NCBI RefSeq assembly: GCF_015356755.1
Contig: NZ_JADFCO010000066.1
Span: forward strand, 248,001 to 312,000
Direction of reading: 5' to 3'
Length of the DNA stretch: 64,000 nucleotides
Source of the DNA: Nonlabens antarcticus
Lineage (GTDB): Bacteria; Bacteroidota; Bacteroidia; Flavobacteriales; Flavobacteriaceae
The position numbers and the translations under genes are program-made. Under the pieces are notes generated by a model, which worked only from the letters and a program-made list of their open reading frames with translations, did no database searches and was not told where the DNA came from. Each line of letters begins with the position of its first letter. The stretch's first letter is position 1. Below are positions 1-64,000 of the stretch, piece after piece.

Positions 1-1
1 A

Positions 2-100
2 AGTAACCCCTTTTTTGAATATCATATTTTTGCAGAAAAAAGAAAAGAATCTTTAGGTTTAATTTCTTATAAACAATTCAAAAATTATTTCAAACATTAA
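2..100 (+). CDS. C-terminal fragment of an upstream protein (partial)
   Basis: An open frame runs in from the window edge and ends at TAA 98-100, giving about 32 residues (ending KNYFKH). The family cannot be recognised from so little sequence. It is probably the preceding gene of the polysaccharide cluster, because its stop overlaps the likely start of the next glycosyltransferase (ATT 96-98 shares a base with TAA 98-100). That is the tight spacing seen throughout this cluster. Confidence 0.5.
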   Translation, partial: SNPFFEYHIFAEKRKESLGLISYKQFKNYFKH

Positions 101-953
101 AAGCCTATCTGTCATAATTGTCAATTACAACACTCCCGATTTAGTCAAGCAAGCTATTGAATCAATATATGAATTTGTTAAAGGCATTCAATTTGAGATT
201 ATAGTAATTGATAATGCTTCAACAAAAGGAGATATTAAAAAAGTTGTACAAGATTTTAAGGTAGTTGTGCTTATTGAGAATAAGGAGAACTTAGGTTTTG
301 GTAGAGCTAATAATTTAGGATTCAAATCTTCAATAGGGGAATATGTTTTTCTTTTAAATTCAGATGCTTATTTAATCGATAATTCTTCAATTCCTAAGAT
401 GATCCAATACTTGGAACAACATCAAAATGTTGGCATAGTTGGACCTAATTTCATAAAAGAAAACGGTTCAAAAGCTTATGCCTATGGTAATTTATTAAAA
501 ATTAGAAAAGTATTAAGTGACATCGGACTATTTACAATCTCGAATAAAAATATCGACAATTATGCTACTTATAAAGTGTCTGATAGTTTGATGCCAAAGG
601 AGGTAGGATATTTAGCTGCTGCAGGTATAATAATTAAAAGATCTGTAATCGAAAAGCTTGGTTTATTCGACCCCAAATTTTTTCTTTATTTTGAGGACAT
701 GGAATTAGGCTGGCGTTATAAAAAATACGGTTATAAAAGTATAATTCTTCCAAAAGCAACTATCGTACATTTAGGAGGAGAATCCACAACAGAAAAAAGT
801 GAATATTTGCAAAAGCTTATCGTAGAAAGCAAAAGTTATTATTTAAAAAAGACCTTGAATGTTTTCCAGTATCACTTCCTGAAAATTGTCGATTTATCAT
901 ACATTTCAATAAAATATTTTAATCGAAAATTGAAACTTTTTTTAAAGAATTAG
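96..953 (+). CDS. GT2 family glycosyltransferase, probable ATT start
   Basis: This is a cytoplasmic glycosyltransferase of the GT-A fold that would add a sugar from a nucleotide donor to a growing lipid-linked oligosaccharide. The family N-terminus, SVIIVNYNTPDL, is encoded from about position 108. IDNAS, the LLNSDAYL (DxD-type) segment, a GYLAAAGIIIKR segment and FLYFEDMELGWR follow in order, as in rhamnosyltransferase-like GT2 enzymes. No ATG, GTG or TTG lies in frame between the upstream stop at 60-62 and GTG 267, and starting at 267 would delete the nucleotide-binding strand. The most natural start is ATT 96, giving (M)KSLSVIIVNYNT and about 285 residues. The family call is firm and the start is inferred. 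The acceptor and sugar are unknown. Confidence 0.85.
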   Translation: MKSLSVIIVNYNTPDLVKQAIESIYEFVKGIQFEIIVIDNASTKGDIKKVVQDFKVVVLIENKENLGFGRANNLGFKSSIGEYVFLLNSDAYLIDNSSIPKMIQYLEQHQNVGIVGPNFIKENGSKAYAYGNLLKIRKVLSDIGLFTISNKNIDNYATYKVSDSLMPKEVGYLAAAGIIIKRSVIEKLGLFDPKFFLYFEDMELGWRYKKYGYKSIILPKATIVHLGGESTTEKSEYLQKLIVESKSYYLKKTLNVFQYHFLKIVDLSYISIKYFNRKLKLFLKN

Positions 954-996
954 TTAAACGCTTATATTGCAGTCAGTAATAATTTCTATCAAAACA

Positions 997-1926
997 ATGC
1001 CCACAACCCTAATTACTGGAGCCGCAGGAAATGTAGGAAGTTCTCTATGCCACTATCTTTTAAAGTATGGTCATCATGTAGTTGCTGTAGATAATTTAAG
1101 TACGGGTTCACTTGATAAAATTCCTTTTGAAAAAAATCCGTTTTTTACTTTTATCCAAGCAGATGTAAATGACTATCACGTGTTATCCCATATTATGTGT
1201 TCTCGCACTATCGATTATGTATTTCATTATGCAGCTATGGTGGGAGTACAACGCACGCTGGATCACCCCATTATGGTGCTTAACGATATTGACGGAATTA
1301 AAAATATTCTTGAACTTTCCAAAAATACGGGTGTTAAGAAAGTTGTTTTCTCCTCGAGCTCTGAGGTTTATGGTGAGCCGGTAAGCCTTCCACAAATAGA
1401 AAATGAGACACCGCTTAATTCTAAGTTGCCCTATGCCGTAGTTAAAAACGTCGGCGAGGCCTATGTTCGATCCTATTATCAGCAATATGGTTTGGAGTAC
1501 AACATATTTAGATTCTTCAATACCTATGGACCGCAGCAAAGTGTAGATTTTGTGATCCCAAAACTATTGGAACAAGCATTGAATAACGAGGATATAACAA
1601 TTTATGGTGATGGAGAACAATCGCGTACATTTTGTTACATTGATGACAACATTGAAGCATGTTATAAAATATTTCAAGACGATGCGTTGAGCAACGATGT
1701 TTTTAATATAGGGAGCGATGTAGTTTTTACAGTAAGAGAGCTGGTCGACGTTATAATAAAAGTAACTGCCAGTTTATCTACCGTTGTTCACTTGCCAGCT
1801 TTAAAAGAGGGGGATATGACCAGAAGGCAGCCTGATATTTCTAAAATGCGAGCCGTTCTCGATAGAGACCTGATAAATCTAGAATCTGGAATCCAGAAAC
1901 TTTTAGATCATAAAAAGCATGCGTAA
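997..1926 (+). CDS. NAD-dependent epimerase/dehydratase (extended SDR)
   Basis: An extended short-chain dehydrogenase/reductase of 309 residues that would convert a nucleotide-sugar for the cluster. The N-terminus MPTTLITGAAGNVGSSL holds the Rossmann GxxGxxG motif, DNLSTGS follows the second strand, and SSSSEVYG precedes the catalytic YAVVK (Tyr-x3-Lys). RFFNTYGP and a late NIGSD segment match UDP-glucose 4-epimerase or UDP-glucuronate decarboxylase relatives. The exact reaction cannot be assigned. The start is placed at ATG 997 because the Rossmann fold begins there; an in-frame TTG at 967 would only add ten unrelated residues. The end overlaps the next gene by 8 nt. Confidence 0.85.
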   Translation: MPTTLITGAAGNVGSSLCHYLLKYGHHVVAVDNLSTGSLDKIPFEKNPFFTFIQADVNDYHVLSHIMCSRTIDYVFHYAAMVGVQRTLDHPIMVLNDIDGIKNILELSKNTGVKKVVFSSSSEVYGEPVSLPQIENETPLNSKLPYAVVKNVGEAYVRSYYQQYGLEYNIFRFFNTYGPQQSVDFVIPKLLEQALNNEDITIYGDGEQSRTFCYIDDNIEACYKIFQDDALSNDVFNIGSDVVFTVRELVDVIIKVTASLSTVVHLPALKEGDMTRRQPDISKMRAVLDRDLINLESGIQKLLDHKKHA

Positions 1927-2947
1927 AGGAGACAATAAATCTCGCAAGGTGCTGGTGGAAAAAAATGTGAGCCAGCATCGCGTTCTTATTCCCGTTTACA
2001 TTCCCCACGAGAAAGATTATTACAAAGATGCTTTTGAGATTTTTAAACTTTGTCTGCAAAGTATAAAAAGAGAATCTGTCTCGGTAACACCCATAACCGT
2101 TGTCGCAAATGGTTGCAGCCAAGAAATTCATGACAAGCTTTTACAGTTTATACCACAAGGTCTCATCGATGAGCTTTTTATAGAAACGAAGCAACTGGGA
2201 AAGATCAATAGCCTGCGCAAGGCAATCAAGGCAAGTGAGGAAACCTATTTAACGATAAGCGATGGTGACGTTCTTTTTTTAAATGGTTGGGATAGTGAAG
2301 TAGCTAGAGTCTTTACCGCTTTCCCTCATGCTACCGCTGTTGCGCCCGTGCCTATTCATAAAACATTCAATCAATATGTTTCTAATATTTGGTTTGATCA
2401 TATGTTTTCCGGTAAACTTGCTTTCGCGAAAGCGGAAAACCCGGCCGCATTGGAAAAATTTGTGCAAAGTATAGGCTGGCCTTATCTTGAGGACCACTAA
2501 AAACTGGAACTGTTAAGCCTTAAAGCTAAAAATGGAACAATAGCCGTAGTAGGTTGCAGTCATTTTTGCACGACCTATCGCAGGGAAGTGTTTAAGTTTG
2601 CACCTGGGGAACCGACTCAATTTGCCTTAAGTGGTGATAGTGAGAAAAAGTATTTAGATCTACCGACTATACGGGCAAATGGTTACCGTCTTTCTACAGC
2701 TGGAAATTATGCCTACCATTTGGGTAATGTTCTGGAACCTTGGATGAAACAAGCGTTTGATGAAGTAAAGCAAAGAGATGAAGTTATTGTACAATGGCCT
2801 CAGAAAAGGCGACTTGACAAATCCAAGTTTGGATATTTTATTAAAAACAGATTTTTTAAAAAATTATTGAGTAATCCTTATATCTACAATATGGCCCTGC
2901 GCAAATTTGGCTTGAGGAAGGAATGGGAGAAATATTATTTTAAATGA
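1919..2947 (+). pseudogene. Glycosyltransferase gene interrupted by one in-frame stop
   Basis: Reading from ATG 1919 gives 193 residues of a GT2-like protein: VLIPVYIPHEKDYY at the N-terminus, and SDGDVLFLNGWD as the DxD-type site. TAA at 2498-2500 then stops it, just after YLEDH. The same frame stays open beyond the stop (KLELLSLKAKNGTIAVVG, then CSHFCTTYRREVFKFAPGE) to TGA 2945-2947. That is about 341 residues of one protein with no shift, so a single nonsense change or base error explains the break. A copy of the cluster's palindrome encodes AFAKAE at about residue 168. The last codon overlaps the next gene as ATGA. Either the gene is inactivated, the stop is a sequencing error, or two peptides are made. 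Confidence 0.75.
2420..2433. repeat. Palindrome GCTTTCGCGAAAGC
   Basis: Perfect core CTTTCGCGAAAG with one flanking pair. It lies inside the interrupted glycosyltransferase, read as AFAKA. Confidence 0.9.
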
Positions 2948-3852
2948 ATAGGATCCTTATATTCTCATCACTTTGTAAATCCAAGGATATCCTGGAACTT
3001 ACCATACCTTCATGGATAGGAATGGAGAAAGGAAATCTTGATGTAGAAATATTGCTTTACAATGACAATAGGGATGCAGATGCTTTTGCATACGTAGATT
3101 CTTTGCCTGAAAAGCATTCTTCCATAACTGTTGTTGATGGCTGGTTTAATGAAGAGTCAACGTATAAGAATCACAATTGGACATTAGACCAAGTAGACCG
3201 CATTATCCATATCAAAAATCGGGTTTTAGAATTAGCACAAGAAAATAAATATGATGCCGTTTTTTTGATTGATGCAGATCTAGTACTTCATCCAAAAACG
3301 CTGCTTCATTTAGAAAGCTTAAAAAAAGATTTTGTCTTTGAGATATTTTGGACTGTTTTTACCGATCAACTGTTTGCGAAGCCTAACTGCTGGGATGTTC
3401 ATTCATGGAGTTACCATAACGCACAGAGTATACTGAGACTCAAGGAAGCCGGCACCTATCAAATAGGCGCTGGTGGTGCGTGTACCTTATTGTCTAGCAA
3501 TGCAATCAATGCAGGCGTTAACTTTGAAAAAATAAACAATTTATCATATGGCGGTGAGGATCGACATATTTGTACCCGGGCGGAGGTGCTAGGTTTCCCG
3601 ATATTTGTAGATACTTTTTTTCCTGCATTTCACATTTTTGAGAAAAACCTACTCAAAAATGCCAAAGATTGGATATCATTAGAGTATTCACGAGAATATT
3701 TTGACTCTTGGCTGGATCAATCGTGGGAAGACCGTGTTATTCAAACACATCAAAAAGAAGTGCCGTCTAAGCCAAAAAATGAATTTGATAGGATAAGAAA
3801 GGCTCTGTACAAGGCTAAAAGAGCATACATTAACTATATGCGCTATAATTAG
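2944..3852 (+). CDS. Putative glycosyltransferase (GT-A-like)
   Basis: 302 residues starting at ATG 2944, which overlaps the preceding stop as ATGA. The N-terminus (RILIFSSLCKSKDILELTIPSW) is followed by EILLYNDNRD and then by DAVFLIDADLVLHPKTL. The last has the DxD metal and nucleotide-sugar site of GT-A enzymes. GAGGACTLL and YGGEDRHICTRAEVLG resemble the acceptor-side (G/E)ED motif of GT2-type proteins. No membrane segment is evident, so it is probably cytoplasmic or peripheral. Donor and acceptor are unknown. It belongs to the rightward polysaccharide cluster. Confidence 0.75.
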   Translation: MNRILIFSSLCKSKDILELTIPSWIGMEKGNLDVEILLYNDNRDADAFAYVDSLPEKHSSITVVDGWFNEESTYKNHNWTLDQVDRIIHIKNRVLELAQENKYDAVFLIDADLVLHPKTLLHLESLKKDFVFEIFWTVFTDQLFAKPNCWDVHSWSYHNAQSILRLKEAGTYQIGAGGACTLLSSNAINAGVNFEKINNLSYGGEDRHICTRAEVLGFPIFVDTFFPAFHIFEKNLLKNAKDWISLEYSREYFDSWLDQSWEDRVIQTHQKEVPSKPKNEFDRIRKALYKAKRAYINYMRYN

Positions 3853-3871
3853 TGATAAATCAGGTTCATAA

Positions 3872-5137
3872 ATGCCACAATTAAAAATCCTCATTATAGC
3901 AGACACGCTAGACGAACAAGCCAGTAGTGGTGGTAAAGCTAGTATGGCATTAGTTAAAGGATTTGTGGAACAAGGTTATAAAATTAAAGTGTACCACTAC
4001 TCTAGAAAAGAGCTCGAAATTGAGGGGATACAATTAATTTCAATATGCGAAAAAAGAAGTACTCTATCTTACATTAAAGCGAAAAGCCAATTACTCTTTC
4101 AACGATGGACGGGAAAAAATATCAATTCATGGATAGAGTGTAGAAAAGGATTTTCTTACACTCATGATTATGATGTAGAAAGTATCAAATATGCGGTTAA
4201 TCAAGAGTCGCCTGAAAATTACGATTACATATTGACTCTTAGTTATGCGAGTAGTTTTAGGGCACACAAGGCCATTCTACAAATTCCTCACTGGCATAAA
4301 AAACTGTTGTCATATGTCCACGACCCCTATCCTATGCACAGTTATCCACGACCCTACGACTGGGTAGAGCCTGGACATCAATTTAAGCGGGATTTTTTTA
4401 TTGATCTATTTGAAAAGTCTGCGCACATACTCTATCCCAGTAAATTACTGGCGGCATGGATGGAAAGTTATTACCCCACGGGAAAGGGAAAGTCAGTGGT
4501 ATTGCCCCATTTGATGATTGATGGTTTGAAAAACACGGGTGATTATCCACAGTACTACCATCCAGATAATTTTAACCTGCTTCATGCGGGATCACTCATG
4601 AGCGCTAGAAACCCAATGGGGGTAGTTGAAGCCTTCACTTTGTTTTTAAAGGAAAACCCCACCGCATTACAGGAGGCAAACCTTGTTATTGTAGGTGGAG
4701 CGTCGGTTTTTCATACAGAGCTGGAAGGTATTGCTAACGAATTACCCCAATTGACTCTAAGTCCAGGAAAGGAAGATTTTCAACGTACTTATAATATGCA
4801 GCAACAGGCAGCGGTCAATATCGTACTAGAAGCGAAAGGACCGACCAGCCCATTTTTACCGGGTAAAGTGTCGCATTGTATCGCTGCAGATAAACCTATA
4901 CTATTATTGGGGCCCTATTACAGCGAGACGCGCCGGCTTTTAGGCAATGACTATCTTTACTGGGCAGAAATTGATGACGTTGAAAAAATTAAAAACTATA
5001 TTTTATGTCTTTATAATGACTGGAAAAAGGATAGGACAACAGCTGTTTTAAATCGACCAGATTTAATGGAGTACTTTAGCAGCAGGAGCATTTGTAAAGT
5101 TTTCGAACATATAAAATCAGAGCAAATCAACGATTAA
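3872..5137 (+). CDS. GT4-like glycosyltransferase
   Basis: 421 residues with a GT-B architecture. The N-terminal half begins LKILIIADTLDEQASSGGKASMALVKGF, the glycine-rich donor/acceptor loop of GT4 enzymes. The C-terminal half begins at FNLLHAGSLMSARNPMGVVEAF and contains LVIVGG. The usual GT4 E-x7-E signature is poorly conserved near EAKGPTSPFLPGKVSHCIAADKPIL, so this is a divergent member. It would transfer a sugar to the polysaccharide precursor at the inner face of the membrane. It is preceded by a 19-nt gap and followed by wecB. Confidence 0.75.
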   Translation: MPQLKILIIADTLDEQASSGGKASMALVKGFVEQGYKIKVYHYSRKELEIEGIQLISICEKRSTLSYIKAKSQLLFQRWTGKNINSWIECRKGFSYTHDYDVESIKYAVNQESPENYDYILTLSYASSFRAHKAILQIPHWHKKLLSYVHDPYPMHSYPRPYDWVEPGHQFKRDFFIDLFEKSAHILYPSKLLAAWMESYYPTGKGKSVVLPHLMIDGLKNTGDYPQYYHPDNFNLLHAGSLMSARNPMGVVEAFTLFLKENPTALQEANLVIVGGASVFHTELEGIANELPQLTLSPGKEDFQRTYNMQQQAAVNIVLEAKGPTSPFLPGKVSHCIAADKPILLLGPYYSETRRLLGNDYLYWAEIDDVEKIKNYILCLYNDWKKDRTTAVLNRPDLMEYFSSRSICKVFEHIKSEQIND

Positions 5138-5150
5138 TTATCCCGTTTTT

Positions 5151-6269
5151 ATGAAGAAGATCTTAATGGTAATAGGTACTAGGCCAGAAGCAATTAAAAT
5201 GGCACCTGTAATTAGAGAGATAGAATTACATCCAAAGGATTTTGAGCTGCATATTTGTGTGACTGGGCAACATCGCTCCATGCTAGACCAAGTACTGTTT
5301 TTTTTTCAAATAAATCCACATACGGATTTAGATCTCATGGAACCAAATCAGTCTCTCGCATCGCTTACGGCTAAGCTAATGACAGGTTTGTCAAACATTG
5401 TAAAAGAGTTTGCACCAGACATTGTTATGGTGCATGGTGATACAACAACTGCCATGGTCGCATCATTGGCAGCTTTTTATGAACAGAAAAAAATAATGCA
5501 TATAGAAGCTGGCTTGCGAACTCATACTATAGAGTCACCATTTCCTGAAGAGGCAAACCGTCAAATTATTTCAAGACTAGCTAGTTGGCATATGACGCCT
5601 ACGAGTTTAGCGCAACTTGCATTACTTAAGGAAGGAGTGAAACCAGAAATGATACGGGTGACTGGAAATACGGTCATAGATTCCCTTAATCTTGGTTTAA
5701 AGATTATTGAAGACTCGGGAAGTTTGAAATTATTGCAATTCAAAAAGCAAATAAGTAGCGGTAGAGTTATTCTGGTAACAAGCCACCGTCGGGAAAATCA
5801 GGGACAGGGAATTATTGAGATTTGTCAGGCACTTAAAGCAATTGCTTTACAAAATCCTGATATTCAAATCGTGTTCCCGGTACATCTTAATCCCAAAATA
5901 ATAGATACTGTTAAGGATCAATTAAAAGGAATTCGGAATATTTTACTTATTGAGCCATTGGATTACGAGCGTTTTTTATGGTTAATGCAGCATAGTTATT
6001 TAATAATTACGGATAGTGGTGGGATACAAGAAGAGGCACCATCCTTAAATAAGCCAGTTTTAGTTATGAGGGAAGAAACGGAACGACAGGAAGCTGTCGA
6101 CTGCGGTGCCGTTATTCTTGTGGCTAATAAGAAAGAGAGAATCGTCAATGAAACCCAACGGTTGCTGGATGATGATGAGTTATATCAACGCATGGCTGGC
6201 GCGACAAATCCATATGGCAATGGAACGGCAGCAAGGCAAATAATTGATAGTCTTAAAAAGATAGTATAA
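5151..6269 (+). CDS. wecB: UDP-N-acetylglucosamine 2-epimerase (non-hydrolysing)
   Basis: The enzyme interconverts UDP-GlcNAc and UDP-ManNAc in the cytoplasm, supplying ManNAc-type sugars for surface polysaccharide. At 372 residues it has normal length. The family signatures appear in order: IGTRPEAIKMAPV at the N-terminus, VMVHGDTTTAM, IEAGLRT, FPEEANRQIISRLA, VTGNTVIDSL, TSHRRENQGQG, ITDSGGIQEEAPSL and VMREETERQE. The sialic-acid-type genes neuA and neuB lie 5.3-7.5 kb downstream, so ManNAc supply for sialic acid synthesis is plausible. That route normally needs a hydrolysing epimerase, and the motifs here fit the WecB type better. Confidence 0.93.
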   Translation: MKKILMVIGTRPEAIKMAPVIREIELHPKDFELHICVTGQHRSMLDQVLFFFQINPHTDLDLMEPNQSLASLTAKLMTGLSNIVKEFAPDIVMVHGDTTTAMVASLAAFYEQKKIMHIEAGLRTHTIESPFPEEANRQIISRLASWHMTPTSLAQLALLKEGVKPEMIRVTGNTVIDSLNLGLKIIEDSGSLKLLQFKKQISSGRVILVTSHRRENQGQGIIEICQALKAIALQNPDIQIVFPVHLNPKIIDTVKDQLKGIRNILLIEPLDYERFLWLMQHSYLIITDSGGIQEEAPSLNKPVLVMREETERQEAVDCGAVILVANKKERIVNETQRLLDDDELYQRMAGATNPYGNGTAARQIIDSLKKIV

Positions 6270-6282
6270 ACAAAAAATTATT

Positions 6283-7221
6283 ATGATTTCTATTATCATT
6301 CCTGTTTATGATAGGGCTACTTTAATCTTAGAGACCTTGAAATCTATATCTGCTCAAACTTATACTAATTGGGAGTGTATTATAATTGATGATCAGAGTG
6401 CAGATGATACTGTGAAAGTTATAACTAACTTTATAAAACTTGATAAGAGATTTAAAATCTATCTTGGAAAAAAAAAGGGGGCAAGTGCATGTAGAAATTA
6501 CGGAATCAGTAAATCATCAGGAAATTTTATTCAGTTTTTCGATAGCGATGATATCATGCATCCAAAACATTTAGAATTAAAGATTTCAGTTATTGAAGAT
6601 TTTGACTTTACAATTTGTAAAATTCGAGGTTTTCGAAATGATTTTTGCGAAGATTATTTTGAAAAAGATATCGTAAAAGATGTTGATTACCCAAAGGATT
6701 CATTTAAGTCATTTGCAATCGGAAGTTTTCATATGTGTATGGTACTCCCATTATGGCGTAGTTCTTTTTTAAAGCAATTTTTACCCATAAGAGAGGATTT
6801 AAACGTTTTGGAAGATCGAGAGCTTCACGCAAGAATATTATATACAAATCCCAAGTTTAAGATTATAAATAGAACTTTAATTTACTACAGAAGGGATTGT
6901 ATTTCTATCACAAATAATTTTTTTAAGGATATTGATTATGGTCTTGAGGCCTTTTTAAATGCATTGAAAACAGTTCTTTCATTACGCAGCGATGACGAAA
7001 TAAGACTTGGTATTCTTAAAAAAACATTAGGCTTTTTTAGACAAGCCCTAGTGGAGGGTAATTTCAGCGCAGCGAGTAGATGTCTGAAATTTACAACCCA
7101 ACAAAAATTATGGTATTCCAATACTCTAAAGTTAAAGTTAATAAGGATATTATTTTTTTTTAGAGTTTTAAAAATCCTAAAAAGAGGTGAAACACGTTTT
7201 AAGTTTTTATTCAAAATTTGA
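6283..7221 (+). CDS. GT2 family glycosyltransferase
   Basis: 312 residues. The N-terminal GT-A domain is clear: ISIIIPVYDRATLILETLKSI, then the WECIIIDDQSADDT nucleotide-binding segment, GASACRNYGISKSSG, and the QFFDSDDIMHPKHLE metal site (DSDD). The C-terminal third is basic and hydrophobic (LIRILFFFRVLKILKR) and may rest on the membrane. It sits 13 nt after wecB. The gene is noticeably richer in A+T than wecB or neuA. The specific sugar is unknown. Confidence 0.88.
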   Translation: MISIIIPVYDRATLILETLKSISAQTYTNWECIIIDDQSADDTVKVITNFIKLDKRFKIYLGKKKGASACRNYGISKSSGNFIQFFDSDDIMHPKHLELKISVIEDFDFTICKIRGFRNDFCEDYFEKDIVKDVDYPKDSFKSFAIGSFHMCMVLPLWRSSFLKQFLPIREDLNVLEDRELHARILYTNPKFKIINRTLIYYRRDCISITNNFFKDIDYGLEAFLNALKTVLSLRSDDEIRLGILKKTLGFFRQALVEGNFSAASRCLKFTTQQKLWYSNTLKLKLIRILFFFRVLKILKRGETRFKFLFKI

Positions 7222-7245
7222 AGTTGAATAATAATTAATCATTAT

Positions 7246-8331
7246 ATGATACCAAATATTACCGTAATTATACCTAATCGCAATCGCAACTTAAAAACTG
7301 TGAGCAGGACGCTTGACTCTATAAAGCCACAGTTAAGCGAACATTTAAAAATTTACGTGGTTGATTATGGGAGCGAATTGAACTATCAGAGTGATTTAAA
7401 ACATCTAGTTATGACTTATGGATCGATAGAATTAATTGAGTGCCCTACTCAAGGACAATTGTTTCATAAAACCAGGGCTATTAATTTAGTGTTGAAGCAG
7501 ACTCTATCAAAATATTTCATGGTTCTGGATATGGATTGTATATGCCATCCAAATTTCTTTCAGATAGCATTAAGATTGGCTGAAAATGGTGATGTTGTCA
7601 ATTTTCCATACGGTTATTTGTCAGAAAAGGAAAGCTTAAAAGATCAAAAATTCCAAGATTATGAAGTAAGATTTCCAAATAACATTACGGGTACAGCTAT
7701 TTTTGAAACAAAAAAATTGTTAGAGATTAATGGTTTTGACGAAGTATTTCACAATTGGGGAGCGGAGGACGCAGATGCTTTCGCAAGATTGAAAAGAGCT
7801 GGTACTAACACGAACCTCTATCATGAGAAATTACTTTTATTGCATCAATGGCATTCAAAGACATACCGCCAAAAACAAAGTAAAGCCCCATTTCACAATA
7901 AGCTGGAAAAAATTAATCATAAGTATTTCGAGCTATCAAATAAGCTAAAAAGAATTAGGACCAATGAATCGCTAAATTGGGGAATACCGTTTAATTTAAA
8001 ACATTATTCTTTGCTGAAAACACCTGACTTTAAGATTAACATTAACTCTAGTCAAGAGGAAATAGTTGCCTTAATATCGCAGTTGAATGAGTTTGACAGC
8101 TCTTCCATTGTTGAAGTAATTGTTACAAGTTTAAGTACAACATTAAAGGTAAAGGTTAAGATAAAATCACTTTTAGGTAAGAGACAACTAACTTATATAA
8201 GTTTGGAGAAAGCTAATGAGCTACTCTTGGAAAATATTATTTTAAGAAATAGAAATAAGCCTTATCACTATCAATTTGATAGAAGTCAAGACAAAATTAT
8301 ATTTAGAATTAATTTGATAAATCCTACGTGA
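7246..8331 (+). CDS. GT2/galactosyltransferase-like glycosyltransferase
   Basis: 361 residues. ITVIIPNRNRNLKTVSRTLDSI opens a GT-A domain, YFMVLDMDCICHPNFF holds the DxD site, and HNWGAEDADAFARLKRAG is the W-G-x-E-D motif typical of bacterial polymerase-like GT2 and GT7-C-type transferases. The last 130 residues have no recognised domain. It is A+T-rich like its neighbours. A processive or polymer-extending role is possible from the motif, but this is inference. Confidence 0.82.
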   Translation: MIPNITVIIPNRNRNLKTVSRTLDSIKPQLSEHLKIYVVDYGSELNYQSDLKHLVMTYGSIELIECPTQGQLFHKTRAINLVLKQTLSKYFMVLDMDCICHPNFFQIALRLAENGDVVNFPYGYLSEKESLKDQKFQDYEVRFPNNITGTAIFETKKLLEINGFDEVFHNWGAEDADAFARLKRAGTNTNLYHEKLLLLHQWHSKTYRQKQSKAPFHNKLEKINHKYFELSNKLKRIRTNESLNWGIPFNLKHYSLLKTPDFKININSSQEEIVALISQLNEFDSSSIVEVIVTSLSTTLKVKVKIKSLLGKRQLTYISLEKANELLLENIILRNRNKPYHYQFDRSQDKIIFRINLINPT

Positions 8332-8378
8332 AACTTAGAGGGGAATATTTCGATGTAGTTAACATTAACAAAAAATGA

Positions 8379-9848
8379 ATGAAAACCCACAATGATATCC
8401 ATGACTATTTTGTAAAAATTGAATCCCAATATCCCGTGGACTCATGGAGCATTAATGGTGTTGATATATGGCCCTATTTGAGGATCAAACTTTACTATCA
8501 CTTAATTAATTTCATAGAACGAGAGTCACCAAATAAAGTTGTTAGTAGTTCTACCACAACTAGAAGAACTTTCAAACAAGTAATTGATCTAGCCAAAGAT
8601 TACCTGTATTACCGTAAGAAAATATCTGAAAAGAAAAGAATCAATACAATTTTTCTAAGTATTAAGATGCATAGAGTTAATTACCAGGGTAGGTCATTCA
8701 ACAGGTTTTTTGATAGTATGATCAAGGCTCATAATTTACAGGATCAGACCGCAACTATAGAGATGCAAGGAATAATAAAGAACTCGTTTAATTCAGAAAA
8801 TTTAATTGACGGTGCAAGATTGTTAAACGGCTACAAAGCATATAAAAAAATCCTTAGATATTTTGGTGTCCAAACAATAAATTCAGACTGTTTTTATCTT
8901 AATAATTATGAGGAGTTTTTAAATCAGCTTAGGTGCCAATCTTGGTTTTCACCAAATTTGAATTTTCATGTGAATCATATGATTGAATGGTCAAACAAAA
9001 TTATATCATATTCAGAATTATATTCCAAATTACTTAAAAGGCGATCAATAAAACGGATAATCGCTGTAAGTTATTATGGTTATGACGATATGGCGGCGGC
9101 TATTTTGGCATCTAACAACCTTAATGTTGAAACTATAGATTTTCAACATGGTCCACAAACTAATGTTCATATGGCTTATTCTAGTTGGAATAGGTTACCT
9201 GACAAAGGTTTCAACACAATGCCCAAAGTATATTGGAACTGGGATCAATTATCAAGTGATAATATTCAAAAATGGTGGGGTAGATCTGGTGGGACATTAG
9301 TTACAGGCCAGCCTTGGTTGGCATTCTTTAAGCAAAACATGATAAATATCAATAAATGTGATATTTTGTACACGTTACAAATTGTAAATAAAGGTAATAT
9401 GATTCAATTTTTTTCGAAAGAAATATTGAATTTTATGAGGATAGAGCCTTTTATCTGGACTTTGCGAATACATCCCAGAAACCTCTCGCAGCTTGGTGCC
9501 ATTGAAGATTTTTTAAAATTAAAATTAATTCCTAAATCAATATATAAAATTGAACTGCCTCAAAACTTTTCGTTGGTAGGCTCCCTCCAAAACTGTAGAA
9601 TCCATATTACAAATTATTCGGGAAGCGTTATAGAGGCATGCCTTTTAAATAGACGGACAGTAATTATCGATAAAACTGGAAGTCTTTTTTTTGAAAACTA
9701 TATTGATGGTGAATTAGTTCATTATGTTGATAAACATAATATTGAATTTAGGAAGGATATTCTGAAGATACTTGATCTAAATGATACAAATTTTTTCAAT
9801 GAGGGATTAAATATTTTTAACCCAATTATTAAAACTAGTAAGAAGTGA
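8379..9848 (+). CDS. Putative capsule biosynthesis protein, GT-B-like
   Basis: 489 residues without a firmly recognised family. The N-terminus (DIHDYFVKIESQYPVDSWSI) leads into WPYLRIKLYYHLINF. A central segment, TIDFQHGPQTNVHMAYSSWN, followed by YWNWDQ and LVTGQPW, resembles surface-carbohydrate proteins with a CDP-glycerol or sialyltransferase-like GT-B fold. The late ITNYSGSVIEACLLNRRTVI resembles the second-domain nucleotide site of such enzymes. It probably makes a sugar linkage in this cluster. Two ATGs are possible (8375 out of frame, 8379 in frame), and 8379 opens the frame. The stop overlaps the next gene as GTGA. Confidence 0.6.
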   Translation: MKTHNDIHDYFVKIESQYPVDSWSINGVDIWPYLRIKLYYHLINFIERESPNKVVSSSTTTRRTFKQVIDLAKDYLYYRKKISEKKRINTIFLSIKMHRVNYQGRSFNRFFDSMIKAHNLQDQTATIEMQGIIKNSFNSENLIDGARLLNGYKAYKKILRYFGVQTINSDCFYLNNYEEFLNQLRCQSWFSPNLNFHVNHMIEWSNKIISYSELYSKLLKRRSIKRIIAVSYYGYDDMAAAILASNNLNVETIDFQHGPQTNVHMAYSSWNRLPDKGFNTMPKVYWNWDQLSSDNIQKWWGRSGGTLVTGQPWLAFFKQNMININKCDILYTLQIVNKGNMIQFFSKEILNFMRIEPFIWTLRIHPRNLSQLGAIEDFLKLKLIPKSIYKIELPQNFSLVGSLQNCRIHITNYSGSVIEACLLNRRTVIIDKTGSLFFENYIDGELVHYVDKHNIEFRKDILKILDLNDTNFFNEGLNIFNPIIKTSKK

Positions 9849-10981
9849 AAATTTTATTTGTTTCAATGAATAATATTCACTTCCGGCGCTGGTCTGACCA
9901 GTTGCGGGATAGTGGTCATGAGGTGTTTTGGTTTGATATCTTGGATCAAGGCTATGCACCGTCTATGGACTGGATGAATCAGATAACGGGATGGAAGAAG
10001 GGCTTTTTGAAACGAAAAGGCAGGTCGTTTTTAAAGCGATTCTTTCCAATTCTTTACAGAAGTCTGGAAACAAGATTTGATATCCCTGTTGATGTCGCTT
10101 TTGCGAAAGCCTTACAAGATACTCAACCTGATTTAGTTCATAGTTTTGCGCTACAAATAGGTTGCCTACCTATATATCCTATTTTAAAGGAATACCCTGA
10201 AGTAAACTGGTTGTACAGTTCCTGGGGAACAGATCTTTTCAAACCTCAATTAATAGGTGTATCTAACCAGAAACTGAGATTAATTCTTGAGAGAGTAGAT
10301 TATTTACTAGTTGATAATTACCGGGATTTTCGGATTGCAAACGATATGGAATTTAGAAATAAGTTTTTAGGTGTGTTCCCTGGAAATGGAGGTACGGACT
10401 TTAGTGACACTATAATTGAGTCAAAAAATAAAGTTGGTATCTTAATTAAAGCAAATCAAGATGTAGTTGGTCGTGGAGACTTAATAGCTCAGTCAATCTT
10501 TAACTTAAAAGAGCAGTTAACTGATATCCCAATCTATTTTGTAGGAGCTTCAAATCTCAAACTGTATGATCAACTAGGACAATGGCCTATGGTATCGATA
10601 TTTAAAAGATCAGAATTATTAGATCAGCCTGAATTAAAAGAGATATATTCTAAATGCTTTCTTTATGTTGCAATAAGCTTGTCTGACGGTACGCCAAATA
10701 TGTTAATTGAAGCGTTAGGTAATGGGCTTTACGCTATTCAATCAAATCCAGGAGATGCGCTTAATGAATTAATTGTAGAAGATATCTCGGGAAATTTATT
10801 GCCTACTAACGTATGTCAAGGGAGATTGGAAGAAGTTATTATTAATGCAATTCAAAAAAAATATGAAATAATAGATGAAATACACGAAGAATCAAAAAGA
10901 ATTCAAGAAAAGTATGATACATCAAATTGGACTCTTTTAATCCATAATCTTTACAATGATATTGAAAAGGGTAATACATAA
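9845..10981 (+). CDS. GT4 family glycosyltransferase
   Basis: 378 residues starting at GTG 9845, overlapped with the preceding stop (GTGA). MKILFVSMNNIHFRRWSDQL begins a GT-B N-domain, DLVHSFALQIGCLPIY and NWLYSSWGTDLF follow, and the C-domain has VGASNLKLYDQLG and LSDGTPNMLIEALGNGLYAIQSN (the GT4 E-x7-E-type donor site). It would act at the cytoplasmic membrane face. An imperfect copy of the palindrome encodes VAFAKAL at about residue 85. Confidence 0.82.
   Translation: MKILFVSMNNIHFRRWSDQLRDSGHEVFWFDILDQGYAPSMDWMNQITGWKKGFLKRKGRSFLKRFFPILYRSLETRFDIPVDVAFAKALQDTQPDLVHSFALQIGCLPIYPILKEYPEVNWLYSSWGTDLFKPQLIGVSNQKLRLILERVDYLLVDNYRDFRIANDMEFRNKFLGVFPGNGGTDFSDTIIESKNKVGILIKANQDVVGRGDLIAQSIFNLKEQLTDIPIYFVGASNLKLYDQLGQWPMVSIFKRSELLDQPELKEIYSKCFLYVAISLSDGTPNMLIEALGNGLYAIQSNPGDALNELIVEDISGNLLPTNVCQGRLEEVIINAIQKKYEIIDEIHEESKRIQEKYDTSNWTLLIHNLYNDIEKGNT
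10096..10110. repeat. Imperfect palindrome copy
   Basis: CGCTTTTGCGAAAGC differs from the consensus by one base. It is read as AFAKA inside the GT4 gene. Confidence 0.6.
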
Positions 10982-11573
10982 GTTAGGAAAGTTATTCAAT
11001 ATTCTTCCAGCAAATCAACGTGCTGAAAAAAGAAGAATAGCAAAACTTAGAATCAACAAATCATCAGACATAGAACGCTGGGTTAAAAATGAGGAGCTGC
11101 AAACGGAATGGAACTCTCGTACAATTTTGCTCGCAGATTATGTTGCTAAAGGCGCTAATGTGATTGAGTTCGGTGCTGCTAACGGTGCGCTAAAATTAAT
11201 TTTAGATAATAAAGCTACATATCAAGGCGTCGATATAGTAGCTAGAGATATAGAATTTTTAGTCTGTGACCTTAATTGGCAACCTATCAATATTGAATTG
11301 TCAGAGTACGATACGGTAATCCTGAGCGGTGTTTTTGAATATGTTTACGATATTTCATATGTTCTAAATTATTTTTTTGATCAAAATATTAAACATGTAT
11401 TTTTTTCTTATGCCTGTTCAGATATAAGTAGGGAAGATCGATTGCTGAATGGTTGGTTGAGCGACTTTAAACAGGTTGAAGTTGTAAGTATAATTACTGA
11501 TTCTGGATTTGAAATTGAAGAAACTATAGATTGGAAAGATCAGAAGTTATTCATTTGTCATCGCGTTAAATAA
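10956..11573 (+). CDS. Class I SAM-dependent methyltransferase-like protein
   Basis: 205 residues. ANVIEFGAANGALKLIL is a motif I (E/D-x-G-x-x-x-G) SAM-binding loop, GVDIVARD ends the second strand, and YDTVILSGVFEYVYD is the motif IV region. It resembles methionine-biosynthesis-MetW-like and sugar methyltransferases, so it may methylate the polysaccharide or its precursor. The start ATG 10956 lies 26 nt inside the preceding gene. The gene is A+T-rich. The substrate is unknown. Confidence 0.65.
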   Translation: MILKRVIHKLGKLFNILPANQRAEKRRIAKLRINKSSDIERWVKNEELQTEWNSRTILLADYVAKGANVIEFGAANGALKLILDNKATYQGVDIVARDIEFLVCDLNWQPINIELSEYDTVILSGVFEYVYDISYVLNYFFDQNIKHVFFSYACSDISREDRLLNGWLSDFKQVEVVSIITDSGFEIEETIDWKDQKLFICHRVK

Positions 11574-11617
11574 ACAAGCACGTAACTTTCCCTAAATTTG
11601 CTTGCAACCCAACCATT

Positions 11618-12787
11618 ATGAAATCCATAGGATTTATCCCATTACGCAAAGGCTCCAAAGGCATACCCGGCAAGAACAAAAAGAAATTGCTGGGCAGACC
11701 TCTTTTTTGTTGGGTGCTGGGGGAAGCGATTGCTTCAAATCTGGATGAAATATTTATTTATACAGATGATGATGAAATTATCGCTTTTATACACCAGGAA
11801 TACCACTGGACAGATAAGGTAACTGCCCTAAAACGCAGTGCAACAAGTGCGAGTGATGACGCCAGTACAGAATTTGCCGTGCTGGAATTTCTAGATAACA
11901 AAAAGCTGGAATTTGACCATTTTTGCCTATTGCAAGCCACCTCACCATTCACGAGAGCGCAAGATATCAATCAGTGTTTGGAAGCTGTTTTTACAGGTAA
12001 AAACTATGATGCTGCGCTAACCGTGGTGAATACCCACAGATTCAGCTGGCTTGCCGATGGTAATCCTAAAAATTACGATATCTTCAAAAGGCCTCGACGT
12101 CAGGATTTTGAAGGCTTATTGATAGAGAACGGCGCCTGTTATGTCACTACCCATTCCGCTTTACGCGAAAGCAAAAACCGAATCAGTGGCAACATCGCCA
12201 CGGTCACTATGCCCGAGGAAAGCCTTACCGAAATCGACTCGCTTACCGATTGGAAGATTGTGGAAGAACTACTGGCTGCAAGACTCAAGTCTCAGAAACA
12301 AACAGCTAAAATCACCCATTTGATTCTAGACGTGGATGGCGTGTTTACGGATGGTTGTATTTATTATGGGACAGATGGCGAACTCATGAAAAAGTTTGAC
12401 ATGCGCGACGGTATGGGATTGGAAATCCTACGACAAAACGGCGTTGAAGTCATGGTCATGACCAGCGAGGATTCCCCCATCGTTGCTAGCCGAATGAAAA
12501 AATTAAAGATCGATAAGGTCTACATGGGCGTTAAGGATAAATACAGCCTATTATCTAGAATTGTAACAAATCAACAACTTTCCTTTTCACAACTGGCCTA
12601 CATAGGCGATGATGTCAATGATCTGGCTAATATTTGCGCCGCAGGTTGGTCGTTCACGCCAGCCAATGCCACCATGATCGTAAAAAATCATGCAGATATC
12701 ATCCTCAACCACAATAGTGCAGACGGTGCCATACGGGAAGCCTGCGAATTTATAATGAAGTACAACAACCGCTATGAAAAATTATAA
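11618..12787 (+). CDS. neuA: Bifunctional acylneuraminate cytidylyltransferase / HAD phosphatase
   Basis: Two enzymes in one 389-residue chain. Residues 1-225 are a CMP-sialic acid synthetase: FIPLRKGSKGIPGKNKKKL is the CTP-binding loop, LLQATSPFT follows, and DWKIVEEL closes the domain. Residues 233-389 are a KdsC-like HAD phosphatase with the DVDGVFTDG nucleophile motif, MTSED, and IGDDVNDL. The likely roles are removal of phosphate from sialic acid 9-phosphate (or a related nonulosonate) and activation to the CMP-sugar. The stop overlaps neuB by 14 nt. A degenerate palindrome copy lies near residue 181. Confidence 0.9.
   Translation: MKSIGFIPLRKGSKGIPGKNKKKLLGRPLFCWVLGEAIASNLDEIFIYTDDDEIIAFIHQEYHWTDKVTALKRSATSASDDASTEFAVLEFLDNKKLEFDHFCLLQATSPFTRAQDINQCLEAVFTGKNYDAALTVVNTHRFSWLADGNPKNYDIFKRPRRQDFEGLLIENGACYVTTHSALRESKNRISGNIATVTMPEESLTEIDSLTDWKIVEELLAARLKSQKQTAKITHLILDVDGVFTDGCIYYGTDGELMKKFDMRDGMGLEILRQNGVEVMVMTSEDSPIVASRMKKLKIDKVYMGVKDKYSLLSRIVTNQQLSFSQLAYIGDDVNDLANICAAGWSFTPANATMIVKNHADIILNHNSADGAIREACEFIMKYNNRYEKL
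12156..12172. repeat. Degenerate palindrome copy in neuA
   Basis: CCGCTTTACGCGAAAGC has the arms of the repeat with one extra base at the centre. It is read as ALRES. It could be chance or a worn copy. Confidence 0.4.
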
Positions 12788-13649
12788 ACCACCCTACACC
12801 ATCGCAGAAATAGGCGGCAACCATAAAGGCGATATGGAAATTGCCAAAGAAATGGTCCAGATGGCAGCCGTTTTCTGTAAAGTCGATGCTGTTAAGTTTC
12901 AAAAGCGTCACAACATAGAATTGTTGACCAAGGAGCAATATGAAGCACCGCACCCCAATCCCATCAATTCCTACGGTGATACCTATGGAGCACACCGGGA
13001 ATTTTTAGAATTTGATGTCCACCAACATGCAGAACTCAAAGCCTACTGTGAGGAACTGGGAATCACCTATGCCACCAGCGTTTGGGACTTGACGAGTGCG
13101 CAGGAAATAGCAGGATTAAATCCTGAATTTATTAAGATTCCCAGCGCCTGCAACAACCATTACGAGATGTTGGAATGGTTGTGCGAGAACTACACGGGCG
13201 AGATCCACTGTTCCACAGGAATGACTACCAAAGACGAAATAGGAAAGCTGGTTGGGGTTTTTATGAAACATAAACGTGCTCAGGATCTTGTATTATATAA
13301 TTGTACATCAGGCTATCCGGTGCCTTTTGGTGATTTATGTTTGCTGGATATCCAGACCTTGATCGAGACTTACGGCGATCATGTGAAACACATTGGTTTT
13401 TCTGGGCATCATCTGGGTATAGCCGTCGATATCGCCGCATACACGCTGGGAGCTAACATTGTGGAGCGTCATTATACGCTGGACAGAACCTGGAAGGGAA
13501 CCGATCATAGCGCATCGCTGGAACCAGCGGGAATGAGAAAATTGGCCCGAGATTTACACGCAGTACATCAAGCATTAACCCATAAATCCACAGATATTTT
13601 ACCTATCGAACAAGTGCAACGCGATAAATTGAAATATCGGCCAAGTTAG
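12774..13649 (+). CDS. neuB: N-acetylneuraminate synthase family protein, no SAF domain
   Basis: The enzyme would condense phosphoenolpyruvate with ManNAc (or its 6-phosphate) to a nonulosonic acid in the cytoplasm. The TIM barrel is complete: YTIAEIGGNHKGDMEIAKEM, DAVKFQKR, FIKIPSACNNHYEML, IHCSTGMTTKDEI, YNCTSGYPVPFGDLCLL, IGFSGHHLG and VERHYTLDRTWKGTDHSASL. The protein ends at 291 residues (KLKYRPS). Typical NeuB proteins have about 340-350, with an antifreeze-like SAF domain after this point that lids the partner active site. The product could be Neu5Ac or another nonulosonate. It overlaps neuA. Confidence 0.88.
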   Translation: MKNYKPPYTIAEIGGNHKGDMEIAKEMVQMAAVFCKVDAVKFQKRHNIELLTKEQYEAPHPNPINSYGDTYGAHREFLEFDVHQHAELKAYCEELGITYATSVWDLTSAQEIAGLNPEFIKIPSACNNHYEMLEWLCENYTGEIHCSTGMTTKDEIGKLVGVFMKHKRAQDLVLYNCTSGYPVPFGDLCLLDIQTLIETYGDHVKHIGFSGHHLGIAVDIAAYTLGANIVERHYTLDRTWKGTDHSASLEPAGMRKLARDLHAVHQALTHKSTDILPIEQVQRDKLKYRPS

Positions 13650-13710
13650 GAGTTCAGAATTTTTAGACCTTGGCAAAAACAATGAGATAGCAAAACTTAA
13701 GCTGAACTCG

Positions 13711-13763
13711 TTTCAATCCTATAAATTTGCTCCCTCTCCGCCGGAGAGGGTTGGGGTGAGGCC
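13711..13763. repeat. Intergenic hairpin-type repeat, copy 1
   Basis: TCAATCCTATAAATTTGC leads into CCCTCTCCGCCGGAGAGGG, a near-perfect hairpin, then TTGGGGTGAGG. It resembles the dispersed intergenic repeats common in Bacteroidetes. The gap between neuB and the next gene (13650-14136) holds three copies and no credible gene. Confidence 0.75.
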
Positions 13764-13879
13764 ACCATGCAAGAATCAAAACTTAATTTGACACTCCAAG
13801 AAAGTTGGAATCTTTGATTTTTTTTAACCAGAACTTAAATTAAAAACATCAAACAAGCAGAAATTGGAAAACCCCATTT

Positions 13880-13930
13880 CAAATCCTATAAATTCGCTCC
13901 CTCTCCGTCGGAAATGGCTGGGGTGAAGAA
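13880..13930. repeat. Intergenic hairpin-type repeat, copy 2 (degenerate)
   Basis: TCAAATCCTATAAATTCGC then CCCTCTCCGTCGG and GGCTGGGGTGAAG. The 5' flank matches copy 1, but the right arm of the hairpin has decayed. Confidence 0.65.
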
Positions 13931-13993
13931 ACCCAGCTAGAATTCAAAAGCTATATTAATTGCTAAAAAGATGAAACAAGGAGTTAGGTATAA

Positions 13994-14029
13994 AGCTCCT
14001 TCCCTTGAGGGAAGGCCGGGTTGGGTGTA
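13994..14029. repeat. Intergenic hairpin-type repeat, copy 3 (variant)
   Basis: GCTCCTTCCCTTGAGGGAAG followed by GCCGGGTTGGGTGT. This is a related hairpin (TTCCCTTGAGGGAA) with the same GGTTGGG tail. Confidence 0.6.
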
Positions 14030-14136
14030 ACCGGAATATTGAATAATACGCTTTCCCTTATTTTTGCATTCAGAAACTCGGAGCTTTGATTTTCTTACAA
14101 TGACTTCGATAGAATAAATTAACTAACCAACATAAA

Positions 14137-15555
14137 TTGGACAACACCGATTCAAATCCTAAAATATTTATCCTTTTCCCTGACGGCGTGGGCCTGCGCA
14201 ATTTTGCGTTCACTAATTTTAAGGAAATAGGGGAGCAGCAAGGCTTTGACATCACCTATTGGAACAATACCATCTTCCCTTTGCAAGAAGAGCTGGGATA
14301 TCCGGAATTAAAGATCAGCAGTACCAAAATTCACCCTAAAACCACCATGCTCAGTCATGCAAGAAAAAGGGTAGAACTAGCGCTTTCGCGAAAGCGGACT
14401 AACGACAAAGTTTACAGCACCTATCGATTTCCGTTGCAATGGACGGGCATTAAGAAAGCCGTAAAAAGCGGTTTTGTCAAATACCATGAAGTATTTCGTG
14501 CCACACCACAAGGTTGGCAACGACTGATGGATCAAATGGCAACGGCCGAGCGATCCACAACACGGTTTAAAGAACTCAAAAAGCAGTTGGAAGTTCACAG
14601 GCCAGATCTGGTTTTTTGTACGACCCAGCGCGCAACCCAAGCCATCGCGCCCATACTGGCAGCACAGGATTTAAGCATTAAAACTGCTTGCTGGATCTAC
14701 AGTTGGGACAATTTACCCAAGGGAATGACCACCATAGAAACAGATTATTATTTTGTCTGGTCAAACCTGATGAAGGAGCAGCTGCTGGAATATTACCCTA
14801 AAACCAATCCGGAACAGGTATTTGTGACTGGCACTCCACAATTTGAACCTCATTATGATAAGGGGCTTTTGCTTTCGCGAAAGCGATATTGTGAAGAACA
14901 CCACTTAAATCCAGAAACTCGATATATCTGTTTTTCTGGTGACGATGCCACCACCTCGCCCTTGGATCAATACTATCTGGAAGATACCGCAGTTGCAGTC
15001 AGGAAATTGAGGGAACAGGGCAGGGATGTGGCTATTATCTATAGAAAGGTACCTGTTGATTTTACGGGACGCTACGATGCTGTTTTGGAAGAATATAAAG
15101 ATGTCATCACGCCCATTGCTCCTTTATGGAAGCCTATGGGAGAGCAATGGAACCAGGTAATGCCGACCAGGGAAGATTTTGCGCTGCTTGTTAATACCTG
15201 CCATCATTGTGATCTGGTCGTGAACATTTGCTCCAGCATGGTGTTTGATTTTGCGATACACGGGAAACCCACGATCTATCCCAACTATGAACAGCCACAA
15301 TTGGAAAAAGGCATTCGCGACATAGGACAAAATTATAAGTACGTACATTTCCGCTCCATGCCAGATGTTGATAAAAGTGTTATTTGGGCCAGTAGCAAGA
15401 GTGAGATTTACGATGGTATCAAGGGAATTCTGGATGGCAATTTGAATCCAGTTCCAGTGACAAAAAAATGGTACGGGATCGTCAATAAACCAGAACAACC
15501 AGAGAAAGCGAGTGAGCGTATTTGGGAAGGGGTCGGGAAAATATTACATGCTTAG
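14137..15555 (+). CDS. Putative GT-B-like glycosyltransferase, TTG start
   Basis: 472 residues, family not firmly recognised. IFILFPDGVGLRNFAFTNF begins a Rossmann-like half, and DLVFCTTQRATQAIAPI, KTACWIYSWDNLPKGM, DYYFVWSNLMKEQLLEYYP and VFVTGTPQFEPHYD follow. The late VNICSSMVFDFAIHGKPTIYPNYEQP looks like the donor site of CDP-glycerol or UDP-sugar GT-B enzymes. TTG 14137 is the only usual start codon between the in-frame stop at 14110 and the fold. Two perfect palindromes lie in it, both read as LSRKR (residues 83-87 and 246-250). It directly abuts the MBOAT gene. Confidence 0.6.
   Translation: MDNTDSNPKIFILFPDGVGLRNFAFTNFKEIGEQQGFDITYWNNTIFPLQEELGYPELKISSTKIHPKTTMLSHARKRVELALSRKRTNDKVYSTYRFPLQWTGIKKAVKSGFVKYHEVFRATPQGWQRLMDQMATAERSTTRFKELKKQLEVHRPDLVFCTTQRATQAIAPILAAQDLSIKTACWIYSWDNLPKGMTTIETDYYFVWSNLMKEQLLEYYPKTNPEQVFVTGTPQFEPHYDKGLLLSRKRYCEEHHLNPETRYICFSGDDATTSPLDQYYLEDTAVAVRKLREQGRDVAIIYRKVPVDFTGRYDAVLEEYKDVITPIAPLWKPMGEQWNQVMPTREDFALLVNTCHHCDLVVNICSSMVFDFAIHGKPTIYPNYEQPQLEKGIRDIGQNYKYVHFRSMPDVDKSVIWASSKSEIYDGIKGILDGNLNPVPVTKKWYGIVNKPEQPEKASERIWEGVGKILHA
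14381..14396. repeat. Palindrome CGCTTTCGCGAAAGCG
   Basis: Perfect core with two flanking pairs, in the GT-B-like gene and read as LSRKR. Confidence 0.9.
14871..14884. repeat. Palindrome GCTTTCGCGAAAGC
   Basis: Second perfect copy in the same gene, 489 nt after the first and in the same reading frame (LSRKR). Confidence 0.9.
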
Positions 15556-16989
15556 ATGCTTTTCAATAGTATAGAATATCTGATTTTCCTACCAATAGTA
15601 TTTATTGCGTACTGGTTTTTCCTAAAAAAATCATTGCGTGGTCAGAACTTATTCCTGTTAATCGCAAGTTATATGTTCTATGGCTGGTGGGACTGGAGGT
15701 TTCTGGGATTGATTGCCTTTAGCACAATCGTCGATTTCTATGTCGCAAGATTTATTCAAAAATCTACAAAGCCGAGAACTAAAAAAAACCTACTCATCGT
15801 TTCCATAGTGGTCAATCTAGGTCTATTAGGATACTTCAAGTATTGTAATTTTTTCATTGAAGGATTTATCGACGCTTTTAACAGCTTAGGCATTGATTCA
15901 AATATTAGTTCTTTGAAAATCATACTTCCAGTAGGGATCTCATTCTACACATTTCAGACGTTAAGTTATACAATTGACGTGTACCGTGGGAAATTACCAG
16001 CATCTTCTAGTATTGTAAAATTTGCAACCTACGTGTCATTTTTTCCTCAACTAGTTGCAGGGCCTATTGAACGTGCGGTCAATTTATTACCTCAGTTTGA
16101 TAAAAAAAGGGAGTTCGATGCAGAAAGAGGTATTTCTGGTCTTAATCTCATACTTTGGGGCTTATTCCAGAAAGTAGTTATCGCTGATAGCTGTGCGCCT
16201 TATGTTAATAGCATATTTAATAACTATGAAGACATGAATAGTTTGAGCCTTATGATGGGCACATTATATTTTGCCTTTCAGATCTACGGTGATTTTGCCG
16301 GTTATTCTAATATAGCAATAGGAACAGCTCGTTTGTTGGGTTTTGATTTGATGCGTAATTTTAATTATCCTTATTTCTCTAGAGATATCGCAGAGTTCTG
16401 GCGGCGCTGGCATATTTCTCTTTCGACCTGGTTCAGAGATTATTTATATATTCCTTTAGGAGGATCTAGAGGTTCGAAATGGAATACCGTTCGTAACGTA
16501 GTTATAATTTTTATCGTGAGTGGATTATGGCATGGAGCCAATTGGACTTTTGTGTTTTGGGGAGCATTGCATGCGCTATTCTTTATTCCTATATTGCTAT
16601 TAAATAGAAACAGGAGTAATTTAGGCGCGGTTGCAGGTGAAAAACTACTGCCTAGCTTCAAGGAATTCAGCCAGATTATGGTTACTTTTTTGCTGGTTTG
16701 TACGGCTTGGATTTTCTTTAGGGCAGATACTGTTTTTATTGCTATTAGTTACCTCAAACAGCTGTTCACAAACGGTTCCTTTTCAGTTCAATATTTGAGC
16801 AATGAAAGATACGCCATTGAGATGCTTTTAATAATTGCAATCTTTGTAGCTTTTGAATGGTTCAACCGGCAAACTGAACATCCATTTAACGGTCGTTGGA
16901 AGTGGTTTAAAATTGTGAGTATTATATTTATGTTGCTGACTTTAGGAGTTTATTCTAATCATAACGATTTTATATATTTTCAATTTTAA
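15556..16989 (+). CDS. MBOAT family O-acyltransferase (AlgI-like)
   Basis: A polytopic membrane protein of 477 residues that would pass an acyl (usually acetyl) group across the membrane for O-acylation of the polysaccharide. MLFNSIEYLIFLPIVFIAYW and LFLLIASYMFYGWWDW are the AlgI/PatA N-terminus. FFPQLVAGPIER, FWRRWHISLSTWFRDYLYIP and FIVSGLWHGANWTFVFWG are the conserved membrane motifs. The last contains the presumed catalytic His at about residue 336. It starts at the base after the preceding stop and overlaps its partner gene as TAATG. Confidence 0.92.
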   Translation: MLFNSIEYLIFLPIVFIAYWFFLKKSLRGQNLFLLIASYMFYGWWDWRFLGLIAFSTIVDFYVARFIQKSTKPRTKKNLLIVSIVVNLGLLGYFKYCNFFIEGFIDAFNSLGIDSNISSLKIILPVGISFYTFQTLSYTIDVYRGKLPASSSIVKFATYVSFFPQLVAGPIERAVNLLPQFDKKREFDAERGISGLNLILWGLFQKVVIADSCAPYVNSIFNNYEDMNSLSLMMGTLYFAFQIYGDFAGYSNIAIGTARLLGFDLMRNFNYPYFSRDIAEFWRRWHISLSTWFRDYLYIPLGGSRGSKWNTVRNVVIIFIVSGLWHGANWTFVFWGALHALFFIPILLLNRNRSNLGAVAGEKLLPSFKEFSQIMVTFLLVCTAWIFFRADTVFIAISYLKQLFTNGSFSVQYLSNERYAIEMLLIIAIFVAFEWFNRQTEHPFNGRWKWFKIVSIIFMLLTLGVYSNHNDFIYFQF

Positions 16990-17855
16990 TGAAAAAATTC
17001 ATAATCCACATTTTAATAGTAGGAGTTGTGTTGGTCACAATCGCTAGTGTATTAGATTATTCCTATGATTATATTTTTTTAAATACATCGTCAAGAGATA
17101 AAGTTCAACTTGCATTAAAACAAAAACATGATTACGTAGATTACCTTTTTTTAGGTAGTTCTAGAGTAGAAAATCATGTGGATTGCGATCTTATACAATC
17201 CCTAACAGGAAAATCATGCGTGAATTATGGCATAAGTGGCGGGTCGTATGAAGATTCATTAGTCCTTCTTCATTTATTAAAACAAAAAGGATTAACATAT
17301 GGACATTTATTTATTCAATTAGATAATAGTATAGAGGATGGTGGGATGACAAAAAACTTTAAAGCCTCCTTGATACCGTTTATAGCTCCTTATGAATTGA
17401 AAATTGAAGGGATAAACATAAGCTTGAGTTGGTCGCAAAAAAACATTCCTTTTTACCGTTATGCTCAATATGATTATTTGTATGGAATACGTTCATGCGC
17501 AGCTCAAATACTGAAAAACCAGGATGAAATCAAACAATTTGGATACAAACCTCAATACGGTATAGGTTCTCATTTTTCAGGATTAATAAAAAAAACGCCT
17601 ATCAAAAATAAATATATAGAGTTTATTAAAAAAGAAGCGATTCGTGATAACGCCCAAATTCATTTTTTTACATCTCCATATTGCCCATCAATGAAAAATA
17701 CGGGAACCTATAATAGATTTAAAAGCTATTATCCAGGCTATATCAATTATGCATCTTATTACTCCAACCCTACTTATTTTGCAAATTGCAGCCATATGAA
17801 TAACAATGGAGCTCAAGTTTTTACCAAACAAATAGTTAAGGATTTTAATTTGTAA
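16989..17855 (+). CDS. SGNH-hydrolase-like partner of the MBOAT protein
   Basis: 288 residues. An N-terminal membrane anchor or signal (FIIHILIVGVVLVTIASVL) is followed by DYLFLGSSRVENHVD, the GxS block I of SGNH/AlgJ-like proteins (Ser at about residue 57). CVNYGISGGSYEDSL resembles block II. The C-terminal NCSHMNNNGAQVF stands where the D-x-x-H block is expected, with Asp replaced by Cys-Ser. It probably sits on the periplasmic side and receives acyl groups from the neighbouring MBOAT protein. The pairing is typical of O-acetylation modules. Catalytic competence is uncertain. Confidence 0.65.
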   Translation: MKKFIIHILIVGVVLVTIASVLDYSYDYIFLNTSSRDKVQLALKQKHDYVDYLFLGSSRVENHVDCDLIQSLTGKSCVNYGISGGSYEDSLVLLHLLKQKGLTYGHLFIQLDNSIEDGGMTKNFKASLIPFIAPYELKIEGINISLSWSQKNIPFYRYAQYDYLYGIRSCAAQILKNQDEIKQFGYKPQYGIGSHFSGLIKKTPIKNKYIEFIKKEAIRDNAQIHFFTSPYCPSMKNTGTYNRFKSYYPGYINYASYYSNPTYFANCSHMNNNGAQVFTKQIVKDFNL

Positions 17856-17858
17856 TCA

Positions 17859-19001
17859 ATGCACATCGCCTTCATTACCCCAGAATATCCTATTATAAAT
17901 GCAACTCGCAGCGGTGGTCTGGGAACTAGTATCAGAAATCTGGCAGAAGCGCTTGCCGCTAACGATGTTGAGGTAACCGTTTTTGTAGCTTACCAGAAGC
18001 TTAATAAAATAGTTTTTGAAAATAAAGTGACCATTCATTTGATCAAGGAAAAAGCATTTCCTTTAATGAACTGGTATTTTTATAAAAAACATTTAAGTCG
18101 TTATGTAAATAAAGTAACCCAAGAAAAAAATATTGATATCATAGAAGTGCCAGACTGGACTGGAATTACCGCTTTTATGAATATAAACGTTCCTTTAGTG
18201 GTTCGCTTTCACGGTAGTGATGCCTATTTCTGCAAATTAGAGGGACGCAATCAAAAATTTAAAAATCGTCTGTTCGAGAAGCTCAACCTTAAAAATGCTA
18301 AGTACCTCATTTCTGCCAGTAGCTTTACGGCTCGAGAAACTAGAAAACTCTTCCACCTAAAAAAAGAGATAACCACCATTTTTAACTCGGTAGACACATC
18401 GGTTTTCATACCTATTAAGGTGGACGAGAGTAATGATGGTATAATTCTATATTTTGGAACAGTCATCCGTAAAAAGGGCGTGTTTGACTTGATCCAAATG
18501 TTCAATCTACTCGTAGAGCGAGTGCCAACGGCTACGCTCAGATTGATAGGAAAGGATACGATTGATATCTTGGGCCAACAATCAACTATTGAATTGCTTA
18601 AAAAGCAACAAAGCCAGAGAGCTGCTGCTAGAACTCAATTTATTGAAGAAGTTCCATATGAAAACATAAAGGAACATATTGCAGTGGCAACTGTGGTAAC
18701 TTTGCCCAGTTATGCAGAGGCTTTGCCCATGACCTGGATTGAATCCATGGCAATGGAAAAGGCAATGGTTACCAGTAATATAGGTTGGGCGAATGAGATA
18801 ATGGTAGATGGAGTTACCGGCTATACAATTGATCCCACAGATCATCAAGCCTATGCTGCTAGAGTAACTGGATTACTGAAAAATCCACAATTGCGCTTGA
18901 AAATGGGTAGGGCTGCAAGACAACAGGTAGAAAAGAAATTCTCAACAGATGTAGTAGTGAAGAAAACCTTAATTCATTACCATGAATTATTTTATCAATG
19001 A
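17859..19001 (+). CDS. GT4 family glycosyltransferase
   Basis: 380 residues. MHIAFITPEYPIINATRSGG and GLGTSIRNLAEAL form the GT4 N-terminus with its glycine loop. DIIEVPDWTGITAF and VRFHGSDAYF follow, IILYFGTVIRKKGVFDLIQMF opens the C-domain, and LPSYAEALPMTWIESMAMEKAMV is the E-x7-E donor site. It is an inverting or retaining hexosyltransferase of unknown specificity. It overlaps the next gene by 4 nt (ATGA). Confidence 0.9.
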   Translation: MHIAFITPEYPIINATRSGGLGTSIRNLAEALAANDVEVTVFVAYQKLNKIVFENKVTIHLIKEKAFPLMNWYFYKKHLSRYVNKVTQEKNIDIIEVPDWTGITAFMNINVPLVVRFHGSDAYFCKLEGRNQKFKNRLFEKLNLKNAKYLISASSFTARETRKLFHLKKEITTIFNSVDTSVFIPIKVDESNDGIILYFGTVIRKKGVFDLIQMFNLLVERVPTATLRLIGKDTIDILGQQSTIELLKKQQSQRAAARTQFIEEVPYENIKEHIAVATVVTLPSYAEALPMTWIESMAMEKAMVTSNIGWANEIMVDGVTGYTIDPTDHQAYAARVTGLLKNPQLRLKMGRAARQQVEKKFSTDVVVKKTLIHYHELFYQ

Positions 19002-20464
19002 TAATTCTAGAACACCATAACGGAAGGATCACGAGCGATAATGGAACTAAGAATACCGTGGTGGCTCAGTTGTATGACTTAGCTCGCAAACAACCAGATA
19101 CAGAATTTGTCATTCATAGAACAGGACTTGATCCTACAGTATTCATAGAGACGATTAAGGCAAAAAAAGGAAAAAATGTGTTGATTTCCACCACGACAGA
19201 TTTGAATTCAGATTTCGGATATGTGGAGGACTCGCCTTTTATCAAGATCAATCCTAATGTGATCTACCCTACCTGGAAAAAGAGTACAAGCTTCTTTTAC
19301 ATGCATGCGGCACTTATTAATCAGTTGTCAGATAAATTTCCAGAAACCGGAAATCTTTTGTATTGGATCAACTCTGTTGCGAAAATTTTAAGGCCACAAG
19401 GTGTTTTATGCTATCAAATCCCTACACATAACACTCTGGAAAAACTAACGACCAGTGAAGTTTACCGGTTCGTTGCGCAGCACTACAAAAGGCGATGGAC
19501 ATTGGTTTTATTACTATCTCACATCATTTATGAGCATCGTTTGCCTCTATTCGCATTTGTGAATGCGCAATTTTTTAAAAAACGTAATTGGTGTTTTACT
19601 ATACAATGCTTACAAAAGGATTCAAAACAGAAAGCCTACATTGATAATCCTTATGATGTAATTATTCCTACAATGGGAAGGCCAGAATATTTAAAGAATG
19701 TTCTTAAAGATTTTGCAAAACAAACCTGCCGTCCGGAGATGATTGTGATCATTGAGCAAAATGCAGATCCACAATCTAAAAGCGATTTAGGATTTTTACA
19801 AGAACAGGACTGGCCTTTCGAAATCAAACACAAGTTCATTCATAAAACTGGAGTTTGTAACGCTAGAAATATAGCGATCTCCCACACGAGTGCACTTTGG
19901 GTGATGTTCTTTGACGATGACGCACGCTTTGACTCGAATATTTTTGAACGCATTTTTGAAACATTAAAAATCACTAGTGCTAAGGTTTTAAATACAGCCT
20001 ACTTGCAAAAGGATGACAGGGAACACCAGAAAACGTACAAGCAGTGGGAGTCCTTTGGATCTGGATGTTCTATGGTGCACAGGGAGGTTTTCTCAAAATG
20101 TAGATTTGATAGCGCGCTGGAACATGGTTATGGCGAGGATGTAGATTATGGCATGCAAATCAGGAATGCTGGTTATGATATAATTTACGCTCCACAAATT
20201 CACATAGCGCATTTAAAGGCGCCAATTGGAGGATTTAGGACTCCACATGTATTTGAATGGAACAAGGAAAAAATGCCACCTAAACCAGCACCGCAGATCA
20301 TGTACTTTAGGCAAAAACATACCACACTACAGCAGATGTTGGGATATAAACTAAGTTTTGGTATGAAATTATATCCAGCTCTAGGTAGTAAAAACCCTTG
20401 GAAACATTACGTCAACTTTAAAAAAGCATGGGCTCTTAGTTTAAAATATGCCGCTAAATTATGA
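18998..20464 (+). CDS. Two-domain protein with C-terminal GT2 glycosyltransferase
   Basis: 488 residues. Residues 1 to about 210 have no firm family. The stretch LLYWINSVAKILRPQGVLCY resembles the second half of a methyltransferase fold, but no SAM motif I is seen. From about residue 213 a GT2 domain is clear: YDVIIPTMGRPEYLKNVLKDF, MIVIIEQNADP, GVCNARNIAI, WVMFFDDDARFDSNIF (the metal site) and HGYGEDVDYGMQIRNAGYD. The gene is linked by ATGA overlaps on both sides. Confidence 0.8.
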   Translation: MIILEHHNGRITSDNGTKNTVVAQLYDLARKQPDTEFVIHRTGLDPTVFIETIKAKKGKNVLISTTTDLNSDFGYVEDSPFIKINPNVIYPTWKKSTSFFYMHAALINQLSDKFPETGNLLYWINSVAKILRPQGVLCYQIPTHNTLEKLTTSEVYRFVAQHYKRRWTLVLLLSHIIYEHRLPLFAFVNAQFFKKRNWCFTIQCLQKDSKQKAYIDNPYDVIIPTMGRPEYLKNVLKDFAKQTCRPEMIVIIEQNADPQSKSDLGFLQEQDWPFEIKHKFIHKTGVCNARNIAISHTSALWVMFFDDDARFDSNIFERIFETLKITSAKVLNTAYLQKDDREHQKTYKQWESFGSGCSMVHREVFSKCRFDSALEHGYGEDVDYGMQIRNAGYDIIYAPQIHIAHLKAPIGGFRTPHVFEWNKEKMPPKPAPQIMYFRQKHTTLQQMLGYKLSFGMKLYPALGSKNPWKHYVNFKKAWALSLKYAAKL

Positions 20465-21492
20465 TCAGGCTTTATACATTGGAGGCTTTGCTAACGCCAC
20501 AGAATAGAAGTAAGGTTCATCCATTGCTTTTTGATCTATATTATTTTGAACGGGCTCATCCCAGCGTTAATGAAAACTACAAATTAGTCGACAGGCCTGA
20601 CCTCGCAGATGCATTAATTTTCCCTTTCGATTACTTTCAGATTACCACTAAAGAGGAACAATCAGCCTACAAAAAACTTTATAAGTTAGCTGAATCCCAT
20701 CATAAAAAGCTAATGGTGTATACGGCTGGAGATTATGGAAAATCATTTTATGATTCACAGATCATCGTATGGCGTACTGGTGGATTTAAAAATACTAATG
20801 ATAAACAAACGATTATTCTTCCAGCATTTATTGATGATCCAGTGCAACATGGTCAGATACAATTGAAAAATCTTCCATATTCTAAACATCCTAATATTTC
20901 ATTTACGGGATTTGCAACTGCTGGTTGGAAAGAGCAACTTCGTATAGTTGGCTCAACCTTAAAAAATAATCTGTTTCGCAAATTAGGCAAGGATGATTCG
21001 GATACTCAATTTATTTATAATTCAGCCAGCAAACGATTCCGTTATCTTCAGCAATTAGAGGCTTCCCGAGTTATCGACACAGATTTTATCTTTAGAAATA
21101 AATATAGGGCAGGAGCACATAGCATATTGGAGCGTGAGAAAACCACTCAAGAGTTTTTTCAAAACTTAAATAACTCGCCCTACACATTTTGCCTACGTGG
21201 TGCAGGGAATTTTTCTGTACGCTTTTATGAATCTTTGGCTTGTGGACGTATACCCGTGTTGGTAGATACGAATTGCTCCTTGCCTCTAGAAGAAAGAATC
21301 AATTGGGAGGAGCATATTTGTCTGGTCCAACCATCAGAAAACGTAGTCGAAAAATTAATAGCTTTCCATAGGAGTTTCGATGAAAGTTCATTTATAGAAT
21401 TACAACAGTCAAATAGAAAGCTTTACGAGAAAAACTTAGTGAGACATCATTATTTTTGTCACATTCATGATCGTCTAAAAGCCATGCTTTGA
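20461..21492 (+). CDS. Exostosin-like glycosyltransferase
   Basis: 343 residues. The late block NSPYTFCLRGAGNFSVRFYE, then SLACGRIPVLVDTNCSLPLE and INWEEHICLV, matches the exostosin (GT47-type) signature around the nucleotide-sugar site. The first half (LADALIFPFDYFQ) fits the usual variable acceptor half. Eukaryotic members build heparan sulfate or plant wall glycans. Bacterial members occur in polysaccharide clusters with mostly unknown sugars. The gene overlaps its neighbours by 4 nt on each side. Confidence 0.8.
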   Translation: MIRLYTLEALLTPQNRSKVHPLLFDLYYFERAHPSVNENYKLVDRPDLADALIFPFDYFQITTKEEQSAYKKLYKLAESHHKKLMVYTAGDYGKSFYDSQIIVWRTGGFKNTNDKQTIILPAFIDDPVQHGQIQLKNLPYSKHPNISFTGFATAGWKEQLRIVGSTLKNNLFRKLGKDDSDTQFIYNSASKRFRYLQQLEASRVIDTDFIFRNKYRAGAHSILEREKTTQEFFQNLNNSPYTFCLRGAGNFSVRFYESLACGRIPVLVDTNCSLPLEERINWEEHICLVQPSENVVEKLIAFHRSFDESSFIELQQSNRKLYEKNLVRHHYFCHIHDRLKAML

Positions 21493-22514
21493 ATCTTAAA
21501 TTCTCCCTCATCATCTGCACTTACCAGCGACCAGACGCGATCATGAAATTGATGGAAACTGTAGGTTGTCAATCACGATATATGGATGAGATCATCATTG
21601 TGGATGGCAGCACTGATAATGAAACATCAGTTCTCTTTCGCGCGGGCGGTGAGCGTAGCCGAACCGAAAGCAAAATCCCAAACTTACAGTACTATAAAGT
21701 ATTAAAAGAGCATCGTGGTCTGACCAAACAACGTAATTATGGAATTGACAGGGTAACTGAAGATATAGATATCGTTTGCTTTTTAGATGATGATGTGATC
21801 TTGCAGCCTGATTATTTTCAAAAACTGCTGGAGACCTACAAAAAACATCCAGAGGCCATTGGAGTGGGCGGCTATATTACAAATGAGGTAACTTGGGAAC
21901 CATCCAAAAAAAACAATCCAGCAGATCTCCATCATTTTTATTTTGACGGTTATCGTCGTAGGGAAAGTTCCAGATATAAATTAAGGCGAAAGTTGGGTTT
22001 GATTCAAAAGACGGCTCCAGGGAATTATCCGGCATTTGGTCACGGTAGATCGATTAGCTTTTTTCCGCCATCGGGAAAAATTTATGAGGTTAACCATCTA
22101 ATGGGTGGTGTTTCCAGCTTTCCAAAGTATATTTTGGATAAACATAAATTCTCTGAATACTTTGAGGGTTATGGTTTGTATGAGGATGCTCATTTTACGC
22201 TGGGATTATCAAAGATTGGTAAGCTGTACGTTAATACGGCAGCTCAATTAGAACACCACCACAATCCACAAGGCAGACCTAATTTATACCATTATGGTAT
22301 AATGGTGACGCGCAACGGTTGGTTTGTATGGCATACGTTTAATCCATCCCCAACTTTCAAAGAAACCACTAAATGGTGGCTGATTTCCATTCTGTTGACA
22401 GCCATTCGATTTCTCAATATATTTACCACAAAAGACGCTGCTGGATCGTTCCGTGAATTTCTGGGAAGAACGGTGGGTTTATTTAGTCTTTTATTTAATA
22501 AACCTAAAGAGTGA
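21489..22514 (+). CDS. GT2 family glycosyltransferase, TTG start
   Basis: 341 residues beginning at TTG 21489, which overlaps the preceding stop as TTGA. FSLIICTYQRPDAIMKLMET, EIIIVDGSTDNETS, GLTKQRNYGIDRV, IVCFLDDDVILQPDYFQ (the metal site) and EGYGLYEDAHFTLGLSKIG are GT2 blocks in order. A C-terminal hydrophobic stretch, WWLISILLTAIRFLNIF, may touch the membrane. Between the second and third blocks an extra segment, LFRAGGERSRTESK, is encoded by a composite repeat (21635-21671) and looks like an insertion. Confidence 0.88.
   Translation: MNLKFSLIICTYQRPDAIMKLMETVGCQSRYMDEIIIVDGSTDNETSVLFRAGGERSRTESKIPNLQYYKVLKEHRGLTKQRNYGIDRVTEDIDIVCFLDDDVILQPDYFQKLLETYKKHPEAIGVGGYITNEVTWEPSKKNNPADLHHFYFDGYRRRESSRYKLRRKLGLIQKTAPGNYPAFGHGRSISFFPPSGKIYEVNHLMGGVSSFPKYILDKHKFSEYFEGYGLYEDAHFTLGLSKIGKLYVNTAAQLEHHHNPQGRPNLYHYGIMVTRNGWFVWHTFNPSPTFKETTKWWLISILLTAIRFLNIFTTKDAAGSFREFLGRTVGLFSLLFNKPKE
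21635..21671. repeat. Composite repeat inside GT2 gene
   Basis: CTTTCGCG at the left end and CGAAAGC at the right end are the two arms of the window's palindrome. Between them lies a GC-rich spacer, GGGCGGTGAGCGTAGCCGAA, resembling another dispersed Bacteroidetes repeat. The stretch stays in frame. Confidence 0.5.
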
Positions 22515-23059
22515 AATACGCAAAGGACATAAAACGATACACCGATTATAGTGGGAAGTCTGCGCTAGTTATGCTTTTGACTCAGCAGGGTTTGTGGGCC
22601 TTGTTTTACTACAGGCTTTTTAATTCCGTTTATGTGTCAAACATTCCGTCGATTTTCAAAAAAGTTATTTTGTTCTTCGGAGTGCTATTTCAGAAAAAAG
22701 CTGAAATTTTTACCGGAATCACCTTGCCTTACAGTGCCCAAATAGGGGAAGGTCTTTATATAGGGCATCATTCAGGGATTATTATCAATGCTAATGCCAT
22801 TATAGGTTCCAACTGCAATATCTCACAAGGAGTAACGATAGGCGTTAGCGGCCGAAAAGAGCATCGCGGAGTACCAACTATAGGGGATCGTGTTTATATA
22901 GGCGTTAATGCTGTGGTTGCGGGAAATATAATCATAGGCGATGGCGCGGTCATAGGAGCCAATTCACTTGTCACTCGAAACGTAGAGGGTGGAACAACAG
23001 TTATGGGAGTTCCTGCCATAAAAGTGAGTGATCTGGACAGTCAAGAATATATTTTATGA
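22511..23059 (+). CDS. Serine acetyltransferase-like hexapeptide acyltransferase
   Basis: 182 residues starting at GTG 22511 (GTGA overlap). An N-terminal helical part (LLTQQGLWALFYYRLF) precedes a left-handed beta-helix of hexapeptide repeats: IGEGLYIGHHSGIIINANAI, IGSNCNISQGVTIG, PTIGDRVYIGVNAVVAG and IIGDGAVIGANSLVTR, ending in VMGVPAIKV. The GHHSG segment carries the catalytic His typical of CysE-like enzymes. In this cluster an acetyl-CoA-dependent sugar O- or N-acetyltransferase is more likely than cysteine synthesis. Confidence 0.85.
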   Translation: MKYAKDIKRYTDYSGKSALVMLLTQQGLWALFYYRLFNSVYVSNIPSIFKKVILFFGVLFQKKAEIFTGITLPYSAQIGEGLYIGHHSGIIINANAIIGSNCNISQGVTIGVSGRKEHRGVPTIGDRVYIGVNAVVAGNIIIGDGAVIGANSLVTRNVEGGTTVMGVPAIKVSDLDSQEYIL

Positions 23060-24378
23060 AATTGCTGGTGATTTCTGATGCACCCATAATTGAAAGAGAT
23101 GGATTGAAGCTGGCCTATGCTCCTTATGTCAAGGAGATGGATTTATGGATGAAACAGGTCTCGCAGGTAACGATTTTATCTCCCGCTAAATATTCTAAAA
23201 AGCTACTATGGAAACCATTCGCAAACCAAAACTTCCAACATCAAAGAGTAATCCGTCTCGAATTTCACAAATGGTCATCAGCGTTGAAATCTTTGATTGC
23301 AACTCCTTCTCAAACGGTATTACTTTGGAAAGCATTTAAAAAAGCAGACCACATTCATGTGAGGGCACCTGGGAATCTTGCGTTGCTGGCAGGAATAATA
23401 GGTGCTGGCTATTCTTTTTTCAACAAAAAAAGAAGCCAACGCAAAACGGTTAAATACGCTGGTAATTGGGATCCCAATTCCAAACAGCCATTATCATACA
23501 GGCTTCAAAAATGGTTGTTCGCTAGCCCGAAATGGTCAAAGAACACCACGGTAATGGCCTACGGAGAATGGCCCAACCAAAGTAAAAACGTCAAATCGTT
23601 TTTTACCGCTACCTATAGCGAGAAAGAGATTCAGAAGTATAAAAAAACACTCGGTTTTCCACTCCAATTCGTGTTCGCTGGAACGCTTGCCCCAAATAAA
23701 AACCCACAATTGTTGGTAGAACTAGTTCAAGAGTTAAACCAACAAGGCATCCCATCAGAAGCACACTTTTATGGCGATGGGCCTATGATGGAGGAATTTA
23801 AGCAACTTCATTCGAAGTCTGGTGAACCTAGTTATGAGTTTGGAGTTCAGAGTTCAGCCGAAGACGCTTGCAATGTCAGTTCGAGCGCAGTCGAGAACAG
23901 TTCAACTATCAAGGATTTAGAACCAACGACCGGAACTACTTTTACACAAGATTCCGTTACACCGTCAAGCGAAGCCGTTCTGCAACGGCTTGACAGTTCA
24001 ATTTCAAATACATTCCATTTCCACGGTAACCAACCAACGGAGGTCCTAAAACAAGCTTATGAAAAAGCCCACTTCGTTTTTCTAGCTTCCCAAAGTGAAG
24101 GTTGGCCGAAAGTTGTAGCAGAAGGCATGTGGCACGGTTGTGTTCCCATCGCAACTCCCGTAAGCTTCGTCCCATGGATGTTGAATATAAATGCACCTTC
24201 CATTTCTGATAATCCACGAGGAATTCTTTTTAACTCCGTGCAAGAAACGGTGGAGAAGATCAAGGGATTAATAGCAGCTCCTGACCAATTTGAGCAAATG
24301 TCAAAAGATGCCCAAAAGTGGTCCCAACAATATACCATGGAAGGTTTTCAAAAGTGCATTGAAGAATTACTGAAATAA
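23056..24378 (+). CDS. GT4 family glycosyltransferase with a low-complexity insertion
   Basis: 440 residues, longer than typical. The N-domain runs from MKLLVISDAPIIERDGLKLA. FVFAGTLAPNKNPQLLVELV and HFYGDGPMMEEFKQL open the C-domain, and FLASQSEGWPKVVAEGMWHG is the E-x7-E donor site. Between EEFKQL and FHFHGNQPTEVLKQAYEKA about 65 Ser/Thr/Glu-rich residues are inserted (about 252-318). Their DNA resembles intergenic repeats rather than coding sequence. The donor domain is otherwise intact, so the enzyme may still work with the insert as a loop. Confidence 0.85.
   Translation: MKLLVISDAPIIERDGLKLAYAPYVKEMDLWMKQVSQVTILSPAKYSKKLLWKPFANQNFQHQRVIRLEFHKWSSALKSLIATPSQTVLLWKAFKKADHIHVRAPGNLALLAGIIGAGYSFFNKKRSQRKTVKYAGNWDPNSKQPLSYRLQKWLFASPKWSKNTTVMAYGEWPNQSKNVKSFFTATYSEKEIQKYKKTLGFPLQFVFAGTLAPNKNPQLLVELVQELNQQGIPSEAHFYGDGPMMEEFKQLHSKSGEPSYEFGVQSSAEDACNVSSSAVENSSTIKDLEPTTGTTFTQDSVTPSSEAVLQRLDSSISNTFHFHGNQPTEVLKQAYEKAHFVFLASQSEGWPKVVAEGMWHGCVPIATPVSFVPWMLNINAPSISDNPRGILFNSVQETVEKIKGLIAAPDQFEQMSKDAQKWSQQYTMEGFQKCIEELLK
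23809..24010. repeat. Intergenic-type repeat absorbed into coding sequence
   Basis: This segment contains TGTCAGTTCGAGCGCAGTCG then AGAACAGTTC, which looks like the dispersed 'TTCGAGCGCAGTCGAGA' repeats common between genes in Bacteroidetes. It also contains GCCGTTCTGCAACGGC, a hairpin. It is open in the GT4 frame over its full length and interrupts two conserved GT4 blocks. Confidence 0.55.
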
Positions 24379-24510
24379 CATTTCCCTAACTCTATCACGA
24401 CTTGTCAACTTGAACTTGGTTCAGAGTTTCTTGAATCAGGATTCAAATCAGGTCAACTGTTAAAATCGGGATTCTGTTGAAATATTGCTAAACTGAAAAT
24501 TACAGCCAGT

Positions 24511-24567
24511 TCCAAGAGATGCTGAAATACTGAAATGAATTCAGCACAGGTAAATTCAGCATGACAA
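24511..24567 (+). repeat. 57-bp dispersed repeat, left copy of an inverted pair
   Basis: It starts TCCAAGAGATGCTGAAATAC and ends AAATTCAGCATGACAA. The reverse complement of 30737-30793 is identical except for one base. It lies in a gene-free stretch (24379-25341) composed of several repeat types. Confidence 0.85.
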
Positions 24568-24732
24568 GAATATCGAAACCGTTGAAATTAGTTCAGCATG
24601 ACAAGGATATTTGAGATGCAGAAAATGAATGTAGCCGATAATTTCAATCAAGACTTTCTTCCCCTTGGGAAGATGCCCAACGGGCAGATGGGTTGGAGAT
24701 TTTCAATAAAACTGTACCAACTCCATCACACC

Positions 24733-24795
24733 TTGTTTCCTCTGCCGGAGGAAATACCGAAGACAAAGGAGGCCAGCGCATGAGTGGTTGTTTTT
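24733..24795 (+). repeat. 63-bp direct repeat, copy A
   Basis: TTGTTTCCTCTGCCGGAGG, then AAATACCGAAGAC and AAAGGAGGCCAGCGCATGAG up to a T-run. Copy B at 25159-25221 differs at only a few positions. CCTCTGCCGGAGG forms a small hairpin. Confidence 0.85.
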
Positions 24796-24819
24796 TGTTT
24801 TTGATTTTCTTTTTAATTA

Positions 24820-24866
24820 GGAGGAAATGCGGAAGGCAAAGAAGACCAGCGCCCGAGTGAGTTTTT
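24820..24866 (+). repeat. Degenerate third copy of the direct repeat
   Basis: GGAGGAAATGCGGAAGGCAA, then AGAAGACCAGCGCCCGAGTG, followed by a T-run. It matches the second half of copies A and B with several changes. Confidence 0.6.
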
Positions 24867-25158
24867 CTGATGGACCGACGGACCGACGGTTGAGGACAGA
24901 CGGTTCAGTGGTGTTTCGGAGTTTAATGTACCCCGTTTGCATTGAATTGACAAAAGATGACTCTTGTTTCCTTCGGTAACTCTCGTGACATAAGACAAAG
25001 GACTTATTTGTTGAAGGTAGATGTTTCCGATTCCCATTGAAATTCAAAACACCCATCTCGTTTCCTCTATCAGAAAAGTCTTATGTCTTAAGTCAGCAAG
25101 GTTAGAGCGTAGCGACAACCGAGCCCATCTTATGTCAAACCTTTAATCTTCTCACATA

Positions 25159-25221
25159 TTGTTTCCTCTGCTGGAGGAAATGTCGAAGACAAAGGAGGCC
25201 AGCGCATGAGTGGTTGTTTTT
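25159..25221 (+). repeat. 63-bp direct repeat, copy B
   Basis: Near-identical to 24733-24795, with the final 31 bases the same. The stretch 24379-25341 holds no supportable gene, only these and related repeats. Confidence 0.85.
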
Positions 25222-25341
25222 CATTTTCTTTTTATTTTTAATTCTGAAGAATGTCCAAAGGACAATGGTGCCCACCTACTTCAATTTGAATTTCCACGTT
25301 CCACTTCAACCCATTACCTTAGCATTTTCCTAAACGATCCC

Positions 25342-26409
25342 ATGCGCGTCCTACAAATCATTGATAGCTTACATCCAGGCGGCGCAGAACGAATGGCGGT
25401 CAATATAGCGAACGGATTGCAGGATAAAGTGGAATTCTCTGCTTTGTGTACGACCAGAGAAGAGGGACTTTTAAAGGATCGATTGAAACCTGGTGTTGGA
25501 TATTTGTTTGCAAACCGTACTGGTAAAATCGGAATTTCAGGGTTTTTAAGGGTTCATAGGTTTATTAAAAAGCATGCCATTACTCACATTCATGCACACA
25601 GCACTTCCATTTTTACGGGATGGATTCTGAAATTGTTGCGACCGCATTTGGTTTTCATTTGGCACGACCATTACGGTAATGCCGATTTCCTTCAAAACCG
25701 CCCTAAAAGATTTCTTAAGTTGATGTGCAAAAAAACCGATTCAGTGATTGTTGTAAATCGGAAGCTATTGCAATGGGCGCAAAAAAATCGGTTAGGAAAT
25801 AAAATTTTCTTTTTAGCAAATTTCGCGAAAGCGGAAGTTTCAAACAAAAAGCAAAGCCAACTCATTCCTGGAATAGAGGGAAAAAGGCTTGTGTGTTTAG
25901 CCAACTTAAGGCCTCAAAAAAACCAATTGCTGTTGATAGATGTTTGGGAAAAAATTCAGGAGCGCTATGCAGACTGGGATTTGCTGTTGGTGGGTAAATG
26001 TTTTGGCGATGATTACGAACAGCAAGTGAGGGCCTCTATTGAAACTAAGCAGCTATCGCAAAGCATTCACATTTTAGGATCGCGCACTGATGTAGACGAC
26101 ATTCTAAATAAATCGACAATAGGTGTGCTCTCATCAATTTCAGAAGGATTGCCGCTGGCATTGCTGGAATATGGACTGGCTGGATTGCCAGTCGTTGTGA
26201 CTGATGTGGGCGCTTGTAGGGAAGTGGTTCAAGATAAAGGGATCCTTGTGAAACCCAACTCCCATCCCGAATTGCAAAATGCCCTGATGGAATTAATGGA
26301 TCATCCAGAACTGCACTCCCAATACGGTAATGGATTGAAGGAAAGAGTAGATTTGCACTACAGTGAAAAAAATTACCTAACCGAATTACTCCAAATATAT
26401 CAGGTGTAA
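25342..26409 (+). CDS. GT4 family glycosyltransferase
   Basis: 355 residues from ATG 25342. MRVLQIIDSLHPGGAERMAV is the classic GT4 N-terminus with its GGAE loop, so the longer upstream frame (from 25210), which reads through repeat DNA, is rejected as start. ITHIHAHSTSIFTGW, FIWHDHYGN, KRLVCLANLRPQKNQLLLID, LLVGKCFGDDYEQQV and VLSSISEGLPLALLEYGLAG (the E-x7-E donor site) follow. A partial palindrome gives NFAKAE in the linker between domains. It directly abuts the polymerase gene. Confidence 0.92.
   Translation: MRVLQIIDSLHPGGAERMAVNIANGLQDKVEFSALCTTREEGLLKDRLKPGVGYLFANRTGKIGISGFLRVHRFIKKHAITHIHAHSTSIFTGWILKLLRPHLVFIWHDHYGNADFLQNRPKRFLKLMCKKTDSVIVVNRKLLQWAQKNRLGNKIFFLANFAKAEVSNKKQSQLIPGIEGKRLVCLANLRPQKNQLLLIDVWEKIQERYADWDLLLVGKCFGDDYEQQVRASIETKQLSQSIHILGSRTDVDDILNKSTIGVLSSISEGLPLALLEYGLAGLPVVVTDVGACREVVQDKGILVKPNSHPELQNALMELMDHPELHSQYGNGLKERVDLHYSEKNYLTELLQIYQV
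25820..25834. repeat. Partial palindrome copy
   Basis: ATTTCGCGAAAGCGG keeps the right arm and centre of the repeat but lacks the first C of the core. It is read as FAKAE in the GT4 linker. Confidence 0.6.
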
Positions 26410-27825
26410 ATGATCAAGGTTGAAAAACTTCCCTATCCTATACTTATTGCAGCCCATTTAATTATGGCGTTGCTGGTTGTGCTGTTTCCTTTTACCGCTA
26501 CCGTTTTATTTTATGTAGTTACGGTCTATTTTTTATTACGCATATTTTCTAATGCAGATCGTGCCCACGAGGCTTTGCTGGCGGCCTGTTATTTGACCTG
26601 CTGGGAAGTATTTCTCAGAATGACGAATAGTTTGTTATTCTATGAATTTATAAAATACCTCGTGCTACTTTTTATGGTGCTGGGGATTTTTTACAGAGGT
26701 TTTTCTATTAAATCCTTGCCCTATATTATCTATTTATTATTGCTGGTGCCCAGTATTGTAATCGCTTCCCAGCTCATCCCGTTGGGCGAAAGCCTCAAGA
26801 ATGCCGTTGCTTTTAATTTAAGCGGTCCAGTAACCTTGGGAGTTGTCGCGATATATTGTTATCAGCGTAAAATAACGGAAAAACGACTGGAGGAAATCCT
26901 CAAATTATCGGTGGGTCCTCTCGCAATGATGACGCTCTATTTGTTTCTGGTCACACCAGACATTCGGGATACCATTACGGGAACAGGTTCAAATTTTGCT
27001 GCATCAGGCGGCTATGGTCCTAACCAGGTGGCGACGGCGCTAGGCATAGGAATGTTTATCTGTTTTGTACGGTTTTTAAGGGTGCGCAATTTCTGGATCA
27101 ATATCATTGATATTGTATTACTCTTCGGCATGACTTTTAGGGCTTGGGTAACCTTTTCAAGAGGTGGCGTTATTACGGCTGGTCTTATGATTGCAGCCAC
27201 GGTGATTGTCATTTTCCTAATGAAGAGATCCACCTTTAGAATTGCCATGCTGCCTAAATTAGGTGTTTTAGTGATAGGTCTAGGTATGGTTTGGGGATTT
27301 ACATCACTGGTAACTAATGGTTTAATCGATAAGCGCTATGCAAATCAAGATGCAGCGGGAAGGGTTAAGGAGGATTTAAGTACGGGAAGGGAACAACTCA
27401 TATCCATCGAGCTAGAGGCGTTTGCAGAAAATCCTATAACGGGAATAGGAGCAGGTCAAGTAAGATATTACCGGGCAAGAAAGGAAGGGATTCTTGCTGC
27501 GTCACATAATGAAATCAGCAGACTGCTATCAGAGCATGGTGCCATTGGGATATTATCGCTTCTCGTATTGATTTTCACTCCGCTCATCTATCGATTGTCC
27601 CACCGTCGCAATTTGTATTTCTATGCGTTTTTGATCTTTTGGTTTGCCACGATCAATCACAGCGCGATGCGTATTGCGGCACCTTCGTTTTTCTACGGAC
27701 TGGCTTTGTTAAATGTGATACCAAATAAAAAACGTCAAATATCAAATGCTGCGGTCAAACGTTGGAAAAAGCGTAAAAAACTTCCCACAAATCCTAATCC
27801 CAGATTGCAACCCCAGTCGGTATGA
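26410..27825 (+). CDS. O-antigen ligase/polymerase family membrane protein (Wzy-like)
   Basis: 471 residues with about ten to eleven hydrophobic segments (for example LIMALLVVLFPFTATVLFYV). It has the large loop and motif of the O-antigen ligase family: TFSRGGVITAGLMI, then ENPITGIGAGQVRYY and SHNEISRLLSEHGAIGILSL. In this cluster it most likely polymerises lipid-linked repeat units on the periplasmic face. A ligase role cannot be excluded. The tail is basic (KRWKKRKK). It overlaps the next gene by 4 nt. Confidence 0.85.
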   Translation: MIKVEKLPYPILIAAHLIMALLVVLFPFTATVLFYVVTVYFLLRIFSNADRAHEALLAACYLTCWEVFLRMTNSLLFYEFIKYLVLLFMVLGIFYRGFSIKSLPYIIYLLLLVPSIVIASQLIPLGESLKNAVAFNLSGPVTLGVVAIYCYQRKITEKRLEEILKLSVGPLAMMTLYLFLVTPDIRDTITGTGSNFAASGGYGPNQVATALGIGMFICFVRFLRVRNFWINIIDIVLLFGMTFRAWVTFSRGGVITAGLMIAATVIVIFLMKRSTFRIAMLPKLGVLVIGLGMVWGFTSLVTNGLIDKRYANQDAAGRVKEDLSTGREQLISIELEAFAENPITGIGAGQVRYYRARKEGILAASHNEISRLLSEHGAIGILSLLVLIFTPLIYRLSHRRNLYFYAFLIFWFATINHSAMRIAAPSFFYGLALLNVIPNKKRQISNAAVKRWKKRKKLPTNPNPRLQPQSV

Positions 27826-28838
27826 AAACCCGCATTATTTACATAGGCAATAAATTAGCGATTCATGGTAAAACTGCCACTACCATTGATACGCTGGCAT
27901 ATTTATTAGAAAAAGATGGTGCTGTACTGCGCACGGCTTCCTCTAAAAAGAATCTTATTTTTAGATTGATGGACATGCTGTGGACGGTGCATAAAAACAG
28001 GAATTGGGCAGATCGCGTGTTGATAGACACCTACAGTACCCGCAACTTCTGGTATGCCGAATGGACGGCTCGATTATGTCGCATTTATAAGTTGGAATAC
28101 ATTCCTATCCTGCACGGCGGCAACCTTCCCCAGCGGTTGGAATCGCATCCTAAGGTGATTCGTAAATTTCTTGAAGCTAGCTATCAAGTGGTAAGTCCTA
28201 GTAATTATTTAAAGTCCGCTTTCGCGAAAGCGGGATATCACAACATCACGGTCATACCTAATTCCATTGCCTTAGAAAACTATACGTTCTTGCCACGCGA
28301 GCAATTAAAACCGAAACTTTTATGGGTGCGGTCCTTTGCCGATATCTACAATCCACAAATGGCAATAGAAGTGCTAGAATTGCTACTAAAGGAGTTTCCA
28401 GATGCCACTTTAATAATGGTAGGACCAGAAAAGGACGGCAGTTTACAACGCTGCAAAGAATTTGCAACCTCCAAAAAACTTAGTATCGAATTCACCGGTT
28501 TGCTTACTAAAGATGCATGGATCGAACAAAGTAAACGCTGCGATATTTTCATAAACACATCCCGATTTGACAATATGCCGGTGAGTGTTTTAGAGGCAAT
28601 GGCATTAGGATTACCTGTAGTATCAACCAATGTAGGCGGTATTGCCCACCTAATTCAAGATCAGGAAACTGGTCTCTTAGTTCCGGATGGCGACGCGGTT
28701 GCAATGCATACCGCTATAATAAAACTGTTATTAGATCCTGAATTTGCACATTTGCTATCCAACAATGGCCGTGATTACGTGGAAAAACTAGACTGGAATT
28801 ACATCAAAATTCAATGGCATAAACTATTAGGTAGATAA
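27822..28838 (+). CDS. GT4 family glycosyltransferase
   Basis: 338 residues starting at ATG 27822 (ATGA overlap). RIIYIGNKLAIHGKTATTID, YIPILHGGNLPQRLE and VVSPSNYLKSAFAKAGYHNI lie in the N-domain. KPKLLWVRSFADIYNPQMAIEVL and LIMVGPEKDG open the C-domain. FINTSRFDNMPVSVLEAMAL then GLPVVSTNVGG is the donor site. A full 18-bp palindrome encodes SAFAKAG in the inter-domain region, where many GT4 proteins have a helix. Confidence 0.9.
   Translation: MKTRIIYIGNKLAIHGKTATTIDTLAYLLEKDGAVLRTASSKKNLIFRLMDMLWTVHKNRNWADRVLIDTYSTRNFWYAEWTARLCRIYKLEYIPILHGGNLPQRLESHPKVIRKFLEASYQVVSPSNYLKSAFAKAGYHNITVIPNSIALENYTFLPREQLKPKLLWVRSFADIYNPQMAIEVLELLLKEFPDATLIMVGPEKDGSLQRCKEFATSKKLSIEFTGLLTKDAWIEQSKRCDIFINTSRFDNMPVSVLEAMALGLPVVSTNVGGIAHLIQDQETGLLVPDGDAVAMHTAIIKLLLDPEFAHLLSNNGRDYVEKLDWNYIKIQWHKLLGR
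28216..28233. repeat. Palindrome CCGCTTTCGCGAAAGCGG (18 bp)
   Basis: One of three copies with the full 18-bp symmetry. It is read as AFAKA. Confidence 0.92.
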
Positions 28839-28874
28839 AGGATATCTTTGATTCCGTTTTGATATTCCCCTAAA

Positions 28875-30266
28875 ATGACCAAAACTGGCTCCATTCACTT
28901 TGAAATTTCTGAGCGTAAGATTCTCTTGCGTATCATTGATTTATGCGTGGTACTGATCACACTGCAGTTGATAGGTTCTATTTTTGATTTGGCTTATTTT
29001 AAAATCAATACAGACCACTGGTTATATTCCATAGTTTTAGCGGTATATCTTTTCTTTTTTGCTAATGTTTTTGAACTCTATGACCTTCAAAAGGCCAGTC
29101 GCATCAACAGCTCTCTGCGCAGTGTTTGTTATACGGCAGCTCTAACCTCGCTGGCATATCTCTTAACGCCTTTCATTACACCCATACTTCCTGATAACAG
29201 GTTGCAGATTCTTTATTTTGTGATGACCATCACAGGCTCGTTAATGTTATGGCGGGCGGTTTACATTAAATTATTTGCAAGCTCCAGGTTTTATAAACGG
29301 ATCATCATAGTTGCTGATGCCACGGATGCTCTCGATATTGCAGAAAGCCTTCAGGCTGCCGATCCTAATTATCAGATTGATGGCTATATAAACACGGACA
29401 CCTCTATTGAAATGGGTTATGACGACCGTCTTACCGTCTTAAGTATGGAGGAAGCAATGGAAAAACTAAGCACGCAAAGTGTTTCAGAAATTGTGATAGC
29501 CAGTTCAAATTCAGAAGGAATTACTCCTGAAATTTATTCATGGCTCATTGAATTGGTGGAGAATGGTTTTTCCGTAAGGGAATACACTCAAGTGTATGAA
29601 GAAATGACAGACCGAGTGCCCGTGACATTCACCGGTAAAGATTTTTACCGATATTTCCCTTTTGCTCGCAGCAATCAGAATCAGCTGTACCGCGTTTATC
29701 ACAGGACATTTGATGTCGTTGCGGGAGTAGTAGGATTGGTATTGGGTCTTTTATTCTTACCGTTTGTACTGATCGGTAATGCCATCGCTAATCGAGGACC
29801 TTTGTTTTATACCCAGATCAGGGTGGGACGCAACCGTAAACCATTTAAGATTATTAAATACCGTACTATGAAACTGGATGCTGAGGTGGATGGTGCACAG
29901 TTTACGGTTAAGCGAGATGTAAGAGTTACTGGTTTTGGTAAATTTCTTCGCATCACCAGACTTGATGAATTCCCACAGTTTTACAATATTCTTAAAGGCG
30001 AAATGAGTGTCATAGGTCCACGACCTGAACGACCTGTCTTCGTAAAAACCCTAACTGAAAAAATTCCGTTTTACGAGACTAGACATATAGTAAAACCCGG
30101 CCTGACCGGCTGGGCACAAGTGAAAGCCAATTATGGTGATAGCTATGAAGATCACTTGAAGAAACTTCAGTATGATCTATTCTACATTAAGAAAAGAAGC
30201 GTTTTCTTGGACATTAGAATTCTAGTAAAGACGTTGAGCACGGTGATTTTTTTAAAAGGACAGTAG
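28875..30266 (+). CDS. Undecaprenyl-phosphate sugar phosphotransferase
   Basis: 463 residues. It would start repeat-unit synthesis by moving a sugar 1-phosphate from its UDP-sugar to undecaprenyl phosphate. Four N-terminal membrane segments (about residues 15-125) precede a soluble CoA-binding-like domain (about 140-260). Another membrane segment (VVGLVLGLLFLPFVLIGNA) precedes the catalytic sugar-transferase domain: RGPLFYTQIRVGRNRKPFKI, KYRTM, RITRLDEFPQFYNILKGEMS, VIGPRPERPVF and KPGLTGWAQV. It is the last gene of the cluster and follows the GT4 gene by 36 nt. Confidence 0.93.
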   Translation: MTKTGSIHFEISERKILLRIIDLCVVLITLQLIGSIFDLAYFKINTDHWLYSIVLAVYLFFFANVFELYDLQKASRINSSLRSVCYTAALTSLAYLLTPFITPILPDNRLQILYFVMTITGSLMLWRAVYIKLFASSRFYKRIIIVADATDALDIAESLQAADPNYQIDGYINTDTSIEMGYDDRLTVLSMEEAMEKLSTQSVSEIVIASSNSEGITPEIYSWLIELVENGFSVREYTQVYEEMTDRVPVTFTGKDFYRYFPFARSNQNQLYRVYHRTFDVVAGVVGLVLGLLFLPFVLIGNAIANRGPLFYTQIRVGRNRKPFKIIKYRTMKLDAEVDGAQFTVKRDVRVTGFGKFLRITRLDEFPQFYNILKGEMSVIGPRPERPVFVKTLTEKIPFYETRHIVKPGLTGWAQVKANYGDSYEDHLKKLQYDLFYIKKRSVFLDIRILVKTLSTVIFLKGQ

Positions 30267-30283
30267 GTTAAAATATCAAGCTT

Positions 30284-30311
30284 CAAATCACAAATCACAA
30301 ATCACAAAATT
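30284..30311. repeat. Short tandem AATCACA repeat
   Basis: CAAATCACAAATCACAAATC and on: about three units of seven bases just after the sugar-transferase gene. It opens a gene-free stretch (30267-31036) otherwise filled with dispersed repeats. Confidence 0.6.
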
Positions 30312-30321
30312 GTCCAATCTT

Positions 30322-30339
30322 GATTTGCTGTTGCAAGTC
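30322..30339. repeat. Small hairpin repeat GATTTGC-N4-GCAAGTC
   Basis: GATTTGCTGTTGCAAGTC has a near-perfect stem, with CGTGATT after it. A second copy with a perfect stem is at 46752-46769, also followed by CGTGATT. Confidence 0.6.
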
Positions 30340-30736
30340 GTGATTTTTTATTGCCGATTGGAAAAATTGTAAACTTATCAAATTACAATTATGCTGATTC
30401 AATGCTGGGATCAAAAGTTCCTTTCATCAGAAGAGGAAAGGTGGGAAGTTAAGGCGGTAGCGTTTGCTGGTCGGAAAGGTTGAAGATGTTCTAAATCTAA
30501 TGAACCACCAATTCATAATGCGCTGTGCCAAATGTTTATTTTATACCGATGGAAAAGCTATGAACTTTAAACTTAAAGTAAATAGACAAATGTGTCTTCG
30601 AGCGCTGCGCTGCACTGAGCATTTCGAAGTGTCGAGAATAGTTGTTTAGCAGAAGCCTGAAGTTAATTGTTCAATAAAAACGGCACTTGTCCCGCTGAAT
30701 TTATTTGTGCTGAATTCATTTCAGTATTTTAATTAT

Positions 30737-30793
30737 TTGTCATGCTGAATTTACCTGTGCTGAATTCATTTCAGTATTTCAGCATCTCCTGGA
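30737..30793 (-). repeat. 57-bp dispersed repeat, right copy of an inverted pair
   Basis: The reverse complement matches 24511-24567 at 56 of 57 positions. A second partial unit (GTGCTGAATTCATTTCAGTA) lies just before it, at about 30706-30725. The region 30267-31036 shows no gene. Confidence 0.85.
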
Positions 30794-30913
30794 ACATGCT
30801 AGAGTGTTAAGGCTTGTAATTATCAACGAATCTTGAAATGGAGCAGCAACCTTAGAGCTAACCATTGCATCATAGGAATTTCCATTATGGACAATATCCG
30901 ACCTCCGTTTCAA

Positions 30914-30945
30914 GAGACCCTGAAATGAATTCAGGGTGACAGTGC
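30914..30945. repeat. GAGACCCTGAAAT...TTCAGGGTGACA type repeat
   Basis: AGACCCTGAAATGAATTCAG then GGTGACA. It is related to the neighbouring GCTGAAAT...ATTCAGCATGACA repeats by changed arms, and is a member of a family common between genes in Bacteroidetes. Confidence 0.6.
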
Positions 30946-31036
30946 AAATTCAGAATACTAGTGTCATAAGCTTTCTGAAAACTAGAATGAAATGCAAATG
31001 CCGTAAAAACCAATAAAACCATCGCCAGCAATAAAC

Positions 31037-32641
31037 CTAACCACGCTTCATCGTTCCACGCTTGAAAATCCCGAACAACAGAATGAATATTCCCATACCG
31101 CACGCAATTCTTGCTATGTAATCGCCGTGCTGGGTATAGAACGTAATCTCATCAGATAGGCCTATGGTTGCTTTAATGGAACCTTGCTTTTCATAATCCA
31201 ACTGATCCACGATCTTACCGGATGGATTAATAATCGCGCTGATCCCGGTATTGGCACTACGGGCGATCCAGCGTCGGGATTCAATGGCGCGTAATCTTGC
31301 GATGCTTAAATGTTGTTTGTGACCTTGCGTATCGCCCCACCACGCATCGTTCGTAATAATAGCGAGAAACTGTGCGCCATTTTTGACATAACCGCTCACA
31401 TAATCACCGTAAACGGACTCATAGCATATCACTGGAGCTACTTTGCTGCCTTGTTGCGACGTGAAAACTGCTCTGGTTTCTTGAGTGGTTTTAGTCGCCA
31501 CGGTACCGCCTAAATCGATCATGGCATCGCCTAGAATGGGTTGTAATACTCCTTTGTATGGAAAATTCTCAACACCTACCACGAGCTTGGATTTATGGTA
31601 TAATTCGGGAGCAGTATTTATTTTTAAGAATAAGGCGCTGTTGTAATCGTTATAATAAAAATCTCCTTTGGGGTAATAATTAGTTTGTCTTGTTGATTTG
31701 GATTGATCCCTGAAACTGTCCAACATGGAAATACCACCTAAGAAAGAAGTCTTGGGATGGGAAGCAATATAGGAAGCTAATCTATTCACGCTGGCATCGT
31801 AAGGAACGGAGTTAAGTTCAATGGATTTTGCTAAAACGGTTTCTGGAGCGATGACAAAATCCGTGTTGGGCGTAATTTTTTGGTTGGCAAGTTTTTCAAT
31901 CAGACCGACCAGACTATCGTTATCCAATTCATACTTTTCCTCATAAGGATCAATATTAGGCTGGAGGACAATGACTTCGGCTGTTTTTTCAAGAATCTCA
32001 TCACCTGGTTTCAGGAAAAGGGAAACAATAATGGGAAGTGCAATGCAGGTTAAGGAAATACGCACAAATTTGATGGCGATGACTTTATTGAATTTGATTC
32101 CGCTTTCGCGAAAGCGGGCTATCAATAAAAATAACGCACAATTGGAAACCCAGATCCACAGAGAGCCGCCGAAAGTTCCCGTGTATTCGTACCATTGAAT
32201 CCAGCTGGTGTATTCACTAAATCCATTGCCCAGATTGAGCCACGGCCAGGAGAAATCCCAGTGCAAGTGCAAATATTCAAAACCGATCCACAAGCAAACT
32301 AAAAAAGTCAATGCCGCGCCAGTAGTGGCACGCCGTGCAAATAAATGATAACACCAAAAAACCAGCGCCATCAATAAGGAGTTTACTAAAACGGCAAACC
32401 ACATCCCGAACGGAGTGGAGTAGTAGAGCCAGGAAGTCGTGGCCATATTCCAGATAAAAAATGTCAGATAGGCCGTTCCCAATACTTCCCAGCCACGAGC
32501 TTTGGGTATTCCATTTCTGATCCTACGCTCGGCAATCAATAGCGGTATAAAGGCTCCAAAAAGTAATAGTGGGATGCCGTAAGTGGGCCAGCCCAGCCAT
32601 AAAAGAAGGCCGGAAAGAATGGCTAGGATCATGTTTTTCAT
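31037..32641 (-). CDS. lnt: Apolipoprotein N-acyltransferase
   Basis: The inner-membrane enzyme that adds the third acyl chain to lipoproteins. 534 residues: an N-terminal group of membrane segments (from MKNMILAILSGLLLWLGWPTYG), a periplasmic nitrilase-like domain and a C-terminal membrane segment. The catalytic triad is recognisable: Glu in DFVIAPETVL, Lys in KSKLVVGVENFPYKG, Cys in APVICYESVYGDYV. IITNDAWWGDTQGHKQH follows. An 18-bp palindrome encodes RFRESG between the last early membrane segment and the catalytic domain. The start overlaps the stop of the HepT-like gene by 4 nt. Confidence 0.92.
   Translation of the reverse strand: MKNMILAILSGLLLWLGWPTYGIPLLLFGAFIPLLIAERRIRNGIPKARGWEVLGTAYLTFFIWNMATTSWLYYSTPFGMWFAVLVNSLLMALVFWCYHLFARRATTGAALTFLVCLWIGFEYLHLHWDFSWPWLNLGNGFSEYTSWIQWYEYTGTFGGSLWIWVSNCALFLLIARFRESGIKFNKVIAIKFVRISLTCIALPIIVSLFLKPGDEILEKTAEVIVLQPNIDPYEEKYELDNDSLVGLIEKLANQKITPNTDFVIAPETVLAKSIELNSVPYDASVNRLASYIASHPKTSFLGGISMLDSFRDQSKSTRQTNYYPKGDFYYNDYNSALFLKINTAPELYHKSKLVVGVENFPYKGVLQPILGDAMIDLGGTVATKTTQETRAVFTSQQGSKVAPVICYESVYGDYVSGYVKNGAQFLAIITNDAWWGDTQGHKQHLSIARLRAIESRRWIARSANTGISAIINPSGKIVDQLDYEKQGSIKATIGLSDEITFYTQHGDYIARIACGMGIFILLFGIFKRGTMKRG
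32100..32117. repeat. Palindrome CCGCTTTCGCGAAAGCGG (18 bp)
   Basis: Full 18-bp copy inside lnt. On the coding strand it is read as RFRES. Confidence 0.92.
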
Positions 32642-32979
32642 TCAGTGATATTCGATAGTTCTAACAAATCTGTTTTAAATGGCATAATGATTTGATCAAT
32701 TGAAGTCCATAAAAAATCTGCGTTTATCTGTGATGTTTCTTTTTCCAGTTTATGACCCATTTTAATAACTGGATTCCATTTTATTTGAGGATGATGTAGT
32801 CTAAATTTTTCTGACAGATCCTTACTAGCTTGACCGATGACCTCAAGATTCCGAATCACCGCGTCTTGCAATATTTCAGATTTCGAAAATTCTTCTATTT
32901 CTTTACCTTGAAGGAACAATTGGATTCTGTCTATTCGTTCTAAAATAAAGCCTATTAAAAAAGTATTTGATTTTTTCAT
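32638..32979 (-). CDS. HepT-like protein lacking the RNase motif
   Basis: 113 residues. ILERIDRIQLFL, LQDAVIRNLEVIGQASKDLS and HHPQIKWNPVIKMGHKL match the HepT/DUF86 family, whose active members are toxin ribonucleases with an R-N-x4-H-x-Y motif right after 'gm'. Here that position reads MGHKLEKETSQIN, so Arg, His and Tyr are missing. No MntA-type nucleotidyltransferase antitoxin lies beside it. It may be a decayed toxin or a repurposed helical protein. It is cotranscribed with lnt by 4-nt overlap. Confidence 0.7.
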   Translation of the reverse strand: MKKSNTFLIGFILERIDRIQLFLQGKEIEEFSKSEILQDAVIRNLEVIGQASKDLSEKFRLHHPQIKWNPVIKMGHKLEKETSQINADFLWTSIDQIIMPFKTDLLELSNITE

Positions 32980-33091
32980 AAAGCGATATAATTTAATGAA
33001 TGGAATATTTATGCAATTAAGTTTTCTAGATCAACATTCCTGTAAAAATAAGAATTATGCAGCAATGCTTTTACCAATGTGACTTGTAAAC

Positions 33092-34168
33092 CTACCTACT
33101 AAAAACAGACAAATCAATATTCAACGAGAAAATATTAGAATAAAGTGCAGCGCTGGAATCACCTATATCTGTTAACGCATAATCGATGGCGATGCCTTTG
33201 TATTTAAATCCGATACCGATATTGGGCTGGAAGGTCACATTGTCGTTGCCATCCAGCTGTAGTTCGTTTTGAAAATTTCCAACGCCAGCGCGCACGAATA
33301 CTAGATTTGTATAGCCATATTCAAGCCCGATTGCTGGTGTGGCACTCACGGCACTGCTGGAAATGATATCGTTTGTCTGGATGAACCTCATGTTTAAATC
33401 AACTTCTGCCTTTAGGACATGGTCATAGTGGAAAATGAACTCGCGCGCCACGCCCAGTTGTAATTTAGGTAAGGTTATTTCTGTGGTTTCTGGAAGATCT
33501 TGGTTTTGGTTCGCCACAGCACCGCTGATGGTAGCGTATTCTTCCTCGTCGATGGACCAGGTGTTGTAGGTTGTTGTGATATCTCTTGCCATCAATCCCA
33601 GTTGCCAGCCGCCGCGTTTTAGCTGGATTCCTACATCAAACCCAAAACCGAATGAGCTGGCAAAATCTCCTATCACACGACGTATCACTTTTACATTTGC
33701 GCCATAAGAAAAGCCGTCAAGCTTGGATTCTCGCGCGTAAGAGGCGGTAAAAGCCCAGTCTGCTGTTGAAAAAGTGGAAATGCGATCGTAATTGATATTT
33801 CCCTGATCGTCGATTAATTGCGTGGTATTCAGAATATCATCTACAGAAAACCGGATGATAGAAAACCCAAATGCGCTGCGGTCATCGATAGGCATTGCAA
33901 ACGAGCCATAATTGTACTGGGCAATATCTGCAAAATAGCTGGCGTGCATTAGGGAAAGTTCTTTCTGCTCTAATTTCATCAAACCTGCAGGGTTCCAATA
34001 ACCAGAATTAGCATTACCAGTTCCTGCTACCACGGCATTGCCCATACCCAATGCTGCTGCATCGACCCCTATATTAAGAAATTCGTTAGAATAGGCTCTT
34101 GAGGTTTGCGCTTTCGCGAAAGCGGAACACATAAGAATCACATAAAAAATTGAAGTCCTCAAAGGCAT
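33092..34168 (-). CDS. PorV/PorQ-family outer-membrane protein
   Basis: 358 residues. A signal peptide, MPLRTSIFYVILMCSAFAKA, is cut before Gln21. The mature part starts with SNEFLNIGVDAAALGMGNAV, then SGYWNPAGLMKLEQKELSLM, the hallmark of PorV/PorQ-type barrels, and alternating beta-strands continue to the end (FSLNIDLSVF). Some relatives serve the type IX secretion system, but this member cannot be assigned to PorV or PorQ. The palindrome itself encodes the AFAKA end of the signal peptide. Confidence 0.85.
   Translation of the reverse strand: MPLRTSIFYVILMCSAFAKAQTSRAYSNEFLNIGVDAAALGMGNAVVAGTGNANSGYWNPAGLMKLEQKELSLMHASYFADIAQYNYGSFAMPIDDRSAFGFSIIRFSVDDILNTTQLIDDQGNINYDRISTFSTADWAFTASYARESKLDGFSYGANVKVIRRVIGDFASSFGFGFDVGIQLKRGGWQLGLMARDITTTYNTWSIDEEEYATISGAVANQNQDLPETTEITLPKLQLGVAREFIFHYDHVLKAEVDLNMRFIQTNDIISSSAVSATPAIGLEYGYTNLVFVRAGVGNFQNELQLDGNDNVTFQPNIGIGFKYKGIAIDYALTDIGDSSAALYSNIFSLNIDLSVFSR
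34109..34124. repeat. Palindrome CGCTTTCGCGAAAGCG
   Basis: Perfect copy forming the last residues (AFAKA) of the signal peptide of the PorV/PorQ-family protein. Confidence 0.9.
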
Positions 34169-34229
34169 GGTAGATCTAATCGCAAATATCTAGGTTTATC
34201 CCTTAATAACTTAATAATGTTGTGGATAT

Positions 34230-34253
34230 TGTCTAGCTACAGGGCTCTAGACA
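34230..34253. promoter_or_regulatory. Inverted repeat upstream of pssA
   Basis: TGTCTAG, 10 nt, then CTAGACA, lying between the divergent PorV/PorQ gene and pssA and 27 nt before the pssA start. It could be an operator or a 5'-leader hairpin. No regulator is identified. Confidence 0.35.
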
Positions 34254-34280
34254 GCAGGAAATTTATGCATATTTGTAGAT

Positions 34281-35039
34281 ATGAAACAATGGATTCCCAA
34301 CGGTATTACAATTCTCAATCTTTTGTGCGGTTGTATTGCCACCGTTTTTGCATTTAATGATGACCTTATTACGGCAGGTATTTTTGTCGCTGCTGGAATA
34401 TTCTTCGACTTTTTTGACGGACTTTTTGCCCGACTACTAAAAGTATCAAGTCCGCTGGGTGGAGAGTTGGATTCCATGGCAGATCTTATCACCAGTGGTA
34501 TTGTTCCGGGAATTGTGATGTATCAAATGCTGAATGATGCGCTGGGCGTTAATTTACTGGAAGATGCATATGCGTTTAGAACTGCTGCTGCAGATTATGT
34601 GATTGCACACCCATTTGTGTCATTGTTAGCTTTTTTGATTACCGCTGCAAGCGCGTTGCGTCTGGCTAGATTCAACCTTGATACCCGACAAACGGATTCT
34701 TTTATAGGAGTTCCTACGCCTGCAAATGCGATCCTGATCATATCCTTAGGGATTATTGCCCAAACTACTGAAATTGATTGGGTGTATTCAGTTCTTGATA
34801 ATCCTTATATTTTACTAGCGATTACAGCTTTAAGCTGTTTTCTGTTAAATGCAGAATTACCCTTATTTGCTTTGAAGTTCAAGAGTTTTGGATTCAATGG
34901 GAACGAAATACGCTGGATCTTTCTAGCGTTATCGCTGGTGATGATATTCACGCTGAAGCTGTATTCTGTGCCCTGTATTATTGTATTGTATGTGGTTATG
35001 AGTTTGGTTGATAACAATTTAAGTAAAGAGCTTAGATAA
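34281..35039 (+). CDS. pssA: CDP-diacylglycerol-serine O-phosphatidyltransferase
   Basis: An inner-membrane enzyme making phosphatidylserine, the precursor of phosphatidylethanolamine. 252 residues, mostly membrane helices. The CDP-alcohol phosphotransferase motif D-G-x2-A-R-x8-G-x3-D-x3-D is complete: Asp46, Gly47, Ala50, Arg51, Gly60, Asp64 and Asp68 (DGLFARLLKVSSPLGGELD). MKQWIPNGITILNLLCGCIA is the usual N-terminus. It is transcribed away from the PorV/PorQ gene. Confidence 0.95.
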   Translation: MKQWIPNGITILNLLCGCIATVFAFNDDLITAGIFVAAGIFFDFFDGLFARLLKVSSPLGGELDSMADLITSGIVPGIVMYQMLNDALGVNLLEDAYAFRTAAADYVIAHPFVSLLAFLITAASALRLARFNLDTRQTDSFIGVPTPANAILIISLGIIAQTTEIDWVYSVLDNPYILLAITALSCFLLNAELPLFALKFKSFGFNGNEIRWIFLALSLVMIFTLKLYSVPCIIVLYVVMSLVDNNLSKELR

Positions 35040-35200
35040 CCATTTCATTTTAATGATTATTCACAGAATTGCTGTGTTAGAATGAAAGCCACTAAAAAAA
35101 TAGAAAGTGTACCAGTCACCATCTTTGGTACTCAGGTGATCGTGTTAATAATAGCTTAACCAGAAAATTTGTTTAAAAATATTTCTAAAATCGACGCTAT

Positions 35201-35518
35201 TTAAGTGGTGCGATTCATTCTAGTTGGGCTTTGACGGGCGTCAAAAATGTCTATAATCTCAATTTGATTAAGATCTTCATTGATCCAGTAGATAATCTTA
35301 TAACTTTTGAAAATTAAATATCTCAACTGTTTAGTACGATCATTTAAAGCCAGTTCGATTTGACCAATTAGTGGCTGATCTTTTAAAATTTGAACTTCTG
35401 CGACAATTCCATCTATCAATTTCTTTGCGACTCTTTTATTAGAAATTTCTGAATAATGGGTAAAGATTTCAGTCAACATTGTCTTAGAAAAGCTTAGCCA
35501 AACAATATTTCTTACCAA
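35201..35518 (-). CDS. ParE/RelE-family toxin
   Basis: 105 residues. VWLSFSKTMLTEIFTHYSEI, IGQIELALNDRTKQLRYLIF and KSYKIIYWINEDLNQIEIID are the helix-strand pattern of the ParE/RelE plasmid-stabilisation family. Members either poison gyrase or cut mRNA on the ribosome, and which applies here is not clear. Its start overlaps the end of the antitoxin-like gene by 7 nt, in the usual antitoxin-first order. Confidence 0.82.
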   Translation of the reverse strand: MVRNIVWLSFSKTMLTEIFTHYSEISNKRVAKKLIDGIVAEVQILKDQPLIGQIELALNDRTKQLRYLIFKSYKIIYWINEDLNQIEIIDIFDARQSPTRMNRTT

Positions 35519-35751
35519 GACTTCATCTCTTCAAGCAAATCTTCTTGGCTTATCCAGTGCCCAATCTTTGAATCTTCCATTGACTTATCAATCCTCGCAT
35601 TGAATTCTTTCATGGTCATGGGTTTGAATCGATCATCTTCTAATATTTTTTGACTGCTTTTAAGCAACTGTTCAATACTTGAAATAACTTCCTCACTTTC
35701 AATTTTTAAGAATTGCTGTACGAGTTCGATTTTTCTTGTCTGCAGATCCAT
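35512..35751 (-). CDS. Antitoxin-like partner of the ParE-type toxin
   Basis: 79 residues, acidic and helical: MDLQTRKIELVQQFLKIESE at the N-terminus, then a central RFKPMTMKEFNARIDKSMED and WISQEDLLEEMKSW at the end. The layout resembles short antitoxins of Bacteroidetes that wrap the toxin with a C-terminal helix. No clear DNA-binding motif is seen. The assignment rests on size and its 7-nt overlap with the toxin gene. Confidence 0.72.
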   Translation of the reverse strand: MDLQTRKIELVQQFLKIESEEVISSIEQLLKSSQKILEDDRFKPMTMKEFNARIDKSMEDSKIGHWISQEDLLEEMKSW

Positions 35752-35759
35752 GATAGAAT

Positions 35760-36141
35760 AATTTAAATAAAGGTACTAAAATATAATTGTCTTGTACAGG
35801 TTGAGCAATCCCTAAAATCCTTAAATACAGAGTTCAGGATTTGAGATGGGGTTCAGATGCAATTTACCGTGATACACATCTCTTAACTTCCACTTTGACA
35901 GGCTCAGTGCAAAGGCTCGAAAGAAGGACGATAATTCCTGCTAATTAAATTATTGAATCAAACTTTAACCATTTGTTTCCATTTGGAGAAATGCCACAGG
36001 CAATGGATCTCACGCTCAAAAACTCAAACCGTTATGGAGGTTTGCCACTCCACGATTGACGTGGAGTATTCTGTCTTTAGTTCTGGATTTGAGTTCAATT
36101 TCCACTACGATTTGGTTTTTGGTTTCAATTCCAAACCACGC
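35760..36141. other. Gene-free stretch between antitoxin and lptB
   Basis: About 380 bases. TTTGTTTCCATTTGGAGAAA with AATGCCACAGGCAATGGATC resembles a worn copy of the GTTTCCTCTGCCGGAGGAAAT repeats at 24.7 and 25.2 kb. A short rightward frame here has repeat-like content and no recognisable protein. Confidence 0.5.
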
Positions 36142-36888
36142 CTATTCAAAAATCTTTTTCTTCCTCAATTCAAAGTTCTGACCTAGATAAACCCGGCGTA
36201 CAACTTCGTCTTCTGCAAGTTCTTCTGGGCTGCCTTGCTTTAGAATTTTACCTTCAAACATCAGGTAGGTGCGATCTGTTATGGCAAGTGTTTCCTGAAC
36301 ATTATGGTCCGTTATCAGGATGCCAATGTTCTTTTTAGTCAGTTGCGCCACGATACGTTGAATGTCTTCTACAGCAACTGGATCTACACCTGCGAAAGGC
36401 TCATCCAGCAAAATAAAATTAGGGTTTGTAGCGAGTGCACGCGCAATCTCTGTACGACGGCGCTCGCCACCTGACAATAAATCGCCGCGACGCTTGCGCC
36501 TGTCGGTCAAGCCGAATTCTTCCAACAACATATCCCGACGTTCTAATTGTTCCTTTTTAGAAAGGTCTGTCAATTGTAAAACACCCATGATATTATCCTC
36601 AATACTTAATTTCCTAAAAACAGAGGCCTCTTGAGCTAGATAGCCTATTCCGTTTTGTGCCCTTTTGTACATGGGATACTTGGTAATTTCGGTTTCATTG
36701 AGCCATACCTTACCGGCTGTGGGCTTGACAAGTCCTACCATCATGTAAAATGTCGTGGTTTTACCAGCGCCATTGGGGCCTAAAAGTCCGACAATCTCGC
36801 CTTGATTGACTTCAAGGGAAACACCTTTTACTACGGGTCTACCTTTATAAGCTTTCTTTAAATCGTCTGCGGTGAGTTTTTGCTGCAT
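36142..36888 (-). CDS. lptB: LPS export ABC transporter ATP-binding protein
   Basis: The cytoplasmic ATPase that powers extraction of lipopolysaccharide from the inner membrane with LptF/G and LptC. 248 residues. Walker A GLLGPNGAGKTTTFYMMVGL, GIGYLAQEASVFRKLSIEDN, the signature LLSGGERRRTEIARALA, Walker B FILLDEPFAGVDPVAVEDIQ and switch His ILITDHNVQETL are all present and read as LptB. The C-terminal extension (RVYLGQNFEL) is typical. The partner lpt genes are not in the window. Confidence 0.95.
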   Translation of the reverse strand: MQQKLTADDLKKAYKGRPVVKGVSLEVNQGEIVGLLGPNGAGKTTTFYMMVGLVKPTAGKVWLNETEITKYPMYKRAQNGIGYLAQEASVFRKLSIEDNIMGVLQLTDLSKKEQLERRDMLLEEFGLTDRRKRRGDLLSGGERRRTEIARALATNPNFILLDEPFAGVDPVAVEDIQRIVAQLTKKNIGILITDHNVQETLAITDRTYLMFEGKILKQGSPEELAEDEVVRRVYLGQNFELRKKKIFE

Positions 36889-36970
36889 GGTAACAAATTT
36901 AGTTTTTCCAATTCTGAATATAGAGTTCTGAATTCAGAATTTCTTAGCTTGCGACATAATACTTACTCAT

Positions 36971-37201
36971 ATGCAACTTCCTAGATTCCTGTTGGGAGAT
37001 AACGTTGATTTTCCCGATGATATTTTTATCATTCACCTGGATTATCCCAGATTTGTGATAAACCTTAAAGATGACGAACTTGAATTTCTAGAAGAGATCG
37101 AGAAAAAGGATAAAGAAGAACTGGAAGAAGAAACTAAAGTTCTCATAGAAGAAGCCAGTCGCTTTTACGACGAGCAGATGAATTTTTACGAGAATGAATG
37201 A
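36971..37201 (+). CDS. Small acidic hypothetical protein
   Basis: 76 residues, family not recognised. MQLPRFLLGDNVDFPDDIFI, then HLDYPRFVINL, then a Glu/Lys-rich helical tail (EEIEKKDKEELEEE). No membrane segment or signal is seen. The end overlaps the PAP2 gene by 8 nt, so the two are likely cotranslated. The sequence reads as a folded N-terminus plus a coiled-coil-like tail. Confidence 0.7.
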   Translation: MQLPRFLLGDNVDFPDDIFIIHLDYPRFVINLKDDELEFLEEIEKKDKEELEEETKVLIEEASRFYDEQMNFYENE

Positions 37202-37781
37202 TCTGAAAGAGATAGATTGGGAAGCAACCGTTGCCTTGAATGATTGGGGAAATGATGCCGTTGATCTGTTCTTTAACATTGTTACCCATAAATGGTACTC
37301 CATACCGTTCTATGTAATTTTACTGTTCTTTTTCTACAGGAAATTGGGCTGGAAAAATACCCTCATAAGCCTCGTTGCTATAGCGATCTTGATTGCTGCC
37401 AGTGACCAAATGGCTAATGTATTTAAACAGGGAATCGAACGATTAAGACCATTTAAAGAACCAGCACTGGAAGGAGTCATTTCAAAAGTGGGTCGCAGTG
37501 GTGGTACATTTGGCTTTTATAGTGCTCACGCGAGTAGCGCGATTGGCTTGGCAACATTTGTTATTCTAATGTTTTGGAAAAGCAATCGATGGTTGTGCGG
37601 CATCACGATTGCCTGGGCGGTACTCGTTGCCTATAGCCGCGTTTATCTAGGTTTACACTATCTGGGTGATATCTTGATGGGTGCTCTGATGGGAATTTTA
37701 TTAGGTTTTTTGTGCTATCGTTTGTTCGCTTTCGCGAAAGCGAAATACGGATCAAAATCTAACTTCAATCACAATGATTGA
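37194..37781 (+). CDS. PAP2-family phosphatase
   Basis: A membrane phosphatase of 195 residues with about five to six helices. The three PAP2 motifs are present: KQGIERLRPFKEP (K-x6-R-P), YSAHASSAIG (in place of PSGH) and SRVYLGLHYLGD (S-R-x5-H-x3-D). Likely substrates are undecaprenyl pyrophosphate or another lipid phosphate. The C-terminus ends FAFAKAKYGSK, where a palindrome copy encodes AFAKA. The stop overlaps the next gene by 8 nt. Confidence 0.88.
   Translation: MNDLKEIDWEATVALNDWGNDAVDLFFNIVTHKWYSIPFYVILLFFFYRKLGWKNTLISLVAIAILIAASDQMANVFKQGIERLRPFKEPALEGVISKVGRSGGTFGFYSAHASSAIGLATFVILMFWKSNRWLCGITIAWAVLVAYSRVYLGLHYLGDILMGALMGILLGFLCYRLFAFAKAKYGSKSNFNHND
37727..37742. repeat. Palindrome CGCTTTCGCGAAAGCG
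   Basis: Perfect copy in the 3' end of the PAP2 gene, read as AFAKA. Confidence 0.9.
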
Positions 37782-38157
37782 TTTAACGAAAGCTTCCATC
37801 ATGCAGGCACTGGAAGCAAACAACCTAGAGCTCTTCTCCACACATAAAAAATTATCGATTCCTATCATTTACCGAATGTCTAGGAAAATGAAAGCAGGTG
37901 TCAGATTTGATGACATAAAAGTGTGTGAGAACCTGCTAATCGATGGTCATCATAGATACGTGAGCTCAATACTAGCAGGGAAAACACTGGGCAGAGTTAA
38001 ATCTTCTAAAACATCTGCAACGAGAGTGTGGCAATGGTCAGAGGTGAATTTTGTCAAAGAAGAATGGGACACTCCAGAAAAAATATACAGTCTTAATGAA
38101 GATGATGCGGAATTTAATAACATCAGCCTTGAGAAGTTGATTGAGATCACAAGTTAA
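37774..38157 (+). CDS. Small ParB-nuclease-like protein
   Basis: 127 residues. ICENLLIDGHHRYVSSILAG-like residues (KVCENLLIDGHHRYVSSILA) match the DGHHR turn of ParB/sulfiredoxin-fold domains. The remainder (KKLSIPIIYRMSRKMKAGVR before it, SLEKLIEITS at the end) has no clear match. A helix-turn-helix is not seen, so partitioning is unlikely and an accessory nucleotide-binding role is more plausible. It overlaps PAP2 and precedes the HAD gene by 19 nt. Confidence 0.6.
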   Translation: MIDLTKASIMQALEANNLELFSTHKKLSIPIIYRMSRKMKAGVRFDDIKVCENLLIDGHHRYVSSILAGKTLGRVKSSKTSATRVWQWSEVNFVKEEWDTPEKIYSLNEDDAEFNNISLEKLIEITS

Positions 38158-38176
38158 CTTTTAGTACTTTAGTTCC

Positions 38177-38653
38177 ATGTTGATATATTTAGACATCGAT
38201 GGAGTAATGGTGCCAGCAAACTCGTGGAGAAAACTTGAGATTTTAGAAGATAGCTTTCCGGACTTCAGCAGACTCGCTACTAAATCGCTCCATAAAATTC
38301 TCTCCAGTACAAATGCTACCATTGTTCTGACCACCTCGCACAAACATCATTACACCCTAGAAGAGTGGAAACGAATTTTTGAAGTCAGAGGAATTCCCAT
38401 GGTAGCAATACACCGACTTCCTGAAAATACCACCAATTCAAATCGAAAAGAGGAACTCTTAAATTGGTTTGATTCTTATGATCTCACCAGTAATTTCATC
38501 ATCATCGATGACGACAAATCCCTCAATGCCCTACCTGAATTTTACAAGAAAAGATTGATACAAACCAGCGCCTCTGTAGGTTTAACAGAACATCTTGCAG
38601 ATGAAGCTATTGAGTTAATAACAAGGTTAAAATCGGATGTTACTCCAGAGTGA
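38177..38653 (+). CDS. HAD-like protein (Swiss Army Knife RNA-repair HAD type)
   Basis: 158 residues. MLIYLDIDGVMVPANSWRKL carries the D-x-D nucleophile motif. IVLTTSHKHHYTLEEWKRIF supplies the Thr/Ser motif, and NFIIIDDDKSLNALPEF the acidic metal motif. This compact arrangement, with no cap domain, resembles HAD domains predicted to act in RNA repair. It could be a 3'/5' phosphatase on nucleic acid ends, but this is family-level inference. It follows the ParB-like gene closely. Confidence 0.65.
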   Translation: MLIYLDIDGVMVPANSWRKLEILEDSFPDFSRLATKSLHKILSSTNATIVLTTSHKHHYTLEEWKRIFEVRGIPMVAIHRLPENTTNSNRKEELLNWFDSYDLTSNFIIIDDDKSLNALPEFYKKRLIQTSASVGLTEHLADEAIELITRLKSDVTPE

Positions 38654-38755
38654 TTTAATCAAGCGCTTTATAAAGAGTTTACACCAATTGATTTCTATAG
38701 AGAATTTTTAATTTTTCTAAGTGAAATATGAAGTAGCAGCACCGACCTATATAAG

Positions 38756-39622
38756 TTAGTTGGTCATCACCAGTTGTAATGCAAGCTCACTTTCCTTCTT
38801 ATCCTTTGAAAATCGAATATTTTTTTGCCATTTTCCTTTACTATATTGTAAAGTGGTGTTGCTTGTTTGAATATCATTTCGCAAATAAAATGAAGGTTCG
38901 TAAGAAATCATCGTTATCTTCTTTCCTGTCTCACGCATCTTTGTTCTGAACTCATATTTATTTGATGGAATAATTAGAAATTCAAAGACTATTACCATCC
39001 CTTCCTCTAAAAATCGAATTCGCAAATCAGAAAGGTCAATTTTGGTTTTATGGTTGCCTTTTTCTGCAAGGATGTAAATGGGTTCATTTTGCAAAGCAGT
39101 TTTAAAAAGACTGTCTGAGGATTTAAAGAATCTTACTCCAAATTTCGCGTTCTCAACGTCACTACTAGTAGCAATAACTACCGTTTTTAAATATGGGGTT
39201 TCTTCATATTCAGGTTTAAATGGTAGATTAGAGCCTATCATCCATGGGTTATCGTAGCATCCAAACGCAACGTTATATCTACTTAACTGTATTTTCCCAA
39301 AAGTCTGTTCCTTTTCAACCTTGGGTCTCTTAATCACAACCGCATCCAACTGCTCCACAGAACGATTCATTGTAACAGTAGATTCAAAGGATCTATATGG
39401 AACTTCTGACCGCTCATAACCAATAGCGCTCAAAACCAAAGTATCCCCAACCTTCATCACCAACTCAAACCTCCCATTTTCATTAGAGGTCGTTCCAGAT
39501 GGTGAGCCCTTAATCCAGATATTCACAAAGGGAATGGATTCCTTAGATTGAGAATCTTGAATTTGAACTGATTGCGATAAGGATAGAAAAGGTAGAAATA
39601 AAAATAAAAGTCTGATATTCAT
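38756..39622 (-). CDS. CarboxypepD_reg-like exported protein
   Basis: 288 residues. The signal peptide MNIRLLFLFLPFLSLSQSVQ is followed by a carboxypeptidase-D regulatory-like beta-sandwich: IPFVNIWIKGSPSGTTSNEN, GRFELVMKVGDTLVLSAIGY, and ERSEVPYRSFESTVTM with LDAVVI. The rest is beta-rich with no named domain. Proteins of this layout are common cell-envelope components in Bacteroidetes. A precise function is not visible. It lies just downstream of meaB on the same strand, 21 nt away. Confidence 0.8.
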   Translation of the reverse strand: MNIRLLFLFLPFLSLSQSVQIQDSQSKESIPFVNIWIKGSPSGTTSNENGRFELVMKVGDTLVLSAIGYERSEVPYRSFESTVTMNRSVEQLDAVVIKRPKVEKEQTFGKIQLSRYNVAFGCYDNPWMIGSNLPFKPEYEETPYLKTVVIATSSDVENAKFGVRFFKSSDSLFKTALQNEPIYILAEKGNHKTKIDLSDLRIRFLEEGMVIVFEFLIIPSNKYEFRTKMRETGKKITMISYEPSFYLRNDIQTSNTTLQYSKGKWQKNIRFSKDKKESELALQLVMTN

Positions 39623-39643
39623 AAGTGGGGAGCAATTGCCCGA

Positions 39644-40684
39644 TTAATGACCCAATAATAATTCTGCAGCCTCAAAAGCAGTAATTCTCTTCTGTAGAAC
39701 TTGACTTTCAAGATCTTTGATGCGCTCTTCAATATTAGTTTGATTATAAAACTCTGACTTCAATCTATCTTCTATGGTTTGATGCAGCCAGAATAATTCT
39801 TGCTTATCTCTACGCTTTTTAAAATTCCCGTTCTCTATGGTTATTGCAATGAATTCTTTAAGTTTTTCACTCACCTCTTCAATCCCTTCGTTATTGAGTC
39901 CGCTGGCGGTGAGAACTTTTGTAGACCAATATTGATTTTTTTGCGGCATGAGATGTAGAGCGTTTTGAAATTCTCGCTTTGCATGTTTTGCTGCAGTTCT
40001 ATTTTCGCCATCTGCTTTGTTGATGACTATGAGGTCTGCCATTTCCATAATCCCGCGTTTGATACCTTGCAGATCATCACCGGCACCGGCTAGTTTGAGC
40101 AATAGGAAAAAGTCCGTCATGCTGTGGACTGCGGTTTCGCTTTGACCCACACCCACGGTCTCTATAATGATAAAGTCAAATCCCGCAGCCTCGCATAAAA
40201 TGATGGCTTCTCTCGTTTTTCTAGCCACACCGCCCAATGTTGTTCCAGCAGGACTGGGCCGTATAAAGGCCTGATCACTCTTCACTAGTTCTTCCATGCG
40301 CGTTTTGTCGCCCAGAATGCTACCGCGGGTGATGCTACTCGATGGGTCAATCGCCAAAACTGCTACCTTTTTACCTGAAGCTATTAATTGCTTGCCTAAA
40401 GATTCAATAAAAGTGGATTTTCCAACGCCTGGAACACCTGTGATTCCTAAACGAAAGGATTTTCCAGAGTGGGGAAGGGCCTTGCTCAAAATTCCTTTCG
40501 CGAAAGCGGAATCATTTACAGCGGTACTTTCTACTAATGTAATGGCCTTACTTAACGCGCTAATTTTCCCATCCTTTAAATCACTGTAAAGTGCTGAAAT
40601 GTGAACAGTGCTTTTCGTGCGTTTGAGAAAGGGATTAATGTGGGGAGAATCCAATGGCGGTTTATTAAGATCTAAAGATCGCAA
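39644..40684 (-). CDS. meaB: Methylmalonyl-CoA mutase-associated GTPase MeaB
   Basis: A GTPase that guards loading and repair of adenosylcobalamin in methylmalonyl-CoA mutase. 346 residues: P-loop GITGVPGVGKSTFIE (Lys89), VLAIDPSSSITRGSILGDKT, FIRPSPAGTTLGGVARKTRE, IIETVGVGQSE and INKADG (the guanine-binding motif). The mutase genes are not in the window, but an ATP:cobalamin adenosyltransferase is 5.4 kb away. A palindrome copy encodes AFAKG at residues 60-64. Confidence 0.93.
   Translation of the reverse strand: MRSLDLNKPPLDSPHINPFLKRTKSTVHISALYSDLKDGKISALSKAITLVESTAVNDSAFAKGILSKALPHSGKSFRLGITGVPGVGKSTFIESLGKQLIASGKKVAVLAIDPSSSITRGSILGDKTRMEELVKSDQAFIRPSPAGTTLGGVARKTREAIILCEAAGFDFIIIETVGVGQSETAVHSMTDFFLLLKLAGAGDDLQGIKRGIMEMADLIVINKADGENRTAAKHAKREFQNALHLMPQKNQYWSTKVLTASGLNNEGIEEVSEKLKEFIAITIENGNFKKRRDKQELFWLHQTIEDRLKSEFYNQTNIEERIKDLESQVLQKRITAFEAAELLLGH
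40495..40506. repeat. Palindrome core CTTTCGCGAAAG
   Basis: Perfect 12-bp core in meaB, read as AFAKG. The flanks are not symmetric. Confidence 0.88.
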
Positions 40685-40726
40685 ATCTTATGGTAAGTTG
40701 CGAATAAGGTTGTGCCTATTGCTGGC

Positions 40727-41011
40727 TTACATCTGGTTGATGGTTGCGATAATTATTACTGTTATCGAAATCAAGGAGCATATGAAAAGGGGCATGGTAA
40801 ATTTGTTTTTTATTCTCCTAATCATGAAATAAATACTGAAGGGTAATGAGAGAAATGTGACAGCTATTAGCGGCAAGGTGATAATCTCACCGATGACTTG
40901 AAGCGCTTGCGGGCCCCAATTCATAGAAGAAGCAACTACCAACAAACAGAAATAGAATAAAGCGAACACATTGACAATAAAAATAATCTTGTTCAGTTTT
41001 GAGCTATTCAT
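40727..41011 (-). CDS. Small membrane protein
   Basis: 94 residues with three hydrophobic segments: IIFIVNVFALFYFCLLVVAS, VIGEIITLPLIAVTFLSLPF, and FICSLISITVIIIATINQM at the end. A basic loop (MIRRIKNKF) separates the last two. The family is not recognised. The hydrophobic pattern and the clean start and stop support a real gene. Confidence 0.6.
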   Translation of the reverse strand: MNSSKLNKIIFIVNVFALFYFCLLVVASSMNWGPQALQVIGEIITLPLIAVTFLSLPFSIYFMIRRIKNKFTMPLFICSLISITVIIIATINQM

Positions 41012-41136
41012 AGTTCTCGTTTAATCTATTATATTAAAACTTTTAGTAAAATTAGACGTCCTACATTTATTATCAGATATGATCCTGGGTAATTTATATC
41101 ATATTATCATACAGTCAATAAAAAATAGTTAGCAGA

Positions 41137-41874
41137 TTGAGTTTTATCAGTAACAATAGTTTCACAATACCCTTAGTGTCAATACTGTTTTTCATTACAG
41201 CCAATTCATTATATGCTCAAAGCTTGAAAGGAACTTTGAGTGTAGAAAATATTCCAGTCCAATATATTGTTGTTTCTAACATTTCAAATGGAACTGTAAC
41301 ATATTCAGATCAAGAAGGCTATTTTGAAATTAAAGCACAAGTATTTGATACTGTTTCATTCACATCAATATTCTATAAAACAAAAACCATCGTCCTCAAG
41401 GAATACCATTTCGAAGAAAAAATACTGATTAATTTGACGGAAAGTATAAACAACCTAGCTGAGATAACCGTAAATACTCAAAAATTTGACAAAGAAGAGT
41501 ATAATATGATTCTTGCTAAACAACTAGCTTATGACATTGATAAAAATATGCAAGCCTATGAAACACCGTCAAATGGACTGGTAGATGTTGTAAAGATCAT
41601 AAAACGGATTAACAAATTGTCGAATAAAAAACAGAAAAAACCGATACAGGAAGAAAATTACGCGTCTTACCCAGAGTTGAGTTCCCTTTTTGAAAAAGCT
41701 GTTTTTTTGAACAATAAGAAACTAAATGAGCTACTGATAATTAAGGACGATAGAGTTTCATCATTCTTGGATTTTTGTACTGAAAAAATTAATAAAGAAT
41801 TACTCAAAGAGAACAATCAATTCCTGTTGCTGGATAGACTAATTACCTTGTCACTTGAATTTGATAGGAATTAA
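41137..41874 (+). CDS. CarboxypepD_reg-like exported protein, TTG start
   Basis: 245 residues. A signal peptide (LVSILFFITANSLYAQS) is followed by a regulatory-like beta-sandwich, LKGTLSVENIPVQYIVVSNI, with GYFEIKAQVFDTVSFTSIFY and NLAEITVNTQKFD. The C-terminal 120 residues are charged and helical with no named domain. TTG 41137 gives a sensible signal peptide, and no ATG precedes it in frame. The domain resembles that of the 38.8-39.6 kb protein, but the two are not close copies. Confidence 0.68.
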   Translation: MSFISNNSFTIPLVSILFFITANSLYAQSLKGTLSVENIPVQYIVVSNISNGTVTYSDQEGYFEIKAQVFDTVSFTSIFYKTKTIVLKEYHFEEKILINLTESINNLAEITVNTQKFDKEEYNMILAKQLAYDIDKNMQAYETPSNGLVDVVKIIKRINKLSNKKQKKPIQEENYASYPELSSLFEKAVFLNNKKLNELLIIKDDRVSSFLDFCTEKINKELLKENNQFLLLDRLITLSLEFDRN

Positions 41875-42070
41875 TGAATCTAAGTATTTGTTGTATCTAG
41901 TGTAATTATACATCAATACCTTTTCTTAGATCTAACCATACTTGATCTTTATAGTCTACTTATCGCTGTCGTAATGTCTGTAGAAATTGATAAGTAACGA
42001 TATCAAGAATACAGAGACATGCAGACGTACATCGGCACGAAAGTAGATGGAGTTAATCCTTTCACGATCA

Positions 42071-42100
42071 AAAAAAAGCCTGAACTCTCGTACAGGCTTT
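42071..42100 (-). terminator. Rho-independent terminator of secA
   Basis: On the minus strand AAAGCCTG, a 10-nt loop, then CAGGCTTTTTTT: an 8-bp stem followed by a T-run, about 43 nt after the secA stop. Confidence 0.85.
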
Positions 42101-42112
42101 GTATAATTATTA

Positions 42113-42128
42113 CGCTTTCGCGAAAGCG
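42113..42128. repeat. Palindrome CGCTTTCGCGAAAGCG (intergenic)
   Basis: Perfect copy between the secA stop and its terminator, within the secA transcript. It is one of only two intergenic copies. Confidence 0.9.
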
Positions 42129-42142
42129 AACAAGAACTAATT

Positions 42143-45100
42143 CTAATGCTTCTCTAAAACCCATTCTCCCTTATTGATCAAAGGAATAGCAGCTTTGTAT
42201 TTACATTCCTTAGACTCACCTGTCATTACATTCTTGATCGTTACCTGATCGTTGCGACCTATTTTAGGTTGGTCACGAGTAATGGTTTCCGTGATAGGTT
42301 GACGTTGCTGTTGCTGACTTGCTCCAGCACCTACAGCTCTAGATTTTGCTGCTTGCTCGTCGCTGTTTAGAATTTCGTCTTTACTGGTAGTTGTCTTTTC
42401 TGCTTTTTTCTCTCTTGCCTCTTGAATGGCTCTAGAATCTTGAGTAGGAAGTTCACCTTTAAACATAAATCCTACCACCTCTTTATTCACCTTATCAATC
42501 ATTTCCTTAAACAATTCAAAGGCTTCAAATTTGTAGATCAGTAACGGATCTTTTTGCTCGTGAACGGCTAACTGCACACTTTGCTTCAACTCATCCATTT
42601 TACGCAGGTGCGTTTTCCAGGCTTCATCTATTATAGCAAGAGTGATATTTTTTTCAAAATCAGTTACTAGAGAGCGTCCTTCTGTATCATAAGCTTCCTT
42701 AAGATTTGTAGAAACATTCAAAGTCTTCATTCCGTCTGTAAATGGAACCGCGATGCGCTCATAGTTGCGCTCATCATTTTCCACAACGTTTTTAATCACA
42801 GGAAAAACCTCAGTCGCTGTACGTTCCATTTTTACCTTATAATGGTCGTAGGCTGCTTTGTAAACAATGGCAGAAATTTGTTTCTCTGTCTTACTCTTGA
42901 ACTCCTCTTCTGTAATCGGACTGCTCATCGAGAAGTAGCGAATCAACTCAAAATCAAAGTTTTTGAAGTCTTGTGATATCTTATTAGATTCTGAAATGTT
43001 TTCTGAAATATCATAAATCATATTGGCGATATCGACCGCTAAACGCTCGCCAAAGAGTGCATGGTATCTACGTTTATAGATTACCTCACGTTGCGCGTTC
43101 ATTACGTCATCATATTCCAGCAAACGTTTACGAACTCCAAAAGCATTTTCCTCTACTTTTTTCTGAGCACGCTCGATAGATTTAGAAATCATGGAATGCT
43201 GGATCACTTCGCCTTCCTTCATTCCCAGTCTATCCATGGTTTTTGCCATACGTTCAGAACCGAACAATCGCATCAAGTTATCTTCTAAGGATACATAAAA
43301 CTGCGAACTTCCTGGATCTCCCTGACGACCGGCACGACCACGCAGCTGTCTGTCGACACGTCTGGAATCGTGACGTTCTGTACCGATAATAGCAAGACCA
43401 CCAGCAGCTTTAACTTCTTTAGATAATTTAATGTCTGTTCCACGACCTGCCATGTTTGTAGCGATCGTTATTTGTCCAGGATTACCAGCTTCCGCAACGA
43501 TTTCTGCTTCACGTTTGTGTTGTTTAGCATTCAATACATTATGGTCAATTCCAGAACGTTGAAGTGTGCGACTCAGTAATTCTGAAATATCAACAGAGGT
43601 TGTACCTATCAAAACTGGTCTTCCAGCTTCTTTTAGTTTTGTAATTTCATCGATAACAGCACCGTATTTCTCACGTTTGGTTTTGTAAACTAGATCTTGA
43701 CGATCGTCACGAGCAATAGGTCTATTGGTTGGGATTTCCACAACATCGAGCTTATAGATCTCCCAAAACTCTCCTGCTTCAGTTACCGCAGTACCAGTCA
43801 TACCCGCCAACTTTTTATACATACGGAAGTAGTTTTGCAATGTAATGGTAGCAAAAGTCTGTGTAGCATCTTGAATGGTAACATTCTCTTTAGCTTCAAT
43901 TGCCTGGTGCAGTCCATCGCTGTAACGACGGCCATCCATAATACGACCAGTTTGCTCGTCAACGATCATTACTTGCTGCTCACTAACCGTTTTTATCGCT
44001 CCGGTTACTGAGTCTCTTGTTTTTTTGTCCTTAGACATCACCACATACTCCGTATCACGCTCAAATAAGGTATAAGCTTTCAGCAGCTGATTCAACGTGT
44101 GAATGCGCTCAGATTTTATCGCAAATTCACGGAAAAGATCCTCTTTGCGTTCTGCTTCTTCCTCTTTAGAAAGTCCAGATTTTTCGATCAAACCTATTTC
44201 CACACCTACTTCTGGCATGATGAAAAATTCAGGATCGTCGGCTCCCGATAAGAAATCAAGACCTTTGTCAGTTAATTCTACTTGGTTGTTTTTTTCATCG
44301 ATCACAAAATACAAATCTGCATCCACCGTAGGCATTTCACGGTTGTTGTCTGCCATGTAATGGTTTTCGGTTTTCTGCAGTAGCGATCTAATTCCTTCCT
44401 CACTCAAGAATTTGATCAACGCTTTATTCTTAGGTAATCCACGGAATACGCGCAATAGTTCTAATCCTCCTTCTTTTGTATCTCCTTCTTGAATAAGCTT
44501 TTTCGCTTTCGCCAAAGTCTGCGTCAATTCTTTACGCTGCACATTTACGATATCATCGACAGGACGTTTTAAAGTATCAAATTCTTGACGATCTCCTTCT
44601 GGAACTGGTCCAGAAATAATCAATGGAGTACGTGCATCATCAATAAGAACGGAATCCGTCTCATCTATTATCGCATAATTAGGTTTGCGTTGTACTAAGT
44701 CTGCCGTGGCATGTGCCATGTTATCACGCAGGTAGTCAAAACCGAATTCGTTATTTGTACCATAAGTTATGTCTGCTAGATAGGCACTGCGTCTCTCTGG
44801 AGAATTAGGCTTGTGGTAATCGATACAATCGATGCTCAATCCATGAAATTCAAACAATGGTCCTATCCACGCACTATCACGTTTAGCCAGGTAATCGTTC
44901 ACAGTTACTACGTGAACACCATTACCGGTCAAAGCGTTTAAATATACAGGTAGGGTTGCAACAAGGGTTTTACCTTCTCCTGTTTGCATCTCTGCAATTT
45001 TACCCATGTGCATTGCCGTTCCTCCTATGAGTTGAACGTCATAATGGATCATATCCCAAGTGATGGGTTTTCCGGCAGCATCCCAGGAATTTGACCAGAC

Positions 45101-45562
45101 GGCGTGATCTCCTTCAAGGCTTACATAATCCTTGTTAGCACTCAATTCTCGATCCCTAGAACTCGCAGAAACCTTTAGTTCTGTGTTGTGGAAAAAACGT
45201 TTTGCAGTTTCCTTCATCACGGCAAAAGCTTCTGGCATAAGATCATTAAGAACAGCTTCCGCTTCTACATAGGCCTGATCTCCTAATTTATCAATTTGTT
45301 CATAAACCTCTTCGCGCTTATCAATATTCTGTTCTGCAATTGCATCTTCTTTCAATTGTGCAATTTGTCCTAGCGTATTCGCTTTTGCCTTAGCGATCCT
45401 CTCCTTAAACTCAATGGTTTTATGCCTCAGTTCATCTAAAGTCAACGCTTCCATTGCCGACTCAAACGTCAGAGTTTTGGTTGCGGTAGGTTGTAATTCT
45501 GCGACGTCTTTCTTTGACTTGTCGCCTACAAATACTTTTAAAACGGAATCTAATAGTCCCAT
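42143..45562 (-). CDS. secA: Preprotein translocase subunit SecA
   Basis: The motor ATPase that drives proteins through SecYEG. 1139 residues, longer than the ~900 of E. coli, as in Bacteroidetes, because of insertions in the N-terminal half. Walker A is MQTGEGKTLVATLP. DYLAKRD, YGTNNEFGFDYLRDNMA, DETDSVLIDDARTPLIISGP, AGMTGTA, IATNMAGRGTDI and GRAGRQGDPGSSQFY are all present. The C-terminus has a Gln-rich stretch but no zinc-binding Cys cluster. It has its own terminator and is flanked by small leftward genes. Confidence 0.97.
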   Translation of the reverse strand: MGLLDSVLKVFVGDKSKKDVAELQPTATKTLTFESAMEALTLDELRHKTIEFKERIAKAKANTLGQIAQLKEDAIAEQNIDKREEVYEQIDKLGDQAYVEAEAVLNDLMPEAFAVMKETAKRFFHNTELKVSASSRDRELSANKDYVSLEGDHAVWSNSWDAAGKPITWDMIHYDVQLIGGTAMHMGKIAEMQTGEGKTLVATLPVYLNALTGNGVHVVTVNDYLAKRDSAWIGPLFEFHGLSIDCIDYHKPNSPERRSAYLADITYGTNNEFGFDYLRDNMAHATADLVQRKPNYAIIDETDSVLIDDARTPLIISGPVPEGDRQEFDTLKRPVDDIVNVQRKELTQTLAKAKKLIQEGDTKEGGLELLRVFRGLPKNKALIKFLSEEGIRSLLQKTENHYMADNNREMPTVDADLYFVIDEKNNQVELTDKGLDFLSGADDPEFFIMPEVGVEIGLIEKSGLSKEEEAERKEDLFREFAIKSERIHTLNQLLKAYTLFERDTEYVVMSKDKKTRDSVTGAIKTVSEQQVMIVDEQTGRIMDGRRYSDGLHQAIEAKENVTIQDATQTFATITLQNYFRMYKKLAGMTGTAVTEAGEFWEIYKLDVVEIPTNRPIARDDRQDLVYKTKREKYGAVIDEITKLKEAGRPVLIGTTSVDISELLSRTLQRSGIDHNVLNAKQHKREAEIVAEAGNPGQITIATNMAGRGTDIKLSKEVKAAGGLAIIGTERHDSRRVDRQLRGRAGRQGDPGSSQFYVSLEDNLMRLFGSERMAKTMDRLGMKEGEVIQHSMISKSIERAQKKVEENAFGVRKRLLEYDDVMNAQREVIYKRRYHALFGERLAVDIANMIYDISENISESNKISQDFKNFDFELIRYFSMSSPITEEEFKSKTEKQISAIVYKAAYDHYKVKMERTATEVFPVIKNVVENDERNYERIAVPFTDGMKTLNVSTNLKEAYDTEGRSLVTDFEKNITLAIIDEAWKTHLRKMDELKQSVQLAVHEQKDPLLIYKFEAFELFKEMIDKVNKEVVGFMFKGELPTQDSRAIQEAREKKAEKTTTSKDEILNSDEQAAKSRAVGAGASQQQQRQPITETITRDQPKIGRNDQVTIKNVMTGESKECKYKAAIPLINKGEWVLEKH
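44504..44517. repeat. Degenerate palindrome copy in secA
   Basis: CGCTTTCGCCAAAG has one mismatch in the centre. On the coding strand it gives LAKAK. It may be chance. Confidence 0.35.
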
Positions 45563-45634
45563 GAATGGTAAATAATTGATTAATAGTCTAATAAGTTAAT
45601 TAAACTGCTCTTGTAAAGTTCTTAAATTAAAAGC

Positions 45635-45660
45635 AAAAAAAAAGCCTCTCACGAGACTTT
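45635..45660 (-). terminator. Rho-independent terminator of the DUF2795 gene
   Basis: On the minus strand AAAGTCTC, loop GTGA, GAGGCTTT and a T-run: an 8-bp stem with one G-T pair, 17 nt past the stop and before secA. Confidence 0.8.
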
Positions 45661-45676
45661 TATAGGGTTATGATGT

Positions 45677-45898
45677 CTAATATTCATCCTCATTCCAGAG
45701 GTAATCATCGTCAGTTGGGTAGTCTGGCCAGATTTCCTGGATAGACTCATACATATCTCCTTCATCCTCAATGGCTTGTAGATTTTCTACAACTTCCAAT
45801 GGCGCTCCAGTACGGATCGCATAGTCGATGAGCTCATCCTTTTCTGCTGGCCAGGGTGCATCACTCAAATAAGAGGCAAGTTCTAGTGTCCAATACAT
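45677..45898 (-). CDS. DUF2795 domain protein
   Basis: 73 residues from the ATG at 45898. MYWTLELASYLSDAPWPAEK, DELIDYAIRTGAPLEVVENL and QAIEDEGDMYESIQEIWPDY form the compact helical DUF2795 fold known from many Bacteroidetes, with an acidic tail. A longer in-frame start at 45952 would add 18 residues unlike the family. No biochemical role is established. It is followed by its own terminator. Confidence 0.82.
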   Translation of the reverse strand: MYWTLELASYLSDAPWPAEKDELIDYAIRTGAPLEVVENLQAIEDEGDMYESIQEIWPDYPTDDDYLWNEDEY

Positions 45899-46099
45899 AA
45901 TTTTACTCGTTTTATTATTTTGCAAAAATAGACGTATTGCTGAATCTTGCAAGTTTTTTTGATAATTTAAGTTTCAAGATTTAAAAGAGCGGTTAAGCTT
46001 CTGGAAATCAATTGTTTTTGCAAAATTGTGAAGTACGTATTTCCATCTTATGACCGCCATATTTTTGAGTAATGTTGTACATATTTCAAAAGGCGCAGT

Positions 46100-46672
46100 C
46101 TAATGTTTTTTAGGAATCCACTTGATCTCTTCTGCTTGTAGATCTTTTGACAATTTGCGTGCCAGCACAAATAGGAAGTCAGAAAGACGGTTTAAGTATT
46201 TGATCACTTGTGGATCAATAGGTGAATTTTCATTAAGTGCTGATGCTAAGCGTTCTGCACGACGACAGACTGTTCTTGTGATGTGACAAAATGACACAGA
46301 GGGATTCCCTCCAGGCAATACAAAATGGGTCATAGGCGGTAGGTCTTTCTCCATGTTATCCATATTGTCTTCCAGACTAGTGATGTCAGTATCTAATATT
46401 TTAGAAATATTAAGTCGCTCTTTTCCGTTTTTGAGCTTTTCTTTCTCAGGTGGTGTTGCCAGTATGGCTCCTATCGTGAACAATCGGTCTTGAATCTGGA
46501 TAAGAAAGGATTTAATCGCGTCATCAACGGGTTGATCCCGCATCAAACCTATCCAGGAATTTAATTCATCCACGGTGCCATAGCTATCAATGCGTAAATT
46601 ATGTTTAGAAACTCGCGTTCCACCGAAAAGTGAAGTCTCGCCGCTGTCGCCGGTTTTTGTATAAATTTTCAT
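46100..46672 (-). CDS. PduO-type ATP:cob(I)alamin adenosyltransferase
   Basis: It makes adenosylcobalamin from cob(I)alamin and ATP. 190 residues. The ATP-binding N-terminus MKIYTKTGDSGETSLFGGTR, then VDELNSWIGLMR, FVLPGGNPSVSFCHITRTVC with RRAERL, and YLNRLSDFLFVLAR are diagnostic of the PduO/MMAB family. It fits functionally with MeaB (39.6-40.7 kb) for a B12-dependent methylmalonyl-CoA mutase. The mutase itself is not in this window. Confidence 0.92.
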   Translation of the reverse strand: MKIYTKTGDSGETSLFGGTRVSKHNLRIDSYGTVDELNSWIGLMRDQPVDDAIKSFLIQIQDRLFTIGAILATPPEKEKLKNGKERLNISKILDTDITSLEDNMDNMEKDLPPMTHFVLPGGNPSVSFCHITRTVCRRAERLASALNENSPIDPQVIKYLNRLSDFLFVLARKLSKDLQAEEIKWIPKKH

Positions 46673-46751
46673 CGGGTTGTATTAAGTATTAAGTATAAAG
46701 AAGTTTTGTGGAGATATCAAGTTAATCGTAAAAATCTAATTGCCAATTATT

Positions 46752-46769
46752 GATTTGCTGTCGCAAATC
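46752..46769. repeat. Small hairpin repeat GATTTGC-N4-GCAAATC
   Basis: GATTTGCTGTCGCAAATC, a perfect 7-bp stem followed by GTGATT. Its partner is at 30322-30339. Confidence 0.6.
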
Positions 46770-46901
46770 GTGATTGTTAATTGCCTTTACCAAATCTCAG
46801 ATCCCTGATTCCGAATCGCGAATCCCAAATCCCAAACAGAGCGTAAACGTACTTTGCCTGCGGCATGCATTCCTCTTGCAAGAGCTCGTCGGATGCAAGA
46901 A

Positions 46902-46966
46902 AGAAAACAAGTTTTATTTCACTTATTTTAAGGTTGTTGAACTTGCCGTATTTACCGTCTTCCCTG
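46902..46966. repeat. Diverged ~64-bp direct repeat, copy 1
   Basis: It starts AGAAAACAAGTTTTAT, has TTTTAAGGTTGTTGAAC in the middle and ends CCGTCTTCCCTG. Copy 2 is at 47180-47243. The stretch 46673-47355 otherwise shows only repeat-like sequence. Confidence 0.6.
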
Positions 46967-47179
46967 CTAGTGAAGATAAGAGATGGGTGTTCTGGGGAGT
47001 TAAAAATAAATTTGAATTTAGGACTATAACAAAGCTACTATCAACCTCAACATATCCGTCCCCCCACAAAGCCGAGATCCTCCTTTCCCATTTCTAGGAA
47101 AGGAGTTTTTTCCCTCCTGTGGAAGACCCATTGTTCTTTGGCTTGATTTCCTCTAAAAAAAACCATCGTTTGAAAGTAG

Positions 47180-47243
47180 AGAAACAAGCTTTATCTAGTT
47201 TGTTTTAAGGTTGTTGAAACTATCAGAATTATCGTCTTCCCTG
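47180..47243. repeat. Diverged ~64-bp direct repeat, copy 2
   Basis: It starts AGAAACAAGCTTTAT, has TTTTAAGGTTGTTGAAAC in the middle and ends TCGTCTTCCCTG, aligned with copy 1. Confidence 0.6.
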
Positions 47244-47355
47244 TGAAGTGTTACGATGAGTCAATCGCAGTGGAAGGTGGGGAATGTGAGTTTGCTAGTT
47301 TGCTGAAATAAACAATTCATTTCCGATAGAAAGTTCGTTTTACTTAAACCTTAAA

Positions 47356-47718
47356 CTACAAACCAGAAGCCGCTTCCTGCTCCACAGCATCCCAGTATTC
47401 ATAGGCACGTCTTAAGTGAGGAATTACAATGGTTCCACCTACTAAGGTCGCTATAGAAAGCGCTTCTATCACTTCTTCTTTACTTAATCCAGCCTTGTGA
47501 CTTTCTTCTAGGTGGTATTTCACACAGTCATCACATCGCAAAACGGTGCTGGCGACCAGCCCCAATAATTCTTTTGTTTTCTTATCTAAAGCACCAGCCG
47601 TGAAAGCGTTTGTGTCCAGATTGAAAATTCTTTTGATAATTTTATTGTTGTCTTCCATGATGGCGTCATTCATTTTGGCGCGGTAGGAATTAAATTCTTC
47701 TACTATGTTGTTACTCAT
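47356..47718 (-). CDS. Carboxymuconolactone decarboxylase-family (AhpD-like) protein
   Basis: 120 residues, helical. STVLRCDDCVKYHLEESHKA carries the C-x2-C and His pattern of AhpD-like peroxidase or reductase proteins. KEVIEALSIATLVGGTIVIP follows as in the family. It may act in peroxide defence or as a small-molecule decarboxylase relative; the substrate is unknown. It follows tatC by 6 nt on the same strand. Confidence 0.85.
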   Translation of the reverse strand: MSNNIVEEFNSYRAKMNDAIMEDNNKIIKRIFNLDTNAFTAGALDKKTKELLGLVASTVLRCDDCVKYHLEESHKAGLSKEEVIEALSIATLVGGTIVIPHLRRAYEYWDAVEQEAASGL

Positions 47719-47724
47719 TGCTGA

Positions 47725-48567
47725 TTATTGAGATTGTTTTGCTAATTTTCTTTTTGCTCGTGCTTCTCGGCGCAATACAAATTTTGAGATATAAATACTA
47801 ATCTCATATAATATAAGGACAGGAATTGCTACTATAACTTGGCTTGCAATGTCTGGAGGTGTAATAATGGCAGCGACTATCAGTACAATTACTAATGCAA
47901 ACTTGCGGTACTTGCGCATTCCTTCTGGAGTGGCCAGTCCTATTTTTGTTAGGAAGTAAATAATAATAGGAAGCTCAAAGAGAATACCGCTGGCAAGGGC
48001 ACTGGCCCTGATGTAAGCAATATAACTCTGTATACTGGGTTGGGTCTGGACAAAATCACTTAGTTGATAAGTCAACATAAAGTGGACCGACAATGGCGCG
48101 ATGACATAGTACCCAAAAACGACCCCTATAAAAAATAGAATGCTACTCACGATAATGAAACCGCTGCTATACTTGCGTTCTTGGTTTTTTAATCCTGGAG
48201 AAATAAAGCGCCAGAACTGCCATAATACGTATGGAAAAGCAACAACAAAACCTACAGTAATAGAAGTCCAAATATGAACACTGAACAAATCTGACATTTC
48301 TCGTGACTGCAGAATAAAGTTGAATTGTGGATCACAAAACTCACTCTCGATACCAAAGAACCTACCTATTCTACAGAAGAATTCGTAGGTAACAAAATCT
48401 TTTTTAATAGGCCCAAACATGACCGTATCAAAAATAAACTTACGTGCAAAAAAGGCTGCCGTGGCACCCATAAGAATACCTATGATGGAGCGTATCAAAC
48501 ACCAGCGCAGTTCTTCCACGTGGTCTAAAAAAGACATTTTATTTGGGTCAACTTTTTTACGTGCCAT
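47725..48567 (-). CDS. tatC: Twin-arginine translocase subunit TatC
   Basis: The receptor for folded proteins with RR signal peptides, in the inner membrane. 280 residues with six helices: MSFLDHVEELRWCLIRSIIG is the conserved N-terminus, and FPYVLWQFWRFISPGLKNQE, RKYSSGFIIV and ELPIIIYFLTKIGL follow. A longer first periplasmic loop (residues about 50-88, with two Cys) is typical of Bacteroidetes TatC. TatA is not in the window. It directly abuts the kdsD-type gene. Confidence 0.95.
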   Translation of the reverse strand: MARKKVDPNKMSFLDHVEELRWCLIRSIIGILMGATAAFFARKFIFDTVMFGPIKKDFVTYEFFCRIGRFFGIESEFCDPQFNFILQSREMSDLFSVHIWTSITVGFVVAFPYVLWQFWRFISPGLKNQERKYSSGFIIVSSILFFIGVVFGYYVIAPLSVHFMLTYQLSDFVQTQPSIQSYIAYIRASALASGILFELPIIIYFLTKIGLATPEGMRKYRKFALVIVLIVAAIITPPDIASQVIVAIPVLILYEISIYISKFVLRREARAKRKLAKQSQ

Positions 48568-49542
48568 CTAAACGATTCCTTCTCTAATAACATCATGAAT
48601 ATGCACGACACCATAATATGTACCACTTTCATCAACAGCAATCAATTGAGAAACGTGTAGTTCTTCCATGAGTTCGCGGGCTTGTATTGCCATAGAATCT
48701 GCAGTTATGGTTTTGGGATTGCTACTCATGATGTCTTTTGCGACCAGGCTATCAATGTCCTTGTAACTTGTGAGCATGCGTCTCAAATCTCCGTCGGTAA
48801 TGACGCCTAAGACTTTCTCACTTTCCACAACAACTGTCATTCCCAGCATATTTTCAGAGATATTCACGATCACTTCTCGCATAGAAGTTTCCAGGCCCAC
48901 TTGCGGTTTACTACGTTGCTGCGTTAAATCACCTACTCTTAAATATAATTTTTTACCTAAAGCACCGCCAGGATGATATCTAGCAAAATCTGCATCTGTA
49001 AATCCTTTAAGTTCGAGAAGGCTTATTGCAAGTGCATCACCTATGACTAATTGCACTGTGGTACTGGTAGTAGGAGCAAGGCCATTGGGACATGCTTCTT
49101 CTTGAATGGGAGCATGCAGCACAAAATTAGCTTCCGTTCCCAGAAAGGAATCCCGATTACTGGTGATGGCAATTAATTTATTACTGAAATTTTTTATGAG
49201 CGGCACCAGTACTTTGATTTCCGGTGTGTTTCCGCTTTTAGAAATGCAAACGACTACGTCATTTTCTTGAACGATTCCCAGATCTCCATGGATGGCATCT
49301 GCGGCGTGCATAAATATAGCTGGTGTGCCGGTTGAGTTCATCGTTGCTACGATTTTCTGTGCGATGATAGCACTTTTCCCTATCCCAGTAACGATGACTC
49401 TGCCTTGCGAATTGTGGATGTGTAGTACCGCTTTCGCGAAAGCGGAATCCACCACATTTTCCAGCTCCTTAACAGCATTTGCCTCAATACGGATGGTGCG
49501 TTTTGCGACTTCTAAAATCTTATCTGCGGTACTCAATGGCAT
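48568..49542 (-). CDS. kdsD: Arabinose-5-phosphate isomerase (KpsF/GutQ family)
   Basis: It converts ribulose 5-phosphate to arabinose 5-phosphate for KDO synthesis. 324 residues from ATG 49542. An SIS domain (RVIVTGIGKSAIIAQKIVAT, AADAIHGDLGIV, VVCISKSGNTPEI) is followed by two CBS domains (TVVVESEKVLGVITDGDLRR and VSQLIAVDESGTYYGVVHIH). The upstream in-frame start at 49629 would add 29 hydrophobic residues unlike the family and overlap recQ. An 18-bp palindrome encodes SAFAKAV near residue 33. Confidence 0.92.
   Translation of the reverse strand: MPLSTADKILEVAKRTIRIEANAVKELENVVDSAFAKAVLHIHNSQGRVIVTGIGKSAIIAQKIVATMNSTGTPAIFMHAADAIHGDLGIVQENDVVVCISKSGNTPEIKVLVPLIKNFSNKLIAITSNRDSFLGTEANFVLHAPIQEEACPNGLAPTTSTTVQLVIGDALAISLLELKGFTDADFARYHPGGALGKKLYLRVGDLTQQRSKPQVGLETSMREVIVNISENMLGMTVVVESEKVLGVITDGDLRRMLTSYKDIDSLVAKDIMSSNPKTITADSMAIQARELMEELHVSQLIAVDESGTYYGVVHIHDVIREGIV
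49428..49445. repeat. Palindrome CCGCTTTCGCGAAAGCGG (18 bp)
   Basis: Full 18-bp copy in the 5' part of kdsD, read as AFAKA on the coding strand. Confidence 0.92.
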
Positions 49543-49622
49543 TTCAAATTTTATGTATTTGTATAAAACGAATTTAATCGTAAATTGTAGCATACAAAGA
49601 TAAACAAAAAGAGAGCAGCCGT

Positions 49623-51815
49623 ATGGCATTTAAGCATTCTGGATTACAGGAAAACCTGAAGAAATACTTCGGTTTTGACCAGTTTAGAGGACTTCAAGAA
49701 AGTGTAGTAACCTCATTATTAAACAAGGAAGACGTATTTGTGATTATGCCTACCGGTGGTGGGAAATCGCTATGCTACCAGTTGCCTGCATTAATGCAGG
49801 AGGGTACCGCAATTATCGTGTCGCCATTAATCGCATTAATGAAGAATCAGGTGGATGCGATACGTGGTATTTCTGATCATGATGGCGTTGCACACGTACT
49901 TAATAGTAGTCTTACCAAAGGAGAGATCCAGCAGGTCAAAGAAGATATTGTGAGTGGTGTGACTAAATTATTATACGTTGCTCCTGAATCATTGACAAAA
50001 GAAGAATATGTCGAATTTCTCAAGGAGCAAACGATTTCTTTTCTAGCAGTGGATGAAGCGCATTGTATCAGCGAATGGGGACATGATTTCCGTCCAGAGT
50101 ATCGAAACTTGCGCAGAATTATCGATCGCATAGGTGATAATATTCCGATAATAGGGTTGACGGCAACCGCAACTCCTAAAGTCCAGGAAGATATTCTCAA
50201 AAATCTACAGATTCCCAACGCGACTACTTTCAAAGCGTCCTTTAATAGACCCAATCTTTATTATGAAGTGCGGCCCAAAACAGATCAAGTAAACTCTGAT
50301 ATTACTAGGTTTATCAAACAAAATGAAGGTAAATCCGGGATTGTCTACTGCCTTTCTCGCAAGCGTGTAGAGGAGTTGTCGCAGATCTTACAAGTAAACG
50401 GAATTAAAGCGGTGCCCTACCACGCCGGTCTCGACGGAAAAACCAGAGCTCTACATCAGGATAAATTCTTGATGGAAGATGTGGATGTGGTGGTTGCAAC
50501 CATCGCTTTCGGGATGGGAATCGATAAGCCAGATGTAAGGTTTGTGATCCATAATGATATTCCTAAAAGTATAGAATCCTATTATCAAGAAACCGGTAGA
50601 GCAGGTCGCGATGGTGGTGAAGGCCATTGTCTGGCTTACTACAGCTATAAGGACATTGAAAAATTAGAAAAATTCATGTCAGGTAAACCTATTGCAGAGC
50701 AGGAGATAGGACATGCACTTCTTCAAGAAATGGTAGGTTATTCTGAAACCAGTATGAGTAGGCGTCAGTTTATTCTGCACTATTTTGGTGAAGAATTTGA
50801 CCCAGCAACTGGGCTGGGTGGTGATATGGATGATAACATGCGCAACCCTAAACCACAACGAGAAGCTATTGATGAGGTTAAAAAACTCATAAGCGTGGTA
50901 GATGCTGCTGGAGAGCGTTATAAATCTAAGGATATAGTGAAAATTCTAGTAGGTAAAAGCAATGCCATGATTGCTAGTCATAAGTTGGATACTCATGAAT
51001 ATTTTGGTAGTGGTGATAATCATGAGCCGGCATTCTGGACAGCTTTAACCAGACAGGTTCTGGTAGCGAGATATTTGCGCAAGGACATTGAATCCTACGG
51101 AACACTCAAAGTGACAGATGCAGGACGGGATTTTCTAAAAACAGGAAATTCCTTTATGATGAGCGACGACCATACTTATAATGTGGATTCTAATTCTATA
51201 GTAAGTGCAGGCAATGAAGCTGCACTTGACGAGAATCTTGTCAAAATGTTGAAGATGCTGCGCAAGAAAGTTGCAGATCAGAAGAAAGTACCACCATATG
51301 TAGTATTTCAAGACCCTTCTATTGATGATATGGCAACAAAATATCCTATTACTCTCGAAGAGTTGGCAAATATAAATGGAGTAGGAGAGGGAAAAGCAAA
51401 GAAATTTGGTAAGCAATTTGTGGAATTGATCTCACAATATGTAGAAGATAACGATGTAATGAGAGCTGACGATCTTATCATAAAATCTACGGGAACTAAA
51501 AGTGGGAATAAACTTTATTTCATAACAAGCATCGACCGTAAGCTTTCTTTTGAAGATATAGCAGATGCTAAAGGTATGGAGATGGTGGATCTAATCAAGG
51601 AATTAGAAACTATCGTTTACAGCGGTACAAAGCTAAACGTAGGTTATTGGGTGGATGAAGTTCTTGATGATGATCAACAAGAGGAGCTTCATGAATATTT
51701 CATGGAATCTGAAAATGATAATATACGTGCTGCAATGGACGAATTTGATGGCGATTATGAGGAGGAAGAAATCCGCTTGTATCGATTGAAATTTATTAGT
51801 GAGGTGGGGAATTGA
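49623..51815 (+). CDS. recQ: ATP-dependent DNA helicase RecQ
   Basis: A 3'-5' DNA helicase for recombination and fork repair. 730 residues. Walker A is IMPTGGGKSLCYQLPAL, the DEAH box is LAVDEAHCISEWGHDFRPEY, GLTATATP follows, and motif VI is YYQETGRAGRDG. Residues ~390-510 match the winged-helix region and an HRDC-like domain follows (ANINGVGEGKAKKFGKQFVE). The zinc-binding Cys group of E. coli RecQ is replaced by SMSRRQFILHYFGEEFDPAT then GLGGDMDDNMRNPK, with no Cys. It is divergent from kdsD. Confidence 0.95.
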   Translation: MAFKHSGLQENLKKYFGFDQFRGLQESVVTSLLNKEDVFVIMPTGGGKSLCYQLPALMQEGTAIIVSPLIALMKNQVDAIRGISDHDGVAHVLNSSLTKGEIQQVKEDIVSGVTKLLYVAPESLTKEEYVEFLKEQTISFLAVDEAHCISEWGHDFRPEYRNLRRIIDRIGDNIPIIGLTATATPKVQEDILKNLQIPNATTFKASFNRPNLYYEVRPKTDQVNSDITRFIKQNEGKSGIVYCLSRKRVEELSQILQVNGIKAVPYHAGLDGKTRALHQDKFLMEDVDVVVATIAFGMGIDKPDVRFVIHNDIPKSIESYYQETGRAGRDGGEGHCLAYYSYKDIEKLEKFMSGKPIAEQEIGHALLQEMVGYSETSMSRRQFILHYFGEEFDPATGLGGDMDDNMRNPKPQREAIDEVKKLISVVDAAGERYKSKDIVKILVGKSNAMIASHKLDTHEYFGSGDNHEPAFWTALTRQVLVARYLRKDIESYGTLKVTDAGRDFLKTGNSFMMSDDHTYNVDSNSIVSAGNEAALDENLVKMLKMLRKKVADQKKVPPYVVFQDPSIDDMATKYPITLEELANINGVGEGKAKKFGKQFVELISQYVEDNDVMRADDLIIKSTGTKSGNKLYFITSIDRKLSFEDIADAKGMEMVDLIKELETIVYSGTKLNVGYWVDEVLDDDQQEELHEYFMESENDNIRAAMDEFDGDYEEEEIRLYRLKFISEVGN

Positions 51816-52584
51816 TTAACGATGAGAGATGGAGCAATTTTTGATTTTTAGATTTATTTTTTTGGAAGCTGATTGTTCAGTACTGATTTTGTGAGTCTGA
51901 TACAGGTTTTAGATAGCCTCATATTTACAAAAATATATATATTTCCAGCGGCTAGGATTACTTCTTTCGATGAAGTCTAACACTATGTCGCTAGTGAACC
52001 AATCACCATATATGGTTCTCATCTTTCATTGAATAAATTCTTATTTTAATTGAGAAGATAGAGACAATACAGTATCAAAAAAAAACTCAGTTCAAGACTG
52101 GCTTCAGTTTTAATGCAGACCTCATTACTTTCGACAATTCTCCAGCGGAGTAAGTAAAATTTGATTTGATTTGAAGTTTTATTGAAAATATTTCTACAGC
52201 TAGGACGAATATTTTTTAGTGAAGGCTCACACTATTTGTCGGCGAATTAAAACTTTTTCTTGATTCTTATAAAAAACGAGAGTCGGGAAAGGGAACTCGC
52301 CAGTATAATCATGATACCATAATTGTATTTTAAGTATAGCTCATTATAAGTGTAACTCGTTAATTGACAGCTCCTACCAATCCTACCAAAGTAAACCTCT
52401 TAAAAGCTCCTTTCCTAAGAATAGTATAGGTCGATCTCGAAAGACTCAACCATTCGGGAAACGAAAAGGTTGAAGTAATTCAGAATCCAAATCCATTTGA
52501 GAATTTTAAACATAAACTGAAAGTTCCGACTGCCACTTCAACTGAGTGGGTAAAATTTCCTTTTGAAACTTGACTTTAATGTCT
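51816..52584. other. Gene-free stretch between recQ and the DEAD-box gene
   Basis: About 770 bases with no supportable gene. Two blocks look like old duplicates of each other: about 51945-52003 (TTTCCAGCGGCTAGGA through CACTATGTCGCTAGTGAA) and about 52187-52245 (TTTCTACAGCTAGGAC through CACTATTTGTCGGCGAA). Confidence 0.4.
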
Positions 52585-53721
52585 TTAGGAATTCCATTCC
52601 TCAAGATCCTCCATCCAGACTTTCATATTCGTCTTTTTCTGGATGGTTCTCATATGATGGGATTCCTCTGGAGTGACCAGAGAGATAACGGTTCCAGGAT
52701 TTTCTGCACGACCGGTTCTTCCTATTCTGTGGATGTAATCTTTGGGCGATCGTGGCAACTCGTAGTTGATGACAAATGGTAAGAATTCAATATCAATACC
52801 GCGAGAAAGTAAGTCGGTTGTGACTAGACATCTCACGTCACTCTCTGGATCCTTGAATTGGTTAAGGTGATCCTGTCGTGTTCCCTGAGCTTTTTTTCCG
52901 TGGATGGCTTTAGAGGTGATACCGTTTGTGTTTAGTTTGTCATTTACATGTTCCACTTGGTAAGTGGAAGAACAGAAGATCAAAACCTGCTGCATGTTGT
53001 GCTCTTCAATCAATTGACGCAACAGTACCCCTTTTTTCTCATCGATAACACGGTAACCTATCTGCTTAATGAGAGAAAGATCTTCATCAGGCACGGGAAG
53101 ATTAATAACTACTGGATCCAGTGTCAAATGTTGAATGATCTCTGTAACTTTAGGGGATAGGGTCGCAGAAAATAGTAGTGTTTGAATCTTACTGGGCAAT
53201 CGTGTAAATACCTGATTCATTTCCTCACGGAAACCCATGGACAACATCTTGTCGGCCTCATCAAGAACAAGGATTTTTGTATTTGCAATCTTAACGGCAT
53301 TCTTTTCTATCAATTCTATCAAGCGACCTGGAGTTGCTACAAGAACATCCACAGAATTCATATTCATCATCTGGGGATTGATACTCACACCACCATAAAC
53401 CGCCATCGTAATTAGCGGATTCTTGAGCGCTTTTGAAAAAAGGATGATTGCTTCACTTACCTGCACCGCAAGTTCCCGTGTAGGAACCATAACTAATGCT
53501 TGAATTTCCCGGTTTTCAGAAGGCTGGTTCTTAAGCCGATCAAGTAACGGTAATACATAGGCTAATGTCTTTCCAGAACCCGTTTTTGCAATTCCCATTA
53601 CATCTTTTCCTGCGAGAATAGAAGGAATAGCCTGTTCCTGAATAGGAGTAGGTTTAGGAAATTGGTTTTTCTCTAGATGGCTAACTAATGCGCTAGAAAG
53701 TTTGAGTTCTTTGAAGGTCAT
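52585..53721 (-). CDS. DEAD-box ATP-dependent RNA helicase
   Basis: 378 residues, the helicase core alone with a short tail. The Q-motif is FPKPTPIQEQAIP. GIAKTGSGKTLAYVLPLL (I), VPTRELA (Ia), ATPGRLIEL (Ib), LVLDEADKML (II), FSATLS (III), TTDLLSRGIDIE (V) and YIHRIGRTGRAE (VI) are all present. It unwinds short RNA duplexes in ribosome assembly or mRNA turnover. Without a C-terminal specificity extension it cannot be named further. Confidence 0.93.
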   Translation of the reverse strand: MTFKELKLSSALVSHLEKNQFPKPTPIQEQAIPSILAGKDVMGIAKTGSGKTLAYVLPLLDRLKNQPSENREIQALVMVPTRELAVQVSEAIILFSKALKNPLITMAVYGGVSINPQMMNMNSVDVLVATPGRLIELIEKNAVKIANTKILVLDEADKMLSMGFREEMNQVFTRLPSKIQTLLFSATLSPKVTEIIQHLTLDPVVINLPVPDEDLSLIKQIGYRVIDEKKGVLLRQLIEEHNMQQVLIFCSSTYQVEHVNDKLNTNGITSKAIHGKKAQGTRQDHLNQFKDPESDVRCLVTTDLLSRGIDIEFLPFVINYELPRSPKDYIHRIGRTGRAENPGTVISLVTPEESHHMRTIQKKTNMKVWMEDLEEWNS

Positions 53722-53837
53722 ATGAAAAATTGAAGCTGCAAAGGTAGCGAGTTAAATTACCAATGATTACCAAAGCCGCCATAGATCGTTTGTTTGTAAA
53801 CCAGCGTATCGTAAATTTGTTTTTTTAGAAAATTATC

Positions 53838-54437
53838 ATGAAACTTTCTGCCAGTTACTATCAGCACAACGACGTTGTTTTTCTTGCCAAAGACTTGATA
53901 GGTAAAACCATAATTTCCAGAGTAGATGATCAACTAACCAGCGGTATCATTACAGAAACTGAGGCATACCGCGGCGTGGATGATAAAGCATGCCATGCAC
54001 ACCTTGGAAAATTTACAGAGCGTACTAAGGTGATGTATGAACCTGGCGGTGTTGCCTATGTGTATTTATGCTATGGCATTCACAACCTTTTCAATATCAT
54101 CACAAACACAGACCAGCAGGCAGACGCGGTTCTCATACGAGCGGTAGAGCCCGTTGATGGCATCGACCTAATGCTGGAGCGTCGCGGTAAGTCAACACTA
54201 GAAAAGTCTTTGACTTCTGGACCCGGTAATTTCAGTAAGGCGTTTGCCTTAGACAGATCGCATTATGGGGAAGATCTTACGGGAGATTTAATATGGATTG
54301 AGGATGATGCAGAATTTCGCTTTCGCGAAAGCGAGATAACTGCCTGCAAAAGAATAGGAATCGACTATGCAGCGGAAGACAAAAACCTACCGTGGCGTTT
54401 CTATCTGAACACTTCTAAATATGTGAGCAAACGCTAA
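53838..54437 (+). CDS. DNA-3-methyladenine glycosylase (AAG/MPG type)
   Basis: It excises alkylated purines in base excision repair. 199 residues. MKLSASYYQHNDVVFLAKDL, then LIGKTI, ITETEAYRGVDDKACHAH (the catalytic Glu), KVMYEPGGVAYVYLCYGIHN and LTSGPGNFSKAFAL are diagnostic of the AAG family. A palindrome copy encodes FRFRES in the surface region before the last strands. It is transcribed away from the DEAD-box gene. Confidence 0.94.
   Translation: MKLSASYYQHNDVVFLAKDLIGKTIISRVDDQLTSGIITETEAYRGVDDKACHAHLGKFTERTKVMYEPGGVAYVYLCYGIHNLFNIITNTDQQADAVLIRAVEPVDGIDLMLERRGKSTLEKSLTSGPGNFSKAFALDRSHYGEDLTGDLIWIEDDAEFRFRESEITACKRIGIDYAAEDKNLPWRFYLNTSKYVSKR
54318..54333. repeat. Palindrome CGCTTTCGCGAAAGCG
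   Basis: Perfect copy in the alkyl-purine glycosylase gene, read as RFRES. Confidence 0.9.
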
Positions 54438-54534
54438 TAGTAGAAATACGCAGGACTGTAAGGCAAAGTTGATTTCCACAGTGTTATTAGGATGAACTAA
54501 CATTTTAATCAATAGTCGCTTAACGTAAGCATTT

Positions 54535-55245
54535 CTATCGATACTCAGGATTCTCAAAAGCCCATTTGTTGCCTTTGCTCCATTGCTCTGTGGAATTACC
54601 ATACGCAGAATACCCGTTATTCGTTTTGAGCAGGTGGGCGAGGTGCATAATATTATAAGTCATAAAAGTAGTATTGCGCTGTGTGAAATCGTTGTCCAAA
54701 CCCACTTTCCCATCGTCCCCATAACTGGGTCCCGGGCCCGCTTCTCCTATCCAGCCAGCATCTGCCTGTGGTGGGATGGAATAACCTACATGCTGCAGGG
54801 AATATAAAATACCCATCGCACAATGTTTGATACCGTCCTCATTTCCCGTGATGATCGTCCCGCCGACTTTGCCGTAGAATTTATACTGTCCCTTTTCATT
54901 AGTTAGGCCACTCAAGGCATAGAGCCGTTCAATGAGCAACTGGGTCTGAGACGATTTTTCACCCAACCAGATGGGAGTTCCTATAATAAGTATATCGGCA
55001 TCCATTACTTTTTTAGAAATGTCGACCCATGCGTCTTTGTCCCAACCATGTTTTGTCATGTCTGGTTGCACACCGCTGGCAACATCGTGGTCTATAAACC
55101 GCAGGTGTTCCACGGCGACACCTTCTTTTTCCATAATATTTGCACTGACATCCATCAACATTCTTGTGTGACTTTTCTCGGGAGATTTTTTGAGCGTGCA
55201 ATTGATATAAATGGCTTTAAGTTGGGAAAAATCTGGAGTGTTCAT
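54535..55245 (-). CDS. NADPH-dependent FMN reductase/flavodoxin-like protein
   Basis: 236 residues from ATG 55245. LKAIYINCTLKKSPEKSHTR is the phosphate-binding loop of the FMN site. DADILIIGTPIWLGEKSSQT and GKVGGTIITGNEDGIKHCAM form the rest of the flavin pocket. It probably reduces quinones or other small acceptors with NAD(P)H; the substrate is unknown. An in-frame start at 55314 would add 23 residues not typical of the fold, so 55245 is preferred. It is divergent from htpG. Confidence 0.85.
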   Translation of the reverse strand: MNTPDFSQLKAIYINCTLKKSPEKSHTRMLMDVSANIMEKEGVAVEHLRFIDHDVASGVQPDMTKHGWDKDAWVDISKKVMDADILIIGTPIWLGEKSSQTQLLIERLYALSGLTNEKGQYKFYGKVGGTIITGNEDGIKHCAMGILYSLQHVGYSIPPQADAGWIGEAGPGPSYGDDGKVGLDNDFTQRNTTFMTYNIMHLAHLLKTNNGYSAYGNSTEQWSKGNKWAFENPEYR

Positions 55246-55328
55246 GGGTGTTGAATTAAAGTGTATTCCTAAATGTCGGAAATCTGGCCGGTTATCTGTG
55301 TAGCTTTCTGTCAAAATTCACATTTAAA

Positions 55329-55367
55329 TGACAGCTTGTCACTGGGAATGGTTTGGTACTTGATTTG
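55329..55367 (+). promoter_or_regulatory. Palindrome TGACAGCTTGTCA and sigma-54-like element before htpG
   Basis: TGACA-GCT-TGTCA (55329-55341) is a perfect inverted repeat. TGGTACTTGATTTG (55354-55367) follows 12 nt later and matches TGGYAC-N5-TTG, close to a -24/-12 type promoter (GA where GC is usual). It lies 74-112 nt before the htpG start. It could be a stress-response operator and promoter. Confidence 0.5.
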
Positions 55368-55390
55368 ACCATTGAGACTGAGGACGTTTC

Positions 55391-55406
55391 CGCTTTCGCG
55401 AAAGCG
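55391..55406. repeat. Palindrome CGCTTTCGCGAAAGCG (intergenic)
   Basis: Perfect copy in the leader of htpG, 34 nt before the start codon. Confidence 0.9.
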
Positions 55407-55440
55407 AACTAAACATCAATCTTAAAAACACGATTTATAA

Positions 55441-57333
55441 ATGTCACAAGAAGGAAAAATTAATGTAGCGGTGGAGAATATCTTCCCCCTCATCAAAAAG
55501 TTTTTATACAGCGATCACGAGATCTTTTTACGTGAGCTCATTTCAAATGCAACTGATGCCACCCTTAAACTGAAGCATCTTGCCCTGATAGGTGAGGCGA
55601 GTGTTGAGGTAGGCGAGCAACAAATTGAGGTGAAGATCAATAAGGAAGAGGGCACGTTACATATTATTGACCAAGGTCTGGGAATGACGGAGGAAGAGGT
55701 GCAGAAATACATCAACGATATCGCATTTTCTGGAGCAGAGGAGTTTCTGGAAAAATACAAGGACAGCGCAAAAGACAGTGGAATTATAGGACACTTCGGT
55801 CTAGGATTCTACTCGGCCTTTATGGTGGCAAGCAAGGTAGAGATCCTTACAAAATCTTACAAAGACGAGCCAGCGGTGCACTGGAGCTGTGATGGATCAC
55901 CTAATTATACGATCGAGCCAGGAACCAAGGAAAACTTTGGAACAGAAATTATTCTGCATATTTCTGATGACGAGAAGGAATTTCTTGAAGAAAGTAAGAT
56001 CACTGAATTGTTGACGAAGTACAACAAGTTCATGCCGGTGCCGATTAAATTTGGTATGAAAACCGAAACTTTGGAAAAGCCAGAAGGCGCCAAAGAAGAG
56101 GACAAAGCTCCTACTAAAGAGGTTGATAATATCATTAACAACCCATCTCCAGCCTGGACAAAACAACCAACGGAATTAGAAGATCAAGATTATAAGAATT
56201 TCTACCGTGAGTTGTATCCCATGCAATTTGAGGATCCATTGTTCCACATTCACTTGAATGTAGATTATCCATTCAACCTGACGGGAATCCTTTATTTCCC
56301 TAAGATGACCCAAGACTTGAATGTACAGAAGGATCGCATCCAGTTGTATCAAAACCAGGTTTTCGTAACGGATAATGTGGAAGGGATCGTACCAGAATTC
56401 TTGACCATGTTGCGCGGTGTGATCGATAGTCCAGACATTCCATTGAACGTTTCCCGATCTTACCTACAATCTGACGGTGCGGTTAAGAAAATATCCAGCT
56501 ATATCACTAGAAAGGTGGCAGACAAATTAAAGTCTCTATTTAATGAGGATCGCAAAGCTTTTGAAGAAAAGTGGAACGATATCAAGATCGTTATTGAGTA
56601 CGGAATGTTGAGTGAGGATAAATTCTTTGAGAAGTCAGATGCGTTTGCCTTGTATCCTACCGTTGATGGTTCCTATTATACATGGGATGAGTTGATGGAG
56701 AAAATCAAACCAACTCAAACCGATAAGGACGGTAAGACGGTTGTTTTATATACATCAAACAAAGAAGCACAGCACAGTTATCTAGCTGGTGCGAAGGCAA
56801 AGGGTTACGAAGTCCTATTATTAGATTCCCCAATCATCTCGCACTTGATGCAAAAATTAGAGCAATCTAAAGAGAACGTCACTTTTGCTAGAGTAGATGC
56901 AGACAGCGTAGATAACCTGGTTAAGAAAGAGGAAGAGCAAATTTCCAAACTTTCTGATGAAGAGAAAGAAGCGCTTCAAAAAAGCATCACTGAAACTATA
57001 GGAGATTCTAGCTATAGCGTGCAAGTAGAAGCAATGAGCAGCGATAGCGCACCCTTTATGATTACCCAGCCAGAATTTATGCGTCGCATGAAAGAGATGC
57101 AAGCGACTGGTGGCGGTGGCGGTATGATGGGCTTTGGTAATATGCCAGACATGTACAACCTTGTGGTTAATGGTAATCACGAGTTGGTTCAAGAGATCTT
57201 CAACGCTAAAGCAGGAAAGAAAAAAGACCGATTGATCAAACAATCAGTTGATCTAGCTAAACTTTCTCAGGGATTGTTGAAAGGTGAAGCCTTGACACAA
57301 TTTGTAAATAGAAGTTATGAGCTGATCAAATAA
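55441..57333 (+). CDS. htpG: Molecular chaperone HtpG (Hsp90)
   Basis: A cytoplasmic ATP-dependent chaperone dimer. 630 residues. The GHKL ATPase N-domain is clear: ELISNATDA (Asn contact), IDQGLGMTEEEV, GIIGHFGLGFYSAFMVA. The middle domain has LYFPKMTQDLNVQKDRIQLY and VDSPDIPLNVSRS-like residues (GVIDSPDIPLNVSRSYLQ). The C-domain contains a Gly/Met-rich loop (TGGGGGMMGFGNMPDMYNL). It has its own promoter region and a strong terminator. Confidence 0.97.
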   Translation: MSQEGKINVAVENIFPLIKKFLYSDHEIFLRELISNATDATLKLKHLALIGEASVEVGEQQIEVKINKEEGTLHIIDQGLGMTEEEVQKYINDIAFSGAEEFLEKYKDSAKDSGIIGHFGLGFYSAFMVASKVEILTKSYKDEPAVHWSCDGSPNYTIEPGTKENFGTEIILHISDDEKEFLEESKITELLTKYNKFMPVPIKFGMKTETLEKPEGAKEEDKAPTKEVDNIINNPSPAWTKQPTELEDQDYKNFYRELYPMQFEDPLFHIHLNVDYPFNLTGILYFPKMTQDLNVQKDRIQLYQNQVFVTDNVEGIVPEFLTMLRGVIDSPDIPLNVSRSYLQSDGAVKKISSYITRKVADKLKSLFNEDRKAFEEKWNDIKIVIEYGMLSEDKFFEKSDAFALYPTVDGSYYTWDELMEKIKPTQTDKDGKTVVLYTSNKEAQHSYLAGAKAKGYEVLLLDSPIISHLMQKLEQSKENVTFARVDADSVDNLVKKEEEQISKLSDEEKEALQKSITETIGDSSYSVQVEAMSSDSAPFMITQPEFMRRMKEMQATGGGGGMMGFGNMPDMYNLVVNGNHELVQEIFNAKAGKKKDRLIKQSVDLAKLSQGLLKGEALTQFVNRSYELIK

Positions 57334-57355
57334 CGATTTGTATTTTTAGTATAGG

Positions 57356-57383
57356 AAAGCCCTCAATATTGAGGGCTTTTTTT
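57356..57383 (+). terminator. Rho-independent terminator of htpG
   Basis: AAAGCCCTCA-ATAT-TGAGGGCTTT followed by a T-run, 23 nt past the htpG stop; the stem is 10 bp with a 2-4 nt loop. Confidence 0.93.
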
Positions 57384-57615
57384 ATTTAAATGAAATTTAG
57401 AGATTACGTTTATAATAATGTGAGAAAAATCTTATGAGATATGTTAAAAATTAACATTTTGTGATTAACAAATGTTATTAGCTTCCTACAAAATAATGTT
57501 AGATATCGGAGATATGTGCTTTAACAATAAATTAACAAAAGAGTGCAAAGTGTTGTAATTACACTTGTTACGTTATTGTTTTATCTCGATTATTAGATTA
57601 GTAGACTAACGACAA

Positions 57616-57648
57616 TTTGTTTTTCCTACAAAGACATGCCTATATTTG
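57616..57648 (+). promoter_or_regulatory. Bacteroidetes-type promoter of the curli operon
   Basis: TTTG at 57616-57619, 21 nt, then TATATTTG at 57641-57648 match the Bacteroidetes -33/-7 consensus (TTTG, N19-21, TAnnTTTG). Transcription would start near 57655 and leave a leader of about 170 nt before the first curli gene. The stretch 57384-57826 contains no gene. Confidence 0.65.
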
Positions 57649-57826
57649 GATAACTTTAAGAAACACGCTTCCCTACAGTTTCTTAAAACGACAGCCCTCC
57701 CCTAAACTGTCATAATTGATCCCCTAGAATAAATTGACATATTGATTGTTCGATAGCAAAGCAGAAGCGTAAGGTCTGTTGTGTTAGCTCCTGAAAATGT
57801 ATTTATTAATTCTAAATATTTTAATT

Positions 57827-59137
57827 ATGAAGAGAGTAATTCTTTGTGTTTCGGCACTACTAGCAGGAGGATTTGCGTTTGCGCAGACTCCAAAAACCGT
57901 AACTCCACAATCAAAACAGGCTTTGGCACCCAATGCAGCTGTAGGAGGTAACCTTTCAACCATTGACCAAGTAGGGATTGGTAGTGATGGACTTGCAGTT
58001 CAAGAAGGAACTATGAATACATCATACATCAACCAGACTGGAACAAGTGCTTCTAACAGAAACCTTGCTATTGTAGCTCAATCGGGTAATGTAGGAGATC
58101 CTGGAATCGCAAGAAGTGGTTTTAAAAATTATGCAGATTTAACTCAAGATGGTGAAGGAAACCAAATGGGAGCTTTGCAATTAGGCGATAAGAATACCGC
58201 TTGGGGTAATCAATTAGGTAATGACAACGTTGCATTGATGGAGCAAGGAGCTGTTAACGCTCGTCAAGCTCAGAACAACTATGCTGAGGTTGCTCAAACT
58301 GGAAACGGCAATGAGGCTGAAGTTCAACAACGTTTTGATAACAATATCGCTTCTTCCACTCAAGATAATACCGGATTTGCTACTGGAAACAGATCTTATC
58401 AGGAACAAGTATCTGCTGGAAACCAAAGTAATGGTCATACTGCAATCTCAACACAACGTGGTGGGGATAACGAAGTAAGACAATTTCAAACGGGTCCTAA
58501 TTCTGCAGTAGGTAACTATGCAGAAGCAAATCAAGGGGATATCAATGGAACTGATACGGCAACTGGTGCTTATGCTCAGCAAATTCAATCCGGATCTGGA
58601 CAACAAGCTTATATCAATCAAAAGTTAGCTGGTGACGAGGCTTATCAAGAGCAATTAGGTGCAAACAACGTTGCTGTTGCTGATCAAAACCTAGGTGGAG
58701 TTGTTAGTGGAGGAGATAATTTTTCTTCCCAATATCAAGATGGTACTGGTAACGACGCTGAAGCAAATCAGAACGGAAACAACAACGAATCTTTCCAAGA
58801 GCAATTTGGAGTAGGAAACTCAGCTTTAACCGTTCAAAAATTCGGTCAATCTGCTGGTAACTATGCGCAGTCTATCCAAACTGGAAATGACAATGACTCT
58901 CAGATCAGACAAAATTCAAATGGTAACTTTGCACAAGTTGATCAATTTGGTTCTAATCACATGAGTATTGTTAATCAAAACCAATTGGGTACTCAATTAG
59001 GGAATGCTTCATTCAATGGTTCAAATACTGCATCTGTTCTTCAAAGAGATGCTAACGGACTTTCAAATGCTGTACAGACTTTATTGAAATCTAGATCTGG
59101 TCTTTCTCCAGCTGCTAAGACTTTGAGCAGACTATAA
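57827..59137 (+). CDS. Major curlin-like fibre subunit
   Basis: 436 residues from ATG 57827. The signal peptide is MKRVILCVSALLAGGFAFAQ. The rest is a repetitive Gln/Asn/Gly-rich chain with the curlin pattern Q-x-G-x2-N-x-A, for example ADLTQDGEGNQMGALQLGDK, AEVAQTGNGNEAEVQQ, YAQSIQTGNDNDSQIRQNSN and AQVDQFGSNH. It should be secreted through CsgG and assemble as amyloid on the cell surface. It is much longer than E. coli CsgA (151 residues). It is the first gene of the operon, followed by a hairpin. Confidence 0.88.
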   Translation: MKRVILCVSALLAGGFAFAQTPKTVTPQSKQALAPNAAVGGNLSTIDQVGIGSDGLAVQEGTMNTSYINQTGTSASNRNLAIVAQSGNVGDPGIARSGFKNYADLTQDGEGNQMGALQLGDKNTAWGNQLGNDNVALMEQGAVNARQAQNNYAEVAQTGNGNEAEVQQRFDNNIASSTQDNTGFATGNRSYQEQVSAGNQSNGHTAISTQRGGDNEVRQFQTGPNSAVGNYAEANQGDINGTDTATGAYAQQIQSGSGQQAYINQKLAGDEAYQEQLGANNVAVADQNLGGVVSGGDNFSSQYQDGTGNDAEANQNGNNNESFQEQFGVGNSALTVQKFGQSAGNYAQSIQTGNDNDSQIRQNSNGNFAQVDQFGSNHMSIVNQNQLGTQLGNASFNGSNTASVLQRDANGLSNAVQTLLKSRSGLSPAAKTLSRL

Positions 59138-59169
59138 TTAACGAGTGTTAATTGTATAAAGTAAGTTAT

Positions 59170-59202
59170 GGTAGAATCGAGTACATATTTCTCGATTCTA
59201 CC
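59170..59202 (+). promoter_or_regulatory. Perfect 12-bp hairpin after the major curlin
   Basis: GGTAGAATCGAG, a 9-nt loop, then CTCGATTCTACC, 32 nt after the stop and without a strong T-run. It fits an mRNA-stabilising or partial-termination hairpin, giving more major than minor subunit. Confidence 0.7.
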
Positions 59203-59276
59203 TATTACTTATTAAAAGGCAAACTAACTCTGAATTCCTATTATTCATCAATAGATTAATCTAAAACCCCACTAAA

Positions 59277-59792
59277 ATGAAATATGCGCTTTCTATTTTT
59301 TTATTATTAGTGATGTCAACTATCTCATTAAGTCAGACTTATAACGATGATAAGGATTTAATTAATCAGAATACATCAACTAGTTCAAATGAACAAATTA
59401 ATATAGTTCAAAATCAAACGTTTTTTAAAACGGATACACGCCGTCTACCGCCTACAGGAAATTCGGTTTTTATTGAACAAGTTGGCTTTAATAATACAGG
59501 ATCAGTAGCTATAACATCAAATCAAAGTGATGTCAATCTTTTACAAATAGGATCAAATAACGAAGCTTTTATAAATTTAAGAGCTGGAATCATCAGAGAA
59601 AATGTTGCCCAAATAGGAAATGACAATTTATTTAGGGATTATAGTCTGCACGGTGCACAACTTCATACAGCAGACATTATTCAAAATGGAAGTTACAATG
59701 AGATTATCAGTGTGGGCAGAAATAGTCTTTCTGAACAGATCAAGGTTACCCAAAGTGGAATAGGCAAACAAGCCTACATTATTCATAATTAA
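59277..59792 (+). CDS. Minor curlin-like (CsgB-type) subunit
   Basis: 171 residues. The signal peptide is MKYALSIFLLLVMSTISLSQ. Curlin-type repeats follow: VFIEQVGFNNTGSVAI, VNLLQIGSNNEAFINL, NVAQIGNDNLFRDYS, ADIIQNGSYNEIIS and IKVTQSGIGKQAYII. With five units and a position after the major subunit, it resembles the nucleator CsgB. Its stop shares a base with the start of the next gene (TAATG). Confidence 0.82.
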   Translation: MKYALSIFLLLVMSTISLSQTYNDDKDLINQNTSTSSNEQINIVQNQTFFKTDTRRLPPTGNSVFIEQVGFNNTGSVAITSNQSDVNLLQIGSNNEAFINLRAGIIRENVAQIGNDNLFRDYSLHGAQLHTADIIQNGSYNEIISVGRNSLSEQIKVTQSGIGKQAYIIHN

Positions 59793-60517
59793 TGAAATAT
59801 GTTATTATCATATTTCTAATTACAATGGGTTTTTCACAAGCTCAAGAATCCTTATACAATCAATCTGTAAAAGCAGAAATATTGATGGAAGATCAAGGAG
59901 GTTTTTTAAATATCACAGGAATGGCATCCAACCTGACAAATGCGGAGCAAAGTATTCGATATGAACTTGCGGTAATTAAAAAGGATACAGCAAGCAATAA
60001 TAGTTCTAAAAATAATCAAACGGGAAGAGGAGTACTTAAAGCAAAATCGCAGGGAGTCCTTTCAACTACAAGTGTAAACTTAAATATCCCAGATATTTTA
60101 ACCATCATGTTACTTATTTATGATCAAGATGATAATTTAATAGGTAAGGATTTGAAACGAATTGAGCCTAACACTTTTCATCTAGAAACTAAACAAGTAG
60201 ACACATATGACGGTATCGAGATTAAAGGATTAGTTACGAGAAATTTAAGAACCGCACCAGCTAGAAAATTCTATGATTACTTTTTTAAAGAATATAAAAG
60301 ATATCAAATTAATGGCAATAGGGTGGTCTCGATCAATGAAAAATTTGGTCAAGGTCGTAGCTCTAGAATAGAGGTACTTGTAGGAACCGAAATAGTATAT
60401 CAATTTTTCCTTAATCCCACTGATGATTTTATAAAGGAAATGGGTGATTACTGTGTACGTCTTGTCTATCAACAATTTGAAAAGCTTAAGGCTATAGAAG
60501 CCTCCATTAATAACTAA
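59792..60517 (+). CDS. csgE: CsgE curli assembly protein with a CsgH-like N-terminal domain
   Basis: 241 residues. The signal peptide (MKYVIIIFLITMGFSQAQ) is followed by residues ~25-120, a beta-rich domain (GFLNITGMASNLTNAEQSIR, YELAVIKKDTASNN, NNQTGRGVLKA) that resembles CsgH, the curlin-binding inhibitor of other phyla. From ~136 on it is CsgE: IEIKGLVTRNLRTAPARKFY, VVSINEKFGQGRSSRIEVLV and IVYQFFLNPT. CsgE normally caps CsgG in the periplasm and brings curlins to it. The CsgE part is firm and the CsgH likeness is inferred by eye. Confidence 0.85.
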   Translation: MKYVIIIFLITMGFSQAQESLYNQSVKAEILMEDQGGFLNITGMASNLTNAEQSIRYELAVIKKDTASNNSSKNNQTGRGVLKAKSQGVLSTTSVNLNIPDILTIMLLIYDQDDNLIGKDLKRIEPNTFHLETKQVDTYDGIEIKGLVTRNLRTAPARKFYDYFFKEYKRYQINGNRVVSINEKFGQGRSSRIEVLVGTEIVYQFFLNPTDDFIKEMGDYCVRLVYQQFEKLKAIEASINN

Positions 60518-60527
60518 TAATTCAACA

Positions 60528-60953
60528 ATGTTTAAAAAAATCACGACACTGCTCCCGTTGTTATTTGCTCTCTGTTTTATGACAGATCTTAGTGCTCAAC
60601 AACTTGTTTACAGACCTATCAATCCAGCATTCGGAGGAGATACTTTCAATTATCAATGGCTCTTACAAAGCGCGGAAGCGCAAAATAGATTTGAGGACCC
60701 GGCTAATGCTGCGAGCCTAGATGATTTATCAGACCTAGATTCTTTTGCAGATGGATTGAATCGCCAATTATTAAGTCAATTGTCTAGAGCCTTATTGAAT
60801 GCACAAATCAATATTAATGATGGATTACAGCCTGGTACATTTACTTTTGGAAATCTGGAAGTTGAAGTGTTGGAAACTCTGAATGGTTTGGTAGTTAATA
60901 TTCTAGACACCAATACTGGCGATACAACTCAAGTAGTTATACCAAATAACTAG
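60528..60953 (+). CDS. csgF: Curli production assembly/transport component CsgF
   Basis: 141 residues. The signal peptide (ITTLLPLLFALCFMTDLSAQ) is followed at once by QLVYRPINPAFGGDTFNYQW, the conserved CsgF N-terminus that inserts into the CsgG channel, then LLQSAEAQNRFEDP. The C-terminal half is beta-strand-rich (LEVEVLETLNGLVVNI). CsgF anchors the nucleator at the cell surface. It lies 10 nt after csgE and 3 nt before csgG. Confidence 0.93.
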   Translation: MFKKITTLLPLLFALCFMTDLSAQQLVYRPINPAFGGDTFNYQWLLQSAEAQNRFEDPANAASLDDLSDLDSFADGLNRQLLSQLSRALLNAQININDGLQPGTFTFGNLEVEVLETLNGLVVNILDTNTGDTTQVVIPNN

Positions 60954-60956
60954 CCC

Positions 60957-62474
60957 ATGGTATCTGCGAAAAAAACTTTACGGTCCTTAGGACTGTTCTC
61001 GATCTTATGCCTCATTTCAGGCTGCGGCTCTTATTTTAGCCAGCCGCTTGATACTCAGAATGCACGTATAGGTGAAACAACAGATGCGACTTATCTCTTG
61101 CGAACCCTACCACCACCAACTACAAGGGCTGTCGTTGGGGTTTATAAGTTTGAAGATCAAACTGGCCAGTTCAAACAAACGGATGCCGGATCAACCTTTA
61201 GTAATGCTGTTACTCAAGGTGGAACTACCATTCTAGTAAAAGCCCTGGAAGATTCAAAATGGTTTACACCTATTGAACGTGAAAACCTGGATAATCTTCT
61301 TAATGAAAGAAATATAATCAGTGCTACTCGTAAAGATTATTCTGTGCAAACGAATACACAACCGCAGCCACTGCCATCCTTGCTATATGCTGGTGTACTT
61401 ATTGAAGGCGGTATCGTTTCTTACGATACAAATGTATTAACTGGTGGTGTGGGAGCCAGATACTTTGGTGCTGGTGGATCCAGTAAATACCGTCAGGATC
61501 GAGTTACCGTTTATTTAAGGGTAGTATCCACAAAGAATGGAGAAATACTCAAAACAGTTTATGTTTCTAAATCTATTTTCTCTCAAGCGATTGATGCAAG
61601 TCTTTTTCGCTATGTCAATTTTAAAAGATTGCTGGAAGCAGAAACTGGTTTTACTAGGAATGAACCAGGACAGTTAGCCGTTAAGGAGGCCATTGAAAAA
61701 GCTGTAGAAGCTCTTATTGTAGAAGGTGTAGAAACTGGTTTGTGGTACCCACAAGGTGGGGAGGAAGTTGCAAATAAAATGGTGCTAGACTACCGTACTG
61801 AAAAGGAGGTTGCAGAACGAACGGATGTTTACCAACGGGAACTACTAGACCGACGCAGTAGATTGCGACTGGATTTTGGGGTAGGAGGAACATACGCAAA
61901 CAACGATCTTGCAAATCCATACTACGAATATTCTGCGACAGTAGGGGCAAAATATAACTTCACTCCGTTCATAGGCATAAAGGGACAAGCTAATTTCTAT
62001 AGAATTAAAAATACAGGTACTCTAAACCGTCAATTTACCAGTGTGGATCTTAATGCCGAGTTTACCATATTACCTTATGAAAAGTTCAGTCCTTATGTAT
62101 ATGCTGGACCAGGACTTAATTTTGCCGATGGCTTTAATACTATTGATTTCAAGGCGCAAGCCGGAATAGGACTTGAATACCTTGTTTCTCCCAGTGTGGG
62201 GATCAAGGTTTATGGTGATTATAATGCAGTATTTTCAGATGAGATGGACGGCATTGTTTCGGGTAAAAGGGATGATCAGTACTATAAATTCGGCGCTGGT
62301 ATCAATGTTTATTTTGGAAATAATCAAGCTAAAGAAAACTCACCCAACTTCATAAGAAGAAGGGAAGCTAAGGAACTCAAACGATTCAACAAATTAGAAA
62401 AACAGAATAGAGGCAGTAGGCAGGTGGCTGATACGCTTTTGCAAAAGCAAACTAATATTAATACTCAACAATAA
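60957..62474 (+). CDS. csgG: CsgG curli secretion channel fused to a C-terminal beta-barrel
   Basis: 505 residues, against about 277 for E. coli CsgG. A lipoprotein signal ends LISGC (Cys23). CsgG itself spans ~45-265: TRAVVGVYKFEDQTGQFK, NLLNERNIISATR, AGVLIEGGIVSYDTN and YLRVVSTKNGEILKTVYVSK. After a helical linker, residues ~301-453 are an OmpA/porin-like beta-barrel (LRLDFGVGGTYANNDLANPY, ATVGAKYNFTPFIGIKGQAN, KFSPYVYAGPGLNFADGF), ending FGAGINVYFGNN. A basic, Gln-rich tail follows. The nonameric pore would therefore carry extra barrels. Confidence 0.92.
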   Translation: MVSAKKTLRSLGLFSILCLISGCGSYFSQPLDTQNARIGETTDATYLLRTLPPPTTRAVVGVYKFEDQTGQFKQTDAGSTFSNAVTQGGTTILVKALEDSKWFTPIERENLDNLLNERNIISATRKDYSVQTNTQPQPLPSLLYAGVLIEGGIVSYDTNVLTGGVGARYFGAGGSSKYRQDRVTVYLRVVSTKNGEILKTVYVSKSIFSQAIDASLFRYVNFKRLLEAETGFTRNEPGQLAVKEAIEKAVEALIVEGVETGLWYPQGGEEVANKMVLDYRTEKEVAERTDVYQRELLDRRSRLRLDFGVGGTYANNDLANPYYEYSATVGAKYNFTPFIGIKGQANFYRIKNTGTLNRQFTSVDLNAEFTILPYEKFSPYVYAGPGLNFADGFNTIDFKAQAGIGLEYLVSPSVGIKVYGDYNAVFSDEMDGIVSGKRDDQYYKFGAGINVYFGNNQAKENSPNFIRRREAKELKRFNKLEKQNRGSRQVADTLLQKQTNINTQQ

Positions 62475-62479
62475 GAATC

Positions 62480-63952
62480 ATGAGAATTATAACATACTTC
62501 ATCATTGTTGCATTTGCACTTATACTCTCAGGTTGTACGGAAGAAACCTTGGACGTAAACGGCAAAGGAACTATAAGTGGAACCGTAGTTCAAGACGAAA
62601 ATTTCCAACCATTATCAAATGTGAAAATTTCCACAAATCCGAACACAAGTACTGTTTTTACAGACGAAGAAGGGAAATTTACCTTAAGCGTTGAAAAAGG
62701 AACTTATGCCGTGCGAGCTGAAAAGGACGGTTTTCTAGTAAAGTTTGAATCGGCAGATGTGGAGACAGACGAAGAAACCTTAGTAGTTCTTGAATTAAAA
62801 ATATCAACGGCTAATAATAAGCCTCCGCCAGCAGCAACTTTAAAACTTCCTGTAGATAAATCAACTAATGTTCCCTTTGATGTCACCTTTGATTGGGAAG
62901 CGATGGATGTAGATGGAGACTCATTGGTTTATAATCTACAGCTGAGAAATGCCAATACAAATGAAATACAAAACTTTCCTGAACTTGAAACAAGCGAGTT
63001 TAAAACTACATTGAATTTTGGGACTACGTATTTTTGGCAAATTACAGCTAACGATGGTATTAATGATCCTGTTAATAGTATTATCAATAGCTTTACAACC
63101 ACTTCATTTCCTTCAAATCGTTTTCATTTCGTTCGCAAACAAGTTGACAACAACCTAATTTTTAGTGGAGACGCTGCTGGTAATCTAGTGTCGTTGACAC
63201 CACCATCCAAAAATAGCTGGCGACCTAGAGTAAATCGCACCGTTTCAAAAATTGCATTTTTAAGAAATGTAGGCGCAAATGTTCAAGTATTTACCATGGA
63301 TATGGATGGTGAAAATGTCAAGCAAGTTAGTAATTCAGTTCCAGTAAGCGGTTTCAATCTGGATGAGGTAGATATCTCCTGGTCCAATAATGGAAATGCT
63401 ATTTATTACCCAGCACTCAACAAGTTGTATCGCATCAATCCTGATGGCAGCGGGCTTAAACTTATTTATCAAACCACCAATGGCAATCTAATTACAGAAG
63501 TGGATTACAACAATGGAGTGATCGCTCTTAAAACAAATGATTTTAATGGCTACAATGTGAATATTTTTACAATCTCTGAATCTGGGCAGTTCCAACAAAT
63601 GATTTTAAGTGGTCTGGATGGTGCTGCTGGTGGTATAGAGTTGAGTATTGATAATAATCGATTGCTTTACAGCAGGGATATATCTGGATTTGAAAACCCA
63701 GCCTACAGACAGATTGACTCTAAAGTATTCGTTTACACGTTCTCAAATAATACTAATGTGGAGTCTTCTATAAATAAACCTGGAGGCACTAATGATTTAG
63801 ATCCTAGATTCTCTCCTACAGATGCTCAAATAATTGTAACTAACAGACCTAACGATGCCAATATGGGTGGAACGGTCCAAATATTAGATTCTGGAATTAC
63901 CGATCCTAGAGTGGACTTATTTCAAAACTCCTTTATGCCAGACTGGGAATAG
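62480..63952 (+). CDS. Curli-operon lipoprotein with CarboxypepD_reg, Fn3-like and propeller domains
   Basis: 490 residues. A lipoprotein signal ends LILSGC (Cys19). Residues ~30-110 are a CarboxypepD_reg-like sandwich (GTISGTVVQDENFQPLSNVK, EGKFTLSVEKGTYAVRAEKD). Residues ~113-210 are Fn3-like (KLPVDKSTNVPFDVTFDWEA, GTTYFWQITANDG). The last 280 are a TolB/PD40-like propeller (VFTMDMDGENVKQVSN, ISWSNNGNAIYYP, YRINPDGSGLKLIYQ, DLDPRFSPTDAQIIVT). It follows csgG by 5 nt. It may anchor or check curli at the outer membrane. The family is not named. Confidence 0.85.
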   Translation: MRIITYFIIVAFALILSGCTEETLDVNGKGTISGTVVQDENFQPLSNVKISTNPNTSTVFTDEEGKFTLSVEKGTYAVRAEKDGFLVKFESADVETDEETLVVLELKISTANNKPPPAATLKLPVDKSTNVPFDVTFDWEAMDVDGDSLVYNLQLRNANTNEIQNFPELETSEFKTTLNFGTTYFWQITANDGINDPVNSIINSFTTTSFPSNRFHFVRKQVDNNLIFSGDAAGNLVSLTPPSKNSWRPRVNRTVSKIAFLRNVGANVQVFTMDMDGENVKQVSNSVPVSGFNLDEVDISWSNNGNAIYYPALNKLYRINPDGSGLKLIYQTTNGNLITEVDYNNGVIALKTNDFNGYNVNIFTISESGQFQQMILSGLDGAAGGIELSIDNNRLLYSRDISGFENPAYRQIDSKVFVYTFSNNTNVESSINKPGGTNDLDPRFSPTDAQIIVTNRPNDANMGGTVQILDSGITDPRVDLFQNSFMPDWE

Positions 63953-63967
63953 CAGCCTTTTATCTAT

Positions 63968-63989
63968 GAAAGAGATGCGTATCTCTTTC
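63968..63989 (+). terminator. Hairpin terminator of the curli operon
   Basis: GAAAGAGAT-GCGT-ATCTCTTTC: a 9-bp stem with a 4-nt loop, 15 nt after the last stop, followed by TTCAAATT (a weak T-run). Confidence 0.65.
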
Positions 63990-64000
63990 TTCAAATTCGA

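Follow-up and report, generated by a model that had tools for sequence, protein, structure and literature searches.

The window, the whole 64-kb stretch of DNA analyzed here, carries twelve copies of the palindromic 12-mer CTTTCGCGAAAG, which are listed with their location and conservation in Table 1. All twelve coordinates reported by an earlier sequence-only reading were exact, and its expectation of about 0.004 copies agrees with the 0.0041 that a Markov model of order 2 gives for the window. The ten coding copies are read as it had claimed, as AFAKA or AFAKG (six), LSRKR (two) and RFRES (two), while those at 42115 and 55393 lie outside the listed open reading frames (ORFs). Its count of three copies reaching 18 bp was too low, as five copies form perfect palindromes of 18 bp or more (28219, 32103, 49431 and 54320 with 18 bp, 37729 with 20 bp).

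Table 1. Copies of the 12-mer in the window, with the length of the perfect palindrome, the location, and the relatives in which the exact 12-mer is kept
Position	Palindrome (bp)	Reading and location (strand of ORF)	Kept in relatives
2421..2432	14	AFAKA, aa 168/193 of ORF 1919-2500 (+)	
14383..14394	16	LSRKR in ORF 14137-15555 (+)	2/3 aligned
14872..14883	14	LSRKR in ORF 14137-15555 (+)	2/3 aligned
28219..28230	18	AFAKA in glycosyltransferase ORF 27822-28838 (+)	5/7
32103..32114	18	RFRES between LNT_N and CN_hydrolase domains, ORF 31037-32641 (-)	3/7
34111..34122	16	AFAKA at aa 16, near N-terminus, PorV-like ORF 33092-34168 (-)	7/7 aligned
37729..37740	20	AFAKA, C-terminus of PAP2 ORF 37194-37781 (+)	7/7 aligned
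40495..40506	12 only	AFAKG in MeaB-like ORF 39644-40684 (-)	7/7 aligned
42115..42126	16	Outside listed ORFs; 16 bp past stop end of ORF 42143-45562 (putative secA)	
49431..49442	18	AFAKA directly ahead of SIS domain, ORF 48568-49629 (-)	5/5 aligned
54320..54331	18	RFRES in methylpurine-DNA glycosylase ORF 53838-54437 (+)	
55393..55404	16	Outside listed ORFs; 36 bp ahead of ORF 55441-57333 (putative htpG)	

The two LSRKR copies are 489 bp apart and form the third closest pair within 800 kb. The interval between 2.4 and 14.4 kb had been singled out as free of perfect copies; this gap is real but unremarkable, being among the 9 of 162 gaps in 800 kb that measure 11.9 kb or more. In the same 800 kb, 71 of the 163 copies lie outside ORFs of at least 90 aa, where 23 would be expected, and the coding sites are read as AFAKA (52), LSRK (22) or RFRES (18). 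The window is richer in coding copies than the 800-kb stretch.

Copy number, spacing and lineage distribution

The description of the motif as a highly iterated palindrome was borne out at the level of the genome: CTTTCGCGAAAG occurs 647 times in 3.27 Mb, far above the Markov expectation, while its reversed control has 0 copies genome-wide. In 100 dinucleotide shuffles of the window, the mean was 0.01 copies and the maximum 1. The 163 copies in 800 kb of the window's contig compare with 0.03–0.08 expected under Markov models of order 1 to 4, or 0.01–0.05 when the sites were masked before training; models of order 5 and 6 predict 3.5 and 48 copies, because they absorb the motif itself. Such a massive over-representation of one word throughout the genome, coding DNA included, is a hallmark of uptake-type signals. 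A literature search found no paper that names CTTTCGCGAAAG.

Spacing between the copies was more regular than random (coefficient of variation 0.65 vs 0.99), and none of 5000 simulations gave a value that low. For the first and second kb of distance, the pair correlation was 0.24 and 0.33, against about 1 beyond; sites avoid one another below about 2 kb. On the single complete chromosome sampled (G408), 21 pieces of 20 kb held 4–8 sites each (variance/mean 0.14), after exclusion of both end pieces, which hold a single site apiece; one of these pieces consists mostly of a single repetitive ORF of 5911 aa. The density along this chromosome was flat, with no trend between ori and ter. A ParB-type match near 300 aa was present in all 16 genomes tested, and the additional matches of about 600 aa in the own genome (G000, two matches), G399, G552 and G530 did not follow the motif in these 16 genomes. 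The partition or ori/ter role considered earlier is therefore unsupported by the flat density on the one chromosome and by the lack of an extra ParB tracking the motif.

In its own genus (nearest Nonlabens), the motif was found at 297–879 copies in 23 of 23 genomes, and in a second genus, probably Dokdonia, at 383–937 copies in 18 of 18. A third genus is represented by one genome with 445 copies (G592); the genomes G399 and G400 hold 759 and 656 copies, respectively. Beyond these three genera, the Bacteroidota sampled carry between 0 and 21 copies: no genome of a family sample of 397 exceeded 21 copies, and in a phylum sample of 395 genomes at most 11 copies were counted outside the own genus. 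The motif-rich state is limited to three genera in the sampled 395 and 397 genomes and comes in related dialects, as is typical of uptake-type signals; a sign of the latter is the A at position -9, with a frequency of 0.56 in Dokdonia loci vs 0.18–0.29 in the Nonlabens sets. Unlike what might be expected for a family-wide uptake system with dialects, four neighbouring motif-free genera (G552, G578, G118, G530) showed no other high-copy word of comparable abundance. A SecA tree of 15 rows gave no decision on a single clade for the motif-rich genera.

Two Nonlabens phages (70.7 kb) contained 0 copies, where about 14 would be expected. Among the matches listed for viral-contig stretches, at least 13 of 120 carry the motif two or three times. 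Searching plasmids with a single gene of the window was uninformative.

Make-up, conservation and origin of the sites

For the logos, 15 of 107 named loci were dropped for being neither Nonlabens nor Dokdonia. TTTCGCGAAA is invariant, at least one outer CGC arm is nearly always present, T is found at ±10/11, and on both sides of the site the 5' flanks are C-poor out to about 35 bp. Such a make-up makes the site a two-fold symmetric duplex signal. The scores of left and right flanks were not anticorrelated (r = 0.24 for 376 sites; r = 0.08, P 0.20, for the 256 sites with both arms); the earlier statement that symmetry precludes an oriented function of the palindrome is right descriptively, and no hidden orientation was seen in the flank scores. 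Helical phasing of the flanks at 10 bp, suspected initially, failed a permutation test, and part of the pattern at coding sites is the codon period.

Within the genus, 8 window sites were compared with 7 relatives, using a single ORF for each locus. The exact 12-mer was kept in 38 of the 46 comparisons, while a match of all four AFAKA-frame codons would be expected in 0.8–2.6% if amino acids alone were conserved. Five of the eight exceptions are inserts at the dyad: a 63-bp insert at 28219 in the two remaining relatives (G402, G395), and a split of the 32103 site in G404, G397 and G395, this site being altered in G400. One of the differences inside the genus comes down to a single substituted base. 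Within the genus, sites are held at the DNA level. In G397, two insert copies were observed in opposite orientations. REP-like patterns gave 6 of 15, a rate that is not free of bias, since some of the patterns derive from inserts observed beforehand.

The protein segments flanking the sites were poorly conserved between genera, and only 2 of 18 site positions were shared across genera, with one gene pair counted in both directions. Such scarce sharing fits drive, and simple turnover too. Where the site was absent, 12 of the 16 cross-genus alignments and 8 of the 10 with outgroups had no gap (again with one ORF per locus), and a gap near the site was found in the other 4 of 16 and 2 of 10. According to these alignments, most sites originate through substitution in variable segments of proteins, and the motif is not a mobile repeat; origin by substitution rather than insertion is also a feature of USS and DUS. 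The peptide RFRES was encoded by other codons in one homologue of 83% identity, so that the site occupies a peptide also found where the site is missing. This was the single instance of the observation named beforehand as speaking against the motif, conserved peptides with other codons, and it leaves the DNA-level signal standing.

Split palindromes were counted in relatives and named loci against permuted arms. With CGCTTTC arms, 7 were found vs 0.28 (maximum 2), with GCTTTCG arms 2 vs 0.25 (maximum 2), and with 6-nt arms 14 vs 8.3 (maximum 45); in this set, an excess of split palindromes is present for CGCTTTC arms only. Over 800 kb of the window's contig, GCTTTCG arms gave 4 vs 0.25 (maximum 4), unfiltered for nearby intact sites, and the CGCTTTC-arm cases shown end in an intact site.

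Candidate readers of the site

The palindrome had been proposed as a binding site for a nucleoid, partition or repair protein. A protein-binding role is the best reading, while a partition protein is unsupported. By analogy with known systems, we consider a self-DNA recognition signal of the uptake type the most likely function (probability roughly 45%). CTTTCGCGAAAG would form the conspicuous center of a two-fold symmetric site around TTTCGCGAAA that is recognized sequence-specifically as a duplex. Sites would originate mostly via substitution, after which selection or biased replacement would retain them at the level of the DNA itself. They may mark self DNA for a putative receptor of the natural-transformation or a similar DNA-exchange machinery; most several-kb fragments from a relative would carry one site and would therefore be preferred. 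Because the site is palindromic, a dimer or tetramer with matching symmetry would be expected as the putative receptor; the protein families searched yielded none. ComEC (PF03772) was found in all 16 genomes tested, and as these include all 8 motif-free ones, it fails to separate the two groups. The literature matches listed include no report on competence in either Nonlabens or Dokdonia.

To our knowledge, none of the known uptake sequences is palindromic, all known members having an asymmetric word, and the palindromic motif departs from USS and DUS in this respect. USS and DUS likewise occur in hundreds to thousands of copies of one 9–12 bp word, genic as well as intergenic, and are limited to certain lineages (PMC7811141, PMC2397512). 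As in USS, a core is accompanied by informative flanks (AT tracts in USS), and USS are reported to originate by point mutation (PMC7811141). DUS are conserved inside permissive regions (PMC2397512), which resembles the exact conservation in 38 of 46 comparisons amid variable segments. The differences lie in the perfect palindrome, the two-sided flanks, the Bacteroidota host and the distribution, which is called uneven for USS (PMC7811141) and is even with mutual exclusion here. In Riemerella columbina, placed in the Flavobacteriaceae by its authors, own DNA was preferred in transformation (PMC7965970).

The main rival, a possible but more doubtful explanation, is the binding site of a protein of chromosome architecture or topology (nucleoid-associated protein, anchor or topoisomerase loader) with one site per few kb chromosome-wide. 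Symmetry and flank length fit such a protein at least equally well; it is also favored by the exclusion below 2 kb, the flat density (variance/mean 0.14 in G408) and the lack of copies in the two phages, and the small dyad inserts of some relatives would fit cutting at the dyad. Noc, SlmA, MatP and parS sites are palindromic sites for dimeric proteins that number tens per chromosome and either favor or avoid the region of ori or ter. While the palindromic sites described here are similarly spread across a chromosome, they number several hundred and are flat along the one sampled, and no extra ParB family member follows them in 16 genomes. With 12–16 invariant bases at several hundred positions, they are also far stricter than nucleoid proteins require. 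The E. coli gyrase motif carries G+C phased at 10–11 bp in its flanks (PMC6379681); here no significant G+C period was found in the flanks (-65..-17, -50..-10), and a strong gyrase site was rejected on this ground.

A Chi-like hot spot of recombination or repair, bidirectional through being palindromic, appears improbable. Chi is 5–8 nt long, oriented and read as a single strand, occurs about once per 5 kb in E. coli and is lacking in some phages. One site per 4–5 kb, the even spacing and the absence from two phages would match, but the flank signal extends on both sides to about 35 bp, in contrast to the short, oriented word of Chi.

Still less probable is a HIP1-like element made and kept by a methyltransferase or by methyl-dependent repair. 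The earlier comparison with HIP1 stands as far as an iterated palindrome with a CG-rich center is concerned, but a C5 methyltransferase (PF00145) was absent from the own genome and from G400, G408 and G592, all motif-rich, among 8 genomes tested for the C5 type only. Moreover, 12–20 bp plus flanks exceed the length of a methyltransferase site, and mutation bias would leave the mutual exclusion at 2 kb unexplained. HIP1 and the alternate HIPs of cyanobacteria are also highly iterated and genus-wide, at 1000–2000 copies per Mb (PMC4390886), while the motif here is longer, rarer (about 200 per Mb), unlinked to a C5 methyltransferase, evenly spaced with exclusion, and provided with flank signal.

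Mobilization by a RAYT-like transposase, also suggested earlier, or another inserted mobile repeat of REP type is very hard to uphold. The motif is palindromic and interspersed, the own genome has 3 Y1_Tnp (PF01797) matches, and gaps near the site accompany some absences (4/16 and 2/10). However, Y1_Tnp was found in only 5 of 8 motif-rich genomes, missing from G399, G400 and G592 despite their 759, 656 and 445 copies; most absences are ungapped (12/16 and 8/10), one within-genus difference is a single-base change, spacing is even and more than half of the sites are intragenic. A hairpin in RNA or DNA (terminator or processing signal) is equally implausible: a single strand of the 20-bp copy with its flanks can fold (-7.9 kcal/mol, z -1.85; 6 of 200 shuffles equally good), but 92 of 94 changed arm positions are uncompensated (2 paired), and intergenic density per kb is lowest between convergent genes (0.44, 10 sites; tandem 0.67, 45; divergent 0.74, 16). 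RAYT/REP, C5 methylation, an extra ParB, gyrase phasing, a hairpin or terminator and ori/ter bias were each tested, and none agreed with the data.

Returning to self-recognition, we regard it as about an even bet that Nonlabens, Dokdonia and the third genus share an undescribed palindromic, two-sided self-recognition site, set in an even chromosome-wide lattice and served by a putative symmetric receptor. Both families with a strong uptake preference for short words belong to the Proteobacteria. Such preferences are described for these two families only (PMC7811141). If true, the Bacteroidota would gain their first uptake-type signal, which would also be the first known to be palindromic, and a third, unrelated palindromic system in dozens of sequenced species would allow an independent test of drive, safe sex or structure as reasons for the evolution of such signals. 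If the site is read inside the cell instead, a regular lattice of sites organizing a bacterial chromosome would be described for the first time, and if a chromosome protein reads it, the organizing sites of this chromosome would be directly legible and evenly spaced, which is rare among bacteria. Under either reading, the site tags DNA of the motif-rich genera. Motif-bearing blocks at full density are present in other genera, and the site therefore also traces horizontal transfer. The host organisms are environmental, certain marine bacteria.

Abundance, anatomy and symmetry of the palindrome

The sequence-only reading had described 12 copies of a short perfect palindrome in the window, and all were recovered at their positions, with the coding copies in the frames assigned to them and the chance expectation of about 0.004 copies per window reproduced; five copies rather than three reach 18 bp. 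Genome-wide, the 12-mer was far above expectation. The window's genome (3,270,668 bases in 66 contigs) contained 647 copies, and none of the reversed word used as a control. An 800-kb stretch of the window's contig held 163 copies, while order-1 to order-4 Markov models predicted 0.03–0.08, or 0.01–0.05 when the sites were masked ahead of training. One-mismatch sites were scarce (34 vs 163 perfect; about 1 expected from permuted palindromes).

Among 177 TTTCGCGAAA sites in the 800 kb, the core was extended by CGC arms on both sides in 110, on one side in 64 and on neither in 3. As 92 of the 94 altered arm positions destroy pairing, the feature that is kept is the duplex sequence, not hairpin pairing; since sites were also not enriched between convergent genes in the 800 kb, a hairpin or terminator was rejected.

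Flanking the core, each strand was short of C on its 5' side in two intervals (-11 to -26 and -30 to -35) and favoured T at -10/-11 and -20 (577 sites). The same pattern was seen at 147 sites between genes and, for 343 sites in coding sequence, on either side; it was common to Nonlabens and Dokdonia. Left and right flank scores were not anticorrelated (r = 0.24, 376 sites; only 0.08, P 0.20, in the 256 whose two arms were both intact), and in 111 one-armed sites both flanks exceeded random, the intact-arm side being slightly higher (P 0.08). Hidden orientation was therefore not seen, and the two-fold symmetry of the site spans about 50–70 bp, which upholds the earlier statement that it cannot act as an oriented signal. 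No helical periodicity of G+C was found in the flanks. In G592, a motif-rich genome of a third genus, and G608, from the second motif-rich genus (stretches L303–L308), several sites carried CGCTTTCGCGAAA on one side with the other arm degenerate and TA often preferred outside, which may point to a dialect in the flanks or to a less strict requirement for one arm only.

Occurrence among genomes and turnover of sites

Of 395 genomes sampled across the phylum, none outside the window's genus had more than 11 copies, and all 23 genomes of that genus had 297–879. In a family sample (397 genomes) only the window's own genus, G592 (445 copies) and G608 (917) were motif-rich, the highest counts below them being 21, 19 and 19; 383–937 copies were found in all 18 genomes of G608's genus. 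A 16-mer scan of a named collection returned at least 107 stretches, and among the matches listed 92 were titled Nonlabens (including the related strain BBFL7) or Dokdonia. The closest blastn matches of the window's contig and of G408, a complete genome of the same genus, were Nonlabens loci. From the collection matches and the common flank preference we infer that G608's genus is probably Dokdonia. G552 and G727, whose genus ranks with the closest in SecA identity (76%), had 13 and 8 dispersed copies, which may be relics, an early acquisition or small transfers.

Codon alignments were made between the window's region and seven same-genus relatives (mean protein identity 69–79%, with a single ORF used at each locus). 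The exact 12-mer was retained in 38 of 46 comparisons (8 window sites); these share sites and species and cannot be counted as 46 separate events, yet the gap to codon turnover is still large: given identical amino acids, turnover would leave all four codons of the most frequent frame the same in 0.8–2.6%. Of the remaining eight comparisons, five had the dyad interrupted by a short insert and three were changed otherwise. A single-base difference within the genus separated G408, G402, G397 and G395 (GCTTCCGCGAAAGCG) from G400 (GCTTTCGCGAAAGCG).

Compared with other genera, the sites fall in variable segments. Between motif genera, 18 comparisons were covered (7 further ones were not): the site was absent without a gap in 12, absent with a nearby gap in 4, and in roughly the same place in 2, which are one gene pair counted both ways. 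In alignments to five genera that lack the motif, 8 of the 10 comparisons covered (6 sites) had no gap. The sequence-only reading had held that peptides conserved with other codons in distant homologues would speak against its view; one such case was found, an 83%-identical pair with RFRES in both and the DNA word in one genus only. This does not refute a signal at the DNA level, as it shows a site within a peptide that also occurs without the word. From the exact retention within the genus and the mostly ungapped absences, the motif is a signal in the DNA that arises mainly by substitution, is kept within a genus and is replaced between genera.

Layout on the chromosome and possible function

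Neighbouring sites repel each other: their pair correlation was 0.24 at 0–1 kb, 0.33 at 1–2 kb and about 1 beyond, and the CV of the spacing was 0.65 (random placement, 0.99). In G408, each of 21 20-kb pieces held 4–8 sites (variance/mean 0.14, an evenness reached in 0 of 20,000 random draws), excluding two end pieces with one site each, one of them mostly a single repetitive ORF. This ORF, of 5911 aa and with repeats of about 108–123 bp among others, lies at the end of the G408 contig (L323, table); its G+C is 0.50, vs 0.35–0.41 in the other inner pieces, and the piece has one motif copy. Although ORFs of at least 90 aa make up 86% of the 800 kb, 44% of the sites lie outside them. When the 800 kb is ranked by the composition of 2-kb surroundings, the tenth richest in A+T holds only 4% of sites, and an A+T-rich 12-kb part of the window (2433–14382; G+C 0.31–0.39 over most) is motif-free. 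Such scarcity would follow if DNA acquired recently were free of sites. Two Nonlabens phages had 0 copies in 70.7 kb, where about 14 were expected at the host rate.

Symmetry, maintenance and spacing call for a symmetric sequence-specific DNA-binding assembly, and for a benefit or drive that levels off as soon as one site is present within a few kb; uptake or exchange of DNA fragments is such a process. We tentatively read the motif as a signal for this process (probability about 0.45); the estimate is kept at this level because the site is a palindrome and no receptor was found. Known uptake sequences share the high copy number and the presence in genes. USS are likewise reported to arise by substitution (PMC7811141), and DUS to be conserved in permissive regions, with a spacing that matches conversion fragments (PMC2397512). 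The uptake machinery is at least partly in place, with ComEC present in 16 of 16 genomes tested, but as these include the 8 motif-free ones, ComEC does not tell the two groups apart. Riemerella columbina, assigned to Flavobacteriaceae by its authors, is described as favouring its own DNA; the over-represented words they report seeking were of at most 10 bases, and they left the question open (PMC7965970).

Binding by a chromosome-architecture protein is the main rival and somewhat less likely: it would account equally for the symmetry and the even layout, but gyrase-type phasing (compared using the motif of PMC6379681), an extra ParB tracking the motif (16 genomes) and an ori/ter trend in site density (sampled pieces of G408) were all missing. 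The last two also weaken the partition-protein site suggested earlier. The proposed likeness to HIP1 extends to being a highly iterated palindrome; HIPs are reported to be five to ten times denser (PMC4390886), and a C5 methyltransferase reading was rejected because none occurs in the window's genome, G400, G408 or G592. A RAYT-type repeat, likewise suggested, was rejected on the absence of Y1_Tnp from the motif-rich G399, G400 and G592. Among open-licence papers, the exact strings occur in 10, none of them concerned with the motif judging by title and abstract; nor did the motif appear among the matches listed on palindromes in Nonlabens, competence in Dokdonia or Nonlabens, over-represented repeats in Dokdonia, or palindromes in uptake sequences.

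Motif blocks and inserts at the dyad

In low-count genera the copies were partly clustered, all 19 of G488 lying within 78 kb, and one pair of copies 933 bp apart recurred in several genera. The blocks are probably transfers from motif-bearing donors that retained the donor's tag. In the two blocks read, L320 and L321, the ORFs resemble, by eye, heavy-metal efflux gene clusters. An Aquimarina stretch (L041) matched one of L320–L322 at 99.98% over 8 kb.

Coordinates of motif blocks, dyad inserts and the repetitive contig end
Feature	Stretch	Position
Full-density block in genus otherwise without motif	L320	2267-17945
Full-density block in genus otherwise without motif	L321	3470-17931
Full-density block in genus otherwise without motif	L322	6986-17723
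Full-density block in genus otherwise without motif	G488:C3	32332-110017
REP-like insert at/near dyad (G395, G402, G397)	L302	6850-6910
REP-like insert at/near dyad (G395, G402, G397)	L302	10320-10400
REP-like insert at/near dyad (G395, G402, G397)	L291	1880-1965
REP-like insert at/near dyad (G395, G402, G397)	L291	19350-19400
REP-like insert at/near dyad (G395, G402, G397)	L299	10650-10720
REP-like insert at/near dyad (G395, G402, G397)	L300	13000-13060
Repetitive ORF, G408 contig end	L323	1410-19145

Some relatives carry a short insert at the dyad or at most 1–2 bases away. At the counterpart of the window's 28219 site, G402 and G395 have a 63-bp insert, and in G397 one element occupies two sites in opposite orientations. 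The inserts look like REP-like words, although the REP-like patterns used were partly picked after inserts had been seen. Split sites with arms CGCTTTC/GAAAGCG occurred 7 times in 1.09 Mb (0.28 with permuted arms) and those with arms GCTTTCG/CGAAAGC only twice (0.25), so numbers are small. REP-like inserts may enter preferentially at the palindrome, which would hint at occasional cutting or exposure of its centre.
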